Shown: piece by piece, positions 1-64,000 of the stretch
Layout of the letters: the number at the start of each line of letters is the position of its first letter
Position numbering within the stretch: the stretch's first letter is position 1
Origin: Aphrocallistes beatrix
Lineage: Eukaryota > Porifera > Hexactinellida > Sceptrulophora > Aphrocallistidae
Assembly: GCA_963281255.1 (NCBI GenBank)
Contig: OY725492.1
Location: 4,777,571 to 4,841,570 of the forward strand
Reading direction: 5' to 3'
Length of the DNA: 64,000 nt
The notes under the pieces: model-generated
Seen by the model: the letters and a program-made list of their open reading frames with translations, nothing else
Database searches by the model: none
Told to the model about the DNA's origin: nothing
Program-made: the position numbers and the translations under genes

Positions 1-2847
1 GACAAATCAGCTGACACAATGAAAAAAGAACTTAACAGCCAACCTGCTGATAGAGAAGAGAAATCAGCTGATAGTAAGGTGAAATCAGCTGATAGTAAGG
101 TGAAATCAGCTGGTCAGATCGGCCAATCAGCTGTGAGGTTTAGAGCAACTTACAATCCATTCACAGGACCCATCCTAGCAACCAATAGTGAACCAAACAC
201 GCCTGCTAATAAGTCCACTCCTCCAGAGACGAAACCGCGATCCTCTCCCCAGCTGATGAATCAGCTGATTGGTCAGCCAGAACAGCTGACCAATCAATCC
301 CCACAGCACGAAGTGGCACATTTAGGCGCAGAGGAAAGGCGCCATTTGCGACACTCTGTGAGTCAGGCCAGCATTCTGGATGAACTCTTTTCCCCGCCTT
401 CCAATCAGCTGTTAGAGAAATCCTACAGCGAGTCAGAGCTCGGGAATCTGCTCGCATCTGATTGGCCAGTTCAGACGCCAACCCACGGACGCAGATCTCA
501 GCTGAGATTGGGAACAGCTGTCACTGGGAAAGCGCGCCCAGAATTGCCTGACGCAGAACTCACTGATGTCACACACCTTTACGCGCCTAAAAATAACCGC
601 AACCCAATCGCTTGTAGTCCACTACCTACGCATTCCAATCATGCCAATCCGTCGCGAAGGCGAACTCCCTCCCTCCAATCAAGTCGCACAGAACCAATCA
701 TTTCAGGCGCCAAATCCGTGCCATCTCTTGACGAGATGCTCCAATCATTGGCCACATTCCAGCACTCACACAGAGGACGCCTGGCTCCAATGGCAGATGC
801 CACATTGGACCAATTCCTAGAGGAGAGAGTCCGCACCAGGGACACCCCACTAAAATTAGAACCGGAACCAGAGTTCAAGATACCGGAACTCCCGTACGGC
901 AAGTTCCTGTCCCTCTCTATCACCTCCACATGGGGAGATAGGCACTATCTGGGACTGAATGGAATCGAAGCGTTCTCTAGCGACGGGAATAAAGTTGAGG
1001 TATGCGATATCGCAGCTGATCCTCCTGACATCAATATCTTACCCGGGTGAGTTGTATATATGTAACAAACAACAACAAGCAACAAATAAACAAACAAACA
1101 AACAAACAACAAATAAACAAACAAACAACAAACAAACAGACAGAATTAAGATGATTATTTTCTTAATTCTGTCATTCTAATGGAAGAATTTCTATATTTA
1201 GCTGTGTATATTTATAGTTACGGGTCAGACCCCAGGGTAGCGCGCAATCTGATAGACGGCGAGAACAGGACCAGGGATGACCTTCACATGTGGCTCACCC
1301 CGTTCACACCTGGCCAGAACCACCTGCTCCACTTGGAATTCCAATCACCCACTCGCCTCGCTATGCTGCGCATTTGGAACTATAACAAGTCTCGGATACA
1401 TTCACATCGTGGCGCCAAGAATGTTCGCATTGAACTGGACTGCGCGCCTATTTTCGTGGGTGAGATCGCGCGGGCAAGTGGCGGGCTGCTAGGTGGCACG
1501 GAAAGCTTCGGCGACACAATTCTATTTACGGAAGATGAGCAAATTCTGGCGCTTATTTCAGAACACGACGAGACGTATCAAGGAGGCTTAAGTGAGGAAT
1601 TGGAATGTGAGCTGATGGAGAGCGTGTTGGAGGGATCATTTGTGTCGCGACCCGACACCAGTGACAAAGAGCGCCCATTTACCACTGCGGGCCACCAACA
1701 CCTACGCACAGAGGTGACAAGTAGCAGCGAATTTGTGGCGCAAAAAGTGTCATTATGTCTTCTTAACACCTGGAATGAGGAAGGTGTGAAAATGGGTTTA
1801 ACAGGTGTGGCACTTTTGGCGCCTGATACCTCTGACACCATTGAGTTAACAGCCAATCAGCTTCAGATGTTCCAGGTGTCTCCAGATGGCACACGGAAAC
1901 CACTCCAAATCGACACTTCACACCTTTTAAGTGACAATCTCACAGGTGATAAGGATGACATGTTGCTATGGGAACTGGAGGAATGTTCTCAAGCTCTTCT
2001 GGAGATCTCCCTTCCAGAACCAACTCCACTTGGTGGCGTTTCAATCTGGAACTATAACTTCACACCTGAAGACAGCTATGCGGGGGTGATGAGGATGGAG
2101 ATACTCCTTGACGACACTGAATTGTGGCACGAGCCACTAACACTTCGGAAGGCACCAGGCCATCTGAGATTCCAGTTCGGACAAGAAATTGTTTTCTCGG
2201 ACACTTCCCCTCTCCCTTCCCCTCCCGACTCCGACACAATCGACACTCACTCTCTCGTGCCACATTTCACGCCCGATCTGGCGCCCACTGGGTTCGTGGT
2301 GGAGATCCAGATTGTGTCGACCTGGGGCGACACTTACTATGTCGGTCTGAGTGGCGTGGAGCTGTTCGATTGGCGCGGACACCGGGTTCGATTGGAGGAG
2401 AGGAATGTGGCGGCATTTCCGGAGAGCATCAACATCTTGGAAGGTGTCGAGGGTGACTTGAGGACACCGGACAAGCTGGTCGACGGGACACATTCGTGTG
2501 GAGATGGCACACATTCTTGGCTGACACCTTTGCTCCCGAATGTGACACCTTCCATTTACCTGATATTCGACCAACCAGTGTCACTGTCCGCTCTGAAGAT
2601 TTGGAACTATGCCAAGACAGCTGACAGAGGTGTGAAGGAGCTTTGCGTTTTGGTGGATGATCTAATTATATACCACGGCGTGATTCCTCCAGCTGATCCC
2701 TCCGAAGTGGCGCCCTTTCTAGCTCTGCTACTCGACCAATCTCGCTTCTCGAATTCGCGAGACAGTTCGCGCGCCCAATCTGCAGTGATGGCGGTTGGAG
2801 ATCCGATTAAGCGGCCACTCACTAGCTTGACCGGAGCAGACTCTTAA
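1..2847 (+). CDS. KATNIP: KATNIP (katanin-interacting protein) copy A, C-terminal part, cut by window edge
   Basis: Two exons are visible: 1-1046 (open from the edge) and 1218-2847, joined by a GTGAGT donor at 1047 and a TTATAG acceptor ending at 1217. The phase-2 junction gives the KATNIP-like run ILPG-YGSDPRVARNLIDG. The protein carries repeated KATNIP/DUF4457 modules with the signatures STWGD-x-x-YxGL and LRIWNYN or LKIWNYA, at about residues 305-390 of exon 1 into exon 2 and again near the C-terminus. KATNIP is known to bind microtubules and act at the ciliary base. The N-terminal part of the visible exon is Ser/Pro/Gln-rich with KSAD repeats. It is nearly identical to copy B (20665-23483), so this is a recent segmental duplicate. 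The reading frame is intact to the stop at 2845-2847. The family assignment is confident; upstream exons lie outside the window. Confidence 0.9.
1070..1141. repeat. (AAAC/AAC)n microsatellite in KATNIP copy A intron
   Basis: Imperfect CAAA/CAA repeats fill much of the 171-bp intron 1047-1217. The equivalent intron of copy B has a shorter tract (about 21727-21772), so the repeat has changed length since the duplication. Confidence 0.85.
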
Positions 2848-4069
2848 CTCGGTACTTACACTTATGACGTCATTGCAACTTGATCCATGCTGCTTGAATG
2901 TGATTGTATTAAACGGATACTGAACTAACTGGGATAGTTCCGGGGTTAGTTCTGGTGTCAGTTCCAATTCCTCGTTACTCATTAATGCAATTCAATCTAT
3001 AAATAGTATCAATTAGCTCTGTTAATAATGTGAAAGCCAGCTGTAACTTGAAATCCCTGAATCCTGATTCGCAGTGGTTTTGTCCTTTTAAACAGCGATT
3101 CAGTTTCTAAATTTCATTCCTTTGCAATCCTCTAATACAAATATGTACAATTTGTTTCCCCTTCGCGGCTCAAAGATTTTCTGGACAATTCAGTAAGATA
3201 CATCTTGCAGAGTTATAATTATATATCACATGGTTCCAGAGAACATTCTCAAGTTTTAAGGTCCGTTAAATTCTACTCCAAGTTTCACTTTATTAATGAA
3301 TTTTTCTCACCTCTGCTCTAAGGATGGTAAAAGTATACAATTAACCAGTTTTCAGGTTGAAAATTCTCAAAAATATTTAGAAAAATGCTTTCAACGGTTG
3401 ATATGTGGTTTTCATGTGTGTTGATTTCGAAGATCATATTTTAGAGTAAATTTGATAATTAATTAATTTATACAATAGATACATAAAGTGAACATGGGGT
3501 TTTAGTTGTGTAGATTTAGAATATTACATTTTCAGGTCAATATTATAAATTATTTGTTTAATTTTGTTTACATTAGATACATAAAGTAAACAAAACTAAA
3601 AGAGGCCAGAAGCTGGCTTCAAGATTAACATGGGGTTTCAAGGGGTGTAGATTTAGGATATCATGTTTTCGGATTCTTGTAAGAAATTTCACGTTAACTT
3701 TTGTTTACAATATTTATATACTGTAAAAAAGTCCCAAATATGTTAAATTTAGAAACTCTAGCCGCCGCAGTGCGGCTCTGCGGACACGCAGTGTACGCAA
3801 GCCGCACACGCAATCAAGCGAAGCACGCTTGTATACAATTAACCAGTTTTGAATCTCTGATATGTGCCGAACATTCCGTCCTACCACTTTTTGATTGTGT
3901 CACCCCTGGAAGAGGCTTAGTTGTGTGTCTCGTTGTTACAAACTATTTCTCTATTAGATCATGAACTCATTAGAATTTTCTTTTATCTTCAATGGTAGAT
4001 ACTCTGATCTAATTATTTGAATACTTGATTCTTTGTAATCAAAATATAATTCCCTAACTCTCCAGTACT
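2848..4069. other. Intergenic 3' flank of KATNIP copy A
   Basis: No supported gene. 2848-3130 matches the 3' flank of KATNIP copy B (23484-23790). 3180-3260 is similar to 23820-23900 and 38908-38990. 3840-4020 matches 25015-25165 and 39190-39500, a conserved segment that lies a few hundred bp upstream of NHL-family genes. A GC-rich patch at 3760-3835 (AGCGAAGCACGCTTG) recurs at 45715-45765 and 58556-58575. Confidence 0.6.
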
Positions 4070-4184
4070 TTCCATATCAACCATTAAGGTAGTATGGCAT
4101 TCTCCAGTTACATATAAAATACAGATTGTTTCTTAGTTAAAGTATTATATTTCTATTCGACACAAATTCGCCTAAATCCAATCA
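4070..4184 (+). promoter_or_regulatory. Conserved NHL-family upstream cassette, N1
   Basis: This stretch of about 115 bp starts near CCATATCAACCATT, contains an AT-rich ACATATAAAATACAGATTG box and TCTATTCGACACAAA, and ends CTAAATCCAATCA immediately before the ATG. It recurs before the other NHL and zinc-finger paralogues in the window, so it probably holds the core promoter and 5' UTR. The TATA-like and initiator roles are inferred. Confidence 0.6.
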
Positions 4185-5423
4185 ATGGCAACCAATATTC
4201 AAGATGTCGCCCCTTACGACACAATCGCGCATTTCAATCACATCGCCGCTCTAATCCAACAAACCTTCAATGTCCTGATTGAGCAGCTGATCAAGAGGAG
4301 GGACACTCTCTGTCAAGAAGTGGCACAACTCCGAGATGATTTTCACAGTAAAGAATCCGCTCGTGTGGCTGCGATTGAAGAGTTGGAGAGAACTCAGCAA
4401 CAAATGCAGCAAATGAGCTTAAAGAGTAACATCAACCTCCCCGTCCACAAGCAAGCAGGTCTCATGTACCAACAAGCAAAGCAAAAGCTGTGTGTTCGCA
4501 CCCCACTCCCCAACCTCTCCTTCTCCTGTCCCACCCTCTCCCTCCTTCAATCTCAGATAGAGCAGTTCGGGGCGGTAGTCCAGCTGAAAGTGCCGAAATA
4601 CTCTGACAAGAAACAACCCATCCTAACCGCTGGGAAGAGAGAGAAAGGTGAGAAAGAACTTGATAGCCGTGGACTGTCACTAGATGAAGTTAACGAGAAG
4701 ATCTATATAGCGGATACATACAACCAACGCGTACAGGTACTGTCCTTCCAAGGAGAGTTCCTATCTCACTTTGGAGAGGAAGTACTGTGCAAGCCTTGGG
4801 GAATATCTGTCAGTGAAGATCATATATTCGTAACAGACATTGGTAATGACGAGCTATTCCAGTTCTGCAAGAACAGCCACCAACTACTCAACAGAGCTGG
4901 TGGTAAGGGGAGTAATGAAGGACAGCTGTCTAATCCACTGGGATTCAGTGTGGACTGGAATGGAGACGTGTTTGTAGCTGAGCTATCGAACGACAGAGTA
5001 TCCGTGTTCTCTAACCTCCTACACTACAAGCATACTATCGGACAAGGATCGCTACGTTCACCTCGAGACGTAAAACTAACGACCGATAAAGTGGTGGTAC
5101 TAGACAAGAGTCCTAACTGCATCCACTTCTTCTCCAGAAGTGGAGACCTCCTTACCTCCTGCGTGTCTCAAGGAGGAGGACAGGAATGTTTGGTATGTAG
5201 ACCTTTCTTCTTCTGTCTGGATTGTGAGCAGAATATCCTCGTTAGTGACTGCTTACACCATGTGATCAAGATACTCTCTAACTCCGGGGAGCTACTACAC
5301 ACCATTGGAAGGAAAGGGAAAGGAAAAGGAGAATTTATTGAGCCATATGGTATTGCCATTTCTAAATCTGGAATTTTGTTTGTATTGTCCTATAATCCCA
5401 ATCATCCTCTACAATTGTTTTGA
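4185..5423 (+). CDS. NHL-repeat protein N1, coiled coil plus six-bladed propeller
   Basis: Intronless, 412 aa. Residues about 20-80 form a charged helical/coiled-coil segment; residues 105-145 are a conserved linker (TPLPNLSFSCPTLSLLQ); residues about 145-412 form a six-bladed NHL propeller. Blade signatures include IADTYNQRVQVL (175-186) and a conserved Pro at 204, 251, 293, 340 and 387. The domain order resembles the C-terminal half of TRIM2/3/32/71 proteins, but no RING, B-box or filamin domain is present. NHL propellers bind RNA or protein. Variable residues sit around the blade Pro and in the D-x-x-N-x-R turns (CK-P, NPL, RSPR, CRPF, FIEP here). The start is supported by the conserved upstream cassette ending at the ATG. 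Ligand and function are unknown. Confidence 0.85.
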   Translation: MATNIQDVAPYDTIAHFNHIAALIQQTFNVLIEQLIKRRDTLCQEVAQLRDDFHSKESARVAAIEELERTQQQMQQMSLKSNINLPVHKQAGLMYQQAKQKLCVRTPLPNLSFSCPTLSLLQSQIEQFGAVVQLKVPKYSDKKQPILTAGKREKGEKELDSRGLSLDEVNEKIYIADTYNQRVQVLSFQGEFLSHFGEEVLCKPWGISVSEDHIFVTDIGNDELFQFCKNSHQLLNRAGGKGSNEGQLSNPLGFSVDWNGDVFVAELSNDRVSVFSNLLHYKHTIGQGSLRSPRDVKLTTDKVVVLDKSPNCIHFFSRSGDLLTSCVSQGGGQECLVCRPFFFCLDCEQNILVSDCLHHVIKILSNSGELLHTIGRKGKGKGEFIEPYGIAISKSGILFVLSYNPNHPLQLF

Positions 5424-5559
5424 ATTTATTGTTGTTTTTTTGATTACTTTTATTTTGTTGTTGTTGTTGTGATATATTATTATTCAAACAATCAATCTGA
5501 ATGTTTAATGTTTGGACTTCATTTATATTTGTCATAGAGGTGTCATATTATGGTTTATT

Positions 5560-6354
5560 TTGCTGACCGACAACTTACAAACTGTGAACCAAAATATCAG
5601 TCTTCTTAAAACGCCTGGAATTAGGAAGGTGTGAAAATGGGTTTAACAGGTGTGGCACTTTTGGTGCCTGATACCTCTGACACCATTGAGTTAACAGCCA
5701 ATCAGCTTCAGTTGTTCCAGGTGTCTCCAGATGGCACACGGAAACCACTCCAGATCGACACTTCACACCTTTTAAGTGACAATCTCACAGGTGATAAGGA
5801 TGACATGTTGCTATGGGAACTGGAGGAATGTTCTCAAGCTCTTCTGGAGATCTCCCTTCCGGAACCAACTCCACTTGGTGGCGTTTCAATCTGGAACTAT
5901 AACTTCACACCTGAAGACAGCTATGCGGGGGTGATGAGGATGGAGATTCTCCTTGACGACACTGAATTGTGGCACGAGCCACTGACACTTCGGAAGGCAC
6001 CAGACCATCTGAGATTCCAGTTCGGACAAGAAATTGTTTTCTCGGACACTTCCCCTCTCCCTTCCCCTCCCGACCACGGCGTGATTCCTCCAGCTGATCC
6101 CTCCGAAGTGGCGCCTTTTCTAGCTCTGCTTCTCGACCAATCACACTTCTCGAATTCGCGAGACAGTTCTCGCGCCCAATCTGCTGTGATGGCGGTTGGA
6201 GATCCGATTAAGCGGCCACTCACTAGCTTGACCGGAGCAAACTCTTAACTCGGTACTTACACTTATGACGTCATTGCAACTTGATCCATGCTGCTTGAAT
6301 GTGATTGTATTAAACGGATACTGAACTAACTGGGATAGTTCCGGGGTTAGTTCT
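5560..6354 (+). pseudogene. KATNIP fragment downstream of N1, with in-frame internal deletion
   Basis: An open frame at 5631-6248 matches the KATNIP last exon from KMGLTGVALL to the stop and continues into the KATNIP 3' flank up to 6354. Homology starts around 5560 with degraded similarity. Relative to copy A, positions 2230-2673 (444 nt, 148 codons) are missing, joining PLPSPPD directly to HGVIPPADP. No splice acceptor or promoter is evident, so this is most likely a relic rather than a gene. The fragment ends abruptly at the transposon beginning near 6361. Confidence 0.75.
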
Positions 6355-6360
6355 GCAGCA

Positions 6361-8120
6361 CAGCCGTATTCACTAAGATCTTAAGCACTAAGATCGATCT
6401 TAAGTCTTAAGATCGATCTTAGTTAAGATCGATCTTAAGATAGAACTTAGAAATAACGTTAGGGTTAATATGATTAGAATATAGCATTATACTAATCAAA
6501 TACAAAACTGAACTATAATATTTGTAATGGTAAGTGGTCATTTATTATTGATCTAGTGAAAATAAACTATATTTCTTCTTTTTGTTCAAAATTGGGGCAA
6601 TTAATGTCAATATTAGGAGCAAAGAAGATTGATTAACCCACTCCTGTAAGACATAGCTTCTATCTATGTAGTTGTACCGCCTGGAATGCCTGCTAGTGAG
6701 TCTCTTACATATCTGTGGTGAAATCTTTGTTTTAACTTTGAATTCTATTATGAAAATTCAATGTTTTATGCATGTATCTATAATTATTCTACACTAGTCA
6801 ATATCAAAGGAAGAGCTATCAAAGAGCACAAGTTATACCTCATGGATTCATAGTATTATATTAAACAAAACGTATAAACGACGTGTCTTTATATATTGTA
6901 ACATGAAAACCTCTCTAAAACAAAGTATAAACACTGGATATGAGTACAATAGATTGAACTCTATCGACGGTAAAATTTCTGCGTCATTTGGTGTTACGAA
7001 AATAATTGGTGTCATTAGTGGTTATGGTAAGTCGGCGTCCTCCCGTGTATATAAATTGCTGCTGAGTACTTGCATTAACAATACCAGACCAAAATGGACA
7101 AATCCCGCAAAGCAAATTGGACCAGAGAAGTCTCATTAATGCAATTGAATCAGCAGGTGAGATTTTGAGAGGCTCAGGAATTCTGCTGACAAAAACAGGA
7201 AGCCAGAAAGACTGGTGTGGGGTACAAACACTGCTGGACAGGTAGAAGACGAGGACATGTAATTATATCAGCAGATAGAAGTATTTCTGACTCTGCAGAT
7301 CGGGTAACAGAGATGTTTCAAAACACCCTTGCTTTTAGCGGAATTACAGGTGCTGCTGATCTTTTTCAAAGCACCAGCTGAGAACAATGAAATTCCAATA
7401 GCATCAACAGTATCAGCTGCAGGTCCTGTTGAATTTGAAGATACTCCAATTTTAGAGTCTCCAGAAGTTGAAATCCCGACAATATATACTCGTAAGCCAT
7501 CAAAGAAAAGTCGGAAGAGAAGGCGAACTGTTGATGAGCAAGATGATTCGGTCGAACTCTTGAAGGCTGCAGACTTACTTCCATTACAGCAGGTTGATGA
7601 AGAGCAGAGGGACTATTATAGATTGAAACGTCAGAGACTGCTGAAAAAATCATTGTGAATAGGAAAATAGGATCAAAGTGATTATTATCAGTCATGTGAA
7701 TCAATATATAAAGCCTCTCTCTATAATTGTGCATATTGGAATGATTATATGATCAAAGAATGTATGTTTGTTTATTCATACAAATCCAAAAAGAATTTGC
7801 CACGAATATAGCATGTGATACATGTTGCGATGTTACACACAATAAGGAGAAATGTTTTTAAAATATTTAAATTTTATTTGAAGTCTAATATCAATCAAGG
7901 TAGATTCAATGTTCGATAGAAGTAATTTTGAACAACATTTATGGAGTAATTAGTGAAAATCGAATCAATTCCAATACTTAAGACACCTCCCTAGGTTGCT
8001 TAATGTTCGGTCTTAAGTTCGGTCTTAAGATCGAACTTAAATCTTAGTGAATACCATTCTTAGTGAATACGACTTAAGATCGATCTTAAGATCGGTCTTA
8101 AGTTCTTAGTGAATACGGCC
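6361..8120. mobile_element. DNA transposon with TTAAGATCGATCTTAAG-rich ends
   Basis: Both ends carry an inverted repeat reading CCGTATTCACTAAGA (left at 6364; right end GAATACGG at 8111-8118 inverted). Each end is followed by arrays of AGATCGATCTTAAG-like palindromes. The element sits at the end of the KATNIP relic. It contains a broken Myb/SANT-like reading frame (7094-7658). A second, truncated right end lies at 13697-13904. The superfamily is uncertain; the Myb-like ORF would suit PIF/Harbinger, but I could not fix a target-site duplication. Confidence 0.65.
7094..7658 (+). pseudogene. Broken Myb/SANT-like transposon protein
   Basis: At 7094 a frame reads MDKSRKANWTREVSL, which resembles the start of a Myb/SANT DNA-binding domain. 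Frame continuity is then lost. 7329-7658 reads a separate open segment ending in a basic, charged tail (KKSRKRRRTVDEQ then RDYYRLKRQR), typical of Harbinger accessory proteins. Frameshifts separate the two parts. The identification is tentative. Confidence 0.4.
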
Positions 8121-8564
8121 GCAGCTGATTTCAGATTCGAAATCTACACATTCGAATTAGTCATAGTTGAACATAACTAATAAATTACCCAACTCAATGA
8201 ACAACTTATCAGCCTGAGACACCATAGGTAATTCATTGCCATCATGTATAGTGGTCAAAATGGGTGTATGTGGCATAAGGTGGCACTGATTGATAATTAC
8301 AAAAAGTTAGAATGAATGATTAATTAGAAAAATTAACCTGTGACTAATTTGAATGCATATTATTCGAATCTGGAATTCGATTAGCTGTATCCCATAACGT
8401 TTAGAAGTAACCCTCTTCATGAATAGACCCATTTTCGTATTATTTGTATGGAAAAGAATCAAGTGTAGAAATACTTTTGCACGGTTGGTGTATGCCACTT
8501 TGAGAACCACTGTACTAAACTATACAACAAAGTCTTTTACGGTGGTTTATTCTATTTGTGGTAT
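8121..8564. other. Intergenic AT-rich DNA, nothing recognised
   Basis: Only short open frames with no codon structure or homology that I can recognise. The MOXD1-like tandem duplication begins at about 8565. Confidence 0.5.
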
Positions 8565-8819
8565 TAGCGAATATTTAAGTTTCCCTTTGAGATCTGAATT
8601 TCTTAAAATAATAATATTAAGTATTGACAAATATATTTGAATGGACGATGTCTTTTAATGGAAATGGAGATATCCATACAAACCTACATCTAACTACAAA
8701 CACACATAACTAGCTACATTACACAGTAAAGAGAAGTATCCTAGTTTACCTAGAAAACTGGACTGTTTAGGCCTAAAGCAGTGGTGCATCCTAGAAATAT
8801 ACATAAACTGCGATGGTAG

Positions 8820-11800
8820 TTAAGAACAGGCGATGAGAGCTTGAACAAGAAGGGTCAGTAGGAGTACACTGGTGATAAGAGATGGTAACACTCCTGAGCT
8901 GTTCAGGGCAGTGAAGGAGATGGAGGGAACGAATGGGTCTTGACCACATCTGTAATAATCCTGATTTTGCCCGATGTAGTAAGTCCCATTGTAGTTGTTG
9001 CAGTCATCCCATCGGTTGGGCTGAATCATGTAGTCGATACCAGGGATTGGTAAGTGGCTTTTGAAGACTCGGTTGTTACAAGCTACGTAGATAGTATTGG
9101 GTCTAGTCAAGGGAGAAACTTCAAGTGTACGAAGTACCTTGTCCCCCCAGTTTAAAAGCGAGGCGTTAGAAATGTCATTCCCAGAAGGAATCACATTTTC
9201 GCAGACGAGGTCATCAGCTGCTGTACTATAGGCAGAGGATGTGTCATAGATACTTACACAACTTTGGAAGTTGACTCGAGGATAGTAAAACAAGAAATGG
9301 AGACACATTTCCTCTTGCGTCGACAAGCCCCCGAGCGTATAGTCCCCTCTTTCTGTCGTCTTGTATTGGCAGTTTACGACCAGCTCATCTCCAGGCTTTA
9401 TCGTGATTGGAGGATTTAGGTAGATCGGATCCTGTTATGAAGAACATAATTAAGATTAGGAGAGTAGTTCATCATGAAAATAAAATCGAACATTTTTCCA
9501 TTCATTTTTGATTGTTTTCGTTCTCGATCATTTTTATATAAACCAAAATTCAAAATACTTACCAAGCTTAGATATCAGAATACCGTAAACTGGCATGACT
9601 TTGGCCCTAAGAGGTTGCTTTGTCCCACAATAGCAATTTTAATAAATATACTCAAACTTATGAATCAATGTAATCACATTGATAATATGTTGAATGAAAC
9701 TCTCAATATATCCAAACGTATTTAAACTGCAGTATTACTAAGTTTGAGTATATTTTATTATAATTGCTATTGTGGGACAAAGCAATCTCTTAGGGCCAAA
9801 GACGCCCCAGTTTACGGTACTTAATAGTATTTTAGTCCTATAAGAAGACTCAAATGGTTGTAACAACATAGGAAGATAGAATCAGTTAATGATGATCAGA
9901 AGAGACAATATTAGTCCCCCAAAATGATCGGAAAAATAATCGGGCTAAAAGAGATCGTGATTACTATATTTTACTTGAAGTGTGTTAGAAAAATTGTTTT
10001 GCTTATTTTAAGATATCTAGTGAATATAATATTCTCCCTAGTGCATCTTGCAAATAAATTATGCCACTTTCTTACTTGAAATTCGAAGTCATAATTGAGA
10101 TTTCTGTCAACCGTTCCTATTTCTTGTCCGTTTCTGACTTGCTGTGTCCACATAGCACTTCCAGCTAAATGAGAGTGGAGAAGAGACGCGAATACTTGGA
10201 TGTCAGTTCCGAAATCCCTGGTGCATTCCGAGGGACAATAGCCCTGTACCACGTAGCTATCAGCGTAAGGGGGGATTCTCATATTTGGAGAAACGGAGTG
10301 TCCCAATGCAAATACTGCAGCGTCCTGTGTTCTCGTTTCAGCCGTGTGGTAGAGAGTGAACCCACTGCTGTCCACTATGCCAGACACTCCAGCAGGGTTG
10401 TTATAGTGCGTCTCAAGCAGTAATGTCCTGAAACTCTCCCCAGGGCCAATCGGGAATCCCACTTCTGGAGGATAATCGAAGTCCACTCCTCCCACTGCCC
10501 AACCAGCGATGATGATTGTTCTGCAGAGGCCAGTTTGGAACGGGGAGGCGTCTCCTGTGCAAAGGCCTGAATTCAGCGGTAGCTGTTCATCACAGACGTA
10601 CAGCAGCATATGGTGCACGTACTCTGAGGAGGAAGGAGTGATGTCGATCTGAACAAATTGGATAATAGATAATTAAACAACCGTTAGAAGCTAAAAGTGT
10701 GAAAATTTGTTTTCCATTTTTTTACCGGGAGGTGAAATTTAACTTAGATCTTCGAACTTAATCGTAGACTCATCATTTGACACCTACAAGCCAATTTTCA
10801 TATATCTACGACTTGCTAATTCTTCAACCAATTCGGACAAACATTAAAAAATCCAAAGGTTAGTACGTACTCGGATAATACCTTCTTCGGTTAGTACGTA
10901 CTCATTTTTCTGAACCAAAATCCATCTATAATATAGATTTCTATGTAGTACAAACTCGGTTAGTACGTACTTACGGATAGTATGTACTAATAATTCCTTC
11001 GAAGGGGTACGTCTTATCCGAGTTCTACTGTATATATAGGGTGTCTCAAAAGTTCTGCAACAACCAATTTTACTTTGTTAATTTTACTAAGATCACTTGA
11101 TTGTATTCCAAATTAGCCTCCATAAATGAAATCTAGCACCCTTCTAGCATAGAAATGAGCTCAACTCATTACGCAAAAAACATTTCTTATAAAATTTTAA
11201 ATAATTACAGACCAATTACTCCAAAATTTGGAGCTCAAAAGTGCAAAGTTTGAAGATCACTATTTTTCTAATGAAATATTACATCAATCACTTCTATATT
11301 CTGTAATTGATTCATAATACTAAAATAATATTATTACTTTTGAATTATGTAGCAGTAATCTCCGATAAGAACGAGTCTTTTTAAAGTATAGCCATAAAAT
11401 GTACCTGAGATGTGAGATTTTTTATTGAGTTAAAAAATATTCTTTACGAGACAATGAAATATATGATCCATCGTTGCAAATAAATTGAGAAATACAGGCC
11501 ATTGGAATGCAAAATAATTAAGATAATCCTCTCTTATTTTTGATTAAAATGAGGTATCAGATGTTCGATCTATTTATCTATTTATAATACATTAGTAAAA
11601 TTCGTTGCAGAACTTTTGAGACACCCTGTATACATACACAAACATTAATAGAGTTTTAATAGTAAGGCTAGACCTTGACACCTGAATGAAAGCATGGACC
11701 CTAGGTTCTAGTAGTAATATCCACTCTATGCTCTACACACGTATTTTTCAACTACATAGTTACCCCTATTCGGATGATGTGTCTCTTAGAAGTTGGTTTA

Positions 11801-13211
11801 TGGAAGGAAAAGGTCCGGCAGTAGTAGGTTGTGCCTATAGTCGGAATGGTGAAATTGTCCTGTGTGAAAGAGTAGGTCTGAGTGTCTGATGGAAGCGTGG
11901 AAGTGAAAATTGGTTCACTCAACAAGTTGAGGCTTTTCACACCTCTGGTTGTATGCTGGAAGGGAGTGTCGGCAGGATCTTCAGGATTCCAACTGTAGAT
12001 TACTCGAACCGTACCGACTGGCAAATCCCGGTCTCTGTCATCGCAAGTTTTCAGGTTCCTAACAGAGAATCAAAGGTTGTAGCCAATCATATTTACAGGC
12101 TTGTGAGCACTCTGAATTACCCAACCAATTTCCTATAATAGTACGATAGAACTCGGATAAGATGTACCCTCCGGGAAGCGGAAAAAAGTACGTACTATCC
12201 GTAAGTATGTACTAACCGATTTGATATTACATAGGAATCTATGTATTAAATGAATTTTGTAATCAGAGAAATGAGTACGTACTAATTAGCAGAGCTCTAC
12301 TGTACTTTTACTACCAAATACAAATGTATAATAATAACTATTGTATTGTATCATATAATATATTCGTTTAGCGATCGTATCAGGCTTGGACCGGGTCAAG
12401 ATTTCCTGACCCGGTTAAAAGCTCTGACCCGGTGACCCGGTTTTCCAGGAAACATTAGTTTTCTATATTCATGCGATTTGATATCGCATGAATATAGAAA
12501 AGTAATGTTATTTCGATATATGATATTTACTATATTTAAGTGAACACAGAATGAATTATGATTATGAGTAATAATGGAGATAAATATTAGAAGTATACTA
12601 AACCGGGTCAAGTCAAAATCAGTGACCCGGTTCTGACCCGGAAATTTATTGAAAATAGTGACCCGGTCCAAGCCTGGATCGTATATTACTGCATTAACGT
12701 AATGTTAAAAACGGTCAATCGATAAGTTGTATCATTATCACAGGACGGTTCACAGCCCAGACTATGCATGAAAATAACTTAAAATCTTAGCAAAGACAAA
12801 CCTGCAAAATTCAAAACTAGTATTGCCGTTCAGTTCCACTCCAGAAATCAGTCGGTAATTCTGTATGGGGTCAACTGAAGGCAGAGCTCTCTCAGAAGCA
12901 AACCTATCTGTAAAGAAAATCTGTCCATCTTTGACCCAACCCATCACGACATCTGAATTGCTCATCCCTCCATTCGGTGAGAATCCAAGGCCCACCCACC
13001 CAGTTGTCCTCACAGTGACAGCGAAGCAAATTTCTCCATCCTCAGTTGGTGGATTCCAGTAGAGAGTATATGAGTTAGGGTGCAGCACACTCTCATACCT
13101 GTAGGTTGTTGAGAAGCAATCGAAACGGAAAATGCTGAATGAGCAGAATAAAATAAAGGCGAAACAAAATGAATTGGAAATCATCTTGAAGTATATGTTA
13201 GCAACTATCAT
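8820..13211 (-). CDS. MOXD1: DBH-like copper monooxygenase (MOXD1-like), copy 1
   Basis: Four exons on the minus strand: 13211-12802, 12058-11764, 10648-10076 and 9431-8820. All have GT..AG borders and consistent phases, giving 629 aa. An N-terminal hydrophobic signal (MISNSFCFAFILFCSFSIF) precedes a DOMON domain (TTGWVGLGFSPNGGMSNSD). The two Cu-monooxygenase lobes follow, with the expected copper ligands visible: YVHHMLLYVC, LETHYNNP, LLHSHLAG and EEMCLHFLFYYP. The C-terminus is hydrophobic (SLITSVLLLTLLVQALI), suggesting a membrane or GPI anchor. The family hydroxylates a small substrate in the secretory pathway using copper and ascorbate; the substrate here is unknown. Length is close to human MOXD1 (about 613 aa). 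Either of two in-frame Met codons could be the start. The copy appears fully functional. Confidence 0.92.
9582..9819. mobile_element. Foldback MITE, ACCGTAAACTGG family
   Basis: Long terminal inverted repeats: ACCGTAAACTGGCATGACTT at the left, with the inverse at the right (CCCAGTTTACGGTA), plus an internal inverted TTGTCCCACAATAGCAATT. It lies in intron 3 of the MOXD1-like gene. Copies occur at 15222-15460 and 54539-54778. Confidence 0.8.
10859..11030. mobile_element. Pogo/Tigger-like MITE (CAGTAGAACTCGG family), left end missing
   Basis: Contains the family core (GGTTAGTACGTACT, CGGATAGTATGTACT) and the right end ATCCGAGTTCTACTG followed by TA. It matches the complete element at 13341-13527 but lacks the first bases of the left end. 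Confidence 0.7.
11037..11628. mobile_element. Mariner/Tc1-type non-autonomous element
   Basis: 592 bp with inverted ends reading AGGGTGTCTCAAAAGTTCTG at the left and the inverse at the right, flanked by TA. It is absent at the equivalent place in copy 2 (near 16660), so it inserted after the tandem duplication. No transposase frame is visible. Confidence 0.85.
12144..12302. mobile_element. Pogo/Tigger-like MITE (CAGTAGAACTCGG family), degenerate
   Basis: Reads ATAGAACTCGGATAAG at the left and GCAGAGCTCTACTG at the right around the shared TACGTACTATCCGTAAG core. Lies in intron 1 of the MOXD1-like gene; the same insertion is present in copy 2 at 17183-17341. Confidence 0.65.
12381..12676. mobile_element. 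hAT-type MITE with 8-bp target duplication
   Basis: Inverted ends CAGGCTTGGACCGGGTCA and its inverse, flanked on both sides by the identical 8 bp GATCGTAT (12373-12380 and 12677-12684), the hAT hallmark. An internal perfect hairpin lies around CTATATTCATGCGAT and its inverse (about 12460-12500). The same insertion with the same duplication is in copy 2. Confidence 0.88.
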
Positions 13212-13340
13212 CGAGCTTTTATTTAAAATTTTGAGCGATTAACTTGAATCGTTAACATTGCTATATCAATGGTTGAGCAATAGTTTAGCACACATATGAG
13301 AGCATCATAATACGCAAGTTGTGATCCCAAATTCCAAATA

Positions 13341-13527
13341 CAGTAGAACTCGGTTGTTACGTACTCGGGATAAGACTTACTTCGGCTTAGTCGTACTCAT
13401 TTCTCTGAACCAAAATTCATTTATTATATAGATTCCTATGTAATATCAACTCGGTTAGTACGTACTTACGGATAGTACGTACTTTTTTCCGCTTCCCAGA
13501 GGGGTACGTACTAACCGAGTTCTACTG
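13341..13527. mobile_element. Pogo/Tigger-like MITE (CAGTAGAACTCGG family), complete
   Basis: 187 bp with ends CAGTAGAACTCGGTT and AACCGAGTTCTACTG in inverted orientation, flanked by TA on each side. It lies upstream of MOXD1-like copy 1 and is absent upstream of copy 2. Confidence 0.8.
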
Positions 13528-13696
13528 TATTTATGATCCCAAATTCCAAATATTTGAAGGTGTAGACATAATCAGGTCCAGGAGGTCGATAGAAATGATT
13601 TGCTGATGACTTGAACTCCCACGATTCTAAGAATAAACACTGATCTATACCACGATCATATCAGTTCATGATTCTTCAATTGAGTAAAACATGACC

Positions 13697-13904
13697 TGTA
13701 GATTCAATGTTCGATAGAAGTAAGTTTGAACAACATTTATGGAGTAATTAGTGAAAATCGAATCAATTACAATACTTAAGACACCTCCCTAGGTTGCTTA
13801 ATGTTCGGTCTTAAGTTCGAACTTAAATCTTAGTGAATACGACTTAAGATCGAACTTAAGACTTAAGCACTAAGATCGATCTTAAGTTCTTAGTGAATAC
13901 GGCC
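13697..13904. mobile_element. Truncated right end of the 6361-8120 transposon family
   Basis: Near-identical to 7905-8120, including ACACCTCCCTAGGTTGCTTA, the TTAAGATCGATCTTAAG-like arrays and the terminal TTAGTGAATACGG. The left part is missing. Confidence 0.8.
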
Positions 13905-14198
13905 GCTGCTGCTCTTTTGATTTAGAGAATTTAACACATTTTGGGAAATAATCTAATTTTTGATTTCGTTTGGTGGATATTGATTCAATTGAGTGGCATT
14001 TTCATGGTAACTGCTTAGAATAGAATTGAACTGAAAGATGATGAATTCCAATGCTCCTCTCTCTCTTAAACGAGCAATAATCCAACAAAATCAAAAAACA
14101 GAATCTCAGTCCTATCTTTCCGAACTATCCTCAGGGCCGGCTCTAGCTAAAATGGCGCCCAGGGTGAGGTAAATATTCCGGCGCCCCCATATGGACGG
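13905..14198. other. Spacer between the two MOXD1-like units
   Basis: AT-rich spacer with no gene. A GGGCCGGCTCTAGC...GGCGCCC patch near 14134-14190 has the look of a transposon end but has no visible partner. Confidence 0.45.
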
Positions 14199-14451
14199 AG
14201 CGAATATTTAAGTTTCCTTTGAGATCTGAATTTCTTAAAATAATAATATTAAGTATTGACAAATATATTTGAATGGACGATGTATTTTAATGGAAATGGA
14301 GATATCCATACAAACCTACATCTAACTACACACACACATAACTAGCTACATTACACAGTAAAGAGAAGTATCCTAGTTTGCCTAGAAAACTGGACTATTT
14401 AGGCCTAAAGCAGTGGTGCATCGTAGAAATATACATAAACTGCGATGATAG

Positions 14452-17400
14452 TTAAGAACAGGCGATGAGAGCTTGAACTAGAAGAGTCAGTAGGAGTACA
14501 CTGGTGATAAGAGATGGTAACACTCCTGAGCTATTCAGGGCAGTGAAGGAGATGGAGGGAACGAATGGGTCTTGACCACATCTGTAATAATCCTGATTTT
14601 GCCCGATGTAGTAAGTCCCATTGTAGTTGTTGCAGTCATCCCATCGGTTTGACTGAATCATGTAGTCGATACCAGGGATTGGTAAGTGGCTTTTGAAGAC
14701 TCGGTTGTTACAAGCTACGTAGGTAGTATTGGGTCTAGTCAAGGGAGAAACTTCAAGTGTACGGAGTACCTTGTCCCCCCAGTTTAAAAGCGAGGCGTTA
14801 GAAATGTCATTCCCAGAAGGAATGACATTTTCGCAGACCAGGTCATCAGCTGCTGTACTATAGGCAGAGGATGTGTCATAGATACTCACACAACTTTTGA
14901 AGTTGACTCGGGGATAGTAAAACAAGAAGTGAAGACACATTTCCTCTTGCGTCGACAAGCCCCCAAGCGTATAGTCCCCTCTTTCTGTCGTCTTGTATTG
15001 GCAGTTTACGACCAGCTCATCTCCAGGCTTTATCGTGATTGGAGGATTTAGGTAGATCGGATCCTGTTATGAAGAATATAATTAAGATTAGGAGAGTAGT
15101 CATCATGAAAAGAAAATCTCGATCATTTTTCCATTCATTTTTGATTGTTTTCGTTCTCAATCATTTTTGTATAAACCAAAATTAAAAATTCAAAATACTT
15201 ACCAAGCTTAGATATCAGAATGTCGTAAACTGGGATGACTTTGGCCCTAAGAGGTTACTTTGTCCCACAATAGCAATTTTAATAAAATATACTCAAACTT
15301 ATGAATCAATGTAATCACATTGATAATATGTTGAATGAAACTCTCAATATATCCAAAGATATTTAAACCGCAATATTACTAAGTTTGACTATATTTTATT
15401 ATAATTGCTATTGTGGGACAAAGCAATTTCTTAGGGCCAAAGACGCCCCAGTTTACGGTACTTAATAGTATTTTAGTCTCAAATTGTTGTAAAAACATAG
15501 AAAAATAGAATAAGTTAATAATGATCAGGAGAGAGGACAATATTAGTCCCCCAAAATGATCCGAAAAATAATCGGGCTAAAAGAGATCGTGATGACTATA
15601 TTTTACTTGAAGTGTGTTAGAAAAATTTTTTTGCTTATTTTAAGATATCTAGTGAATATAATATTCTCCCTAGTGCATCTTGCAAATAAATTATGCCACT
15701 TTCTTACTTGAAATTCGAAGTCATAATTGAGATTTCTGTCAACCGTTCCTATTTCTTGTCCGTTTCTGACTTGCTGTGTCCACATAGCACTTCCAGCTAA
15801 ATGAGAGTGGAGAAGAGACGCGAATACTTGGATGTCAGTCCCGAAATCCCTGGTGCATTCCGAGGGACAATAGCCCTGTACCACGTAGCTATCGGCGTAA
15901 GGGGGGATTCTCATATTTGGAGAAATGGAGTGTCCCAATGCAAATACTGCAGCGTCCTGTGTTCTCGTTTCAGCCGTGTGGTAGAGAGTGAACCCACTGC
16001 TGTCCACTATGCCAGACACTCCAGGAGGGTTGTTATAGTGCGTCTCAAGCAGTAATGTCCTGAAACTCTCTCCAGGGCCAATCGGGAATCCCACTTCTGG
16101 AGGATAATCGAAGTCCACTCCTCCCACTGCCCAACCAGCGATGATGATTGTTCTGCAGAGGCCAGTTTGGAACGGGGAGGCGTCTCCTGTGCAAAGGCCT
16201 GAATTCAGCGGTAGCTGTTCATCACAGACGTACAGCAGCATATGGTGCACGTACTCTGAGGAGGAAGGAGTGATGTCGATCTGAACAAATTGGATAATAG
16301 ATAATTAAACAACCGTTAGAAGCTAAAAAGTGTGAAAATTTGTTTTCCAATTTTTTGCAGAGGTGTGAAATTTTACTTAGATCTTCGAATCGTAGACTCA
16401 TCATTTGACACCTACAAGCCAATTTTTATATATCTACGACTTGCTAATTCTTCAACCAATTCGGATAAACATTAAAAAATCCAAAGGTTAGTACGTACTC
16501 GGATAATACCTTCTTCGGTTAGTACGTACTCATTTTTCTGAACCAAAATCCATCTATAATATAGATTTCTATGTAGTACAAACTCGGTTAGTACGTACTT
16601 ACGGATAGTATGTACTAATAATTCCTTCGAAGGGGTACGTCTTATCCGAGTTCTACTGTATACATACATACACAAACATTAATATAGTTTTAATAGTAAG
16701 GCTAGACCTTGACACCTGAATGAAAGCATAGTCCCTAGGTATCTAATAGTAGTAACATCCACTCTATGCTCTACACACGTATTTTTCAACTACATAGTTA
16801 CCCCTATTCGGATGATGTGTCTCTTAGAAGTTGGTTGTTGGAAAGAAAAGGTCCGGCAGTAGTAGGTTGTGCCTATAGTCGGAATAGTGAAATTGTCCTG
16901 TGTGAAAGAGTAGGCCTGAGTGTCTGATGGAAGCGTGGAAGTGAAAATTGGTTCACTCAACAAGTTGAGGCTTTTCACACCTCTGGTTGTATGCTGGAAG
17001 GGAGTGTCGGCAGGATCTTCAGGGTTCCAACTGTAGATTACTCGAACCGTACCGACTGGCAAATCCCGGTCTCTGTCATCGCAAGTTTTCAGGTTCCTAA
17101 CAGAGAATCAAAGGTTGTAGCCAATCATATTTACAGGCTTGTGAGCACTCTGAATTACCCAACCAATTTCCTATAATAGTACGATAGAACTCGGATAAGA
17201 TGTACCCTCCGGGAAGCGGAAAAAAGTACGTACTATCCGTAAGTATGTACTAACCGATTTGATATTACATAGGAATCTATGTATTAAATGAATTTTGTAA
17301 TCAGAGAAATGAGTACGTACTAATTAGCAGAGCTCTACTGTACTTTTACTACCAAATACAAATGTATAATAATAACTATTGTATTGTATCATATAATATA

Positions 17401-18249
17401 TTCGTGTAGCGATCGTATCAGGCTTGGACCGGGTCAAGATTTCCTGACCCGGTTAAAAGCTCTGACCCGGTGACCCGGTTTTCCAGGAAACATTAGTTTT
17501 CTATATTCATGCGATTTGATATCGCATGAATATAGAAAAGTATGTTATTTCGATATATGATATTTACTATATTTAAGTGAACACAGAATGAATTATGATT
17601 ATGAGTAATAATGGAGATAAATATTAGAAGTATACTAAACCGGGTCAAGTCAAAATCAGTGACCCGGTTCTGACCCGGAAATTTATTGAAAATAGTGACC
17701 CGGTCCAAGCCTGGATCGTATATTACTGCATAAAACGTAATGTTAAAAACGGTCAATCGATAAGTTGCATCATTATCACAGGACAGTTCACAGCCCAGAC
17801 TATGCATGAAAATAACTTAAAATCTTAGCAAAGACAAACCTGCAAAATTCAAAACTAGTATTGCCGTTCAGTTCGACTCCGGAAGTCAGTCGGTAGTTCT
17901 GTATGGGGTCAACTGAAGGCAGAGCTCTCTCAGAAGCAAACCTATCCGTAAAGAAAGTCTGTCCATCTTTCACCCAACCCATCACGACATCTGAATTGCT
18001 CATCCCTCCATTCGGTGAGAATCCAAGGCCCACCCATCCAGTTGTCCTCACAGTGACAGCGAAGCAAATTTCCCCATCCTCAGTTGGTGTATTCCAGTAG
18101 AGAGTATATGAGTTAGGGTGCAGCACACTCTCATACCTGTAAGTTGTTGAGAAGCAATCGAAACGGAAAATGCTGAATGAGCAGAATAAAATAAAAGCGA
18201 AACAAAATGAATTGGAAATCATCTTGAAGTGTATGTTAGCAACTATCAT
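14452..18249 (-). CDS. MOXD1: DBH-like copper monooxygenase (MOXD1-like), copy 2
   Basis: Exons 18249-17840, 17096-16802, 16280-15708 and 15063-14452 have exactly the same lengths as copy 1 (410, 295, 573 and 612 nt), giving 629 aa with no frame damage. The signal peptide, DOMON domain, HHM, THYNNP, HSHLAG and MCLHF copper-site motifs and hydrophobic C-terminus are all kept. Differences from copy 1 are a scatter of substitutions (for example Pro to Thr in YWNTPTEDG and Ala to Pro in YNNPPGV). Both copies therefore look active. Promoter regions differ because copy 1 has a MITE upstream. Confidence 0.92.
15222..15460. mobile_element. Foldback MITE, CGTAAACTGG family
   Basis: Equivalent of the 9582-9819 element at the same intron position, so the insertion predates the tandem duplication. 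Confidence 0.78.
16488..16659. mobile_element. Pogo/Tigger-like MITE in MOXD1-like copy 2 intron 2
   Basis: Equivalent of 10859-11030; right end CCGAGTTCTACTG followed by TA. No mariner insertion follows it here, so it gives the empty site for 11037-11628. Confidence 0.7.
17183..17341. mobile_element. Degenerate pogo/Tigger-like MITE in MOXD1-like copy 2 intron 1
   Basis: Same insertion as 12144-12302, duplicated with the gene. Confidence 0.65.
17419..17713. mobile_element. hAT-type MITE with 8-bp target duplication, copy 2
   Basis: Ends CAGGCTTGGACCGGG and its inverse, flanked by GATCGTAT on both sides (17411-17418 and 17714-17721), identical to copy 1. Shows that the insertion happened before the gene duplication. 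Confidence 0.88.
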
Positions 18250-18668
18250 CGAGCTTTTATTTAAAATTTAGAGCGATTAACATGAATCGTTAGCATTGCT
18301 ATATTAAGAAACATTTGAAGGTGTATGCAATAACCTGCCTACGTAATCCGGAATGCTCACTCCATTACTATATTTTCTTGAAAGATCATCTTCTCGATTA
18401 GCTAATAGCCATGAAACACCTTTCATACCACTAACATTGAGTCAAATTGAAAATTATTTATTAGCATTAGTTGAGTACTCAGTGGAGCATAGTACGTAAG
18501 CAAGATGTAATATATTCCAAATATTGAAGGTGTAGACACAAGCAGGTCAGGAGGTCGATAGGAATGATTTGCTAATAGCTTGAACTCGAACGATTCCAAG
18601 AACAAACACTTTGATCCATACCACGAGCATATCAGTTCATGATTCTTTAATTGAGTAAACACGAACTG

Positions 18669-19060
18669 TTCTTTGGATTTAAACAATTTAAATTTACTCA
18701 CAAATTCTAAGGGATTATTAAAGTAGTTAACTTCTTGGGCTCGAATAACATGACCATATTTGGAGAAATATTTGATACATAGGACTGTGACAACATTCCA
18801 TTCTCAGATTTCTTACTTATCCTATCGAGGGACCGTTTGTTTTCCGCTAGACTTCCTGATTGCAATATTTCGTAAAGCATTCACAAATTGAATGTATGAC
18901 AATATTCATATCTCACGTGCCAAGTCACTTAATGGAGCTGCACTATCGGTCTGTCGACCGACATTTTACATTGTTTCTGGAGACTTGTCCCAAGCAGTTG
19001 TCCCGATTAGATGGTTTTGATTATATATATATATATAATAATATGTGTATGTATGTATAG
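18669..19060. other. Junction between MOXD1-like copy 2 and KATNIP copy B
   Basis: No convincing coding sequence. 18975-19012 resembles the end of the CAGTCGACTCCGC MITE family (GGAGACTTGTCCC...GATTA). A TA-rich tract (19022-19040) precedes the acceptor at 19059-19060. No KATNIP upstream exon is seen. Confidence 0.5.
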
Positions 19061-22000
19061 GTCCGGAGTGAGGTGTCAAAAGAGAGCCTTCCTAAGACCG
19101 CTCCCTCCAAGCGAAAGAGTTGGAAAGCCACTTCCTGTGTGTCTCTCAAAACGGAGCAAGGAGAGCAATTGGAACTGGAACTGTCGCCTAGACTGATAGA
19201 AGAATCTCCCAAGAAACATCCGCCAATCCAGGTGTCCTCTGGTGGCAGCGATTCCGAGGTACCACTTCACACCTTAAACCATAGTGATAGATTAAGACAA
19301 TTGGAATGTGACTTGGTTCTATTTTTAGATAAGTGACCATTGTGACGAGGAATTGAATGCAAGTGTGAGTGGACCACTGAAATACAGCGAACCGTTAGAA
19401 TTGTGTCGTGGTGGCTCAGTGCCACCTAAAAGCGGCGGGCCTTCCAGGTCTGTGTCCACTTGTTCCGTCACCAGTGTGCGAGTGAGGCAAGATCTGGACG
19501 AGAGCATTCAGGACCTGCAAGGAGTCCTCTCTGCCATCCAGCGAGAAAACTCTAAACCCATTCAGGCAATTGAGGTAAGCCATCTTACCTTCTAACTCAG
19601 TGGTTCCCAGCCTGGGGTCCATGGACCCTTAGTGTCCTCAGAAGATATCAGGGGTCCACAGGATTCGAAATTTTTGTTTTACGGTTAATAGGGGGGGTCC
19701 ACAGAATATAGGAAATTGCTATAAGGGGTCCACAGTCAAAAAAGGTTGAAAACCGCTGTGTTAATGCCAGAGCTATACTGAGTAACTGAAGATAACATAA
19801 CATAGGTTTAATGACGTCATAATTGCATGATGTGTTGAAAATAACTTACTCGAGTCAGTGGCAAAATACTCAGGTGTACAAAAATCAGCTTTCTGCGATT
19901 GCTATTTTCTCCGATTGATTCGTTACATATATTCAAACAAATAAATAGATTTTAACAAGTTTTAAGAGTAGTATATGTTTTCACACCTCGTTTAGGACAC
20001 TCCTCCACAATCTCCTGACACAATCAGAGACAGTTTAGATACATATATCGACACCAACTCCTCCACTTTGGCGCCTAACACCTTTAACGACTATTGGCAG
20101 AACCACTCCTTATTTGGAGAAATGGACAAACTAAAAGGTGTGAAAATCCTCATGGAGGTCTCCTCCAATTGGGGACACCCTTCTCTCATTGGTCTGACAG
20201 AAATAGAATTCTTCACTCCTCAGAACAAGAAGGTGTGGCTGAGTGGCACAAGGCTGATGACAGAAGGACATCTTAACACCTCTGAACTCGACCACATTCT
20301 AAACGGAAAGACACACTCCACTCACGAGAAGCACATGTGGTGTTCCCAGTACAGAGCCAAGAGGAAAATACGGTTCCACTTCTTAGTTCCAATTGGAACC
20401 AAGCACGATTTAAGAGCTGTGAGGATATGGAACTATAACAGGCCGTCCTATCTGGATGCTGGGGTTAGAAGTGTGAAAATAGTGGTCGAAAATGTGTCGG
20501 TGTGGGAGGGTGAGGTTCCTATTGGCTGCGGGAACACAACTTTAAATTACGCGCATAATATCGTTGTATACATTCCTGAATCTTCTCCTAGCAACGCATC
20601 TGCAACCCCATCTCCTGAGAAACCAATCAATGTGACGATTGTAGAGAAATCAGCTGATGGCAAGGACAAATCAGCTGACACAATGAAAAATGAACTTAAC
20701 AGCCAACCTGCTGATAGAGAAGAGAAATCAGCTGATACTAAAGTGAAATCAGCTGATAGTAAGATGAAATCAGCTGGTCAGATCGGCCAATCAGCTGTGA
20801 GGTTTAGAGCAACTTACAATCCATTCACAGGACCCATCCTAGCAACCAATAGTGAACCAAATACGCCTGCTAATAAGTCCACTCCTCCAGAGACGAAACC
20901 GCGATCCTCTCCCCAGCTGATGAATCAGCTGATTGGTCAGCCAGACCAGCTGACCAATCAATCCCCACAGCACGAAGTGGCGCATTTAGGCGCAGAGGAA
21001 AGGCGCCATTTACGACACTCTGTGAGTCAGGCCAGCATTCTGGATGAACTCTTTTCCCCGCCTTCCAATCAGCTGTTAGAGAAATCCTACAGCGAGTCAG
21101 AGCTCGGGAATCTGCTCGCATCTGATTGGCCAGTTCAGACGCCAACCCACGGACGCAGATCTCAGCTGAGATTGGGAACAGCTGTCACTGGGAAAGCGCG
21201 CCCAGAATTGCCTGACGCAGAACTAACTGATGTCACACACCTTTACGCGCCCAAAAATAACCGCAACCCAATCGCTTGTAGTCCACTCCCTACGCATTCC
21301 AATCACGCCAGCCCATCGCGAAGGCGAACCCCCTCCCTCCAATCAAGTCGCACAGAGCCAATCATTTCAGGCGCCAAATCCGTACCATCTCTTGACGAGA
21401 TGCTCCAATCATTGGCCACATTCCAGCACTCACACAGAGGACGCCTGGTGCCAATGGCAGATGCCATATTGGACCAATTCCTAGAGGAGAGAGTCCGCAC
21501 CAGGGACACCCCGCTAAAATTAGAACCGGAACCAGAGTTCAAGATACCGGAACTCCCGTACGGCAAGTTCCTGTCCCTCTCTATCACCTCCACATGGGGA
21601 GATAGGCACTATCTGGGACTGAATGGAATCGAAGCGTTCTCTAGCGACGGGAATAAAGTTGAGGTATGCGATATCGCAGCTGATCCTCCTGATATCAATA
21701 TCTTACCCGGGTGAGTTGTGTATATGTAACAAACAACAAACAAACAAACAAACAAACAAAAACAAACAAACAGAATTAAGATGATTATTTTCTAAATTCT
21801 GCCATTCTAATATTAATAGAAGAATTTCTATATTTAGCTGTGTATATTTATAGTTACGGGTCAGACCCCAGAGTGGCGCGCAATCTGATAGATGGCGAGA
21901 ACAGGACCAGGGATGACCTCCACATGTGGCTCACCCCGTTCATACCTGGCCAGAACCACCTGATTCACTTGGAATTCCAATCACCCACTCGCCTCGCTAT

Positions 22001-23483
22001 GCTACGCATTTGGAACTATAACAAGTCTCGGATACATTCACATCGAGGCGCCAAGAATGTTCGCATTGAACTGGATTGCGCGCCTATTTTCGTGGGTGAA
22101 ATCGCGCGGGCAAGTGGCGGGCTGCTAGGTGGCACGGAAAGCTTCGGCGACACAATTCTATTTACGGAAGATGAGCAAATTCTGTCGCTTATTTCAGAAC
22201 ACGACGAAACCTATCAAGGAGGCTTAAGTGAGGAATTGGAATGTGAAATGATGGAGAGCGTGTTGGAGGGATCATTTGTGTCGCGACCCGACACCAGTGA
22301 CAAAGAGCGCCCATTTACCACTGCGGGCCACCAACACCTTCGCACAGAGGTGACGAGTAGCAGCGAATTTGTGGCGCAAAAAGTGTCATTATGTCTTCTT
22401 AACACCTGGAATGACGAAGGTGTGAAAATGGGTTTAACAGGTGTGGCACTCTTGGCGCCTAATACCTCTGACACCATTGAGTTAACAGCCAATCAGCTTC
22501 AGTTGTTCCAGGTGTCTCCAGATGGCACACGGAAACCACTCCAAATCGACACTTCACACCTTTTAAGTGACAATCTCACAGGTGATAAGGATGACATGTT
22601 GCTATGGGAACTGGAGGAATGTTCTCAAGCTCTTCTGGAGATCTCCCTTCCGGAACCAACTCCACTTGGTGGCGTTTCAATCTGGAACTATAACTTCACA
22701 CCTGAAGACAGCTATGCGGGGGTGATGAGGATGGAGATACTCCTTGACGACACTGAATTGTGGCACGAGCCACTGACACTTCGGAAGGCACCAGGCCATC
22801 TGAGATTCCAGTTCGGACAAGAAATTGTTTTCTCGGACACTTCCCCTCTCCCTTCCCCTCCCGACTCCGACACAATCGACACTCACTCCCTCGTGCCACA
22901 TTTCACGCCCGATCTGGCGCCCACTGGGTTCGTGGTGGAGATCCAGATTGTGTCGACCTGGGGCGACACCTACTATGTCGGTCTGAGTGGCGTGGAGCTG
23001 TTCGATTGGCGCGGACACCGGGTTCGATTGGAGGAGAGGAATGTGGCGGCATTTCCGGAGAGCATCAACATCTTGGAAGGTGTCGAGGGTGACTTGAGGA
23101 CACCGGACAAGCTGGTCGACGGGACACATTCGTGTGGAGATGGGACACATTCTTGGCTGACACCTTTACTCCCGAATGTGACACCTTCCATTTACCTGAT
23201 ATTCGACCAACCAGTGTCGCTGTCCGCTCTGAAGATTTGGAACTATGCCAAGACAGCTGACAGAGGTGTGAAGGAGTTTTGCGTTTTGGTGGATGATCTA
23301 ATTATATACCACGGCGTGATTCCTCCAGCTGATCCCTCCGAAGTGGCGCCTTTTCTAGCTCTGCTTCTCGACCAATCACGCTTCTCGAATTCTCGAGACA
23401 GTTCGCGCGCCCAATCTGCAGTGATGGCGGTTGGAGATCCGATTAAGCGGCCACTCACTAGCTTGACCGGAGCAGACTCTTAA
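19061..23483 (+). CDS. KATNIP: KATNIP copy B, lacking 5' exons
   Basis: Four exons: 19061-19258, 19329-19574, 19996-21710 and 21854-23483. Each has an AG acceptor; donors are GTACCA, GTAAGC and GTGAGT, and phases agree, giving about 1,260 codons to the stop. The third exon contains the first KATNIP module (VKILMEVSSNWGHPSLIGL then VRIWNYN), a Ser/Pro-rich linker with KSAD repeats, and the start of the second module. The last exon completes it and holds two more STWGD/IWNYA-type modules. Human KATNIP is about 1.6 kb of codons, so the N-terminal portion is absent. The DNA just upstream is a MOXD1 duplicate, not KATNIP, so this copy is probably a 5'-truncated segmental duplicate with a still-open frame. 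Exons 1-2 are weaker calls than 3-4. Confidence 0.88.
19598..19758. mobile_element. hAT-like MITE in KATNIP copy B intron
   Basis: Begins CAGTGGTTCCCAGCCTGGGG and ends GGTTGAAAACCGCTG, typical hAT termini, within the intron 19575-19995. The flanking 8 bp are not identical, so the target duplication has decayed or the borders are off by a few bases. Confidence 0.6.
20643..20795 (+). repeat. KSAD coding repeat in KATNIP
   Basis: In-frame imperfect repeats of AAATCAGCTGAT encode K-S-A-D units six or more times. Copy A carries the same tract from position 1 with slightly different units (SADSKVKSADSKV versus SADTKVKSADSKM). Confidence 0.7.
21727..21772. repeat. (AAAC)n microsatellite in KATNIP copy B intron
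   Basis: CAAA repeats in the 143-bp intron 21711-21853, shorter than the copy A tract. Confidence 0.8.
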
Positions 23484-24084
23484 CTCGGTACTTACACTTG
23501 TGACGTCATTGCAACTTGATCCATGCTGCTTGAATGTGATTGTATTAAACGGATACTGAACTAACTGGGATAGTTCCGGGGTTAGTTCTGGTGTCAGTTC
23601 CAATTCCTCGTTACACATTAATGCAATTCAATCTATAAATAGTATCAATTAGCTCTGTTAATAATGTGAAAGCCAGCTGTGACTTGAAATCCCTGAATCC
23701 TGATTCGCAGTGGTTTAGAAGTGATTCAGTTTCTAAATTTCAGTCCTCTGCGATCGTCTAATACAAATGTGTACAAATTGATTCCTCCTCGCTAAGTTTA
23801 TGTGACTCAAAGATTATCAGGACACTTTAGTAAGATGCATCTTACAAAGTTACAATTATTTATCATCATGGCAGCAGAGAACATTCTCAAGTTTGTATTC
23901 GTTCTTAAGTTTGCTCAAAGTTTCAATATAATCCGAAAGTGCACTTTTATCACCTCAGCTCTAAAGATGATAATCAAAAATTCAATATTTCTTAGATTTT
24001 TGAATACTAGTTACGAACAATATCACACTTCAACTGTTTCATTCTTTATTGTCACAAGTTCGCTTTGATGGTTGCATCAGGCAT
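23484..24084. other. KATNIP copy B 3' flank
   Basis: Non-coding. 23484-23790 is the duplicate of 2848-3130. 23820-23900 also matches 38908-38990. Confidence 0.6.
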
Positions 24085-24464
24085 AGGCGCCGAACCCAGG
24101 GGGGGCAGGGGGGACTCGAGCCCCACGGTTCAAAGATGTGCCATAGACGCAATACAAAATTTATTGCCAAATATAGCCTGTTGCGCAATCATTTGATGAC
24201 TAATCTAAATTTTAACAACGGATATGGGTGCTTTGACACCATATTTATATATGCTGGTAATACATTCCTAAGCTCTATTGTGCTTTGCTAATGATTTAAG
24301 GCAGCTCATGTATTTCTTCAACCATCTTCTACTGCATCCCTAGTGCCAAATTCGCAAGTTACTCTGAGGCCTTATTATAGTAGGCTATGGCAATACAAAA
24401 TTTAGGGCTGAGCCCCCCTTGGAACCACGAAATTGTTGCTTAGATTTTGAAAAGTTCGGCGCCT
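24085..24464. mobile_element. TIR element, AGGCGCCGAAC family
   Basis: About 380 bp with inverted ends AGGCGCCGAACC and GTTCGGCGCCT and subterminal inverted CCCAGGGGGG / GAGCCCCCC. No coding frame; looks like a non-autonomous DNA transposon. Confidence 0.6.
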
Positions 24465-24534
24465 CTGTCATCAGGAGTCGCCCTTTGGCGCCTGTGCTAA
24501 TGCAATGATGATAGTCACCTATTTCAGATAAATA

Positions 24535-24985
24535 CAAACCTACATTCACGTAATTGTGAGATATCCCGCATCACTGAGTTAGCATTACAATAATTATACA
24601 CTACCATACGCTAGTTTGATTCTCAAAAAGTTTCGGAATTTGGATCCGGGTTTAAATTTCCACCATAGAAGAATGTACAGTCCAAATTTGGTTCAATAGA
24701 GTTTCCAGAATCGAGGAGATGCACGTACGTACTTTCCTCGCTGATCATGACATAAGGGTCTCCTAATCTAGGATCTGCACTAAAGATAAAGAAACTAAAT
24801 AACAATTAGACTGAGCTGACATAGTCTGACACTGTTGCTATTGAAAAGTACGGTATATTTAGGGAAATTTTATGATTGAAGTTTAGTCTATCTTCTATCG
24901 TTACTAACTCGTGCTAGGTTGTAATTGCAGATTATGCTGACGAGTGCTAGCATCAAACCTCAAAGCATCTTGCACGGACATTTCC
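24535..24985 (-). pseudogene. Unidentified exon-like relic (copy at 37130-37560)
   Basis: On the minus strand 24640-24776 reads ADPRLGDPYVMISEESTYV then LLDSGNSIEPNLDCTFFYGG, preceded by an acceptor-like TTAG at its 5' side. The related copy at 37200-37353 keeps the frame over most of its length and then shifts by one base. The surrounding 450 bp are also shared. I do not recognise the protein family. It could be one exon of a larger lost gene carried along by the duplication. Confidence 0.4.
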
Positions 24986-25169
24986 AATGAATTGGATGAT
25001 TGCAATTATTTCAAAACATTGCGTCCTACCACTTTTTGAGTTTGTCGCCCCTGGAAGAGGCTTAGTTGTGTGTCTCGTTGGTACAAACTATTTCTCTACT
25101 AGATCATGAACTCATTAAAATTTTATTTTATCTTCAATGGTAGAGACTCTAATCTAATTATTTGGGACT

Positions 25170-25444
25170 GGACAAAATTGGCCGTTATATACAGGTAATT
25201 GTTTTAATGCCCAAAAGGTATCAACGTAGTGAATGAATATCAAGCTCTTATAAATCCATTACTTGAAGTATTACATTAACTTTGTTTATCGTTCGTAACA
25301 AGTCATATAATAAACACTTAAAAAGGTGAAAAAGGTGGTCGTTATACACAGTTTTAGGGTCAGTAAGGGACTACAAAAGGGTGGCCGCTGGCCGCGTTGA
25401 GCAGGTGACCGCTATATAAAGTGGCCGTATAGCAAGTTCAACTG
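25170..25444. mobile_element. Pogo/Tigger-like MITE (GGCCGTTATA family), partial
   Basis: Shares AAATTGGCCGTTATATACAG, GGGTGGCCGCTGGCCGCG and the right end AAGTTCAACTGTAC with the fuller copy 33261-33665. The left terminus is missing. Confidence 0.65.
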
Positions 25445-25934
25445 TACCTAAGTACCTAAAGATTGTATTATATTTCTATTGCCCCGCTTGTTTTCTCTAT
25501 GTAATACTTTGTATTGCGTCCCGCGGAATTCAACGCTGCGTCCTGCTTTTCCCATGGCTCAAGTTGACACGTATGCAACAGTATGGTTCATAACCTACTG
25601 TCACTCAGCGATTAAAACTAATTAGCCCCTATGTAGCTTCTCAAACAACATTTCTAAGCCTTGTTAGTTGTTCCAAACCTAAACACACACACGACATAAG
25701 CTGATACAACAATTAAGTTTTAATTATACTGTATTATTTATAAATCTGTTCATAATAAAGAAAGATTAAGCAGCCTTGATTCAATACAAATCCTAACTAA
25801 AAAAATTGGCAATTTAGTATAGTATAGACCCCAGATGGAGATAGGTGCAAAAGAATCATCCATCGTCCGTAGGGGTCTTACGATACTAAATTGTGTCGAT
25901 TGCCACTAAATTGCCACTCGACACAATTTGGAAC
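25445..25934. other. Repeated intergenic segment upstream of N2
   Basis: 25505-25720 is nearly identical to 42090-42310 (GTTGACACGTATGCAACAGT and so on). Related GCGGGACGCAGCGTTGAATT sequences occur at 27880 and 61500 in the opposite orientation. 25868-25930 holds the AAATTGTGTCG...CGACACAATTT inverted repeat. No gene. Confidence 0.55.
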
Positions 25935-26068
25935 TCTCCAGTAGTTTCTATATCAACCATTGAGGTTGTACGAGTATGACATTCTCTCCGGTTACGTATA
26001 AAATAGAGATTGTTTCTTAGTTAAAGTATTATATTTCTATTCGACACAAATTCGCCTAAATCCAATCA
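25935..26068 (+). promoter_or_regulatory. Conserved NHL-family upstream cassette, N2
   Basis: Same blocks as before N1: CTATATCAACCATTGAGG, GTTACGTATAAAATAGAG, TTCTATTCGACACAAATTCG, then CCAATCA directly before the ATG. Confidence 0.6.
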
Positions 26069-27301
26069 ATGGCAACCAATATTCAAGATGTCGCCCCTTA
26101 CGACACACTCGCACATTTCGATCGCATCGCCGCTCTAATCCAACAAACCTTCAATGTCCTGATTGAGCAGCTGATCAAGAGGAGGGACACTCTCTGTCAA
26201 GAAGTGGCACAACTCCGAGATGATTTTCACAATAAAGAATCCGCTCGTGTGGCTGCGATTGAAGAGTTGGAGAAAACTCAGCAACAAATGCAACAAATGA
26301 GCTTAAAGAGTAACATTAACCTCCCCGTACAAGAACAAGCAGTCTCCGTGTTCAAAGAGGCAAAGCAAAATCTGTCTATTCCCACCCCACTCCCCAACCT
26401 CTCCTTCTCCTGTCCCGACCTCTCCCTCCTTCAATCTCAGATAGAGCAGTTCGGGGAGGTAGTCCAGCTGAAAGCACCGAAATACTCTGAGAAGAAACAA
26501 CCCATCCTAACCGCTGGGAAGAAAGGGAAAGGTGAGAAAGAGCTTAGTGGCTATGCACTGTCACTAGATGAAGTTAATGAGAAGGTGTATATAGCGGATA
26601 CTCACAACCATCGCGTACAGGTACTGTCCTTCCAAGGAGAGTTCCTATCTCACTTTGGAGAGGAAGTACTATCCAGGCCTTGGGGAATATTAGTCAGTGA
26701 TGATCACATCTTCGTTACAGACCGTAGTCACACGCTATTCCAGTTCTGCAAGAACAGCCACCAACTACTCAACAGAGCTGGTGGTTACGGGAAGAATGGA
26801 GGACTATATCATCCAGGAGGATTAAGTGTGGACTGGAATGGAGACGTGTTTGTAGCTGACCAATCGAACAATAGAGTATCAGTGTTCTCTAACCTCCTAC
26901 ACTACAAGCACAGTATCGGACAAGGATCGCTATCTGCACCTAAAGACGTAAAGCTAACGACCGATAAAGTGGTGGTACTAGACTGGAGTCCTAACTGCAT
27001 CCACTTCTTCTCCAGAAGTGGAGACCTCCTTACCTCCTGCGTGTCTCAGGGAGAAGGACAGGAATGTTTGGTATGTAAACCTTACTTCTTCTGTCTGGAC
27101 TGTGAGCAGAATATTCTCGTTAGTGACTGCTTACACCATGTGATCAAGATTATCTCAAACTCCGGGAAGCTACTACACACCATTGGAAGGGAAGGGAAAG
27201 GAAAAGGAGAATTAACTAATCCATATGGTATTGCCATTTCTAGATCTGGAATTTTGTTTGTATTGTCCTATAATCCCAATCATTCTCTACAATTGTTTTG
27301 A
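26069..27301 (+). CDS. NHL-repeat protein N2
   Basis: Intronless, 410 aa. Framework nearly identical to N1, but the propeller face differs: IADTHNHRV, LSRPWG, a one-residue-shorter turn (TDRSHTLF), KNGGLYHPGG replacing NEGQLSNPLG, SAPKD, CKPYF and LTNPYG. The N-terminal coiled coil and linker are conserved. It lies about 2.6 kb downstream of KATNIP copy B, mirroring the N1/KATNIP copy A arrangement, so the pair N1-N2 probably reflects the same segmental duplication. Function unknown beyond an NHL propeller that would bind RNA or protein. Confidence 0.85.
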   Translation: MATNIQDVAPYDTLAHFDRIAALIQQTFNVLIEQLIKRRDTLCQEVAQLRDDFHNKESARVAAIEELEKTQQQMQQMSLKSNINLPVQEQAVSVFKEAKQNLSIPTPLPNLSFSCPDLSLLQSQIEQFGEVVQLKAPKYSEKKQPILTAGKKGKGEKELSGYALSLDEVNEKVYIADTHNHRVQVLSFQGEFLSHFGEEVLSRPWGILVSDDHIFVTDRSHTLFQFCKNSHQLLNRAGGYGKNGGLYHPGGLSVDWNGDVFVADQSNNRVSVFSNLLHYKHSIGQGSLSAPKDVKLTTDKVVVLDWSPNCIHFFSRSGDLLTSCVSQGEGQECLVCKPYFFCLDCEQNILVSDCLHHVIKIISNSGKLLHTIGREGKGKGELTNPYGIAISRSGILFVLSYNPNHSLQLF

Positions 27302-27439
27302 ATTTATTGTTGTTATTTGAAAATTTTCATTTTGTTGTTGTTGTTAGGATATATTTTTATTGATCAAACAATCAATCTGAATGTTTAATGTTATATTTGA
27401 TTTACTTTTGTCATAGAGGTGTCATGTTATGGTTTATTT

Positions 27440-27842
27440 TGCTACCCAACAATCTGTACTCGAAAATAGCATCGATTTCTTTGCCGAAAAAGTGTCATTA
27501 TATCTTCTTAACACCTGGAATGAGGAAAGTGTGAAAATGGGTTTAGCAGGTGTGGCACTTTTGGCGCCTGATACCTCTGACACCATTGAGTTAACAACCA
27601 ATCAGCTTCAGTTGTTCCAGGTGTCTCCAGATGGCACACGGAAACCACTTCAAGTCGACACTTCACACCTTTTAAGTGACAATCTCACAGGTGATAAGGA
27701 TGACATGTTGCTATGGGAACTGGAGGAATGTTCTCAAGCTCTTCTGGAGATCTCCCTTCCGGAACCAACTCCACTTGGTGGCGTTTCAATCTGGAACTAT
27801 AACTTCACACCTGAAGACAGCTATGCGGGGGTGATGAGGATG
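27440..27842 (+). pseudogene. KATNIP fragment downstream of N2
   Basis: 27485-27842 matches the KATNIP last exon from KVSLYLLNTWNEE to MRM, then homology stops abruptly. The frame stays open but is missing the rest of the exon, and no promoter or acceptor is visible. Confidence 0.75.
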
Positions 27843-29211
27843 CAGATATTTTTCCAACCTGAGTCATAATAAAAGCGGGACGCAGCGTTGAATTTCGCGG
27901 GACACAATAGAAAAGTATTATTCATAGAGTCAAAAATAATGGGGAATTTCATGTTAAAGCGGGACACTCGAGAAAATTAGGTCGAGAGAAGGGTGAAAAA
28001 ACGGGACCTCCCGCCAAAAACAGGACAGTTGGCAAGTATCCATAAGCTACTCTCCTCTCCATGCCTTCCCCAAGGAACGGAGAAGCTGAAAGTTGCGTCA
28101 AGTCATTCTAGCAGACGATGAGGTAGAGGTTGGATCTCAGATCTTGATCCGAATATTGCAAGAGGAGTCCTCACCACAATGTCCAGTCTAACTCAGTACT
28201 GGAAACTCACAGAACGAGTCATGCTCGTTGCTCGCTTCAAAACGAGAATCGACACAGCCATTCCTTCTCCGGAGACCTACGACTACCTCGACTCAGTTTT
28301 AGTTTTATGATTTAATTTTTTTTCTAGTTTGTTTTTGTTTGCAGTTCAGTCTGAATATTTGAAGTTTAGATTCGATTTTTTTTTTTAAGTTTGGAGAGAT
28401 TTCGAATTAATTATAGAATCAGGATTAGTTTCCCGTCTGATTTGCGTCAATTTTGTGTCGTTCCAGTTTCCACAGGTGTTGACCATGTAGTGCGGATAAT
28501 GGCACTCCTCCTCATGGCTCTGTCTCACTTCTATGTCCATCCGAACTGTAGTTGTTTGTATATCGTTTCCAATCCCTGTTACTAAAACGATTTTTTCAGT
28601 TTAGTAATACCGACAAAATTTTACATTTTCACTACTATGTCGTAACCTGAAACACAGTTTCAACCAATGGGTGAGTATACATTGCTTCTCACACCTTGGC
28701 ATGAATTTGGATGATTTAGAATTAGTGCAGAGGTTATGTTAGCTCTCATTCAAATTTATACAAACAAAAACAAACCTTTGTGATCTGCTCTGTTTACCTT
28801 CTTACTTAAACACCATTAAAATACTGATACATGTTAACATGAGGACATTAATAATCAACATTTTTTAAAAGGTTAGCATAGTCTACAAGAACTATTGAAC
28901 TGAGCTGACATAGTCTGACACTGTTGTTATTGAAAAGTACGGTAGATTTAGGGAAATTTTATGATTGTTTCCAGATTATACTAAGAGTGCGAGCATCAAC
29001 CTTCAAAGCATCTTACACGGATATTTTTCCACTGAATTGAATGATCACAATTATTTCAAAATGTTAGTTGTGTCTATTGTATTGTGTAATGAAAAAATGA
29101 TCCGTTTTAGGCGTTTGGATTTGAAAATTTTAAGCATAAAACCAATTTTCGAAGGAAGAAATGATCTCCCGGACCAATTTTCCAATAAAACACAAAATTC
29201 CATAGCTTTCC
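27843..29211. other. Intergenic region between N2 and N3
   Basis: 27880-27945 shares AAAGCGGGACGCAGCGTTGA with 61495-61560. 28030-28135 repeats at 44660-44770 with a coding-like frame (see the separate entry). 28880-28965 is similar to the 24825/37380 relic flank. The rest is AT-rich with no recognised feature. Confidence 0.5.
28030..28309 (+). pseudogene. Unidentified coding-like relic (partial copy at 44655-44775)
   Basis: 28143-28309 reads LDPNIARGVLTTMSSLTQYW then KLTERVMLVARFKTRI and ends at a stop after TYDYLDSVLVL. The upstream part shared with 44655-44775 reads YKERRNRKLRQVILADDEVE in the latter copy, but this copy has a stop. I do not recognise the family, and the pieces are not in one frame. 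Confidence 0.3.
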
Positions 29212-29335
29212 AATAGTTTCCATATCAACCATTGAGGTAGTATGGCATTCTCCTGTTACATAGTATATAATACAGATTGTTTCTTAATTAAAGTATTGTA
29301 TTTCTATTCGACACAAACTCGCCTAAATCCAATCA
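29212..29335 (+). promoter_or_regulatory. Conserved NHL-family upstream cassette, N3
   Basis: TTTCCATATCAACCATTGAG, AGTATATAATACAGATTG, TCTATTCGACACAAACTCGC and CCAATCA before the ATG. Confidence 0.6.
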
Positions 29336-30574
29336 ATGGCAACCGATATTCAAGATGTCGCCCCTTACGACACAATCGCGCATTTCGATCGCATCGCCGC
29401 TCTAATCCAACAAACCTTCAATGTCCTGATTGAGCAGCTGATCAAGAGGAGGGACACTCTCTGTCAAGAAGTGGCACAACTCCGAGATGATTTTCACAGT
29501 AAAGAATCCGCTCGTGTGGCTGCGATTGAAGAATTGGAGAGAACTCAGAAGCAAATGCAACAAATGAGCTTGAAGAGTAACATTAACCTCCCCGTACAAG
29601 AACAAGCAGTCTCCATGTTTCAAGAAGCAAAGCAAAAGCTGTGTGTTCGCACCCCACTCCCCAACCTCTCCTTCTCCTGTCCCACCCTCTCTCTCCTTCA
29701 GTCTCAGATAGAGCAGTTCGGGGAGGTAGTCCAGCTGAAAGCACCGAAATACTCTGAGAAGAAGCAACCCATCCTAACCGCTGGGAAGAAAGGGAAAGGT
29801 GAGAAAGAGCTTGATGGCTGTGGACTGTCACTAGATGAAAATAATGAGAAGGTGTATATAGCAGATTCTAACAACAAACGCGTACAGGTACTGTCCTTCC
29901 AAGGAGAGTTCCTATCTCACTTTGGAGAGGAAGTACTATCCTTGCCTTGGGGAATATTAGTCAGTGATGATTACATTTTCGTTACAGACTGCGGTAGTCA
30001 CACGCTATTCCAGTTCTGTAAGAACAGCCACCAACTACTCAACAGAGCTGGTGGTAAGGGAACGAATGAAGGACAGCTGTCTGATCCACGGGGATTAAGT
30101 GTGGACTGGAATGGAGACGTGTTTGTAGCTGACCAATCGAACAACAGAGTATCCGTGTTCTCTAACCTCCTACACTACAAGCACACTATCGGACAAAGAT
30201 CACTATCTAACCCTTATGACGTAAAACTAACGACCGTTAAAGTGGTGGTACTGGACAGGAGTCCTAACTGTATCAACTTCTTCTCCAGAAGTGGAGACCT
30301 CCTTACCTCCTGCGTGTCTCAGGGAGAAGGACAGGAATGTTTGGTAGATAGACCTTACTTCTTCTGTCTGGACTGTGAGCAGAATATTCTCGTTAGTGAT
30401 CGCTACCACCATGTCGTCAAGATTTTCTCAAACTCCGGGGAGCTACTACACACCATTGGAAGGAAAGGGAGAGGAAAAGGAGAATTAGCTTATCCATATG
30501 GTATTTCCATTTCTAAATCTGGAATTTTGTTTGTATTGTCCCATAATCCCAACCATCCTCTACAATTGTTTTGA
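29336..30574 (+). CDS. NHL-repeat protein N3
   Basis: Intronless, 412 aa, with the same coiled coil, linker and six-bladed propeller architecture as N1. Variable-site residues: IADSNNKRV, LSLPWG, TDCGSHTLF, SDPRG, SNPYD, DRPYF, VSDRYHHV, LAYPYG and SHNPNH. N3 is the most divergent copy at the fifth-blade turn (RYHHVVKIF). The start is fixed by the conserved cassette and the family-wide MATxIQDVAPYDT leader. Confidence 0.85.
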   Translation: MATDIQDVAPYDTIAHFDRIAALIQQTFNVLIEQLIKRRDTLCQEVAQLRDDFHSKESARVAAIEELERTQKQMQQMSLKSNINLPVQEQAVSMFQEAKQKLCVRTPLPNLSFSCPTLSLLQSQIEQFGEVVQLKAPKYSEKKQPILTAGKKGKGEKELDGCGLSLDENNEKVYIADSNNKRVQVLSFQGEFLSHFGEEVLSLPWGILVSDDYIFVTDCGSHTLFQFCKNSHQLLNRAGGKGTNEGQLSDPRGLSVDWNGDVFVADQSNNRVSVFSNLLHYKHTIGQRSLSNPYDVKLTTVKVVVLDRSPNCINFFSRSGDLLTSCVSQGEGQECLVDRPYFFCLDCEQNILVSDRYHHVVKIFSNSGELLHTIGRKGRGKGELAYPYGISISKSGILFVLSHNPNHPLQLF

Positions 30575-30694
30575 ATTTATTGTTATTATTTTTTATTACT
30601 TTTATTTTGTTTGTGTTGGATATATTTTTACAACAATATATGTATCTGAATATTTTGTATTTTTAAATTTACATTTGTCATATTGTGGTTTATT

Positions 30695-30768
30695 TTGCTG
30701 ATCGAAAATATAAGCGATTTTTTTGCTGAAAAATTATAATCTTCTTAATGCCTGGAATGAAGAACTTG
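30695..30768 (+). pseudogene. Minimal KATNIP relic downstream of N3
   Basis: Degraded match to the KATNIP segment around CTTCTTAACACCTGGAATGA (here CTTCTTAATGCCTGGAATGA), at the same distance behind the NHL stop codon as the longer relics. Confidence 0.5.
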
Positions 30769-31561
30769 TATTTGTATTTCAAGGTTTTGTGTGTGCTGAT
30801 AGTCACGATTATTCGAGTAATGGAAGAACCTCAAATCCGCGAAATTCAGAGATTGCTCTCTTGAAGTAACTATTTCACACATCATACTTTACTATGCTCA
30901 GTCCTACACATACTCGCATATTTCTATATAGTTGCTAGTTCAGAAACAGACCCTGCAACGCCCAGAAAAGCAGGAAAGATAGAAGATAATCCTCACAAAT
31001 ATTTTGGAGAGCAGCGAGCTGGTTCGTACTATTCCCTTGATTGTGGGAAAGGAATGGGATATGATATTGTAATTCTAAAAATTTTGACTGTAATGAATTT
31101 GCCTCATAAAAATCTCCACTCTTATAATGATTGTCACATCGAATTCACCTCTACTCACAACCTAAAATATCATCAACAGAAACATGTGTTGGAACATGTG
31201 CTCTATCCCTGAAGAAACATCTGACCCAAACAGTGATTACAAATTCATTTTATTTCAATCAGTTGTTGCATCAAAATTAAATAGAAAGGGATTAAAATCT
31301 CTGATTCAAATAACCTAACATTCCTCTCTAAGATTACTGAAACACAGCTTCCCATCAGGTTGTCAGTTATCTTATTCGCTTAATCTCTTCTCCAGGACGC
31401 AGTCTGCTCATCGAATCATTACACACTCTGAAAGTAACCAATGACATCCTCAACATGAACCAACAACACGTCACACTTCTCTTCCTCTTGAATCTCAGTT
31501 CTGCATTTGACAACATACAATCCTACTCACTCGGCTTCGTACACATTTCAATATTTGTGAC

Positions 31562-31610
<49 letters not shown>

Positions 31611-31757
31611 CTAATACTCGTATGTGATTAGAGCGATAGAATTCCACTTGTAACGAATCGCAAACTTAACTATGGCTTCTCTTTTACAAAATATGCTCAT
31701 AACGTGAATTCTAATTAGGTCTCGAACACTTCGTCATTATCAAGAGTTCATAATTCC
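30769..31757. other. Intergenic region between N3 and Z1
   Basis: No gene recognised. Contains a pure (CT)n tract at 31564-31609. Confidence 0.5.
31564..31609. repeat. (CT)n microsatellite
   Basis: About 23 uninterrupted CT units. Confidence 0.95.
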
Positions 31758-31886
31758 CTAACTCAATAGTTTTCATATAAACCATTGAGTTAGTATTTGC
31801 ATTTTCCTGTTACATGTATAATACAGATTATTTCTTTGTTAAAGTATAATATTTCTATTCGACACAAACTCGCCTAAATCCAATCA
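31758..31886 (+). promoter_or_regulatory. Conserved NHL-family upstream cassette, Z1
   Basis: Same blocks as the NHL genes with a few changes: CATATAAACCATTGAGTTAG, ATGTATAATACAGATT, TCTATTCGACACAAACTCGC and CCAATCA before the ATG. Shows that the zinc-finger gene inherited the NHL family's promoter and leader. Confidence 0.6.
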
Positions 31887-33077
31887 ATGGCAACCAATAT
31901 TCAAAATGTCGCCCCTTACGACACAATCGCGCATTTCGATTACATCACCATTCTAATCCGACGAACTTTCAATGTCCTGATTGAGCAGCTGATCAAGAGG
32001 AGGGACACTCTCTGTCAAGAAGTGTCACAACTCCGAGATGATTTTCATCATAAAGAATCCGCTCGTGTGGCTAAGATTGAAAATTTGGAGAGAACTCAGC
32101 AGCAACTGCAGCAAATGAGTTTGGAGAGTAACATTAACCTCCCTGTGCACGAGCGAGCAGGTATCATGTACCAAGAGGAAAAGCAACAGCTATGTATTCC
32201 CACCCCACTCCCCAACCTCTCCTTCTCCTGTCCCACCCTCTCTCTCCTTCAATCTAAAATAGAGCAGTTCGGAGAGGTTGTCCAGCTGAAAGCACCACAA
32301 AATTCAGAGATTCGTTTCGACGTTTCTTCTCTCGAATCTGAAACTGTATCTGAACCCCTGACATACTGCAACAGTAGTGAATTCGAGACTGCCACAGAGG
32401 GACCACCCATGATGGAAAAGTGTCGATATTGTCACATAGAGTTTGAAAGCGCCATAACGAGGGTACACATGGAGAAGTGTCTATTCAATCCGGAAGTGGC
32501 TAACGATCTCCCACAAGAATTGTCCCTTCCCTACGGCACCTGTACTAGAAGTGCAGATTCCTCTTGCGATAGCAATAGTGAGAGTGAGCAGGTGTGTCGA
32601 AAGTGTCATGAGGTGTTCACGCTGTCTGGACTCAAGAGCCACGCTGAAGAATGCCAGCTCGAGGAAGTGACTGTGCCGAATCCTTTTGAAGTCACTCCAC
32701 TCCTTCAACGCTTTTCGGAAAAGTCCGTGTCAAATTCGACGCCAAGTAAGGCAAGCCCCACTCGACCTAAACCATCTCCCAGGTCTGTAATGCCAGACCC
32801 CGACAAGGAAACGCCTATACTCCCGATGTACCCCTTGTCTACAAACCCCTCTCCCTTGCTGCCCCCACCTATCCCTGCCAGGAAGACTGAGACCGAGAAA
32901 ATGAAATGCAACATTTGCCAGAAAGAAATCCCAGTGGAGGAGATGCCATCTCATGTGGAGGAGTGTCGCGATAAGGAGGAGGGACAGTGTCCCCACTGCA
33001 AGGAAGCCTTCCTGATCACTGTCCTGCCCGACCACACGGAAAAGTGTCAGTTTGGGATGGAAGAAAGGTTCTATTAA
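31887..33077 (+). CDS. Chimeric protein Z1: NHL-family coiled coil fused to C2HC (UBZ4-like) zinc fingers
   Basis: Intronless, 396 aa. Residues 1-137 are clearly the NHL-family N-terminus (MATNIQNVAPYDTIAHF through SLLQSKIEQFGEVVQLKAP). The homology stops exactly where the propeller should begin. The rest has four fingers of the form C-x2-C-x11-H-x3-C at about 179-198, 237-256, 341-360 and 368-387, for example CNICQKEIPVEEMPSHVEEC. Acidic and Pro-rich linkers separate fingers 2 and 3. The spacing equals that of Rad18-type UBZ4 ubiquitin-binding fingers, but this class is also found in other C2HC proteins, so ubiquitin binding is inference. The paralogous finger set occurs in Z2. Confidence 0.82.
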   Translation: MATNIQNVAPYDTIAHFDYITILIRRTFNVLIEQLIKRRDTLCQEVSQLRDDFHHKESARVAKIENLERTQQQLQQMSLESNINLPVHERAGIMYQEEKQQLCIPTPLPNLSFSCPTLSLLQSKIEQFGEVVQLKAPQNSEIRFDVSSLESETVSEPLTYCNSSEFETATEGPPMMEKCRYCHIEFESAITRVHMEKCLFNPEVANDLPQELSLPYGTCTRSADSSCDSNSESEQVCRKCHEVFTLSGLKSHAEECQLEEVTVPNPFEVTPLLQRFSEKSVSNSTPSKASPTRPKPSPRSVMPDPDKETPILPMYPLSTNPSPLLPPPIPARKTETEKMKCNICQKEIPVEEMPSHVEECRDKEEGQCPHCKEAFLITVLPDHTEKCQFGMEERFY

Positions 33078-33260
33078 TTAAGAGGATGGGCAGCGACACA
33101 ATGGGGACACACGGGTGTAGGGACTGTTAACGGAGTTCATTGATGAGAATAAGTGTAACATGCTATGGATGGATTAGTATGTGTTTTGTATTACACGAAT
33201 TCACACCTTTATAAATTACATTAATAATGTTAATTTGAAGAATTTCTTCCTTAGTAAATA
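33078..33260. other. Z1 3' flank
   Basis: Shared with the Z2 3' flank (41415-41590): GCAGCGACACAATGGGGACA and TTACACGAATTCACACC. The finger modules and their 3' flank were therefore duplicated together. Confidence 0.6.
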
Positions 33261-33665
33261 CAGTGGAACCTGTATATAACGGCCACCCAAGGGACTGGAC
33301 AAAATTGGCCGTTATACACAGGTGACCGTTATATACAGGTGATTGTCTCAATCCCCAAAAGGAATCAACGTAGTGCAATAAATATAAGTTTTTAGAAATC
33401 CATTACTTAAAGTAATTACATGAAACTTGTTTATCGTTCGTAACAGGTCCTGTATTAAACACATAAAAAGGTGAAAAAGGTGATGGCCGTTATAGACAGT
33501 TTTAGGGTCAGTAAGGGACTACAAATGGGTGGCCGCTGGCCGCGTTGAGCAGGTGACCGCTATACACAGGTTCAATATTAAGAAATTTCGGACGGGACTG
33601 TTCATTAGTGACCGCTATAGACAGGTGACCGTTATATAGAGTGGCCGTTATAGAAGGTTCGACTG
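33261..33665. mobile_element. Pogo/Tigger-like MITE (GGCCGTTATA family)
   Basis: Starts CAGTGGAACCTGTATATAAC and ends TTATAGAAGGTTCGACTG, flanked by TA. Internal direct and inverted GGCCGTTATA motifs. Related partial copies at 25170-25444 and 41650-41708. Confidence 0.75.
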
Positions 33666-33790
33666 TACATATTTTCCCAAGTGGCGCAAACTTTTTAGTT
33701 TGGATATAGCAATCTATACATAAGGCACTGCCGCGCTCAGAAAACTTGGACCAGGGATGGACTAGAATAGTTAGACCTTATAATGTACTA

Positions 33791-34287
33791 CAGTTGAAAC
33801 TGGGTTTTTTTGACACCCCATTTGCACGAAAAAATGTCAAAAAACCCAGTGTTGCGCATCCCACTACGAAGAAAATATATTTTAGAGGTCATAGTAAGAA
33901 TTATTAAGTATGTAAAGGTTAATTTCTTGACTCCGTAGTCGTTGGCAATTGCCGTCAGAGGGTGACCCTTGTCGAGACGCAGGACTATCTCGTGCCTTTC
34001 CGTCAGTGTCAGATGTTTCTGTTTTGTTATGGATGTCATGAACTAATTGCTGAAAATTGGGTGTCAAAAAAACACGGTGTCAACTGTACATAAAACTCAA
34101 AAAAACACGGTGTCAGCTGTACATAAAAACGATTTTTACACCAACAATTGTCAAAAAATACCGATTGTCAAATAAACCCAGTGTCAAAAAACCCCGATGG
34201 AAATTCTATAGTAGAAACATGAAAAAAACAATCTACAGCAAAATATGTCAAAAAAATACGATTGTCAAAAAAACCCGGTTTCAACTG
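33791..34287 (-). mobile_element. Tigger/pogo element remnant with transposase N-terminus
   Basis: Inverted ends CAGTTGAAACTGGGTTTTTT and its inverse (GGTTTCAACTG), flanked by TA. On the minus strand, from 34039, a frame reads TLTERHEIVLRLDKG then HPLTAIANDYGVKK, a CENP-B/Tigger-type helix-turn-helix. The frame breaks soon after. The right half is made of TGTCAAAAAA-type repeats. Confidence 0.75.
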
Positions 34288-35232
34288 TAACAGCATATTA
34301 AACCAGATATCAGAGTCCCCGGATCTGTAATCAAAATGTGCATTTTCATCATCATATTGCGCCATGAGCACTTTTTTGAGGAAATTTAAGCATTTTTTCA
34401 CCTGTTATATACCGCCATAATCCATCATTCATATCTAATTATCGCATAGAATCTTACTTTGGACCAGTTGTTTAGAAATTAAATGTACGAGGATATCAGT
34501 TATTCACTAAAGCTAGAGCACATTTGACTAAACGTACAATATATGACTGTGAAACTTGTTATCCATCAGTTGTAAATGAAAAAAATTTATACCAATGTCG
34601 GTGTGCCAGCGGTCCCTCCTCATTCATTACGCTAGGGTCAGATATCTCACTGATTCACCATCCTAGTGGCATAGGTTCGGGGAACGTCTAATCTTAAGGT
34701 CACAGGTCCAAAGGATAAAATTAAGGGGAACTCCTGGCACTACGACATTTCCCCTATAAAACAAGCACAATACTAGTCTCATTCAAAACTGGGATGCTAC
34801 AATGGGATGAGACCCGTAATACATAATCCGCGTTTTAATCTCACAATTACAACGAAACAACAACGAACAAATAATACTGTAGTTTTTGCATACATTGGTT
34901 ATACTAACATTAATAGTTATCTGTAAGCATTAAATCCATTGGGTCTTACGATACTAAATTGTGTCGTGTGCCACTAAATTCTGAAACTCGACACAATTTG
35001 GTGGTGATTGTTTGGCTAAACAATGGCAGTAGGAATGTATGGGTGATAACAGGATTATCATACCACAGATCTATCTACAAGATAGAACAGGATTAGTTGT
35101 CTCATTGGTACCAACTAATTTCTCACTTAGATCATGAACCAATCAATTCTCTCCTATCTTCAATGGTTAGAGATTGACTCTACAATCTAATTGTTTAAAT
35201 ATTTATAATCAGTATAAAATTCCTTTACTCTC
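34288..35232. other. Intergenic region between Z1 and N4
   Basis: Nothing coding. 34940-35003 contains GGTCTTACGATACTAAATTG and the AAATTGTGTCG...CGACACAATTT inverted repeat shared with 25868-25930 and 42424-42485. 35095-35210 (GTACCAACTAATTTCTCAC, ATCATGAACC) is conserved upstream of N1, N2, N5 and Z2. Confidence 0.5.
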
Positions 35233-35354
35233 CAGTAGTTTCCATATCAACCATTGTGGTAGTATGGCATTCTCCGGTTACATATATAATACAGATTGTT
35301 TCTTTGTTAAAGTATTATATTTCTATTCGACACAAACTCTCCTAAATCCAATCA
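35233..35354 (+). promoter_or_regulatory. Conserved NHL-family upstream cassette, N4
   Basis: TTTCCATATCAACCATTGTG, ACATATATAATACAGATTG, TCTATTCGACACAAACTC and CCAATCA before the ATG. Confidence 0.6.
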
Positions 35355-36593
35355 ATGGCAACCAATATTCAAGATGTCGCCCCTTACGACACAATCGCGC
35401 ATTTCGATCGCATCGCCGCTCTAATCCAACAAACCTTCAATGTCCTGATTGAGCAGCTGATCAAGAGGAGGGACACTCTCTGTCAAGAAGTGGCACAACT
35501 CCGAGATGATTTTCACAGTAAAGAAACAACTCGTGTGGCTGCGATTGAAGAATTGGAGAGAACTCAGCAGCAAATGCAACAAATGAGCTTGAAGAGTAAC
35601 ATTAACCTCCCCGTCCACAAGCAAGCAGGTCTCATGTACCAAGAAGCAAAGCAAAAGCTGTGTGTTCGCACCCCACTCCCCAACCTCTCCTTCTCCTGTC
35701 CCACCCTCTCCCTCCTTCAATCTCAGATAGAGCAGTTCGGGGAGGTAGTCCAGCTGAAAGCACCGAAATACTCTGAGAAGAAACAACCCATCCTAACCGC
35801 TGGGAAGAAAGGGAAAGGTGAGAAAGAGCTTAGTGGCTATGCACTGTCACTAGATGAAGTTAGTGAGAAGGTGTATATAGCGGATACTAACAACCAACGC
35901 ATACAGGTACTGTCCTTCCAAGGAGAGTTCCTATCTCACTTTGGAGAGGAAGTACTAGCCTTGCCTTGGGGAATAACAGTCAGTGATGATTACATCTTCG
36001 TTACAGACTATGGTAGTCACACGCTATTCCAATTCTGTAAGAACAGCCACCAACTACTCAACAGAGCTGGTGGTAGAGGGAAGAATAAAGGACAGCTGTC
36101 TAATCCACTGGGATTAAGTGTGGACTGGAATGGAGACGTGTTTGTAACTGACCAATTGAACAATAGAGTATCCGTGTTCTCTAACCTCCTACACTACAAG
36201 CACACTATCGGACAAGGATCGCTATTTCAACCTACTGACGTAAAACTAACAACAGATAAAGTGGTGGTACTGGACTGGAGTCCTAACTGCATCCACTTCT
36301 TCTCCAGAAGTGGAGACCTCCTTACCTCCTGCGTGTCTCAGGGAAGAGGACAGGAATGTTTGGTATGTAAACCTTTCTTCTTCTGTCTGGACTGTGAGCA
36401 GAATATCCTCGTTAGTGACTGCTTACACCATGTGATCAAGATACTCTCTAACTCCGGGGAGCTACTACACACCATTGGAAGGGAAGGGAAAGGAAAAGGA
36501 GAATTCATTAAACCCTATGGTGTTGCCATTTCTAAATCTGGAATTTTGTTTGTATTGTCCTATAATCCCAATCATCCTCTACAATTGTTTTGA
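35355..36593 (+). CDS. NHL-repeat protein N4
   Basis: Intronless, 412 aa. Coiled coil, linker and six NHL blades as in N1. Variable-face residues: IADTNNQRI, LALPWG, TDYGSHTLF, RGKNKGQLSNPLG, TDQLNNRV, FQPTD, CKPFF and FIKPYG. The fourth-blade loop (FQPT) and the AL-P pair are unique to this copy in the window. Followed by a KATNIP relic. Confidence 0.85.
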   Translation: MATNIQDVAPYDTIAHFDRIAALIQQTFNVLIEQLIKRRDTLCQEVAQLRDDFHSKETTRVAAIEELERTQQQMQQMSLKSNINLPVHKQAGLMYQEAKQKLCVRTPLPNLSFSCPTLSLLQSQIEQFGEVVQLKAPKYSEKKQPILTAGKKGKGEKELSGYALSLDEVSEKVYIADTNNQRIQVLSFQGEFLSHFGEEVLALPWGITVSDDYIFVTDYGSHTLFQFCKNSHQLLNRAGGRGKNKGQLSNPLGLSVDWNGDVFVTDQLNNRVSVFSNLLHYKHTIGQGSLFQPTDVKLTTDKVVVLDWSPNCIHFFSRSGDLLTSCVSQGRGQECLVCKPFFFCLDCEQNILVSDCLHHVIKILSNSGELLHTIGREGKGKGEFIKPYGVAISKSGILFVLSYNPNHPLQLF

Positions 36594-36719
36594 ATTTATT
36601 GTTGTTATTTTTGATTACTTTTATTTTGTTGTTGTGATATAATATTCAAACAATCAATCTGAATATTTACAATTTGGACTTCATTTATATTTGTCATAGA
36701 GGTGTCATATTATGGTTTA

Positions 36720-37133
36720 TTTTACTGACCACCAACTTACAAACCGTGTTCGAAAATAGCAGCGACTTTTTTTGCTGAAAATTAGCATTATGTCTTCTTA
36801 ACACCTGGAATGAGGAAGGTGTGAAAATGGGTTTAACTGGTGTGGCACTCTTGGCGCCTGATACCTCTGACACCATTGAGTTAACAGCCAATCAGCTTCA
36901 GTTGTTCCAGGTGTCTCCAGATGGCACACGGAAACCACTCCAATTCACACCTTTTAGGTGGCAATCTCACAGGTGATAAGAATGACATGTTGCTATGGGA
37001 ACTGGAGGAATGTTCTCAAGCTTTTCTGGAGATCTCCCTTCTGGAACCAATGTGTCAGTTCCAATCCCTCGTTACACATTAATACAGTTCAATCTATAAA
37101 TAGAATCAAATAGTTCTGTTAATAATATGAAAG
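36720..37133 (+). pseudogene. KATNIP fragment plus KATNIP 3' flank downstream of N4
   Basis: 36720-37050 matches the KATNIP last exon (TWNEEGVKMGLTGVALLAP and so on), with a frame-breaking small deletion near 36941. It then jumps directly to the KATNIP 3' flank (37052-37133, matching 23596-23670), so about 0.9 kb in between has been deleted. Confidence 0.72.
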
Positions 37134-37746
37134 CCCACATCACTGAGTTAGCATTACTATAGTTATTACACTGCCATACACTAGTTTAGCTTTGAAAATT
37201 CTCGGAATTTGGATCCAGGTTTAAATTTCCACCATAGAAGAAATGTACAGTCCAAATTTGGTTCAATAGAGTTTCCAGAATCGAGGAGATGCACGTACGG
37301 ACTTTCCTCGCTGATCATGACATAAGGGTCTCCTAATCTAGGATCTGCACTAAAAGTAGAAACTAAATAACAATTGAACTGAGCTGACATAATCTGACAC
37401 AGTTGCTATTGAAAAGTACGGTGGATTTAGGGAAATTTTATGATTGAAGTTTAGTCTATCTTCTATCGTTACTAACTCGTGCTAGGTTGTAATTGCAGAT
37501 TATGCTGACGAGTGCTAGCATCAAACTCCAAAGCATCTTACACGGACATTTCCAATGAATTCAATGGTTACAATTATTTCAAAATGTTAGTTGTGTCTAT
37601 TGTCTTCTCAGCAATTTATCCGTTGAAACTTAATCTAGTATTAGACTAGATTGGAGTTACATATTTTCATACAAACTCTCCAATTATTCCGCTCCTTATA
37701 CTTGTATATTGGGGTGAAGGTATATGTTGATTCACATTAGGACATA
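37134..37746 (-). pseudogene. Unidentified exon-like relic, second copy
   Basis: Duplicate of 24535-24985. On the minus strand 37353-37200 reads ADPRLGDPYVMISEESPYV then LLDSGNSIEPNLDCTF, after which an extra base shifts the frame. The remainder to 37746 is AT-rich. Confidence 0.4.
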
Positions 37747-38370
37747 CACTGCCGGTCAAAAAGAATTGCTCAAAATGTTTACCCAAATTCGATTGATTTT
37801 AACAATGATAGCTCGCCCCTCGTAACTTTCTCTGGACTGTTGAAGTGAATTTTTTTACCGAATATTCTGATAATACTTCGGTTCTTATCTGAGTAGCAGT
37901 CTTAAATCGATCCTTTTTGCCTTTTTTGACTAATAAGCTGTCTTACCTTTTGGTTGTGACACGAGGCCTACCCGGAATAGTGATGTCTCTTACCGAGCAA
38001 GTCAGTCCATGTCTCCTTAGGATCTCACCTACGCTTTTTTGGCTACACTCAACCATTTTAGCTACCTCTCTCTGAGTATGGCCGTTTTCAGATACAATAT
38101 CAGGTTCGCCAGATTTTCAAAGGAAATTCGGGGTTTCGAAGACATTGAAAATTCGATAAATACTGATAAATTGTAATAAATAGTAGAAAAGTGAAAAAGG
38201 CTAATTATTCAAATATAATAAATGAAATATCTGTATTACGGTATCACTTAGTAAAATTAACAAAGATGCATAAGATTTCGCAAGAAAGAAACTATCTAGT
38301 GAGTCGAAACAATTTGACGTTTACTATACCGTATATATTGCTTTTGAGCAATTCTTTTTGACCGGCACTG
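37747..38370 (-). mobile_element. Tc1-like element remnant with transposase HTH
   Basis: Inverted ends CACTGCCGGTCAAAAAGAAT and ATTCTTTTTGACCGGCACTG, flanked by TA. Minus-strand translation around 38085-37945 reads ENGHTQREVAKMVECSQ then KSVGEILRRHG and GRPRVTTKR, a Tc1-type paired helix-turn-helix with the GRPR hook. The catalytic domain is missing. Confidence 0.82.
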
Positions 38371-39263
38371 TATATTAAGGTGGATACTGTGGTGTATAAA
38401 AAAGTCAAGTTACCGTATTTCCCTGAATAAGCGCCGCGTCTAATGGGTGAGAAAAATAAATAAGGTCTCGAGGGAATCGTTGAAAACGTATGACTCAGAC
38501 CCGCTTGAACAGCCTCACTCTGCTCAGCGTAGAACATGAACTTTTTCGTGACATTGATTTGTCGTCACTTATTCGTGATTTTTCTCTTCTGAAATCCCGT
38601 AAGCATGACTTTTAAATGACTCTAATGATTGAGATTAGTAACTTTCACATTATAAAATGTTATTACCTTATATTATATATCATAGAAGTAGCACCCGGCC
38701 CGCCTGGTCCGGCCATCTGCTAGGCACAATACAAGCTTTTAGTAATAGCATGGTTTGCCCGGACCAGTACTATGGACCCCGCGCAACCTTAATCCGGCCC
38801 TGGTATCACGCAGTATTATGTATTATGTCAGAATGTAGCGGCCCCGGAATCGATTGGGCCGACCCCGGAGCCTTCGGGCCGGGCGGGCCCATTTCCGACG
38901 CCTTTGTTCAGGACACTTTAGTAAGATGCATCTTGCAGAGTTCTAATTTTATGTCATATGGTAGCAGAGAATATTCTCAAGTTTTCACTGTAGTCTGAAA
39001 GCACACTTTATCACCTCTAAGTATGGTTATCTAATAATCAATATTTCCTACTATTTTAAAGTATTTCAGAAATCTCGGCTTTGCTATAGCATTACTAATT
39101 TGTCGAAATGAAACAGTCCATTTAACTGACAACATTTATGCTAAATAGACTAGGATTGAATGAATTCACATTGTACCAATTTCTAAATACATTAACCAGT
39201 TTTGAATCTCTGATTTGTACCAAGCATTCCGTCATACCACTTTTTAAATGTGTCGCTCTTGGA
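38371..39263. other. Intergenic repeats upstream of Z2
   Basis: 38412-38470 begins CCGTATTTCCCTGAATAAGC, the family seen at 61715. 38684-38900 is an unusually GC-rich block bounded by CCCGGCCCGCC and GGGCCGGGCGGGC, possibly a non-autonomous transposon. 38908-38990 matches the KATNIP downstream flank (3200, 23830). No gene. Confidence 0.5.
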
Positions 39264-39413
39264 CAGGGTTGCCGTGGAATTGGGAACCTGTAAGAATTCC
39301 CATGGGAAAACCCACTGATTCCCATATGGGATGGGAATGGGAATGACTTTAAGCTTATGGTTACTCCCACATGTGGGTTTGTGTATAGAAAATCTATTCC
39401 CACGTCAACCCTG
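39264..39413. mobile_element. hAT-type MITE
   Basis: 150 bp with ends CAGGGTTGCCGTGG and CCACGTCAACCCTG in inverted orientation. It splits a sequence that is continuous at 3890 and 25050 (CACCCCTGGAAGAGGC). The flanking octamers CTCTTGGA and CACCTGGA look like a diverged 8-bp duplication. Confidence 0.75.
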
Positions 39414-39811
39414 CACCTGGAAGAGGCTTAGTTGAGTGTCTCCTTGCTACAAACTATTTATCTACTAGATCATGAACTAATCAAACGTTTTGGTTTATCT
39501 TTAATGATTAGAGATTAACTCTAATTTAATTATTTGAATTTTTGATTACAGTACACCCTCGCTAATCCGAACAACTCTGTTCCAATGTTCGAAAAAATCG
39601 TTCGGATTAGTGAATTTGTTCCGATTAGTGAAATAACACTAATTCAATAGGGCATTAATTATAATAAATTTGTATTGTTAGAATATTAAGGATATTATTT
39701 CGCTATGATTGCTTATTTAACGAGGTTTCTCAATCTTATTGATAGATTCAAGTTTGCGTTATGCGACAAGTTATGCGACCCCTGATGAAAACAACTGGCG
39801 CCGCCCCTGCA
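39414..39811. other. Intergenic sequence upstream of Z2
   Basis: 39420-39540 continues the conserved NHL upstream segment (GCTTAGTTGAGTGTCTCC). 39550-39625 starts CAGTACACCCTCGCTAATCC, the look of another pogo-type terminus, with no clear right end. Confidence 0.45.
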
Positions 39812-39923
39812 GATTAACCATTGAGATGGTATGCTATTTTCCAGGTACATGTATCTTCTAGATTGTTTCTTTGTTAATAAGTATAATATTTCTATTCGAC
39901 ACAAACTCGGCTAAATCCAATCA
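39812..39923 (+). promoter_or_regulatory. Conserved NHL-family upstream cassette, Z2 (diverged)
   Basis: ATTAACCATTGAGATGGTAT, TACATGTATCTTCTAGATTG, TCTATTCGACACAAACTCGG and CCAATCA before the ATG. The TATA-like box has diverged compared with NHL genes. Confidence 0.55.
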
Positions 39924-41414
39924 ATGTCAGCCAATATTCAAGATGTCGCCCCTTACGACACAATTTCAGAGTGTATCACAATCGACATCACTCCTCTCTC
40001 TCACCCCCTTCCTCCCGATCCTCTCTCTCACCCCCTTCCCCCCAATCCCTCCTCATCCAACCCGATATTTGTATCAACTGCCACAGAGGGACCACCCACG
40101 ATGGAAACGTGTAGATATTGTCACATAGAGTTTGAAAGCGCCGTAACGAGGGTACACATGGAGGAGTGTCCACTCAATCCGGAAGTGGCTAACGATCCCT
40201 CAGAAGAATTGTCCCTTCCCTACGGTACCTGTACTAGGAGTACAGATTCTTCTTGCGATAGCGATAGCTACAGTGATGAACTGGTGGCATGCCACTATTG
40301 CGCTCAGGAATTCACAACTGCTCAAATTGTGGAACATAACGAAACCTGTGAGGGTCGTCTCGCCGCTTCTCCCCTCGAATCTGAAACTGAATCTGGATCC
40401 CCCACCTTCCTCAACAGCAGTGAATACGAGAGTGTTCCAACCCACTTTGCCACGAAACCGGAGACACTTAAATCCATTTCAGAGGGTATCACAATCGACA
40501 TCACGTCCGAACCGGAATCCATTGAGGCAGAAGATCAGGTGTGTCGGAAGTGTCACGGAGTCTTCACGCTGTCCGGACTCAAGAGCCACGCTGAAGAGTG
40601 CCGCCTACAGCACGAGCTCGAGGAAGCGAATCCTTTCACTCTACCCCTTTCAACCCTTCCAACGCCCCCTCTACCCCTTTTGCAAAAACCTGTGAAATTG
40701 ACACCGCGTAAGAAGAGATCCAACCGACCTAAACCATCTCCCAGGTACGTAATGCCAGACCCAGACAAGGAAACGCCTATACTCCCGATGTTCCAACTTC
40801 CTACGACAAACCCCTTCTCCTTGACACAGCCCCCACCTATCCCTGCCAGGAAGACTGAGAAAATGAAATGCAACATTTGCCGGAAAGAAATGGTAGTGGA
40901 GGAGATGCCATCGCATGTGGAGGAGTGTCGCAATGAGGAGGAGGGACAGTGTCCCCACTGCAAGGAAGCCTTCCTAATCACTGTCCTGCCCGACCACACG
41001 GAAAAGTGTCGGTCTGGGAAGGAAGAAGCCACAGCTATTGCCCGGTTAGTCCCCCTCCAATTAGCCAACCGCCCCGTCATCCTAGGGAAAGAACCGAATC
41101 CACAGAAGTACGGACGCTGCGAAAACTGTAATCTAGACGTGCTCTTCAGTGGGCACAGGTGTCTGGACCACATGTGTGGGATCTGCCACTCAGAAGTGGA
41201 CCCGAGTGAGATGGAGGCGCACCGGATCCAGTGTCTCCGGAAGCAGACGTCAGCCTACTCCGAACTGAACCGCCGAAACTGGATCCGCTGTCCCTCCTGT
41301 CTCATCGACATTCCTCCAGAGGATCACGAAAACCACATCAATACCTGCGGAGACAACAAGATGTCCGACCACACGGAAAAGTGTCAGTCTGAGAAGGAAG
41401 AAGGGAGTTTTTAA
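39924..41414 (+). CDS. Tandem C2HC (UBZ4-like) zinc-finger protein Z2 with NHL-family leader
   Basis: Intronless, 496 aa. Only the first 13 residues (MSANIQDVAPYDT) are from the NHL family; the coiled coil is absent. Seven fingers fit C-x2-C-x11-H-x3-C, starting at Cys 63, 123, 207, 316, 343, 418 and 456, for example CHYCAQEFTTAQIVEHNETC and CPSCLIDIPPEDHENHINTC. An additional Cys/His cluster lies at 399-416. Low-complexity Ser/Pro/Glu linkers separate the fingers. Fingers 1, 3, 4 and 5 correspond to the four of Z1; the others are extra. Rad18-type spacing suggests ubiquitin binding, but that is inference from spacing only. Confidence 0.82.
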   Translation: MSANIQDVAPYDTISECITIDITPLSHPLPPDPLSHPLPPNPSSSNPIFVSTATEGPPTMETCRYCHIEFESAVTRVHMEECPLNPEVANDPSEELSLPYGTCTRSTDSSCDSDSYSDELVACHYCAQEFTTAQIVEHNETCEGRLAASPLESETESGSPTFLNSSEYESVPTHFATKPETLKSISEGITIDITSEPESIEAEDQVCRKCHGVFTLSGLKSHAEECRLQHELEEANPFTLPLSTLPTPPLPLLQKPVKLTPRKKRSNRPKPSPRYVMPDPDKETPILPMFQLPTTNPFSLTQPPPIPARKTEKMKCNICRKEMVVEEMPSHVEECRNEEEGQCPHCKEAFLITVLPDHTEKCRSGKEEATAIARLVPLQLANRPVILGKEPNPQKYGRCENCNLDVLFSGHRCLDHMCGICHSEVDPSEMEAHRIQCLRKQTSAYSELNRRNWIRCPSCLIDIPPEDHENHINTCGDNKMSDHTEKCQSEKEEGSF

Positions 41415-42731
41415 TCAAGAGGATGAGCAGCGACACAATGGGGACACATGGGTAGAGGGACTGTTAACGGAGTTCATTGATGAGAATATGTGTAACATGA
41501 TATGGATGGATTAGTGTGTGTTTTGTATTACACGAATTCACACCTTTATAAATGAATTGAATAATTTTCTTGTTTGACATTTCCTTAGTAAATACATACA
41601 TTCCCAAGGTAGTAGCCAACTACACAAATTGAGGACTGGAATGTTGTTAAGTGGCTGTTATGTACAGGTGGTTGCTATGCATAGTGTCTGTTATGGTAGG
41701 TTCCACTGTAGTGTCTCACTCACTCTTTCTCTTCAAACTCTCTTAAACACATTTTTAGCTCTCATTACTGCACCACGGTTACTTTCTGTTCGAGGAGTAA
41801 CGAGATAGTTCAGTACATTTGATATTACTTAGTACTCACTATAGCAGAAGACTATCCACGGAGAGTAGCTCACTTTTCTCTATAGATTCAGCAAAAAAAA
41901 CTTTTGTTTACTCAATCCTAATTATAATATTATTATTTACTTATTTGATTAACCTTACTCGTATTATTGACCCCAACAACAGCATTCTTGTGAGTGTCGA
42001 TCTTTTCTACTCTTCTTTTGAGCTAATTTTCACGAGTGTCCCACTTTACATGATACTTCCCATTATGTCCCGCTTGTTACTCTGTATAATACTTTTGTAT
42101 TGCGTCCCACGGAATTCAACGCTGCGTCCTGCTTTTGCCATAGCTCAAGTTGACACGTATGCAACAGTATGGTTCATAACCTACTGTCACTCAGCGATTA
42201 AAACTAATTAGCCCCTATGTAGCTTCTCAAACAACATTTCTAAACCTTGTTAGTTGTTCCAAACCTAAACACACACACGACACAACCTGATACAACAATT
42301 AAGTTTTAATTGTATGGATCAGCGGTGGGCAATCTGGGGCCCACGAGACTAAATTGGATGGCCCGCGACTCTTTCAAAACACTCTGTTATGGGGCCCGCG
42401 TGTTAGTGATTGTAAGTCCGTAGGGGTCTTACGATACTAAATTGTGTCGCATACCACTAAATTCTGATACTCGACACAATTTGGTGGCGATTGTTGGGCT
42501 AAACAATAGTAATAGGATTATAAGGGTAATAATAGGATTATCATACCACAGATCTATCTACAAGATTGAACAGGATTAGTTGTTTCATTGGTACCAACTA
42601 ATTTCTCACGTTGATCATGAACCAATCAATTCTCTCCTGTTTCAAATGGTTAGAGATTAAATCGAAAATCTAATTATTTAAATACTAGCTTAATTAATGT
42701 AACCAACGTAAAATTCCCCGACTACCGCAAG
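41415..42731. other. Intergenic region between Z2 and N5
   Basis: 41415-41590 duplicates the Z1 3' flank. 41650-41708 is a GGCCGTTATA-family remnant. 42090-42310 duplicates 25505-25720. 42326-42412 begins CAGCGGTGGGCAATCTGGGG, a hAT-like terminus. 42424-42485 is the AAATTGTGTCG inverted-repeat block. An open frame at 41819-42211 is hydrophobic and overlaps the repeats, so I do not call it a gene. Confidence 0.5.
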
Positions 42732-42851
42732 TAGTTTCCATACCAACCATTGAGGTAGTATGGCATTCTCTCCGGTTACATTATAATAGAGACTATTTCT
42801 TAGTTAAATTATTATATTTCTATTCGACACAAACTCACCTAAATCCAATCA
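42732..42851 (+). promoter_or_regulatory. Conserved NHL-family upstream cassette, N5
   Basis: TTTCCATACCAACCATTGAG, ACATTATAATAGAGAC, TCTATTCGACACAAACTCAC and CCAATCA before the ATG. Confidence 0.6.
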
Positions 42852-44075
42852 ATGGCAACCAATATTCAAGATGTCGCCCCTTACGACACAATCGCACATT
42901 TCGATCGCATCGCCGCTCTAATCCAACAAACCTTCAATGTCCTGATTGATCAGCTGATCAAGAGGACGGACACTCTCTGTCAAGAAGTGGCACAACTCCG
43001 AGATGATTTTCACAGCAAAGAATCCGCTCGTGTGGCTGCGATTAAAGAGTTGGCGAGAACTCAGCAACAAATTAGCTTGAAGAGTAACATTAACCTCCAC
43101 GTACAAGAACAAGCAGTCTCCGTGTTTCAAGAGGCAAAGCAAAAGCTGTGTGTTCCTACCCCACTCCCCAACCTCTCCTTCTCCTGTCCCACCCTCTCCC
43201 TCCTTCAATCTCAGATAGAGCAGTTCGGGGAGGTAGTCCAGCTGAAAGCACCGAAATACTCTGTGAAGAAACAACCCATCGTAACCGTTGGGACGCAAGG
43301 GGAAGGTGAGAAAGAGCTTGATGGCTGTGGACTGTCACTAGATGAAGTTAATGAGAAGATATATATAACAGATACTGGCAACCATCGCATACAGGTATTG
43401 TCCTTCCAAGGAGAGTTCCTATCTCACTTTGGAGAGAAAGTACTGTCCAATCCTTGGGGAATATCAGTCAGTGATGATCACATCTTCGTAGCAGATAATC
43501 ACAGGCTATTCCAGTTTTGTAAGAAAATCCACCAACTACTCAACAGAGCTGGTGGTTGGGGAAGTAATGAAGGACAACTGTCTGGTCCACGGGGATTAAG
43601 TGTGGACTGGAATGGAGACGTGTTTGTAGCTGACCAATGGAACAACAGAGTATCAGTGTTCTCTAACCTCCTACACTACAAACAAACTATCGGACAAGAA
43701 TCGCTATCTGAGCCTCATGACGTAAAACTAACGGCAGATAAAATGGTGGTACTAGATAGGAGTCCTAACTGTATCCACTTCTTCTCCAGAAGTGGAGACC
43801 TCCTTACCTCATGCGTGTCTCAGGGAAGAGGACAGGAATGTTTGGTTTATGAACCTTGGTTCTTCTGTCTGGACTGTGAGCAGAATATCCTCGTTAGTGA
43901 CTGGGGACAGCATGTGATCAAGATACTCTCTAACTCCGGGGAGCTACTGCACACCATTGGAAGGGAAGGGAAAGGAAAAGGAGAATTCATTTTTCCATAT
44001 GGTATTGCCATTTCTAAATCTGGAATTTTGTTTGTATTTTCTGATAATCCTAATCATTCGTTACAATTGTTTTGA
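42852..44075 (+). CDS. NHL-repeat protein N5
   Basis: Intronless, 407 aa. Three residues are deleted in the coiled coil (RTQQQISLK) and two in a propeller turn (ADNHRLF). Variable-face residues: ITDTGNHRI, LSNPWG, SGPRG, ADQWNNRV, SEPHD, YEPWF, VSDWGQHV and FIFPYG. It shares the YEPWF/DWG pair with N7, which suggests sequence exchange (gene conversion) or a shared ancestor for that segment. Followed by two scattered KATNIP relics. Confidence 0.85.
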   Translation: MATNIQDVAPYDTIAHFDRIAALIQQTFNVLIDQLIKRTDTLCQEVAQLRDDFHSKESARVAAIKELARTQQQISLKSNINLHVQEQAVSVFQEAKQKLCVPTPLPNLSFSCPTLSLLQSQIEQFGEVVQLKAPKYSVKKQPIVTVGTQGEGEKELDGCGLSLDEVNEKIYITDTGNHRIQVLSFQGEFLSHFGEKVLSNPWGISVSDDHIFVADNHRLFQFCKKIHQLLNRAGGWGSNEGQLSGPRGLSVDWNGDVFVADQWNNRVSVFSNLLHYKQTIGQESLSEPHDVKLTADKMVVLDRSPNCIHFFSRSGDLLTSCVSQGRGQECLVYEPWFFCLDCEQNILVSDWGQHVIKILSNSGELLHTIGREGKGKGEFIFPYGIAISKSGILFVFSDNPNHSLQLF

Positions 44076-44284
44076 ATCTATTGTTGTTATTTTTCTTTTT
44101 CTAGTTTTGTATTAAAGTTATATTTTGGTTGTTCCTTGTTTTGTTTGTGAGTTGTTATGCAATCAATCTGATTATTCAATTTCTATACTAATTTTATTCT
44201 TCCAAATTTGTAAGTTTTCAAAATATTTCTAGGATCAGAAATATCCTGCGGCCACTCCTTTCAGCTGTCAGAATATGATTTATT

Positions 44285-44398
44285 TGTTAGCCACTAACAC
44301 CTAGATGCAGTGGTGACACGTAGCAGAAAATTTGTAGCACAAGAGTGTCACTGTCTTCTTAACATCTGGAGTGATGAAAGTATGAAAATGGGTTTGAC
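44285..44398 (+). pseudogene. KATNIP relic downstream of N5
   Basis: Decayed match to KATNIP from CCACTAACACC through GTGTCACTGTCTTCTTAAC to AAAATGGGTTTGAC. It extends further 5' into the KATNIP exon than the other relics can be traced with confidence. A second short match (GAAATACTCCTTGACGAC) lies at 44819-44890. Confidence 0.6.
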
Positions 44399-45084
44399 TT
44401 TCACCTTTAAAGACTCCATACAAGTTCCCAATGGCAGTCGTGCTCCACGATATTGACTCTCCCCTGTCAAGAGGAACTACGTTCTTATAATGATCTCTCT
44501 ACTCTCCAGGTATCCAGAAGCCGTAGCGATACGGACCAGGAAGTCAGCACTGTTCTTTCAGCTCTCGAGAGCGGATGGTTTACCGCCATATCTATCCGAT
44601 CGCTTTACTCTCGGAGCATACAGAATGTCACGGGCTACTAACACGAGATATTTCTAAGAATTTGTGGATACAGAAGCTACTCTCCTCTCCATCCCTTCTA
44701 CAAGGAACGGAGAAACCGAAAGTTACGTCAAGTCATTCTAGCAGACGATGAAGTAGAGGTTGGATCTCACATATTTAACCTTTTAGAAAAGCGACCGACT
44801 TTCTAAAATTTTAGCGATGAAGATAGAAATACTCCTTGACGACAATAAATTGTGACAGGAGCCACTAAGAATTCGAGGGGTACCAGGTCTTCGCGACTCG
44901 TTAATGCATATAGCAAAGTGCAGCAAGCTGAGTTCGTTTGGGAAGGGCATGAATGCGGTCCAAAGATTTTCCTGAACACTTTTGATCTCATTGATTTGAG
45001 TTATTCTTCCGCAGATAACCCTACCTTTCTAATCCTTACTATTAAAACTCGATTATTGTTTGTTTGTTTGTATATATATATATA
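44399..45084. other. Relic-rich region after N5
   Basis: 44655-44775 is the partial copy of the 28030-28309 relic, here with an open run YKERRNRKLRQVILADDEVE. 44819-44890 is KATNIP-derived. The open frame 44453-44641 has no recognisable domain. Confidence 0.4.
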
Positions 45085-45254
45085 CAGTCAACTCCGCTTA
45101 ATAGGGCCACTGTTTAATCGGGTCACTTTTGGCAGGACCGGAATAGCCCTCATACATAGAAGCTAATACAAAATATTTTCGGTTAATAGGGTCCTCCGCT
45201 TAATCGGGGCAAAATGTCTTCTGACCGATGTGACCCTATTAAGCGGAGTCGACT
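45085..45254. mobile_element. Pogo-like MITE, CAGTCGACTCCGCTTAAT family
   Basis: Starts CAGTCAACTCCGCTTAATAG and ends CTATTAAGCGGAGTCGACTA, with an internal CATAGAAGCTAATAC. Family members at 48403-48592, 48606-49108, 57458-57603, 61176-61311 and 63268-63424. Confidence 0.8.
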
Positions 45255-46062
45255 ATATCTATATATCTGTAACGAATTGATTGAAGAAACTGCCAGGGAA
45301 AGAAAGCTGATTTTTGGCATGTGGGAGTCTTTTGGCTATGGCTCGCCTAAGTTCTGAGCTCAGAGCAAAATGTCGACTCATCATGGAATTATGACGTCAT
45401 TGTCACATTTTTAAAAGTTAAGCAACACAGTTATTCGGGCATAACTCAGCCATTATAGGAGATAGAAGGCTGAAATTTTAATAGAATCTGTATACTAACA
45501 TACCTCACATATGATGCACCTATCATCACAAAATGATGACTCATCACTTTGTTATGACGTCATCATTACTCATCAAAAAAATTAAAAATCGACAAATTTG
45601 GTGATTTTTCGTGCGATATCGATTATAACAGTAGGACAGACGTATTTAGAGATGTTATTTCCCTTATAATTAATCAGTGGTGACCACAGGCGCCCAAAGG
45701 TCGCCTCTGGTGGCCACAAAGTGTCCGCCAGCCGCGCAGCGTAAGCAAGCGAAGCGCGCTTGTATGTTATTGTAATTCAAAGTAATCTTAGTCATTTAGA
45801 AGCAAGGTTGTTCTTTGCTAACACAATCATTAAGACGAACTTGGATCGCACTATGAAGAGTATTGACTAACTTGTGCTAGAGTTGTACTACTAGTTACAA
45901 AGTTTCAGTAAAGTGTGATTATTATTTCAAATAATACTTATTCGGAAACCTTAAGCTATCTTAAACACGAATTCTCTTACTGTATATTATCATCAGTATA
46001 TTACATACAACAAAAGTACGTATAATATTTCTATTCGGCACAAACTCACCTAAATCCAATCA
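45255..46062. other. Region upstream of N6
   Basis: No gene. 45690-45765 holds a GC-rich block (AAGCAAGCGAAGCGCGCTTG) that recurs elsewhere. Only the last 60 bp before N6 (TATAATATTTCTATTCGGCA to CCAATCA) match the NHL upstream cassette; the ATTGAGGTAGTATGGC half is lost. Confidence 0.5.
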
Positions 46063-47300
46063 ATGGCAACCAATATTCAAGATGTCGCCCCTTACGACAC
46101 AATCGCACATTTTGATCGCATCGCCGCTCTAATCCAACAAACCTTCAATGTCCTGATTGAGGAGCTGATCAAGAGGAGGGACACTCTCTGTCAAGAAGTG
46201 GCACAACTCCGAGATGATTTTCACAGTAAAGAATCCACTCGTGTGGCTGCGATTGAAGAGTTGGAGAGAACTCAGCAACAAATGCAGCAAATGAGCTTGA
46301 AGAGTAACATTAACCTCCCCGTTCACAAGCAAGCACAACTCATATACCAGAATGCGAGACAGCAGCTGTGTGTTCCTACCCCACTCCCCAACCTCTCCTT
46401 CTCCTGTCCCACCCTCTCCCTCCTTCAATCTCAGATAGAGCAGTTCGGGGAGGTAGTCCATCTGAAAGCACCGAAATACTCTGAGAAGAAACAACCCATC
46501 CTAACCGCTGGGAAAAAAGGGAAAAGTGATAAGCAGCTTAATGGCTGTGGACTGTCACTAGATGAAGTTAATGAGAAAGTGTATATAGCGGATTCTGTAA
46601 ACAATCGCGTACAAGTACTGTCCTTCCAAGGAGAGTTCCTATCTCACTTTGGAAAGGAAGTACTGTCCGATCCTTGGGGAATATCAGTCAGTGATGATTA
46701 CATTTTCGTTTCAGACATTGGTAATGACACGCTATTCCAGTTCAATAAGAAAAGCCACAGACTACTCAACAGAGCTGGGGGTGAGGGGAGGAATGAAGGA
46801 CAACTGTCTTGTCCACGGGGATTAAGTGTGGATTGGAGTGGAAACGTGTTTATAACTGACCAATGGAACCACAGAGTATCCGTGTTCTCTAACCTCTTAC
46901 ACTACAAGAACACTATCGGACAAGGACGCTATTTCACCCTAAAGACGTAAAACTAACGACAGATAAAGTGGTGGTGCTAGACTGTAGTCCCAACTGCATC
47001 CACTTCTTCTCCAGAAGTGGAGACCTCCTTACCTCCTGCGTGTCTCAGGAAAAAGGACATAAATGTTTGGATAATAGGCCTTCCTTCTTCTGTCTGGACT
47101 GTGAGCAGAATATCCTCGTTAGTGACTGCTTGCACCATGTGATCAAGATACTCTCTAACTCCGGAGAGCTACTACACACCATTGGAAGGAAAGGGAAAGG
47201 AATAGGAGAATTAACTGAACCATATGGTATTGCTATTTCTAAATCTGGAATTTTGTTTGTTTTGTCCTGTAATTCCAATCATCCTCTGCAATTGTTTTGA
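46063..47300 (+). pseudogene. NHL-repeat protein N6, single-base frameshift
   Basis: Full-length relative of N1, but one base is missing near 46928 (GGACAAGGACGCTAT where paralogues have GGACAAGGATCGCTAT). This breaks the frame after blade 3: the first frame stops at 46948-46950 and the remaining propeller (46968-47300) is open in another frame. The upstream cassette is also reduced. Variable-face residues include IADSVNNRV, LSDPWG, SCPRG, NRPSF and LTEPYG. Most likely a recent pseudogene; a sequencing error is possible. Confidence 0.8.
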
Positions 47301-47581
47301 ATTTATTGTTATTATTACTATTTAAGTTTTGTGATTAAAGTTATTTATAGTTAATCTTGTATCGTTTACTTTTGATCATTATTTAATAAGAACGAACAAA
47401 AAATTCAATCGCCATAGCTCCTCAACTGAACGAGTTTATTTTGAAGGAACTTCGTGTGAAGATGATAATAATGATTTGATGCTATTTTTAGTGCAACATA
47501 GAAGAGTTTCACCTTAAATGTATATTCTAAATTTATCCCACCAGGTTCTAAATTTAAACTGAATCAATTTAATACAATCAA

Positions 47582-49383
47582 TCAAATGGTGCAATAGTTT
47601 GCGCAATACGACGCTTCTAGGTCCCGAGTGGCACCAGGTGGCAGAAGGAGAGGGTCCAGACTTATGGTTGGGTCTCGAGTCATCGGAAGAGATTCCAGCT
47701 GTCTCGCTCTCTGCAGACACTGCGTGACTAGAATGAGCAGCGACTCTTCCACGTTGATTAGTCTCTTGGCACTCGTTTCTACGTAGTCCAGGAGATGTCG
47801 CTCTCTTAGAGACTATAAGGGGTAATTGGAATGTGAGGTTAATAGGAACTATACTCTGTAGCCAGGATTGCATCCTAGGCAACCCTTCTTATGGAAATTC
47901 TTTAACTTAGTTACAGTTTTAGTAGAATTTTGTTTAAAATTCGCTTTGTAACTAAAAATTTCTTGTGAGAGAACGAATTGACATGGAATACCAATCTTAT
48001 CAATGCAGTATCAATAGAATATTGTATCCTCGGAATTTGAGAATGTGGGACAGTTACACTTACCTCTATGTCAAATGGTTCCACTTTAACATCAAGATCA
48101 CACTTGTTCCCAATCAGGATCATAGATGCATCTCCGTTGCTAAGGAATGTAGATATGTGTTGAATATAGAATATCTAAATGGTTCAATTGTAGTGCTACA
48201 CTCACCCTTTCTCTTCAAACTCTCTTAACCAGATGCTGCTCACATTCTCGAATGTGATTGGTCGGTTCAGATCGAACACGAATAGGACTCCGTGTGCGTC
48301 TCTGAAATAAGTCCGCGTTAAAGCGAGGAACCTCTCTTCCCCAGCTGTGTCCCATAGCTGTAGCTAAAAATAGAATAACTAAAATTAGCGTGTCATGTAT
48401 AGCAGTCGACTCCGCTTAATAGGGTCACATCGGTCAGAGGACATTTTGCCCCGATTAAGCGGAGAATCCTATTAACCGAAAGTATTTGTATTAGCTTCTA
48501 TGTGTGAGGAATAGCTCTCACACATAGAAGCTAATAGGTCCTGCCAAAAGTGTCCCGATTAAACAGTTGACCCTATTAAGCGGAATCGACTGTATAATTA
48601 TCCTGCAGGTGACTCCGTTTAATCGGGACACTTTGGTCCCGGATATTTTGTCCTGATTAAGCGGAATTTCCAATTAACCGATTAAATTTAGTATTAGCTT
48701 CTATGCAGTGTTTCCCTTAGTATTGGAAAGCAAGTTGATTTTGCAATTTTTGTGCGGTTTATTCAGGTTAATTCCATTATTTAACAACAAATCTCGTTAT
48801 TCGACAAACTAAGCGTGCTAAATAGCGCTTAACGCGCTGGGCGGGAAAGACTGCTTCTGTGTACAGCAGTGGTTCCCAATTGGTGGTCTGTGGCCCATGT
48901 GGGGCCGCAGGACTCAATGTATGGCGCCATTTGATCAATTAGGAATTATCTGCAATAATACATTTTCATATAAAATTGACAATTTTTTGGGCCCATCAAT
49001 ATCGCTGCAGGTCCAAATGAGGGCCTTCTGGTAGCGAACGTTGGAAACTACTGACGTATAGGAACATTCCGTTCCTGGAGACTTGTCCCGATTAAGCGGA
49101 GTCGACTGTATTTATAACCAGTATAGATATCTAATAAATACTGCTAGAAATGAGGAGATTATAAAGATGACGTAGGGGTCAGGGTAACAAATACTTTGGA
49201 CCAGATCCGTACTTTTATTTTCTTTCCTTCTATCTCCATGTCTCTGAGGTGGAAGTCGAACCCGATTGTTCCAGCTGTCGTTTCTTTGAAGTTAGCCAGC
49301 GTGAGGCGACCAATCAGCGAACTCTTCCCAACCATCTTGTCCCCCAGCACGATTATCTTGAAGGTGTAGTCGTAGGTGTCCAT
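47582..49383 (-). CDS. Rab-family small GTPase
   Basis: Four exons on the minus strand: 49383-49213, 48363-48206, 48139-48064 and 47812-47582, with matching phases, encode 211 aa. G-box motifs are all present: GDKMVGKS (G1), TIGFDF with the switch-I Thr (G2), WDTAGEE (G3), NKCD (G4) and ETSAK (G5). This places it with Rab GTPases of membrane traffic; the subfamily is not clear to me. The C-terminus ends SYCANYCTI, so it has two cysteines but no standard CC, CXC or CaaX end. Intron 1 (48364-49212) is packed with nested transposons. It is divergent from snurportin with 180 bp between start codons. Confidence 0.88.
48403..48592. mobile_element. Pogo-like MITE (CAGTCGACTCCGC family) in Rab intron
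   Basis: Complete: starts CAGTCGACTCCGCTTAATAG and ends CTATTAAGCGGAATCGACTG. It begins about 40 bp from the exon 2 acceptor. Confidence 0.82.
48706..48853. mobile_element. hAT-type MITE, CAGTGTTTCCC family
   Basis: Ends CAGTGTTTCCCTTAG and CGGGAAAGACTG in inverted orientation, flanked by CTTCTATG (left) and CTTCTGTG (right), an 8-bp duplication with one mismatch. Related ends at 54462 and 58664. Confidence 0.78.
48867..49053. mobile_element. hAT-like MITE, CAGTGGTTCCCAA family
   Basis: Starts CAGTGGTTCCCAATTGGTGG and ends GTTGGAAACTACTG. The flanking octamers GTGTACAG and ACGTATAG are similar, consistent with a decayed duplication. Same terminus type as 19598-19758. Confidence 0.65.
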
Positions 49384-49563
49384 TGGTGGCTAAAAAGTGT
49401 CCTAATGTGTCGGATTGGGAGTTACAACAAATAAACCAGGGATTTGAATAAATAATAAGATCACGCTGATAAACGAAATTAATTTAATTAAATTCAGTTT
49501 CAGTTTCAGTTAGCAGCCCAACTTAATACACATTACACATTCCAACGTCACAGATCAGTAACT
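49384..49563. promoter_or_regulatory. Bidirectional intergenic promoter, Rab / snurportin
   Basis: Only 180 bp separate the divergent start codons. Contains a CAGTTTCAGTTTCAGTT direct repeat at 49493-49510. Both genes are housekeeping-type, so a shared promoter is likely; no further elements were identified. Confidence 0.5.
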
Positions 49564-52500
49564 ATGGCAGAAGTGGATTCCGGTGTCGCTAGTCTCATTG
49601 GCCAATTGGAGGCGACACCTAAGTTGTCCTCGCGTCCCTACAAGACCCCTCGTGCCACTTCTGAGCAGGACAAGAAGAGAAGCGAAACTTTGGCCAATCA
49701 GCGTCGAAAGCGAACGGAGCTCTTCGACGCTGGGCGCCAAATCCCACCTGTTCTAAATATAGAACACGCACATCAGCTGATGATGTCTGAGTGGCTGCAA
49801 GATGTGCCATGTGACTTCGACACCTCTTGGCGCATGGTGGTCTGTCCCATCGGCAAGCGTTCATTGGTCATTGCGAAAGGTGGAGTGACGAAAGTATATA
49901 CGCGAAAAGGTGTGTGCGTGAATAAATTCCAATCTGCCCTTCCCGGAGGTGGGAGAGGGTCCTACAAGGAGATCACGGTCCTAGATGCCATTTTCTGTTG
50001 CGATCAGCTGACTTACTTCGTGATGGATATCATGGTATGGAATGCACACACTTATTATGACTGTGAAACTGAATTCAGGTTTGTTTGTTTGTTTGTTTGT
50101 TTGTTTGTTTGTTTGTGTGTTTGTTTGTTTGTTGTTTGTTTATATTTCTTGTTTACTCCATTCTATTTATAGATTCTACTGGTTACGCACCAAGCTAGAT
50201 GAGACACCAGCCGTCTCAGAAGTAAGCAAGCAGAATCGATACATTTTCACACCTCTCGACTCCTACCCGTGCCAACGCGACACATTACGCGCCATTCTCT
50301 CCCATCCTCTGCCACACAGCATAGATGGACTCCTCTTCTTCCACATTCAAGCCCACTACACGGCTGGAGTCACTCCACTCGCTCTATGGCTAACAGCGGA
50401 TATGGCGGAAGAGAGAATAGGGTGTGTTCTCCTCTCATAAGCAAACTGATAAGTAAACAAACAAACAAACAAACAAACAAACAAACAAACAATGCACTTG
50501 GACTTTTTGGTTATTAAGTGAGCTTCTTCACTCCATTATTTTATAGAAAATTACCTGAAATTAGGAATGGAAATACTCTCATACTACTACACCATAACAC
50601 CTTTGATACTTGACTGTTGCGTAGATCCGTGAGATTCTTAAACTGCATAACCATGGATTATTTGTACAGTAGAATCGTGAGATTTCGTTTTGCTTACTCA
50701 AATGGACTTGTGGTTCAATAGGTTTAAGCGTAACTTCTTAACTTTCGCCACCAAATTGTGGCACACGACACAATAGACTATGATAAAACTCCAATGGACC
50801 ATGGATTAATTTTATTTTGCATGTAGTATAAGAATTCATGGATCTACGCAACCATCCTACTTATTACCCCTGATCCACTAACATGGGATTATCTAGGATT
50901 TCCCTTTTTGAAGGTGATGGAGATTACATGGTACCCAAACAGGGTTTATCTTGTAATTACAGGGGAGTGGTAACCTTGGCTCCTCGGACGATACAGACTG
51001 GAACTTGAGTGTCTCAGTCGATCCCCTAGATAACCCCTGTCCAATAACAATAGTCTACTGTACTAAAAACTCTCTCAGGAAGGTAAACGGGTGATAGTTG
51101 CTAAATTTAGAATCTTATAAGCGCTTCAAGAATGCTAGCTATAATATGCTAGGAAGCAATGAGATTTAATTCTCATTTTTGACAGTTGAGATATTTTTGA
51201 TAGACTTTAACCTAAGGAACTGTATCACCACTCTTTGGATCCGCCATTAATAAACAAACATTCCATTTCATATTTATTAATATAGAGTAGGCATTTATTT
51301 GTACATTGCAAAGCTGTCATTCATTGTAAAACAGCTGATCAAACGTCTAGCTGTACGGTTAGTACATCTTCCTTACTTTCCTGTTTAGCTTGTCCAGTTT
51401 GCTGTTTACATTTTCTTGTTTATCGGAAATTCTGTCCAGCTGCACATTCGAATCGTCGATCTGATCTCCAAGTTTGAGCGCCATATCGCTCAGCATATCC
51501 AAACCGGAATCAAGTTGGTCTAGGTTCCGGTCTATGACATTCTTTGGTTCCGAATAGCCGCTCCTAGCAACCTGTGGAATGTAGGGTGGTGTCTCTTCGA
51601 TTGTGGAAGCGGGGATGTTATTTTTAGTATCATTCTTTGTGGTTTTGTCGCGTTTGAAATAGTTGATGACTCCACCGAATACTGTCTGTACATTGGTCAG
51701 CGTTCTGGAGAGAATTGGAACTAAGATTAGTATAGTTCCGATTTGAACGGAAGTTATTCTCAATATTAACTTATTTAACCTCAGAGATGCAAGGGATTAT
51801 AAAGGAGCGAGAGACGTTCCTTCAAGCGTATGGTTTTAAGCCTGAAAGTGTTTAGGACCGTCAAAATTCAGAATACAATCAGGGTCGCTTATTGTGAACC
51901 ACCAGGGGACCAAAAATCTGTTCATAATAGAGATACTTCATATTAAGCGAATTTGATTCAATACAAATCCTATCTAAAAAATGAAATTGGGACCAGGAGG
52001 TTAGTTCATAATAAACGAATGTTCATATTAAGCGACCCTGACTGTATTATCCAATTTCAGTGCCGGCTCCACGGTTTTAGAAATGGTCCGATTTTTACCT
52101 AACCAACCGGACCACTTTTGAAAGGAGATCCGATTAGAATCGTTCCAACCGTACCAGTGGCGCCGGCCCTGAATTTACACTGTATTATAGTGCTATTTAT
52201 AGATTTAGGCATATTAAAATGTATTGGTTTGAGACAAGGAGCGTATCTATGTTTTACAATGAATGGCAGCTTTGCTGTATAATACCTTGTCTCACATATT
52301 TATCCTGATGACGTCACGCGCTATATAAACAGACCAATACTTGATAAGGTTTGGCTAACTCGCGACAATGCTCAGAATTATGGTGGTTTAGCGCCACATT
52401 TTGGTGACATCATCAAGCCACCAAATGTGTCGCGCATTCGTGATGACTGACCTATCAGATTTCTCACAGGTGGCCTCTATCTTGTCCAGGTTCTTCTCCA

Positions 52501-54343
52501 CTCGGTCCAGCTGTTCTTTCTGTCCCTCTAGCTCCTTAGCAGCGTCTGCACCGCATTGGTATGCCTCTTCGAGGTGGCGCAAGCTACGTGTTGTGCTCTC
52601 TGCCATTCTGTCTTCGTAGGCAGATATCTGGACCTCGTACGCCTCCATTTCCTTTCTCTGCCAATCGTAGCTCATCCCTAATGTGGAACTATGATATGGA
52701 ACTGAGATTATTTTTAGAATACAATCGTATCAAGAATTGTAGGCATAGCAATAGCGAATAATCCATAACTTTATAATTATGTTTTTTTTAATTTTTTGAA
52801 ATCTACTCTCTCTCTACTCTAAACAAAATATTGAGTTTCAAGATCAGATTTCTTGCCCCAATTTATTCTAGTCTCTAGTATTTCGTGCCCTCCCCAGGAT
52901 TTAATAATCGACATTTTTTATATTTTGCATTTATTTTGTCTAAATTTGAGGAATCTGGGCATCTTATGAGACAAGTACTGTCTACTAGGTCTTCGTCCCT
53001 AGACCCAATGGGGTGCTTATAGTGCTCCCAGACCCCCAGTAGGGTACTGTACCCCAAATCAGAAACCTGACCCACTCTGAAACCCCTAGAGTAAAGTCCT
53101 GGTGAACTCTTATGTTAGAGAATATACTTATGAAATATGGAATATAGAGCTGTAACTTTCGTCCATTCTGAATTAACTGTGGACTGATTTGTATGGGGAA
53201 TCGGAATAAGACCTAAAATTGAAGGGAGAGCGAAAGTGAGCACTTTGGAGAGTGATATGTATAAGAACTAGTGAAAGGGAGCATTTTAGGTTTGAAATAG
53301 TGTCGAATTGAGTGTGAATGTGGCATTTTAGGTCTTATTCCGGCGATTCATTTGTACCTGATACGATTAAATCCGTATCAAGTACATACTTGTAGATATT
53401 GTATTTATCAAAACCATTTAAATGCATGGTACGGGGTAGCTAACTTCTCAACGTTTAGTGAGCATATTTCAATCCAAAGCTATTAGGCGCTGTGGTAAAG
53501 CTTAAAAATATGGAAACCAACCTATTTTCACAGGGCTGTAGCCACCGGTTCGGTTTGATGGTTGGTCAGTTTGAAACTTTTGACCAATTTATCTTCAAAA
53601 GGATCATTCTGTACGATCGGACTGGTTTCAAACTGGCCATTTTTTTGTCTCAACTGGACCACTTCACACCTGACCACAGCCTTGCTTCATGTATAGTTCA
53701 TGAATTCCCAGATTAACTAAATAGTAATGATAATTTTTTGATAGGAATCTATGTAGGAATTTTATAGATGTTCCTAATCAAAATTCTGCATGAATTCTGA
53801 TGAAAATCTGGTCTCTTTGAAACATATCTTAACCTTTAACTCATTCTCAATATGTATATAATTATTGAATTATAAAAATAATAAATGTGTTTTTGAAAAT
53901 AATATATTACAATTCAGTACTGCCACTTTATATTAAGAATAAATGCAATCCAGTACTTAGGTAAATGATTGGTTCATGAGGGTTTGTCCGCTTAATTATC
54001 CTCTGACGACATTTACAATAATATACTGCATAATTCTATTCAATAGTTTTCTAAGAGCTAACTTCAATTACTACGTACGTATATTGTGCAGTTATTGTAC
54101 ACAGTATTATTATAGTGATGTACGTGTTTTATAATTAGCTCTTGTTCTATTTTTAGGATAGTTCCAACGCAGGAATTCCTGTCGAGTAAGTTCCCCAACA
54201 GTTCCGTAAAGAAACAGAAGAAGTCACACTCACACAGACACACCATGGATACGGATTCCACTGAGGAATGTATGAGTGCGAATAGCTCTGGAACTATGAC
54301 GGTTCCAGATTCAGAATTTGGTGAAGAAATGAGTGATTACTGA
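49564..54343 (+). CDS. SNUPN: Snurportin-1 (m3G-cap snRNP import adaptor)
   Basis: Three exons: 49564-50078, 50173-50421 and 54157-54343, all with phase-2 junctions, giving 316 aa. Matches snurportin in order: a basic importin-beta-binding N-terminus (residues about 20-60, KTPRATSEQDKKRSE then RRKRTELFD); the cap-binding core with LMMSEWLQDVP, VVCPIGKRSLVIAKGG, LPGGGRGSYKEITVLDAIF, YYDCETEFRFYW and DGLLFFHIQAHYTAG; and ERIG-IVP across the last junction. The final exon adds a lysine-rich and acidic tail ending at 54343. Snurportin binds trimethylguanosine-capped U snRNPs and importin-beta for nuclear import. Intron 2 is 3.7 kb and contains SNAP29 on the opposite strand. Slightly shorter than the human protein (360 aa). 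Confidence 0.92.
50079..50150. repeat. (GTTT)n microsatellite forming snurportin intron 1
   Basis: GTTTGTTT repeats begin right at the donor GT and fill most of the 94-bp intron. Confidence 0.9.
50453..50492. repeat. (AAAC)n microsatellite in snurportin intron 2
   Basis: Ten CAAA units just downstream of the exon 2 donor. Confidence 0.9.
50493..51358. other. Snurportin intron 2, downstream of SNAP29
   Basis: AT-rich, no gene. 50745-50776 has an inverted-repeat-like ACCAAATTGTGGCACACGAC related to the AAATTGTGTCG blocks near NHL genes. Confidence 0.5.
51359..52675 (-). CDS. SNAP29: SNAP29-like Qbc-SNARE nested in snurportin intron
   Basis: Two exons on the minus strand: 52675-52452 and 51704-51359. 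The donor is GTCAGT, the acceptor CTCCAG, phase 2, giving 189 aa. The first SNARE helix is STTRSLRHLEEAYQCGADAA then KELEGQKEQLDRVEKNLDKI. The splice restores the family spacing to the linker VFGGVINYFKR, which matches SNAP29 (VFGGLVNYFK). The second SNARE helix is IDRNLDQLDSGLDMLSDMAL to VNSKLDKLNRKVRKM. No Cys-rich palmitoylation cluster is present, as expected for SNAP29 and unlike SNAP25. It would pair with a syntaxin and an R-SNARE in fusion, including autophagosome fusion in known systems. The linker is shorter than in human SNAP29 (258 aa). Confidence 0.9.
51876..52044. mobile_element. MITE, CAGTCAGGGTCGCTTA family, in SNAP29 intron
   Basis: Starts CAATCAGGGTCGCTTATTGT and ends ATTAAGCGACCCTGACTG, flanked by TA-type sites. 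Copies at 55150-55317 and 58965-59135. Confidence 0.8.
52700..54156. other. Remainder of snurportin intron 2
   Basis: No further gene. 52985-53090 reads CCCAATGGGGTGCTTATAGT and similar, possibly an old interspersed repeat. The open frame 53492-53716 has no recognisable features. Confidence 0.45.
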
Positions 54344-54461
54344 ATTTATTTTTCAACTTTAATAATGGATGTTTCTGATTCAATAAATACACTTTGAAAT
54401 GATCTTATCTGTGTGGGTTGGTGGAGAGATTAATACCGCCAAATCTTAGAATAAGTGGAAT

Positions 54462-54838
54462 CAGTGTTTCCCGTAGAACTCGTTAAGCTCGCTATTTAAC
54501 GCGCTAGTTTGTCGAATAACGTGCTTTTGTCGTTAAATACCGTAAATTGAAGCGACTTTGGCTTTAATTAAGAGGTTGCTTTGTCCCACAATAGCGATTC
54601 TCATAAAATATACTCAAACTTAGAAATACTGCGGTTTAATACCTTTGGATATATTGAGAGTTTCATTCAACATATTATCAATGTGATTACATTGATTCAT
54701 AAGTTTGAGTATATTTATTAAATTGCTATTGTGGGACAAAGCAACCTCTTAAGGCCAAAGTCATCCCAGTTTACGGTAATGCTATTTAACCGAATAAACT
54801 GCACAAACATTGAAATTGACGCACTTTCCAATAATCCT
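54462..54838. mobile_element. hAT-type (CAGTGTTTCCC) element carrying an inserted foldback MITE
   Basis: Outer element starts CAGTGTTTCCCGTAGAACTC; its right half GAAATTGACGCACTTTCCAA matches the 58600-58675 copy, which ends AGGGAAACACTG. The inner element 54539-54778 (ACCGTAAATTG to CAGTTTACGGTA) is the same MITE as in the MOXD1-like introns. Confidence 0.65.
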
Positions 54839-55149
54839 CCACTAAGTGATATCCTCACAGTGAGGTAACATTAATCTACAAATGCAGACTAGAGTAATCG
54901 ATGATTGGTTCACGCAAACATTCTTTGAAATTAAGAAAAATTCCCTAACTTTACAGTAGTTTCCAAAGCACAAAGAAAGATTAGATTTCAAATAGGATAT
55001 CTTTATGATGGTAACCTGAGAATACCTTAGATTGAAGTGGTTGCTAGGGAAACTACTGGAGATTTAGGGAATTTGATTCTGGTTTATTTAGTATGGTGGA
55101 ATCTTATATTTTTTCGAAAATAATCCTTGTTGGTGAATCCAATTGAATA

Positions 55150-55317
55150 CAGTCAGGACTGCTTAATGTGAACATTCATTATTATGAACTACCTCCTGGT
55201 CCCAATTTCATTTTTTAGTTAGGATTTGTATTGAATCAAGTTCGCTTAATATGAAGTATCTCTATTATGAACATATTTTTTGATCCCCTGGTGGTTCACA
55301 ATAAGCGACCCTGACTG
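55150..55317. mobile_element. MITE, CAGTCAGGGTCGCTTA family
   Basis: CAGTCAGGACTGCTTAATGT at the left and AAGCGACCCTGACTG at the right, TA flanks. Confidence 0.8.
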
Positions 55318-55914
55318 TAGTTCAAAACTTCGTTCAATGAATAGTACTGATTGTGTGCAATGTATTTTTACACACATTACAACCTGGATTTATGAAGTCG
55401 ATAAGCATTTTGTATTTTACGGTTGCTCTTAAGCCGGGTACTCGATCTGACCCACAAGCTCATTAATTTTATGTCCTCTATCCTAGAACCTTACCATTAG
55501 ACTAAAATTATGGAATATAGTGTTCCCTTAATTAAGCATTTACATTAATATCAATATACAGCAGAGTTGTACTCATAAGTTGTCCATATTCTGTAAATAG
55601 ATTATGATAGCAGCTCCGAAAAACTGGGGACAAAAGTGATTTATGAATTCCATTCGCTCCATAAACCAATAGATCAGTGTGTGTGTGTAAATTACTGTTG
55701 TATACACATTTCAACTTTCTATGGTGTATGGTCTTTTCATTAATTATTGACAAACAAACATAAATAAACAAACAAATTAAAAAAGTAAGGAATGACTATT
55801 ATAGTCGGGAATCTAAAAATTCGCAAAAGAACGAAAACAATGCGATTCAGCTTAATTTCGGATTATTTTATTTCTTTGGAATGTTTATGTTTGTTCATTA
55901 AATCAAGGATTGTA

Positions 55915-56025
55915 GTATCAACCATTGAGGTAGAATGGCATTCTCCAGTTACATATATAATACAGACTGTTTCTTAGTTAAAGTATTATATTTCTATTCG
56001 ACACAAACTCGCCTAAATCCAATCA
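55915..56025 (+). promoter_or_regulatory. Conserved NHL-family upstream cassette, N7
   Basis: GTATCAACCATTGAGGTAG, ACATATATAATACAGACTG, TCTATTCGACACAAACTCGC and CCAATCA before the ATG. Confidence 0.6.
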
Positions 56026-57264
56026 ATGGCAACCAATATTCAAGATGTCGCCCCTTACGACACAATCGCACATTTCGATCGCATCGCCGCTCTAATCCAA
56101 CAAAACTTCAGTGTCCTGATTGAGCAGCTGATCAAGAGGATGGACACTCTCTGTCAAGAAGTGGCACAACTCCGAGATGATTTTCACAGTAAAGAATCCA
56201 CTCGTGTGGCTGCGATTGAAGAGTTGGAGAGAACTCAGCAGCAAATGCAACAAATGAGCTTGAAGAGTAACATCAACCTCCCCGTCCACAAGCAAGCAGG
56301 TCTCATGTACCAAGAAGCGAAGCAAAAGATGTGTGTTCCCACCCCACTCCCCAACCTCTCCTTCTCCTGTCCCACCCTCTCCCTCCTTCAATCTCAGATA
56401 GAGCAGTTCGGGGAGGTAGTCCAGCTGAAAGCACCGAAATACTCTGAGAAGAAACAACCCATCCTAACCGCAGGGAAGAAAGGGAAAGGTGAGAAAGAGC
56501 TTGATGGCAGTGGACTGTCACTAGATGAAGTTAATGGGGAGGTATATATAGCAGATTATAGCAACCATCGCGTACAGGTACTGTCCTTCCAAGGAGACTT
56601 CCTATCTCACTTTGGAGGAGAAGTGCTATCGGGTCCTTGGGGAATATCAGTCAGTGATGATTACATCTTCGTGACAGACTCTGATAATGACACGCTATTC
56701 CAGTTCTGTAAGAACAGCCACCAACTACTCAACAGAGCTGGTGGTGAGGGGAAGAATGAAGGACAGCTGTCTAGTCCACTGGGATTAAGTGTGGACTGGA
56801 ATGGAGACGTGTTTGTAGCTGACCAATGGAACAACAGAGTATCAGTGTTCTCTAACCTCCTACACTACAAGCATACTATCGGACAAGGATCACTATCTGC
56901 ACCTAAAGATGTAAAACTAACGACAGATAAAGTGGTGGTACTAGACTGGAGTCCTAACTGCATCCACTTCTTCTCCAGAAGTGGAGACCTCCTTACCTCC
57001 TGCGTGTCTCAGGGAGAACGACAGGAATGTTTGGTATATGAACCTTGGTTCTTCTGTCTGGACTGTGAGCAGAATATCCTCGTTAGTGACTGGGGACACC
57101 ATGTGATCAAGATACTCTCTAACTCCGGGGAGCTACTACACACCATTGGAAAGGAAGGGAAAGGAAAAGGAGAATTAACTTATCCATATGGTATTGCCAT
57201 TTCTAAATCTGGAATTTTGTTTGTTTTATCTGATAATCCTAGCTACTCTTTACAGTTGTTTTAG
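56026..57264 (+). CDS. NHL-repeat protein N7
   Basis: Intronless, 412 aa, with coiled coil, linker and six-bladed propeller. Variable-face residues: IADYSNHRV, LSGPWG, TDSDNDTLF, LSSPLG, ADQWNNRV, SAPKD, YEPWF, VSDWGHHV and LTYPYG. The ending DNPSYSLQLF is shared with N8 (ENPSYSLQLF), in line with their recent tandem duplication. Yet the propeller faces of N7 and N8 differ at most variable sites. Confidence 0.85.
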   Translation: MATNIQDVAPYDTIAHFDRIAALIQQNFSVLIEQLIKRMDTLCQEVAQLRDDFHSKESTRVAAIEELERTQQQMQQMSLKSNINLPVHKQAGLMYQEAKQKMCVPTPLPNLSFSCPTLSLLQSQIEQFGEVVQLKAPKYSEKKQPILTAGKKGKGEKELDGSGLSLDEVNGEVYIADYSNHRVQVLSFQGDFLSHFGGEVLSGPWGISVSDDYIFVTDSDNDTLFQFCKNSHQLLNRAGGEGKNEGQLSSPLGLSVDWNGDVFVADQWNNRVSVFSNLLHYKHTIGQGSLSAPKDVKLTTDKVVVLDWSPNCIHFFSRSGDLLTSCVSQGERQECLVYEPWFFCLDCEQNILVSDWGHHVIKILSNSGELLHTIGKEGKGKGELTYPYGIAISKSGILFVLSDNPSYSLQLF

Positions 57265-57457
57265 TAAATATGATCGATGTTTTTTATATTATTGTTGTTA
57301 ACTTCTCAGTCTATATTGTCTGTTTGATACATATTAATGTTGATGCTGAATGTGCTAATATGAGTAGTTCCAATCGACAAATCGATCATTCGCCCCTATT
57401 GACACTACCAAATTTGTGAAAATTGTACATATGCTACTATTTCTAAATCTTATATAT

Positions 57458-57603
57458 GTGACTCCGCTTAATCGGGACACTTTGGTCCTGGATATTTTGT
57501 CCCGATTAAGCGGAGTTCCCAATGAACCAATGAAATTTAGTATTAGCTTCTATGTATGGGATCCATTCCGTTCCTGGCGACTTGTCCCGATTAAGCAGAG
57601 TTT
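57458..57603. mobile_element. Pogo-like MITE, GACTCCGCTTAAT family
   Basis: GACTCCGCTTAATCGGGACA to TGTCCCGATTAAGCAGAG, with internal TTAGCTTCTATGTATGGG. Outermost bases decayed. Confidence 0.7.
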
Positions 57604-57740
57604 ATATAATATTTATAGACGAGATGTCAAATTCTAAATGTCCATAGATGTTAATACAGATTTCTGGATTAACAATAATCGATTTATTTACCTAACAACC
57701 AAACAGACGGAATGTACACTGAATAACATAGTGTCTATAC

Positions 57741-58204
57741 CAGTGGTTCTCAAACTTTTTCCCTGGCGACCCCCCTACCAATTGTCAAATGAATTAACGA
57801 CCCTAATTTTAATTGCACATTTATTTAATCAAATAAAGTCAAATAAATATTACTTATACTATGTTTGATATAATCTATTAATGAGATGGGTGTAGTTGCT
57901 TTTCTTTAACTAATTCCTGAATTTCCGGCTCCGTGTTTGCGAGTGCACAACGAAGATCATCTTCTACCTTTAATTTGTTTCTACTGCTAGTTTTAATTTG
58001 TAACAGAGTTGAAAAACCTGATTCACAAAGGTAGGTAGTAGGGAAAGGCAACATATTTTTAAGGATACTTTTGGTTAGAGTAGGATAGGAATCCTCCATT
58101 GAGCACCAAAAGGAACTCAATACCGCTTTCAAATAGTTCTTTGGCAGATACATCATGAATGAGATAATTAAAATATAAACATGATACTGAAGGTATTTAT
58201 ACAA
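57741..58204 (-). mobile_element. hAT transposon fragment with transposase C-terminus
   Basis: Starts CAGTGGTTCTCAAACTTTTT, a common hAT terminus. The minus-strand frame 58204-57878 includes LPFPTTYLCESGFSTLLQ then IKTSSRNKLKVEDDLRCALA, the hAT dimerisation region of ZBED5-like transposases. It lacks the rest of the transposase. Inserted in duplication unit 1 only. Confidence 0.82.
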
Positions 58205-58292
58205 ATGTACATATTGATCAAGAACTATTATCTACTATTATCCGAGTACTAACAGAGTTCTTCTGTATTCCGACTGACTAGAGTTAGCAGTT

Positions 58293-58472
58293 ATGGCGGG
58301 AAACTTCTGGAAGAGTTCTCACTACCAGGAATGGCTCTTGAACCGCCAGGAGCTAGAGCTGGGCAGAAAGGAAGACTGCGAGATTCTGACCAATGAGCAG
58401 CTCATGAAACTGCATATTTTCTTTGCGAATTTCATTCAATCTGTCGGAGAGCATGCTCAGCTCAGACAACAG
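58293..58472 (+). pseudogene. Orphan cyclin C exon 1 (duplicate)
   Basis: Encodes the first 60 residues of cyclin C (MAGNFWKSSHYQEWLLNRQE to AQLRQQ) followed by an intact donor GTATGT and about 80 bp of intron. The following exons are missing because the next duplication unit begins at about 58580. Reading through would give an 83-residue peptide. It keeps the same upstream sequence as the real gene (GTATTCCGACTGACTAGAGT). Confidence 0.85.
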
Positions 58473-58964
58473 GTATGTACCATAGGAATTCAACTCTCAA
58501 TTGGAAGTAAAGGAATTGATTGGTGGAGACTAAGTTATTGTTGAGTTTTAGTCTTGAGACAAGCGCGCTTCGCTCCAAAGTCGCCCCAGTTTACGGTAAT
58601 ACTATTTAACCGAATAAACAGCACAAACATTGAAATTGACGCACTTTCCAATAATCTTCAGGGAAACACTGAGTGATATCCTCAATGAGGTAACATGAAT
58701 CTGCAAATGCAGACTAGAGTAATCAATAATCGGTTCTCGCAAACATTCTTTTAAAATAAAATACTTTACAGTAGTTTCCAAAGCACAAAGAAAGATTAGA
58801 TTTCAAATAGGATATCTTTATGATGGTAACCTGATAATACCTTAGATTGAAGTGGTTGCTAGGGAAACAACTGGAGATTTAGGGAATTTTATTCTGGTTT
58901 ATCAAATATGGTGGAATCTTGATATTTTTTCGAAAATAATCCTTGTTGGTCAATCCAATTGAAT

Positions 58965-59135
58965 ATAGTCAGGGTCGCTTATTATGAACATTCGTCTATT
59001 ATGAACTAACCTCCTGGTCCCAATTTCATTTTTTAGATAGGATTTGTATTGAATCAAGTTCGCTTAATATGAAGTATCTCTATTATGAACAGATTTTTTG
59101 GTCCTCTGGTGGTTCACAATAAGCGACCCTGACTG
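58965..59135. mobile_element. MITE, CAGTCAGGGTCGCTTA family
   Basis: ATAGTCAGGGTCGCTTATTA to AAGCGACCCTGACTG. Counterpart of 55150-55317. Confidence 0.8.
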
Positions 59136-59624
59136 TATTCAAAACTTTGTTCAATGAATAGTACTGATTTTTAAAACATTACAACCTGCCTGGATTTACT
59201 AAGTCGATAAGAATTTTGTATTTTACTGTTGCTCTTTAGACAGGTAATCCGCTAAATTAGTCGATCTGACCACAAGCTCATTGATCTTATGTCTTCTATC
59301 CTAGAACTTTACCATTAGACTAATAGTATGGAATATAGTACCGTAGTGTTCCCTTAATTAAGCATTTTCATCAATATTTGAACCGAAAACAGCTGTGTTG
59401 TACTCCTAAGTTGTCCATCTTCTAACTAGATTATGCTACCAATAGATCAGTGTGCTAGTGTGTAAATTTACTCCTGTATACACATTTTAACTTTCTACGG
59501 TCTACGTATAGTATTTTCATTAATTATACAAAAAATATAAATAAATGCGATTCAGCTTAATCTTGGATTATTTTGTTTCTTAGGAATGTTTAGTATGTTG
59601 TCCATTTAACCAAGGTTGTAGTAT

Positions 59625-59739
59625 TGTAGTATCAACCATTGAAGTAGTATGGCATTCTCCAGTTACATATATATTACAGATTGTTTCTTAGTTAAAGTAT
59701 AATATTTCTATTCGACACAAACTCGCCTAAATCCAATCA
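59625..59739 (+). promoter_or_regulatory. Conserved NHL-family upstream cassette, N8
   Basis: GTATCAACCATTGAAGTAG, ACATATATATTACAGATTG, TCTATTCGACACAAACTCGC and CCAATCA before the ATG. Confidence 0.6.
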
Positions 59740-60978
59740 ATGGCAACCAATTTTCAAGATGTCGGCCCTTACGACACAATCGCACATTTCGATCGCATCG
59801 CCGCTCTAATCCAACAAACCTTCAATGTCCTGATTGAGCAGCTGATCAAGAGGAGGGACACTCTCTGTCAAGAAGTGGCACAACTCCGAGATGATTTTCA
59901 CAGTAAAGAATCCGCTCGTGTGGCTGCGATTGAAGAGTTGGAGAGAACTCAGCAGCAAATGCAACAAATGAGCTTGAAGAGTAACATTAACCTCCCCATC
60001 CACAAGCAAGCAGGTCTCATGTACCAAGAAGCAAAGCAAAAGCTGTGTGTTCCCACCCCACTCCCCAACCTCTCCTTCTCCTGTCCCACCCTCTCCCTCC
60101 TTCAATCTCAGATAGATCAGTTCGGGGAGGTGGTCCAGCTGAAAGCACCGAAATACTCTGACAAGAAACAACCCATCCTAACCGCTGGGAAGAAAGGGAA
60201 AGGTGAGAATGAGCTTGATGGCTGTGGACTGTCACTAGATGAAGTTAATGAGAAAGTGTATATAGCAGATTATAACAACCAACGCGTACAGGTACTGTCC
60301 TTCCAAGGAAAGTTCCTATCTCACTTTGGTGAGGAAGTACTGTTCTGGCCTTGGGGAATATCAGTCAATGAAGATTGCATCTTCGTTGCAGACATTGGTA
60401 ATGACGAGCTATTCCAGTTCTGTAAGAACAGCCACCAACTACTCAACAGAGCTGGTGGTTTGGGGAAGAATGAAGGACAGCTGTCTAATCCACTGGGATT
60501 AAGTGTGGACTGGAATGGAGACGTGTTTGTAGCTGACCAATCGAACCACAGAGTATCCGTGTTCTCTAACCTCCTACACTACAAGCATACTATCGGACAA
60601 GGATCGCTATCTGAACCTCATGACGTAAAACTAACGACAGATAAAGTGGTGGTACTGGACTGGAGTTCTAACTGCATCCACTTCTTCTCCAGAAGTGGAG
60701 ACCTCCTTACCTCCTGCGTGTCTCAGGGAGAAGGACAGGAATGTTTGGTAGATAGACCTTACTTCTTCTGTCTGGACTGTGAGCAGAATATCCTCGTTAG
60801 TGACTGCTTACACCATGTGATCAAGATACTCTCTAACTCCGGGGAGCTACTACACACCATTGGAAGGGAAGGGGAAGGAATAGGAGAATTAACTTATCCA
60901 TATGGTATTGCCATTTCTAAATCTGGAATTTTGTTTGTTTTGTCTGAGAATCCTAGCTATTCTTTACAGTTGTTTTAG
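59740..60978 (+). CDS. NHL-repeat protein N8
   Basis: Intronless, 412 aa, same architecture as N1. Variable-face residues: IADYNNQRV, LFWPWG, SVNEDCIFVADIGNDELF, LSNPLG, ADQSNHRV, SEPHD, DRPYF and LTYPYG. The bulky FW before the second-blade Pro is unique in the window. It pairs with N7 in a tandem duplication and lies about 1.2 kb upstream of cyclin C. Confidence 0.85.
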   Translation: MATNFQDVGPYDTIAHFDRIAALIQQTFNVLIEQLIKRRDTLCQEVAQLRDDFHSKESARVAAIEELERTQQQMQQMSLKSNINLPIHKQAGLMYQEAKQKLCVPTPLPNLSFSCPTLSLLQSQIDQFGEVVQLKAPKYSDKKQPILTAGKKGKGENELDGCGLSLDEVNEKVYIADYNNQRVQVLSFQGKFLSHFGEEVLFWPWGISVNEDCIFVADIGNDELFQFCKNSHQLLNRAGGLGKNEGQLSNPLGLSVDWNGDVFVADQSNHRVSVFSNLLHYKHTIGQGSLSEPHDVKLTTDKVVVLDWSSNCIHFFSRSGDLLTSCVSQGEGQECLVDRPYFFCLDCEQNILVSDCLHHVIKILSNSGELLHTIGREGEGIGELTYPYGIAISKSGILFVLSENPSYSLQLF

Positions 60979-61175
60979 CAAATATGATCGCTGTTGCTTA
61001 TATTATTGTTGTTAACTTCTCAGTCTATATTGTCTGTTTGAAACATATTAATGTTGATGCTGAATGTGCTAATATGAGTAGTTCTAATCGACAAATCGAA
61101 CATTCGCTCCTATTGACACTACCAAATGTGTGAAAATTGTACATATGTTACTATTTCTAAATCTTATATATGTGG

Positions 61176-61311
61176 CTCCGTTTAATCGGGACACTTTGGT
61201 CCCGGATATTTTGCCCTGATTAAGCGGAGTTTCCAATTAACCAATGAAATTTAGTATTAGCTTCTATGTATGTGAACCATTCAGTTCCTGGAGACTTGTC
61301 CCGATTAAGCA
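61176..61311. mobile_element. Pogo-like MITE, GACTCCGCTTAAT family
   Basis: GGCTCCGTTTAATCGGGACA to TGTCCCGATTAAGCAAGG. Counterpart of 57458-57603. Confidence 0.68.
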
Positions 61312-61626
61312 AGGTTTACTTTATATAATATTTATAGACGATGTGTCAAATTCTGAATCTATGTCTAAATATATTACTGCTGTAATACAGATTTCTGGAT
61401 TAACAATAAACGGTTTATTTACCTAACAACCAAACAGACGGGAATGTACACTGAATAACATAGTGCCTATACCATCATGCCAACATGAGCCATGATAAAA
61501 GCGGGACGCAGCGTTGAATTTCGCAGGAAATGACGGGACACAATCGAAAAGTATTATAAAGAGAATGCAAAAAAATCCCGCCAGAAACGGAACAGTTGGC
61601 TATAGTAAACCTAACCTATGTTCTAC

Positions 61627-62108
61627 AGTAGAACTCGGATAAGACGTACCCCTTCGAAGGAATTATTAGTACGTATTATCCGTAAGTACTAACAGAAGTA
61701 CTATTATCCGAGTACCGTATTTCCCTGAATAAGCGCCGGGGCTCGAATAAGCGTCGGACGCCGGGGCATTTTAGTTCTCTGAACATCATGTCAAACTAGT
61801 ATTCTCAGTAGTGGCATAGATACAAGTGCTTTTTGAAACATTCCATTATCCTTTTTTTAATAGAACTAACGTTCTCAGTTGTGGCAAAAATAAAAGTGCC
61901 AGTCAATGTAGTAAACAAAAAAAAGAACGCCGGGCCAAAATAGCGAATGAAATAAATAAGCGCCGGGGCTTGAATAAGCGCCGGTTTGAATAAGCGCCGG
62001 TTTGAATAAGCGCCGGGTCTAAAGGGTGCACGAAATAAATAATCGCCCGGGCGGTTATTCGAAGCAATACAGTATGTCTTATCAGGGTACTAACAGAGTT
62101 CTTCTGTA
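61627..62108. mobile_element. CAGTAGAACTCGG MITE split by a GAATAAGCGCCGG-rich element
   Basis: The left part 61625-61714 (CAGTAGAACTCGGATAAG) and the right part about 62075-62108 are interrupted by 61715-62074. That insert starts CCGTATTTCCCTGAATAAGC, ends GGTTATTCGAAGCAATACAG, and holds several AATAAGCGCCGG units. It ends about 25 bp before the cyclin C start codon, so it abuts the promoter. Confidence 0.6.
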
Positions 62109-62133
62109 TTCCGACTGACTAGAGTTAGCAGTA

Positions 62134-63005
62134 ATGGCGGGAAACTTCTGGAAGAGTTCTCACTACCAGGAATGGCTCTTGAACCGCCAGGAGCTGGAGC
62201 TAGGCAGGAAGGAAGACTGCGAGATTCTGACCAATGAGCAGCTCATGAAACTGCATATTTTCTTCGCGAATTTCATTCAATCTGTCGGAGAACATGCTCA
62301 GCTCAGACAACAGGTATGTACCATAGGAATTCAGCTCTCAAATTGAAGTAAAATAATTGATTGGTGGAGATTATTTTATTGTTGAGTTTTGGTCTTAAGA
62401 TATTAGTAAATTCGGGCATGCGAGAAGGCAAAACTATAAATAGAATGAAAATTCAAAATAATAAGCTTGTTTATTTTTAGAATCCTAGCTATTCACTATC
62501 CGTCCGTATTCCTCATAGTTATTCTCACATCTTTAGTTCCACATTCTCACATATTTAGTTCCACATTCTCACACCTTTACTTCCACATTCTCACACCTTA
62601 CTTCCACATTATCACACCTTTAGTTCCACATTCTCACACCTTACTTCCATATTCTCACACCTTTACTTCCACATTATCACACCTTACTTCCATATTATCA
62701 CACCTTTAGTTCCACATTCTCACACCTTACTTCCATATTCTCACACCTTTAGTTCCACATTATCACACCTTACTTCCATACAGGTGATAGCGACTGCTTC
62801 GGTATACTTCAAGCGCTTCTACGTCCGTAATTCTCTCTCCTGCGTGGAGCCACTCCTGATGTCCCTCACTTCCATCCACCTGGCTGCCATGGTGGAGGAG
62901 TGCGACATGCAGAACAGCAGTAAGATGAACCAGTCCTACTCCCACGCTGTCAAGGCCAAGTACAAGGAGTTCTTCAACCCAGACTGCCCTTACGGATACC
63001 AGATG
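62134..63005 (+). CDS. CCNC: Cyclin C, N-terminal exons (runs off window)
   Basis: Exon 1 is 62134-62313 and exon 2 is 62784-63005, both phase 0, giving the first 134 residues. MAGNFWKSSHYQEWLL and the cyclin-box segment VIATASVYFKRFYVRNSLS match cyclin C closely. Later residues (MVEECDMQNSSKMNQS) are more diverged than usual. Cyclin C pairs with CDK8/19 in the Mediator kinase module. The donor GTAGAG follows codon 134. The next exon (expected to start like NHILECEFYLLE) is not found before 64000, so the intron is at least 1 kb. An exon 1 duplicate lies at 58293. Confidence 0.9.
62522..62781. repeat. Minisatellite (about 21 bp unit) in cyclin C intron 1
   Basis: About 12 tandem units alternating TTCCACATTCTCACACCTTT-AG and TTCCATATTCTCACACCTTA-C forms, running directly into the exon 2 acceptor (TACTTCCATACAG). 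Confidence 0.92.
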
Positions 63006-63267
63006 GTAGAGTTATACTGCGTACTTACCAACCCTCACGCATCCCTGGTTTGGCATCAACCAAAACAGGAAATAGTTCGAATAAAAAACACCATTAATCC
63101 TAATGATAAAAAGTCGAACTATTTCCTAAACCGCAATTCGAACTATTTCATTTTTCGAAAAGTCGAACCATTTCCGCATTACCCCCTAGTTTATCCAGGG
63201 AAATGAGCCAGTAAACCAGGGATTTTGAGCTATTAACTAGCCTATAATAATTCCATTATTGTAATAT
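63006..63267. other. Cyclin C intron 2, first part
   Basis: No exon seen. 63060-63175 contains repeated TCGAACTATTTC / GAAATAGTTCGA in both orientations, so it looks like a small palindromic element. Confidence 0.45.
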
Positions 63268-63424
63268 ACAGTCGACTCCGCTTAATAAGGTCACATTGAT
63301 CTGAGGGCATTTTGCCCCGATTAAGCGGTGAACCCTATTAACCGAATATATTTGTATTATCTTCTATGTTTGAGAGCTATTCAGGTCCTGCCAAAAGTGT
63401 CTCGATTGAATAGATTCCACTGTA
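63268..63424. mobile_element. Pogo-like MITE, CAGTCGACTCCGC family
   Basis: Starts ACAGTCGACTCCGCTTAATA, with internal TTTGCCCCGATTAAGCGG. The right end is decayed (GATTCCACTGTA). Confidence 0.75.
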
Positions 63425-64000
63425 TTTTATAGAATTTATTGAATAATTTTATGTTCCTCATTATTTAGCAAGTCTTCAGGAATCCAGGAAAATTTCCTGG
63501 ATCACGAATTTCCAAAATTGTTCTAGAATCTTGATCAAGTATGATTATTTAACGCGTTAGATGACATTGTATACGATGTACCTTTCCATAAATAGTTTAC
63601 TTGTCCATTTCGAAATCTTTAATTACTTATATTCGACCTTTATTTAAAATCCAGGAAATTCCCTGGATATAATGACATCCAGGGATTCACTCCTAAAAAC
63701 CAGGGAAATTTTGAAGAGAGGTTGGTTTGCTATTGAAACTGTTTTCTGACAGAACTGTGGAATTTGTGTTAATTAGTATTGAAATTCTACATTTCTGGTC
63801 AAAATATAGTCTCATTTCTACCAATCAGGATTCGTAGCTCTCAGTTATTTGACGTAGCAAGGAGTAATCAGCTGTGTTATCTCTCTTTATCTTGCATTGA
63901 TCTGTTATATGATATTTCTACCACTATGATCCAGACAATTGCCACCGAATTGTGTCGCTCGACACAATTAGGTAGCCATTGTTTGGCTAAACTAATGGTA
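63425..64000. other. Cyclin C intron 2, to window end
   Basis: AT-rich. AATTTCCTGGAT-type sequences recur in both orientations at about 63488-63700. 63945-63972 carries the AATTGTGTCGCTCGACACAATT inverted repeat type seen upstream of NHL genes (shown here as half-sites AATTGTGTCG and CGACACAATT). Confidence 0.45.

Follow-up and report, generated by a model that had tools for sequence, protein, structure and literature searches.

Results

Genes and chimeras of the array

Eight NHL genes lie on the plus strand within 4185..60978 of the window (the whole 64,000-nucleotide stretch of Aphrocallistes beatrix DNA that was analysed). ORF calls place them at 4185..5423 (N1, 412 aa), 26069..27301 (N2, 410 aa), 29336..30574 (N3, 412 aa), 35355..36593 (N4, 412 aa, the query of our structure model), 42852..44075 (N5, 407 aa), 46063..47300 (N6), 56026..57264 (N7, 412 aa) and 59740..60978 (N8, 412 aa). 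The sequence-only reading that we followed up had listed all eight, and all are present, but only 7/8 are intact ORFs because the frame of N6 is broken near 46926 (a frameshifted copy). The seven intact genes are all single-exon, and N1 combines a helical part with a six-blade NHL propeller (Pfam NHL E 5.5e-20 for N1 and 1e-21 for N2). The loop variants that had been read from each gene agree with the translations, with the downstream piece of N6 read in its own frame.

N1 is preceded by a conserved block of about 110 bp (4075..4184, plus strand), a presumed promoter or 5' UTR, and over the last 30 bp of this block nine other array genes are 90–100% identical to N1. Two chimeras that the earlier reading did not mention carry the same upstream block as the NHL genes and are array members. 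First, ZF1 (31887..33077, plus strand) has the block and the family's N-terminal half (about 141 codons), with C2HC-like zinc fingers replacing the propeller. Second, ZF2 (39924..41414, plus strand) has the block and about 14 N-terminal residues followed by zinc-finger sequence; an open frame elsewhere on this contig (L087), at a distance of about 290 kb, matches that sequence with 88.6% identity over 402 aa.

The window genes belong to a close clade of 17 genes (clade A) and to a family of about 277 merged NHL loci genome-wide, a count based on 100 of the 102 rows of one search, without the row for ZF1 and that for a short N-terminal piece. Clade A consisted of seven of the eight window NHL genes (N6 was dropped for its frameshift) and ten others, at no less than 82.5% identity, with fragment L048 excluded. 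Group C held eight genes after exclusion of L036 for a stop, L046 as too short and L037 as lying on another contig, and group E held eight genes of the 12 fetched, which are 32–34% identical to N1. The C12 family was compared by counts alone (four genes), and seven more distant genes were displayed outside the model fits. An in-frame TAG in relatives of C1/C15 was considered as a conserved stop but is better explained as a 3' splice site near codon 80, as read in one copy, L058, whose first 83 codons match separately, upstream. When bacterial and archaeal genomes were scanned for relatives, 82 stretches fitted a pattern and none was confirmed. A search for zf-C4 gave two places in the genome, in keeping with an animal.

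Domain content and predicted structure

The C-terminal six-bladed NHL propeller that characterises TRIM-NHL proteins is present according to Pfam, AlphaFold2 and Foldseek. The AlphaFold2 model was built on seven sequences and has low confidence at residues 329–334 and in the N-terminal half, where it places helices at 13–81, 87–102 and 118–131. Foldseek's top matches were the NHL domains of TRIM71/LIN41 and Thin, some of them solved with RNA (TM 0.85 for the TRIM71 target), and phmmer matched TRIM2 (E 3.2e-34). As had been read from the sequence, RING and B-box are missing: Pfam scans of two NHL proteins, N1 and N2, matched neither domain (RING at E up to 1), and a B-box search of the whole genome found 24 places, 0 of them within the window. 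Pfam likewise gave no NACHT or NB-ARC match in N1 or N2, and neither a signal sequence nor a membrane segment was seen by eye.

Diversifying selection on one face of the propeller

In clade A, comparison of site models M2a and M1a gave a likelihood-ratio statistic (LRT) of 420.9, with an omega of 6.5 at 12.8% of sites, and the two propeller partitions, each on its own tree, gave 171.8 and 120.2. The N-terminal part alone gave an LRT of 4.5 (p 0.10), yet M8 against M7 gave 15.3 there. The other paralogue groups reached 145.8 (B), 213.1 (C) and 58.7 (E). Null simulations under clade-A settings, for which the optimiser ran through fewer steps than in the actual fit, stayed at or below 4.6 without recombination (4/4 runs) and at or below 11.6 with recombination and no selection (8/8 runs, tips relabelled per 25 codons). 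Recombination does inflate the test, as 3/8 of the latter runs exceeded 5.99, but by far less than observed, and a recombination artefact is disfavoured as the source of the signal.

We located the selected sites on the propeller using naive empirical Bayes posteriors, from fits in which the branch lengths kept their proportions and could change only by an overall factor. Among the 24 selected propeller sites of clade A (posterior >0.95), 22 fall in DA/BC loops (hypergeometric p 2.8e-9); all twelve top-face loops carry selected sites, and the AB and CD loops at the bottom carry 0/24. The other two are strand-A residues adjoining the blade Pro, and one further selected site, L93, is N-terminal. 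AB-loop sites at a posterior >0.9 were few in the other groups (B 1/23, C 2/29, E 0/17). The description of the variation as "confined" to one set of blade loops thus captures most of it and is slightly too strong.

The 14 RNA-binding residues of zebrafish LIN41 correspond to five positions per blade: two that precede the blade Pro, one that follows it, and x1 and x2 of the B–C turn D-x-x-N. The span of the 30 equivalent positions in N4 is residues 160–412 (35832..36590, plus strand), and the positions are 160–162, 178–179, 202–203, 205, 219–220, 249–250, 252, 267–268, 291–292, 294, 308–309, 338–339, 341, 356–357, 385–386, 388 and 403–404. They hold 20/24 of the selected sites in clade A (p 4e-19) and 18/23, 21/29 and 14/17 of the selected propeller sites in B, C and E, respectively, so that the same five-position set stands out in all four paralogue groups fitted. 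The 17 faces of clade A are all different, with pairs differing at 12 to 25 of the 30 positions. In the main clade, therefore, most of the five fixed top-face positions per blade are under diversifying selection, and the N-terminal half, the bottom loops and the strands are under purifying selection. The sequence-only reading had proposed a diversifying recognition family, and both tests that could have refuted it support it: the site models give most of the loop positions that it listed an omega clearly above 1, and the variable sites map to a single face of the modelled propeller, which is the RNA face of LIN41.

Face chemistry and the nature of the ligand

This correspondence raises the possibility of a diversified RNA-binding repertoire, in which the propellers would bind different (viral or transposon) RNAs through the face that LIN41 uses. 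The nearest folds are indeed NHL domains, several solved with RNA, and one study (PMC5908797) stresses fast change of RNA recognition by NHL domains. The chemistry of the face argues otherwise. Of the LIN41 RNA contacts, 8/14 are basic and 1/14 is acidic, whereas the 30 face positions have a net charge of -3 to +4 across the 17 genes and the seven intact window propellers one of -2 to -16. The basic top face with conserved contacts of the LIN41/Brat type is absent, the equivalent positions being hypervariable. Ser, Tyr, Asn, Gly and Trp are instead abundant on the face; Tyr, Trp and Phe together make up 122 of about 507 face residues compared with 472 of about 6,500 elsewhere (totals worked out by hand), a composition more in keeping with contacts to proteins. 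As the face is not basic, RNA-backbone binding is unlikely to be the common mode of these propellers, and of the ligands that had been suggested (RNA, self/non-self or pathogen) RNA is the least favoured. We regard an RNA repertoire as unlikely overall.

The family might also be an allorecognition or gamete-recognition system and not face pathogens, which we consider unlikely. PMC4986451 describes fungal WD-propeller NLRs, large families with diversifying faces, as serving self/non-self recognition. However, since no signal peptide or membrane segment is seen by eye, recognition at cell–cell contact here would need fusion or uptake.

Substitution rates and mutational pattern

Tree-free estimates of dN/dS at the face were 1.95 (interval 1.33–3.09) in A, 1.51 (0.93–2.94, which includes 1) in B and 3.78 (2.20–8.54) in C, compared with 0.24–0.47 in the rest of the propeller and 0.51–1.10 at other top-loop positions. 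The DA+BC loop set taken whole gave an omega of 1.00 (0.70–1.38), and the interval for the N-terminal omega of group B includes 1.

The variation of the face could also stem from mutation acting locally, by targeted hypermutation or by conversion from a diverse set of donors, with selection secondary. dS at the face exceeds that elsewhere by a factor of 2–3 in each of the three groups (0.27 against 0.13 in A, 0.32 against 0.11 in B and 0.13 against 0.06 in C), although multiple changes within one codon also inflate this count; along the gene, it is 0.12 in the N-terminal part and 0.58–0.77 in the last 16 codons. Differing pairs show two or three base changes in 47% of cases at face codons and in 14% at other codons, and positions 1 and 3 of face codons carry an excess of T. 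Different gene pairs share loop variants at different loops, and the PHI test reaches significance in B (p 0.0005) and C (p 0.037). In B, position 3 of face codons is as variable as position 1 (0.306 v 0.296), and with the raised dS this indicates that local mutation or older lineages at the face may contribute. Several observations nevertheless make such a process distinctly improbable as the driver. In A, dN rises from 0.04 to 0.52 at the face, far more than dS. In A and C, face codons vary more at positions 1 and 2 than at position 3, unlike the remaining codons, and residue 250 keeps T as its third base in 17/17 genes across nine different codons. PHI is non-significant in A (p 0.15, and 0.38 for the framework) and so does not support frequent gene conversion in the main clade, and the sites are spread over twelve separate loops. 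A DGR-like adenine bias was also considered and rejected, as the base composition has no adenine focus.

Relaxed constraint, with the top loops merely tolerant and the paralogues drifting after duplication, is very unlikely: the omega of the whole loop set is by itself compatible with neutrality and the face interval of B includes 1, but the face intervals of A and C lie above 1, other top-loop positions do not exceed 1.10 and the LRTs of 58.7–420.9 exceed the null simulations (run under clade-A settings only).

Discussion

We consider it probable that these genes form a RING-less, genome-wide recognition repertoire for diverse ligands, probably proteins, and that the window holds one of its arrays. 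A conserved N-terminal half, predicted to be helical, carries a six-bladed propeller, and each gene would encode a cytosolic protein. Oligomerisation through the N-terminal helices may make the face multivalent and antibody-like, and each face would meet a ligand of its own or one that changes; proteins from pathogens, symbionts or non-self cells are the most likely ligands. A partner docking on the constant half could then sense the binding. New specificities would arise as genes duplicate in tandem, copies exchange some of their sequence and selection acts on the face, and the zinc-finger fusions suggest that the shared 5' cassette can also acquire a different C-terminal module.

More tentatively, the RNA-binding face of the TRIM-NHL propeller may have given an early-branching animal the starting material for a repertoire resembling antigen receptors. 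Hundreds of cytosolic genes would each combine a constant helical half with a paratope-like face that has diversified independently and is polymorphic among individuals. Copies would exchange face segments and recruit new C-terminal modules, and the repertoire would serve pathogen or self/non-self recognition. This fuller picture is possible, and we do not hold it as probable.

Characterised NHL propellers, LIN41 and Brat for instance, act as RNA regulators in development, and here, in a large family whose scaffold stays fixed, hypervariability falls on the positions with which LIN41 reads RNA. The array proteins resemble TRIM-NHL proteins (TRIM2/3, TRIM71/LIN41, Brat, Mei-P26, Thin) in their six-bladed NHL propeller, and their varying positions are the LIN41 contacts. 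They differ in having no RING or B-box (N1 and N2), in a face that is not basic and in forming arrays of near-identical paralogues under diversifying selection.

Binding surfaces diversified by evolution form a short list (immunoglobulin, LRR, WD propeller, B30.2 and MATH), to which NHL would, if confirmed, be an added fold, with 30 testable positions named. Among the literature matches listed, no title or abstract opening described an NHL family under diversifying selection. In TRIM5alpha/finTRIM B30.2 proteins and nematode MATH/F-box proteins, too, a constant scaffold bears a binding surface under positive selection, and these intracellular families evolve fast. They use other binding folds and are linked to E3 ligases, a link not seen in the NHL array genes.

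The fungal NWD proteins (HET-D, HET-E, HET-R) offer a further parallel: according to PMC4986451, their beta-propellers show positive selection at four positions of every WD repeat, on the interaction face, comparable to the fixed set of positions per NHL blade. The fungal genes also undergo concerted evolution. There, WD repeats shuffle within and between genes and sit on NLRs with effector domains; here, the repeats are NHL, N1 and N2 have no NACHT match, and the variation lies between the six-bladed genes of an array.

The NHL array and its relatives

The window (G000:C6:4777571-4841570, in a genome of 100.5 Mb and 28 contigs) holds seven intact single-exon NHL-propeller genes of 407–412 codons each (N1–N5, N7 and N8) and an eighth, N6, which is frameshifted. 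The proteins of N2–N8 are 82–89% identical to N1, and N1 and N2 match Pfam NHL. The loop variants listed in the sequence-only reading, which had confined the variation of the array to one set of blade loops, agree with the translated sequences.

Two chimeras in the array, ZF1 (31887-33077) and ZF2 (39924-41414), carry the upstream block and the 5' end of the coding region of the family, fused to zinc-finger sequence, and keep ~141 and ~14 family codons, respectively. Over the final 30 bp upstream of the ATG, the nine other array genes are 90–100% identical to N1. Because Pfam zinc-finger matches of the chimeras were weak (below curated cut-offs, E 0.007 and above), the C2HC label is based on the visible C-x2-C ... 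H-x3-C spacing. For ZF2, the zinc-finger part matches an open frame of this contig, L087, at a distance of ~290 kb (88.6% identity over 402 residues). Another N-terminal plus zinc-finger match, containing stops, lies at C2:1681209-1681814.

Genome-wide, at least 102 matches each were obtained with N1 (101 of 2059 candidates scored) and with L002 of a second family (101 of 2117), and at least 150 with the NHL profile (150 of 3391). When 352 of the 354 listed starts were joined wherever they lay within 1,500 bases of each other, at least 277 NHL loci resulted. This count is bounded by the candidates scored; it also covers pseudogenes and gene fragments, and a few genes may have been counted as more than one locus. 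Relatives on C1 and C15, such as L058, have an apparent intron near codon 80, where the window family is intronless; in L058, the one copy read, the in-frame TAG probably marks the 3' splice site. Four NHL matches at C12:4253726-4265110 have identical scores and a spacing of exactly 3,380 bp, probably a very recent tandem amplification.

Positive selection in the 17-gene clade

We aligned the codons of 17 close genes (group A: 7 from the window, 8 further C6 genes and 2 from C4) and fitted models M0, M1a, M2a, M7, M8a and M8 in our own implementation (GY94, F3x4), using a nucleotide tree with branch lengths fixed up to a scale. The diversification proposed from sequence alone was supported, with omega clearly above 1 at most of the positions listed in that reading. 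M2a placed 12.8% of sites in a third class with omega 6.5 (2dlnL 420.9 versus M1a), and M8 gave 2dlnL of 502.7 versus M7 and 380.8 versus M8a. With the propeller split in two parts, each on its own tree, the values were 171.8 and 120.2. The N-terminal part gave 4.5 for M2a (p 0.10) and 15.3 for M8 versus M7 (omega 2.2). Simulations under M1a reached at most 4.6 without recombination (4/4 runs) and 0.4 to 11.6 when tips were relabelled each 25 codons (8/8 runs), two of these runs yielding a single false site each; recombination therefore inflates the test, but falls short of the observed size.

Predicted location of the selected sites

An AlphaFold2 model of N4, built from the seven window sequences, predicts a helical N-terminal half followed by six blades, with a ten-residue mean confidence of 80–96 over most of the propeller and 59–72 at residues 321–340. 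Strand limits were read from this model, with strands A5 and A6 each started one residue earlier. The selected sites map to one predicted face, as the sequence-only reading had anticipated: 22 of the 24 group A propeller sites with posterior above 0.95 fall in top (DA or BC) loops in the model and none in bottom (AB or CD) loops, the other two being strand A residues that immediately follow the blade Pro. Each of the twelve top loops contains a selected site. By Nei-Gojobori counting, the top-loop codons of group A taken together had a dN/dS of 1.00; the values in the bottom loops, the strands and the N-terminal part were 0.34, 0.31 and 0.40.

The pattern recurred in three further paralogue groups: B (7 genes on C6 at 5.22–5.27 Mb and 1 on C4; LRT 145.8; 19/23 selected sites in top loops, 1/23 in an AB loop), C (8 genes on C2; LRT 213.1; 23/29 top, 2/29 AB) and E (8 genes on C19, C24 and C7, 32–34% identical to N1; LRT 58.7; 13/17 top, 0/17 bottom). 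Eighteen sites were selected in three or all four of the fitted groups. Among four genes of a C12 family, residue kinds per column averaged 2.07 in BC loops, 1.45 in DA loops and 1.07–1.27 elsewhere.

Correspondence with LIN41 RNA contacts

Excerpts of a zebrafish LIN41 study (PMC5908797) name 14 RNA contacts (C563, R564, R581, S582, R611, K628, D629, Y658, W660, R676, R707, F722, R752 and R770), which we mapped by chain alignment (chain index derived by hand as residue minus 415). All 14 of these named contacts fall on five per-blade places: P-2 (1), P-1 (4), P+1 (2) and B-C turn x1 (3) and x2 (4). Across six blades this gives 30 positions, those of the Pro-less blade 1 being placed by alignment with L071, a locus elsewhere in the genome; the set was defined without variability data, though we knew those data beforehand. 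These positions take in 20/24 selected propeller sites in A (posterior threshold 0.95) and 18/23, 21/29 and 14/17 in B, C and E (threshold 0.9), with p from 1e-12 to 4e-19. Tree-free dN/dS there was 1.95 [1.33–3.09] in A, 1.51 [0.93–2.94] in B, an interval that spans 1, and 3.78 [2.20–8.54] in C, against 0.24–0.47 in the rest of the propeller.

The 17 group A faces are all distinct, pairs differing at 12–25 of the 30 positions (gaps included). They are composed of 16% Ser, 11% Tyr and 8% each of Asn, Gly and Trp, with net charges of -3 to +4. Such a face appears to resemble an antibody-like paratope rather than LIN41's basic pocket.

Synonymous divergence and possible sequence exchange

Synonymous divergence is 2–3 times as high at the face as in the remaining propeller (dS 0.27 versus 0.13 in A, 0.32 versus 0.11 in B, 0.13 versus 0.06 in C). 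Possible causes are the retention of older lineages by selection, a higher mutation rate and the way in which codons with multiple changes are counted. In each of the three groups, the third base varies more in face codons than in other codons; within face codons, positions 1 and 2 are more variable than position 3 in A and C, and position 3 is as variable as position 1 in B. At residue 250 the 17 genes have nine different codons, hypervariable in the first two bases and every one ending in T.

Along the propeller, dS in 10-codon windows is 0.06–0.30 up to residue 396 and 0.58–0.77 over the final 16 codons of N1-type genes (residues 397–412). By hand count, alignments of 21 of the 28 window gene pairs end within ~50 bp of the stop codon. 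Both observations would fit an exchange between copies that leaves out the 3' end, but PHI was significant in B and C only, not in A.

Other features of the window

A gene with Pfam DUF4457 domains, presumably KATNIP-like, is segmentally duplicated (1-3330 and 20665-23973; ~95–97% identical), with a further 475-bp piece downstream of N1 (5600-6074). Duplicate stretches at 8566-11038 and 14199-16666 (96% identical) contain minus-strand Cu2 monooxygenase-domain ORFs (9971-10618 and 15603-16250). An ORF with a snurportin-1 cap-binding domain (49564-50172) lies inside the NHL array.

Comparison with known systems

In the open-access literature searched, we found no prior description of an NHL family under diversifying selection; in the available portion of a sponge immune transcriptome study, NHL appears only within a legend's domain list (PMC8242945). 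Excerpts of a TRIM review place NHL TRIMs in subfamily C and mention relatives missing part of the RING/B-box signature, e.g., Malin (PMC3503706). For Mei-P26, the charged top surface is given as the RNA-binding site (PMC9070667). Fungal NWD proteins follow the same logic as the window family, with a positively selected interaction face that is there carried by WD propellers (PMC4986451).
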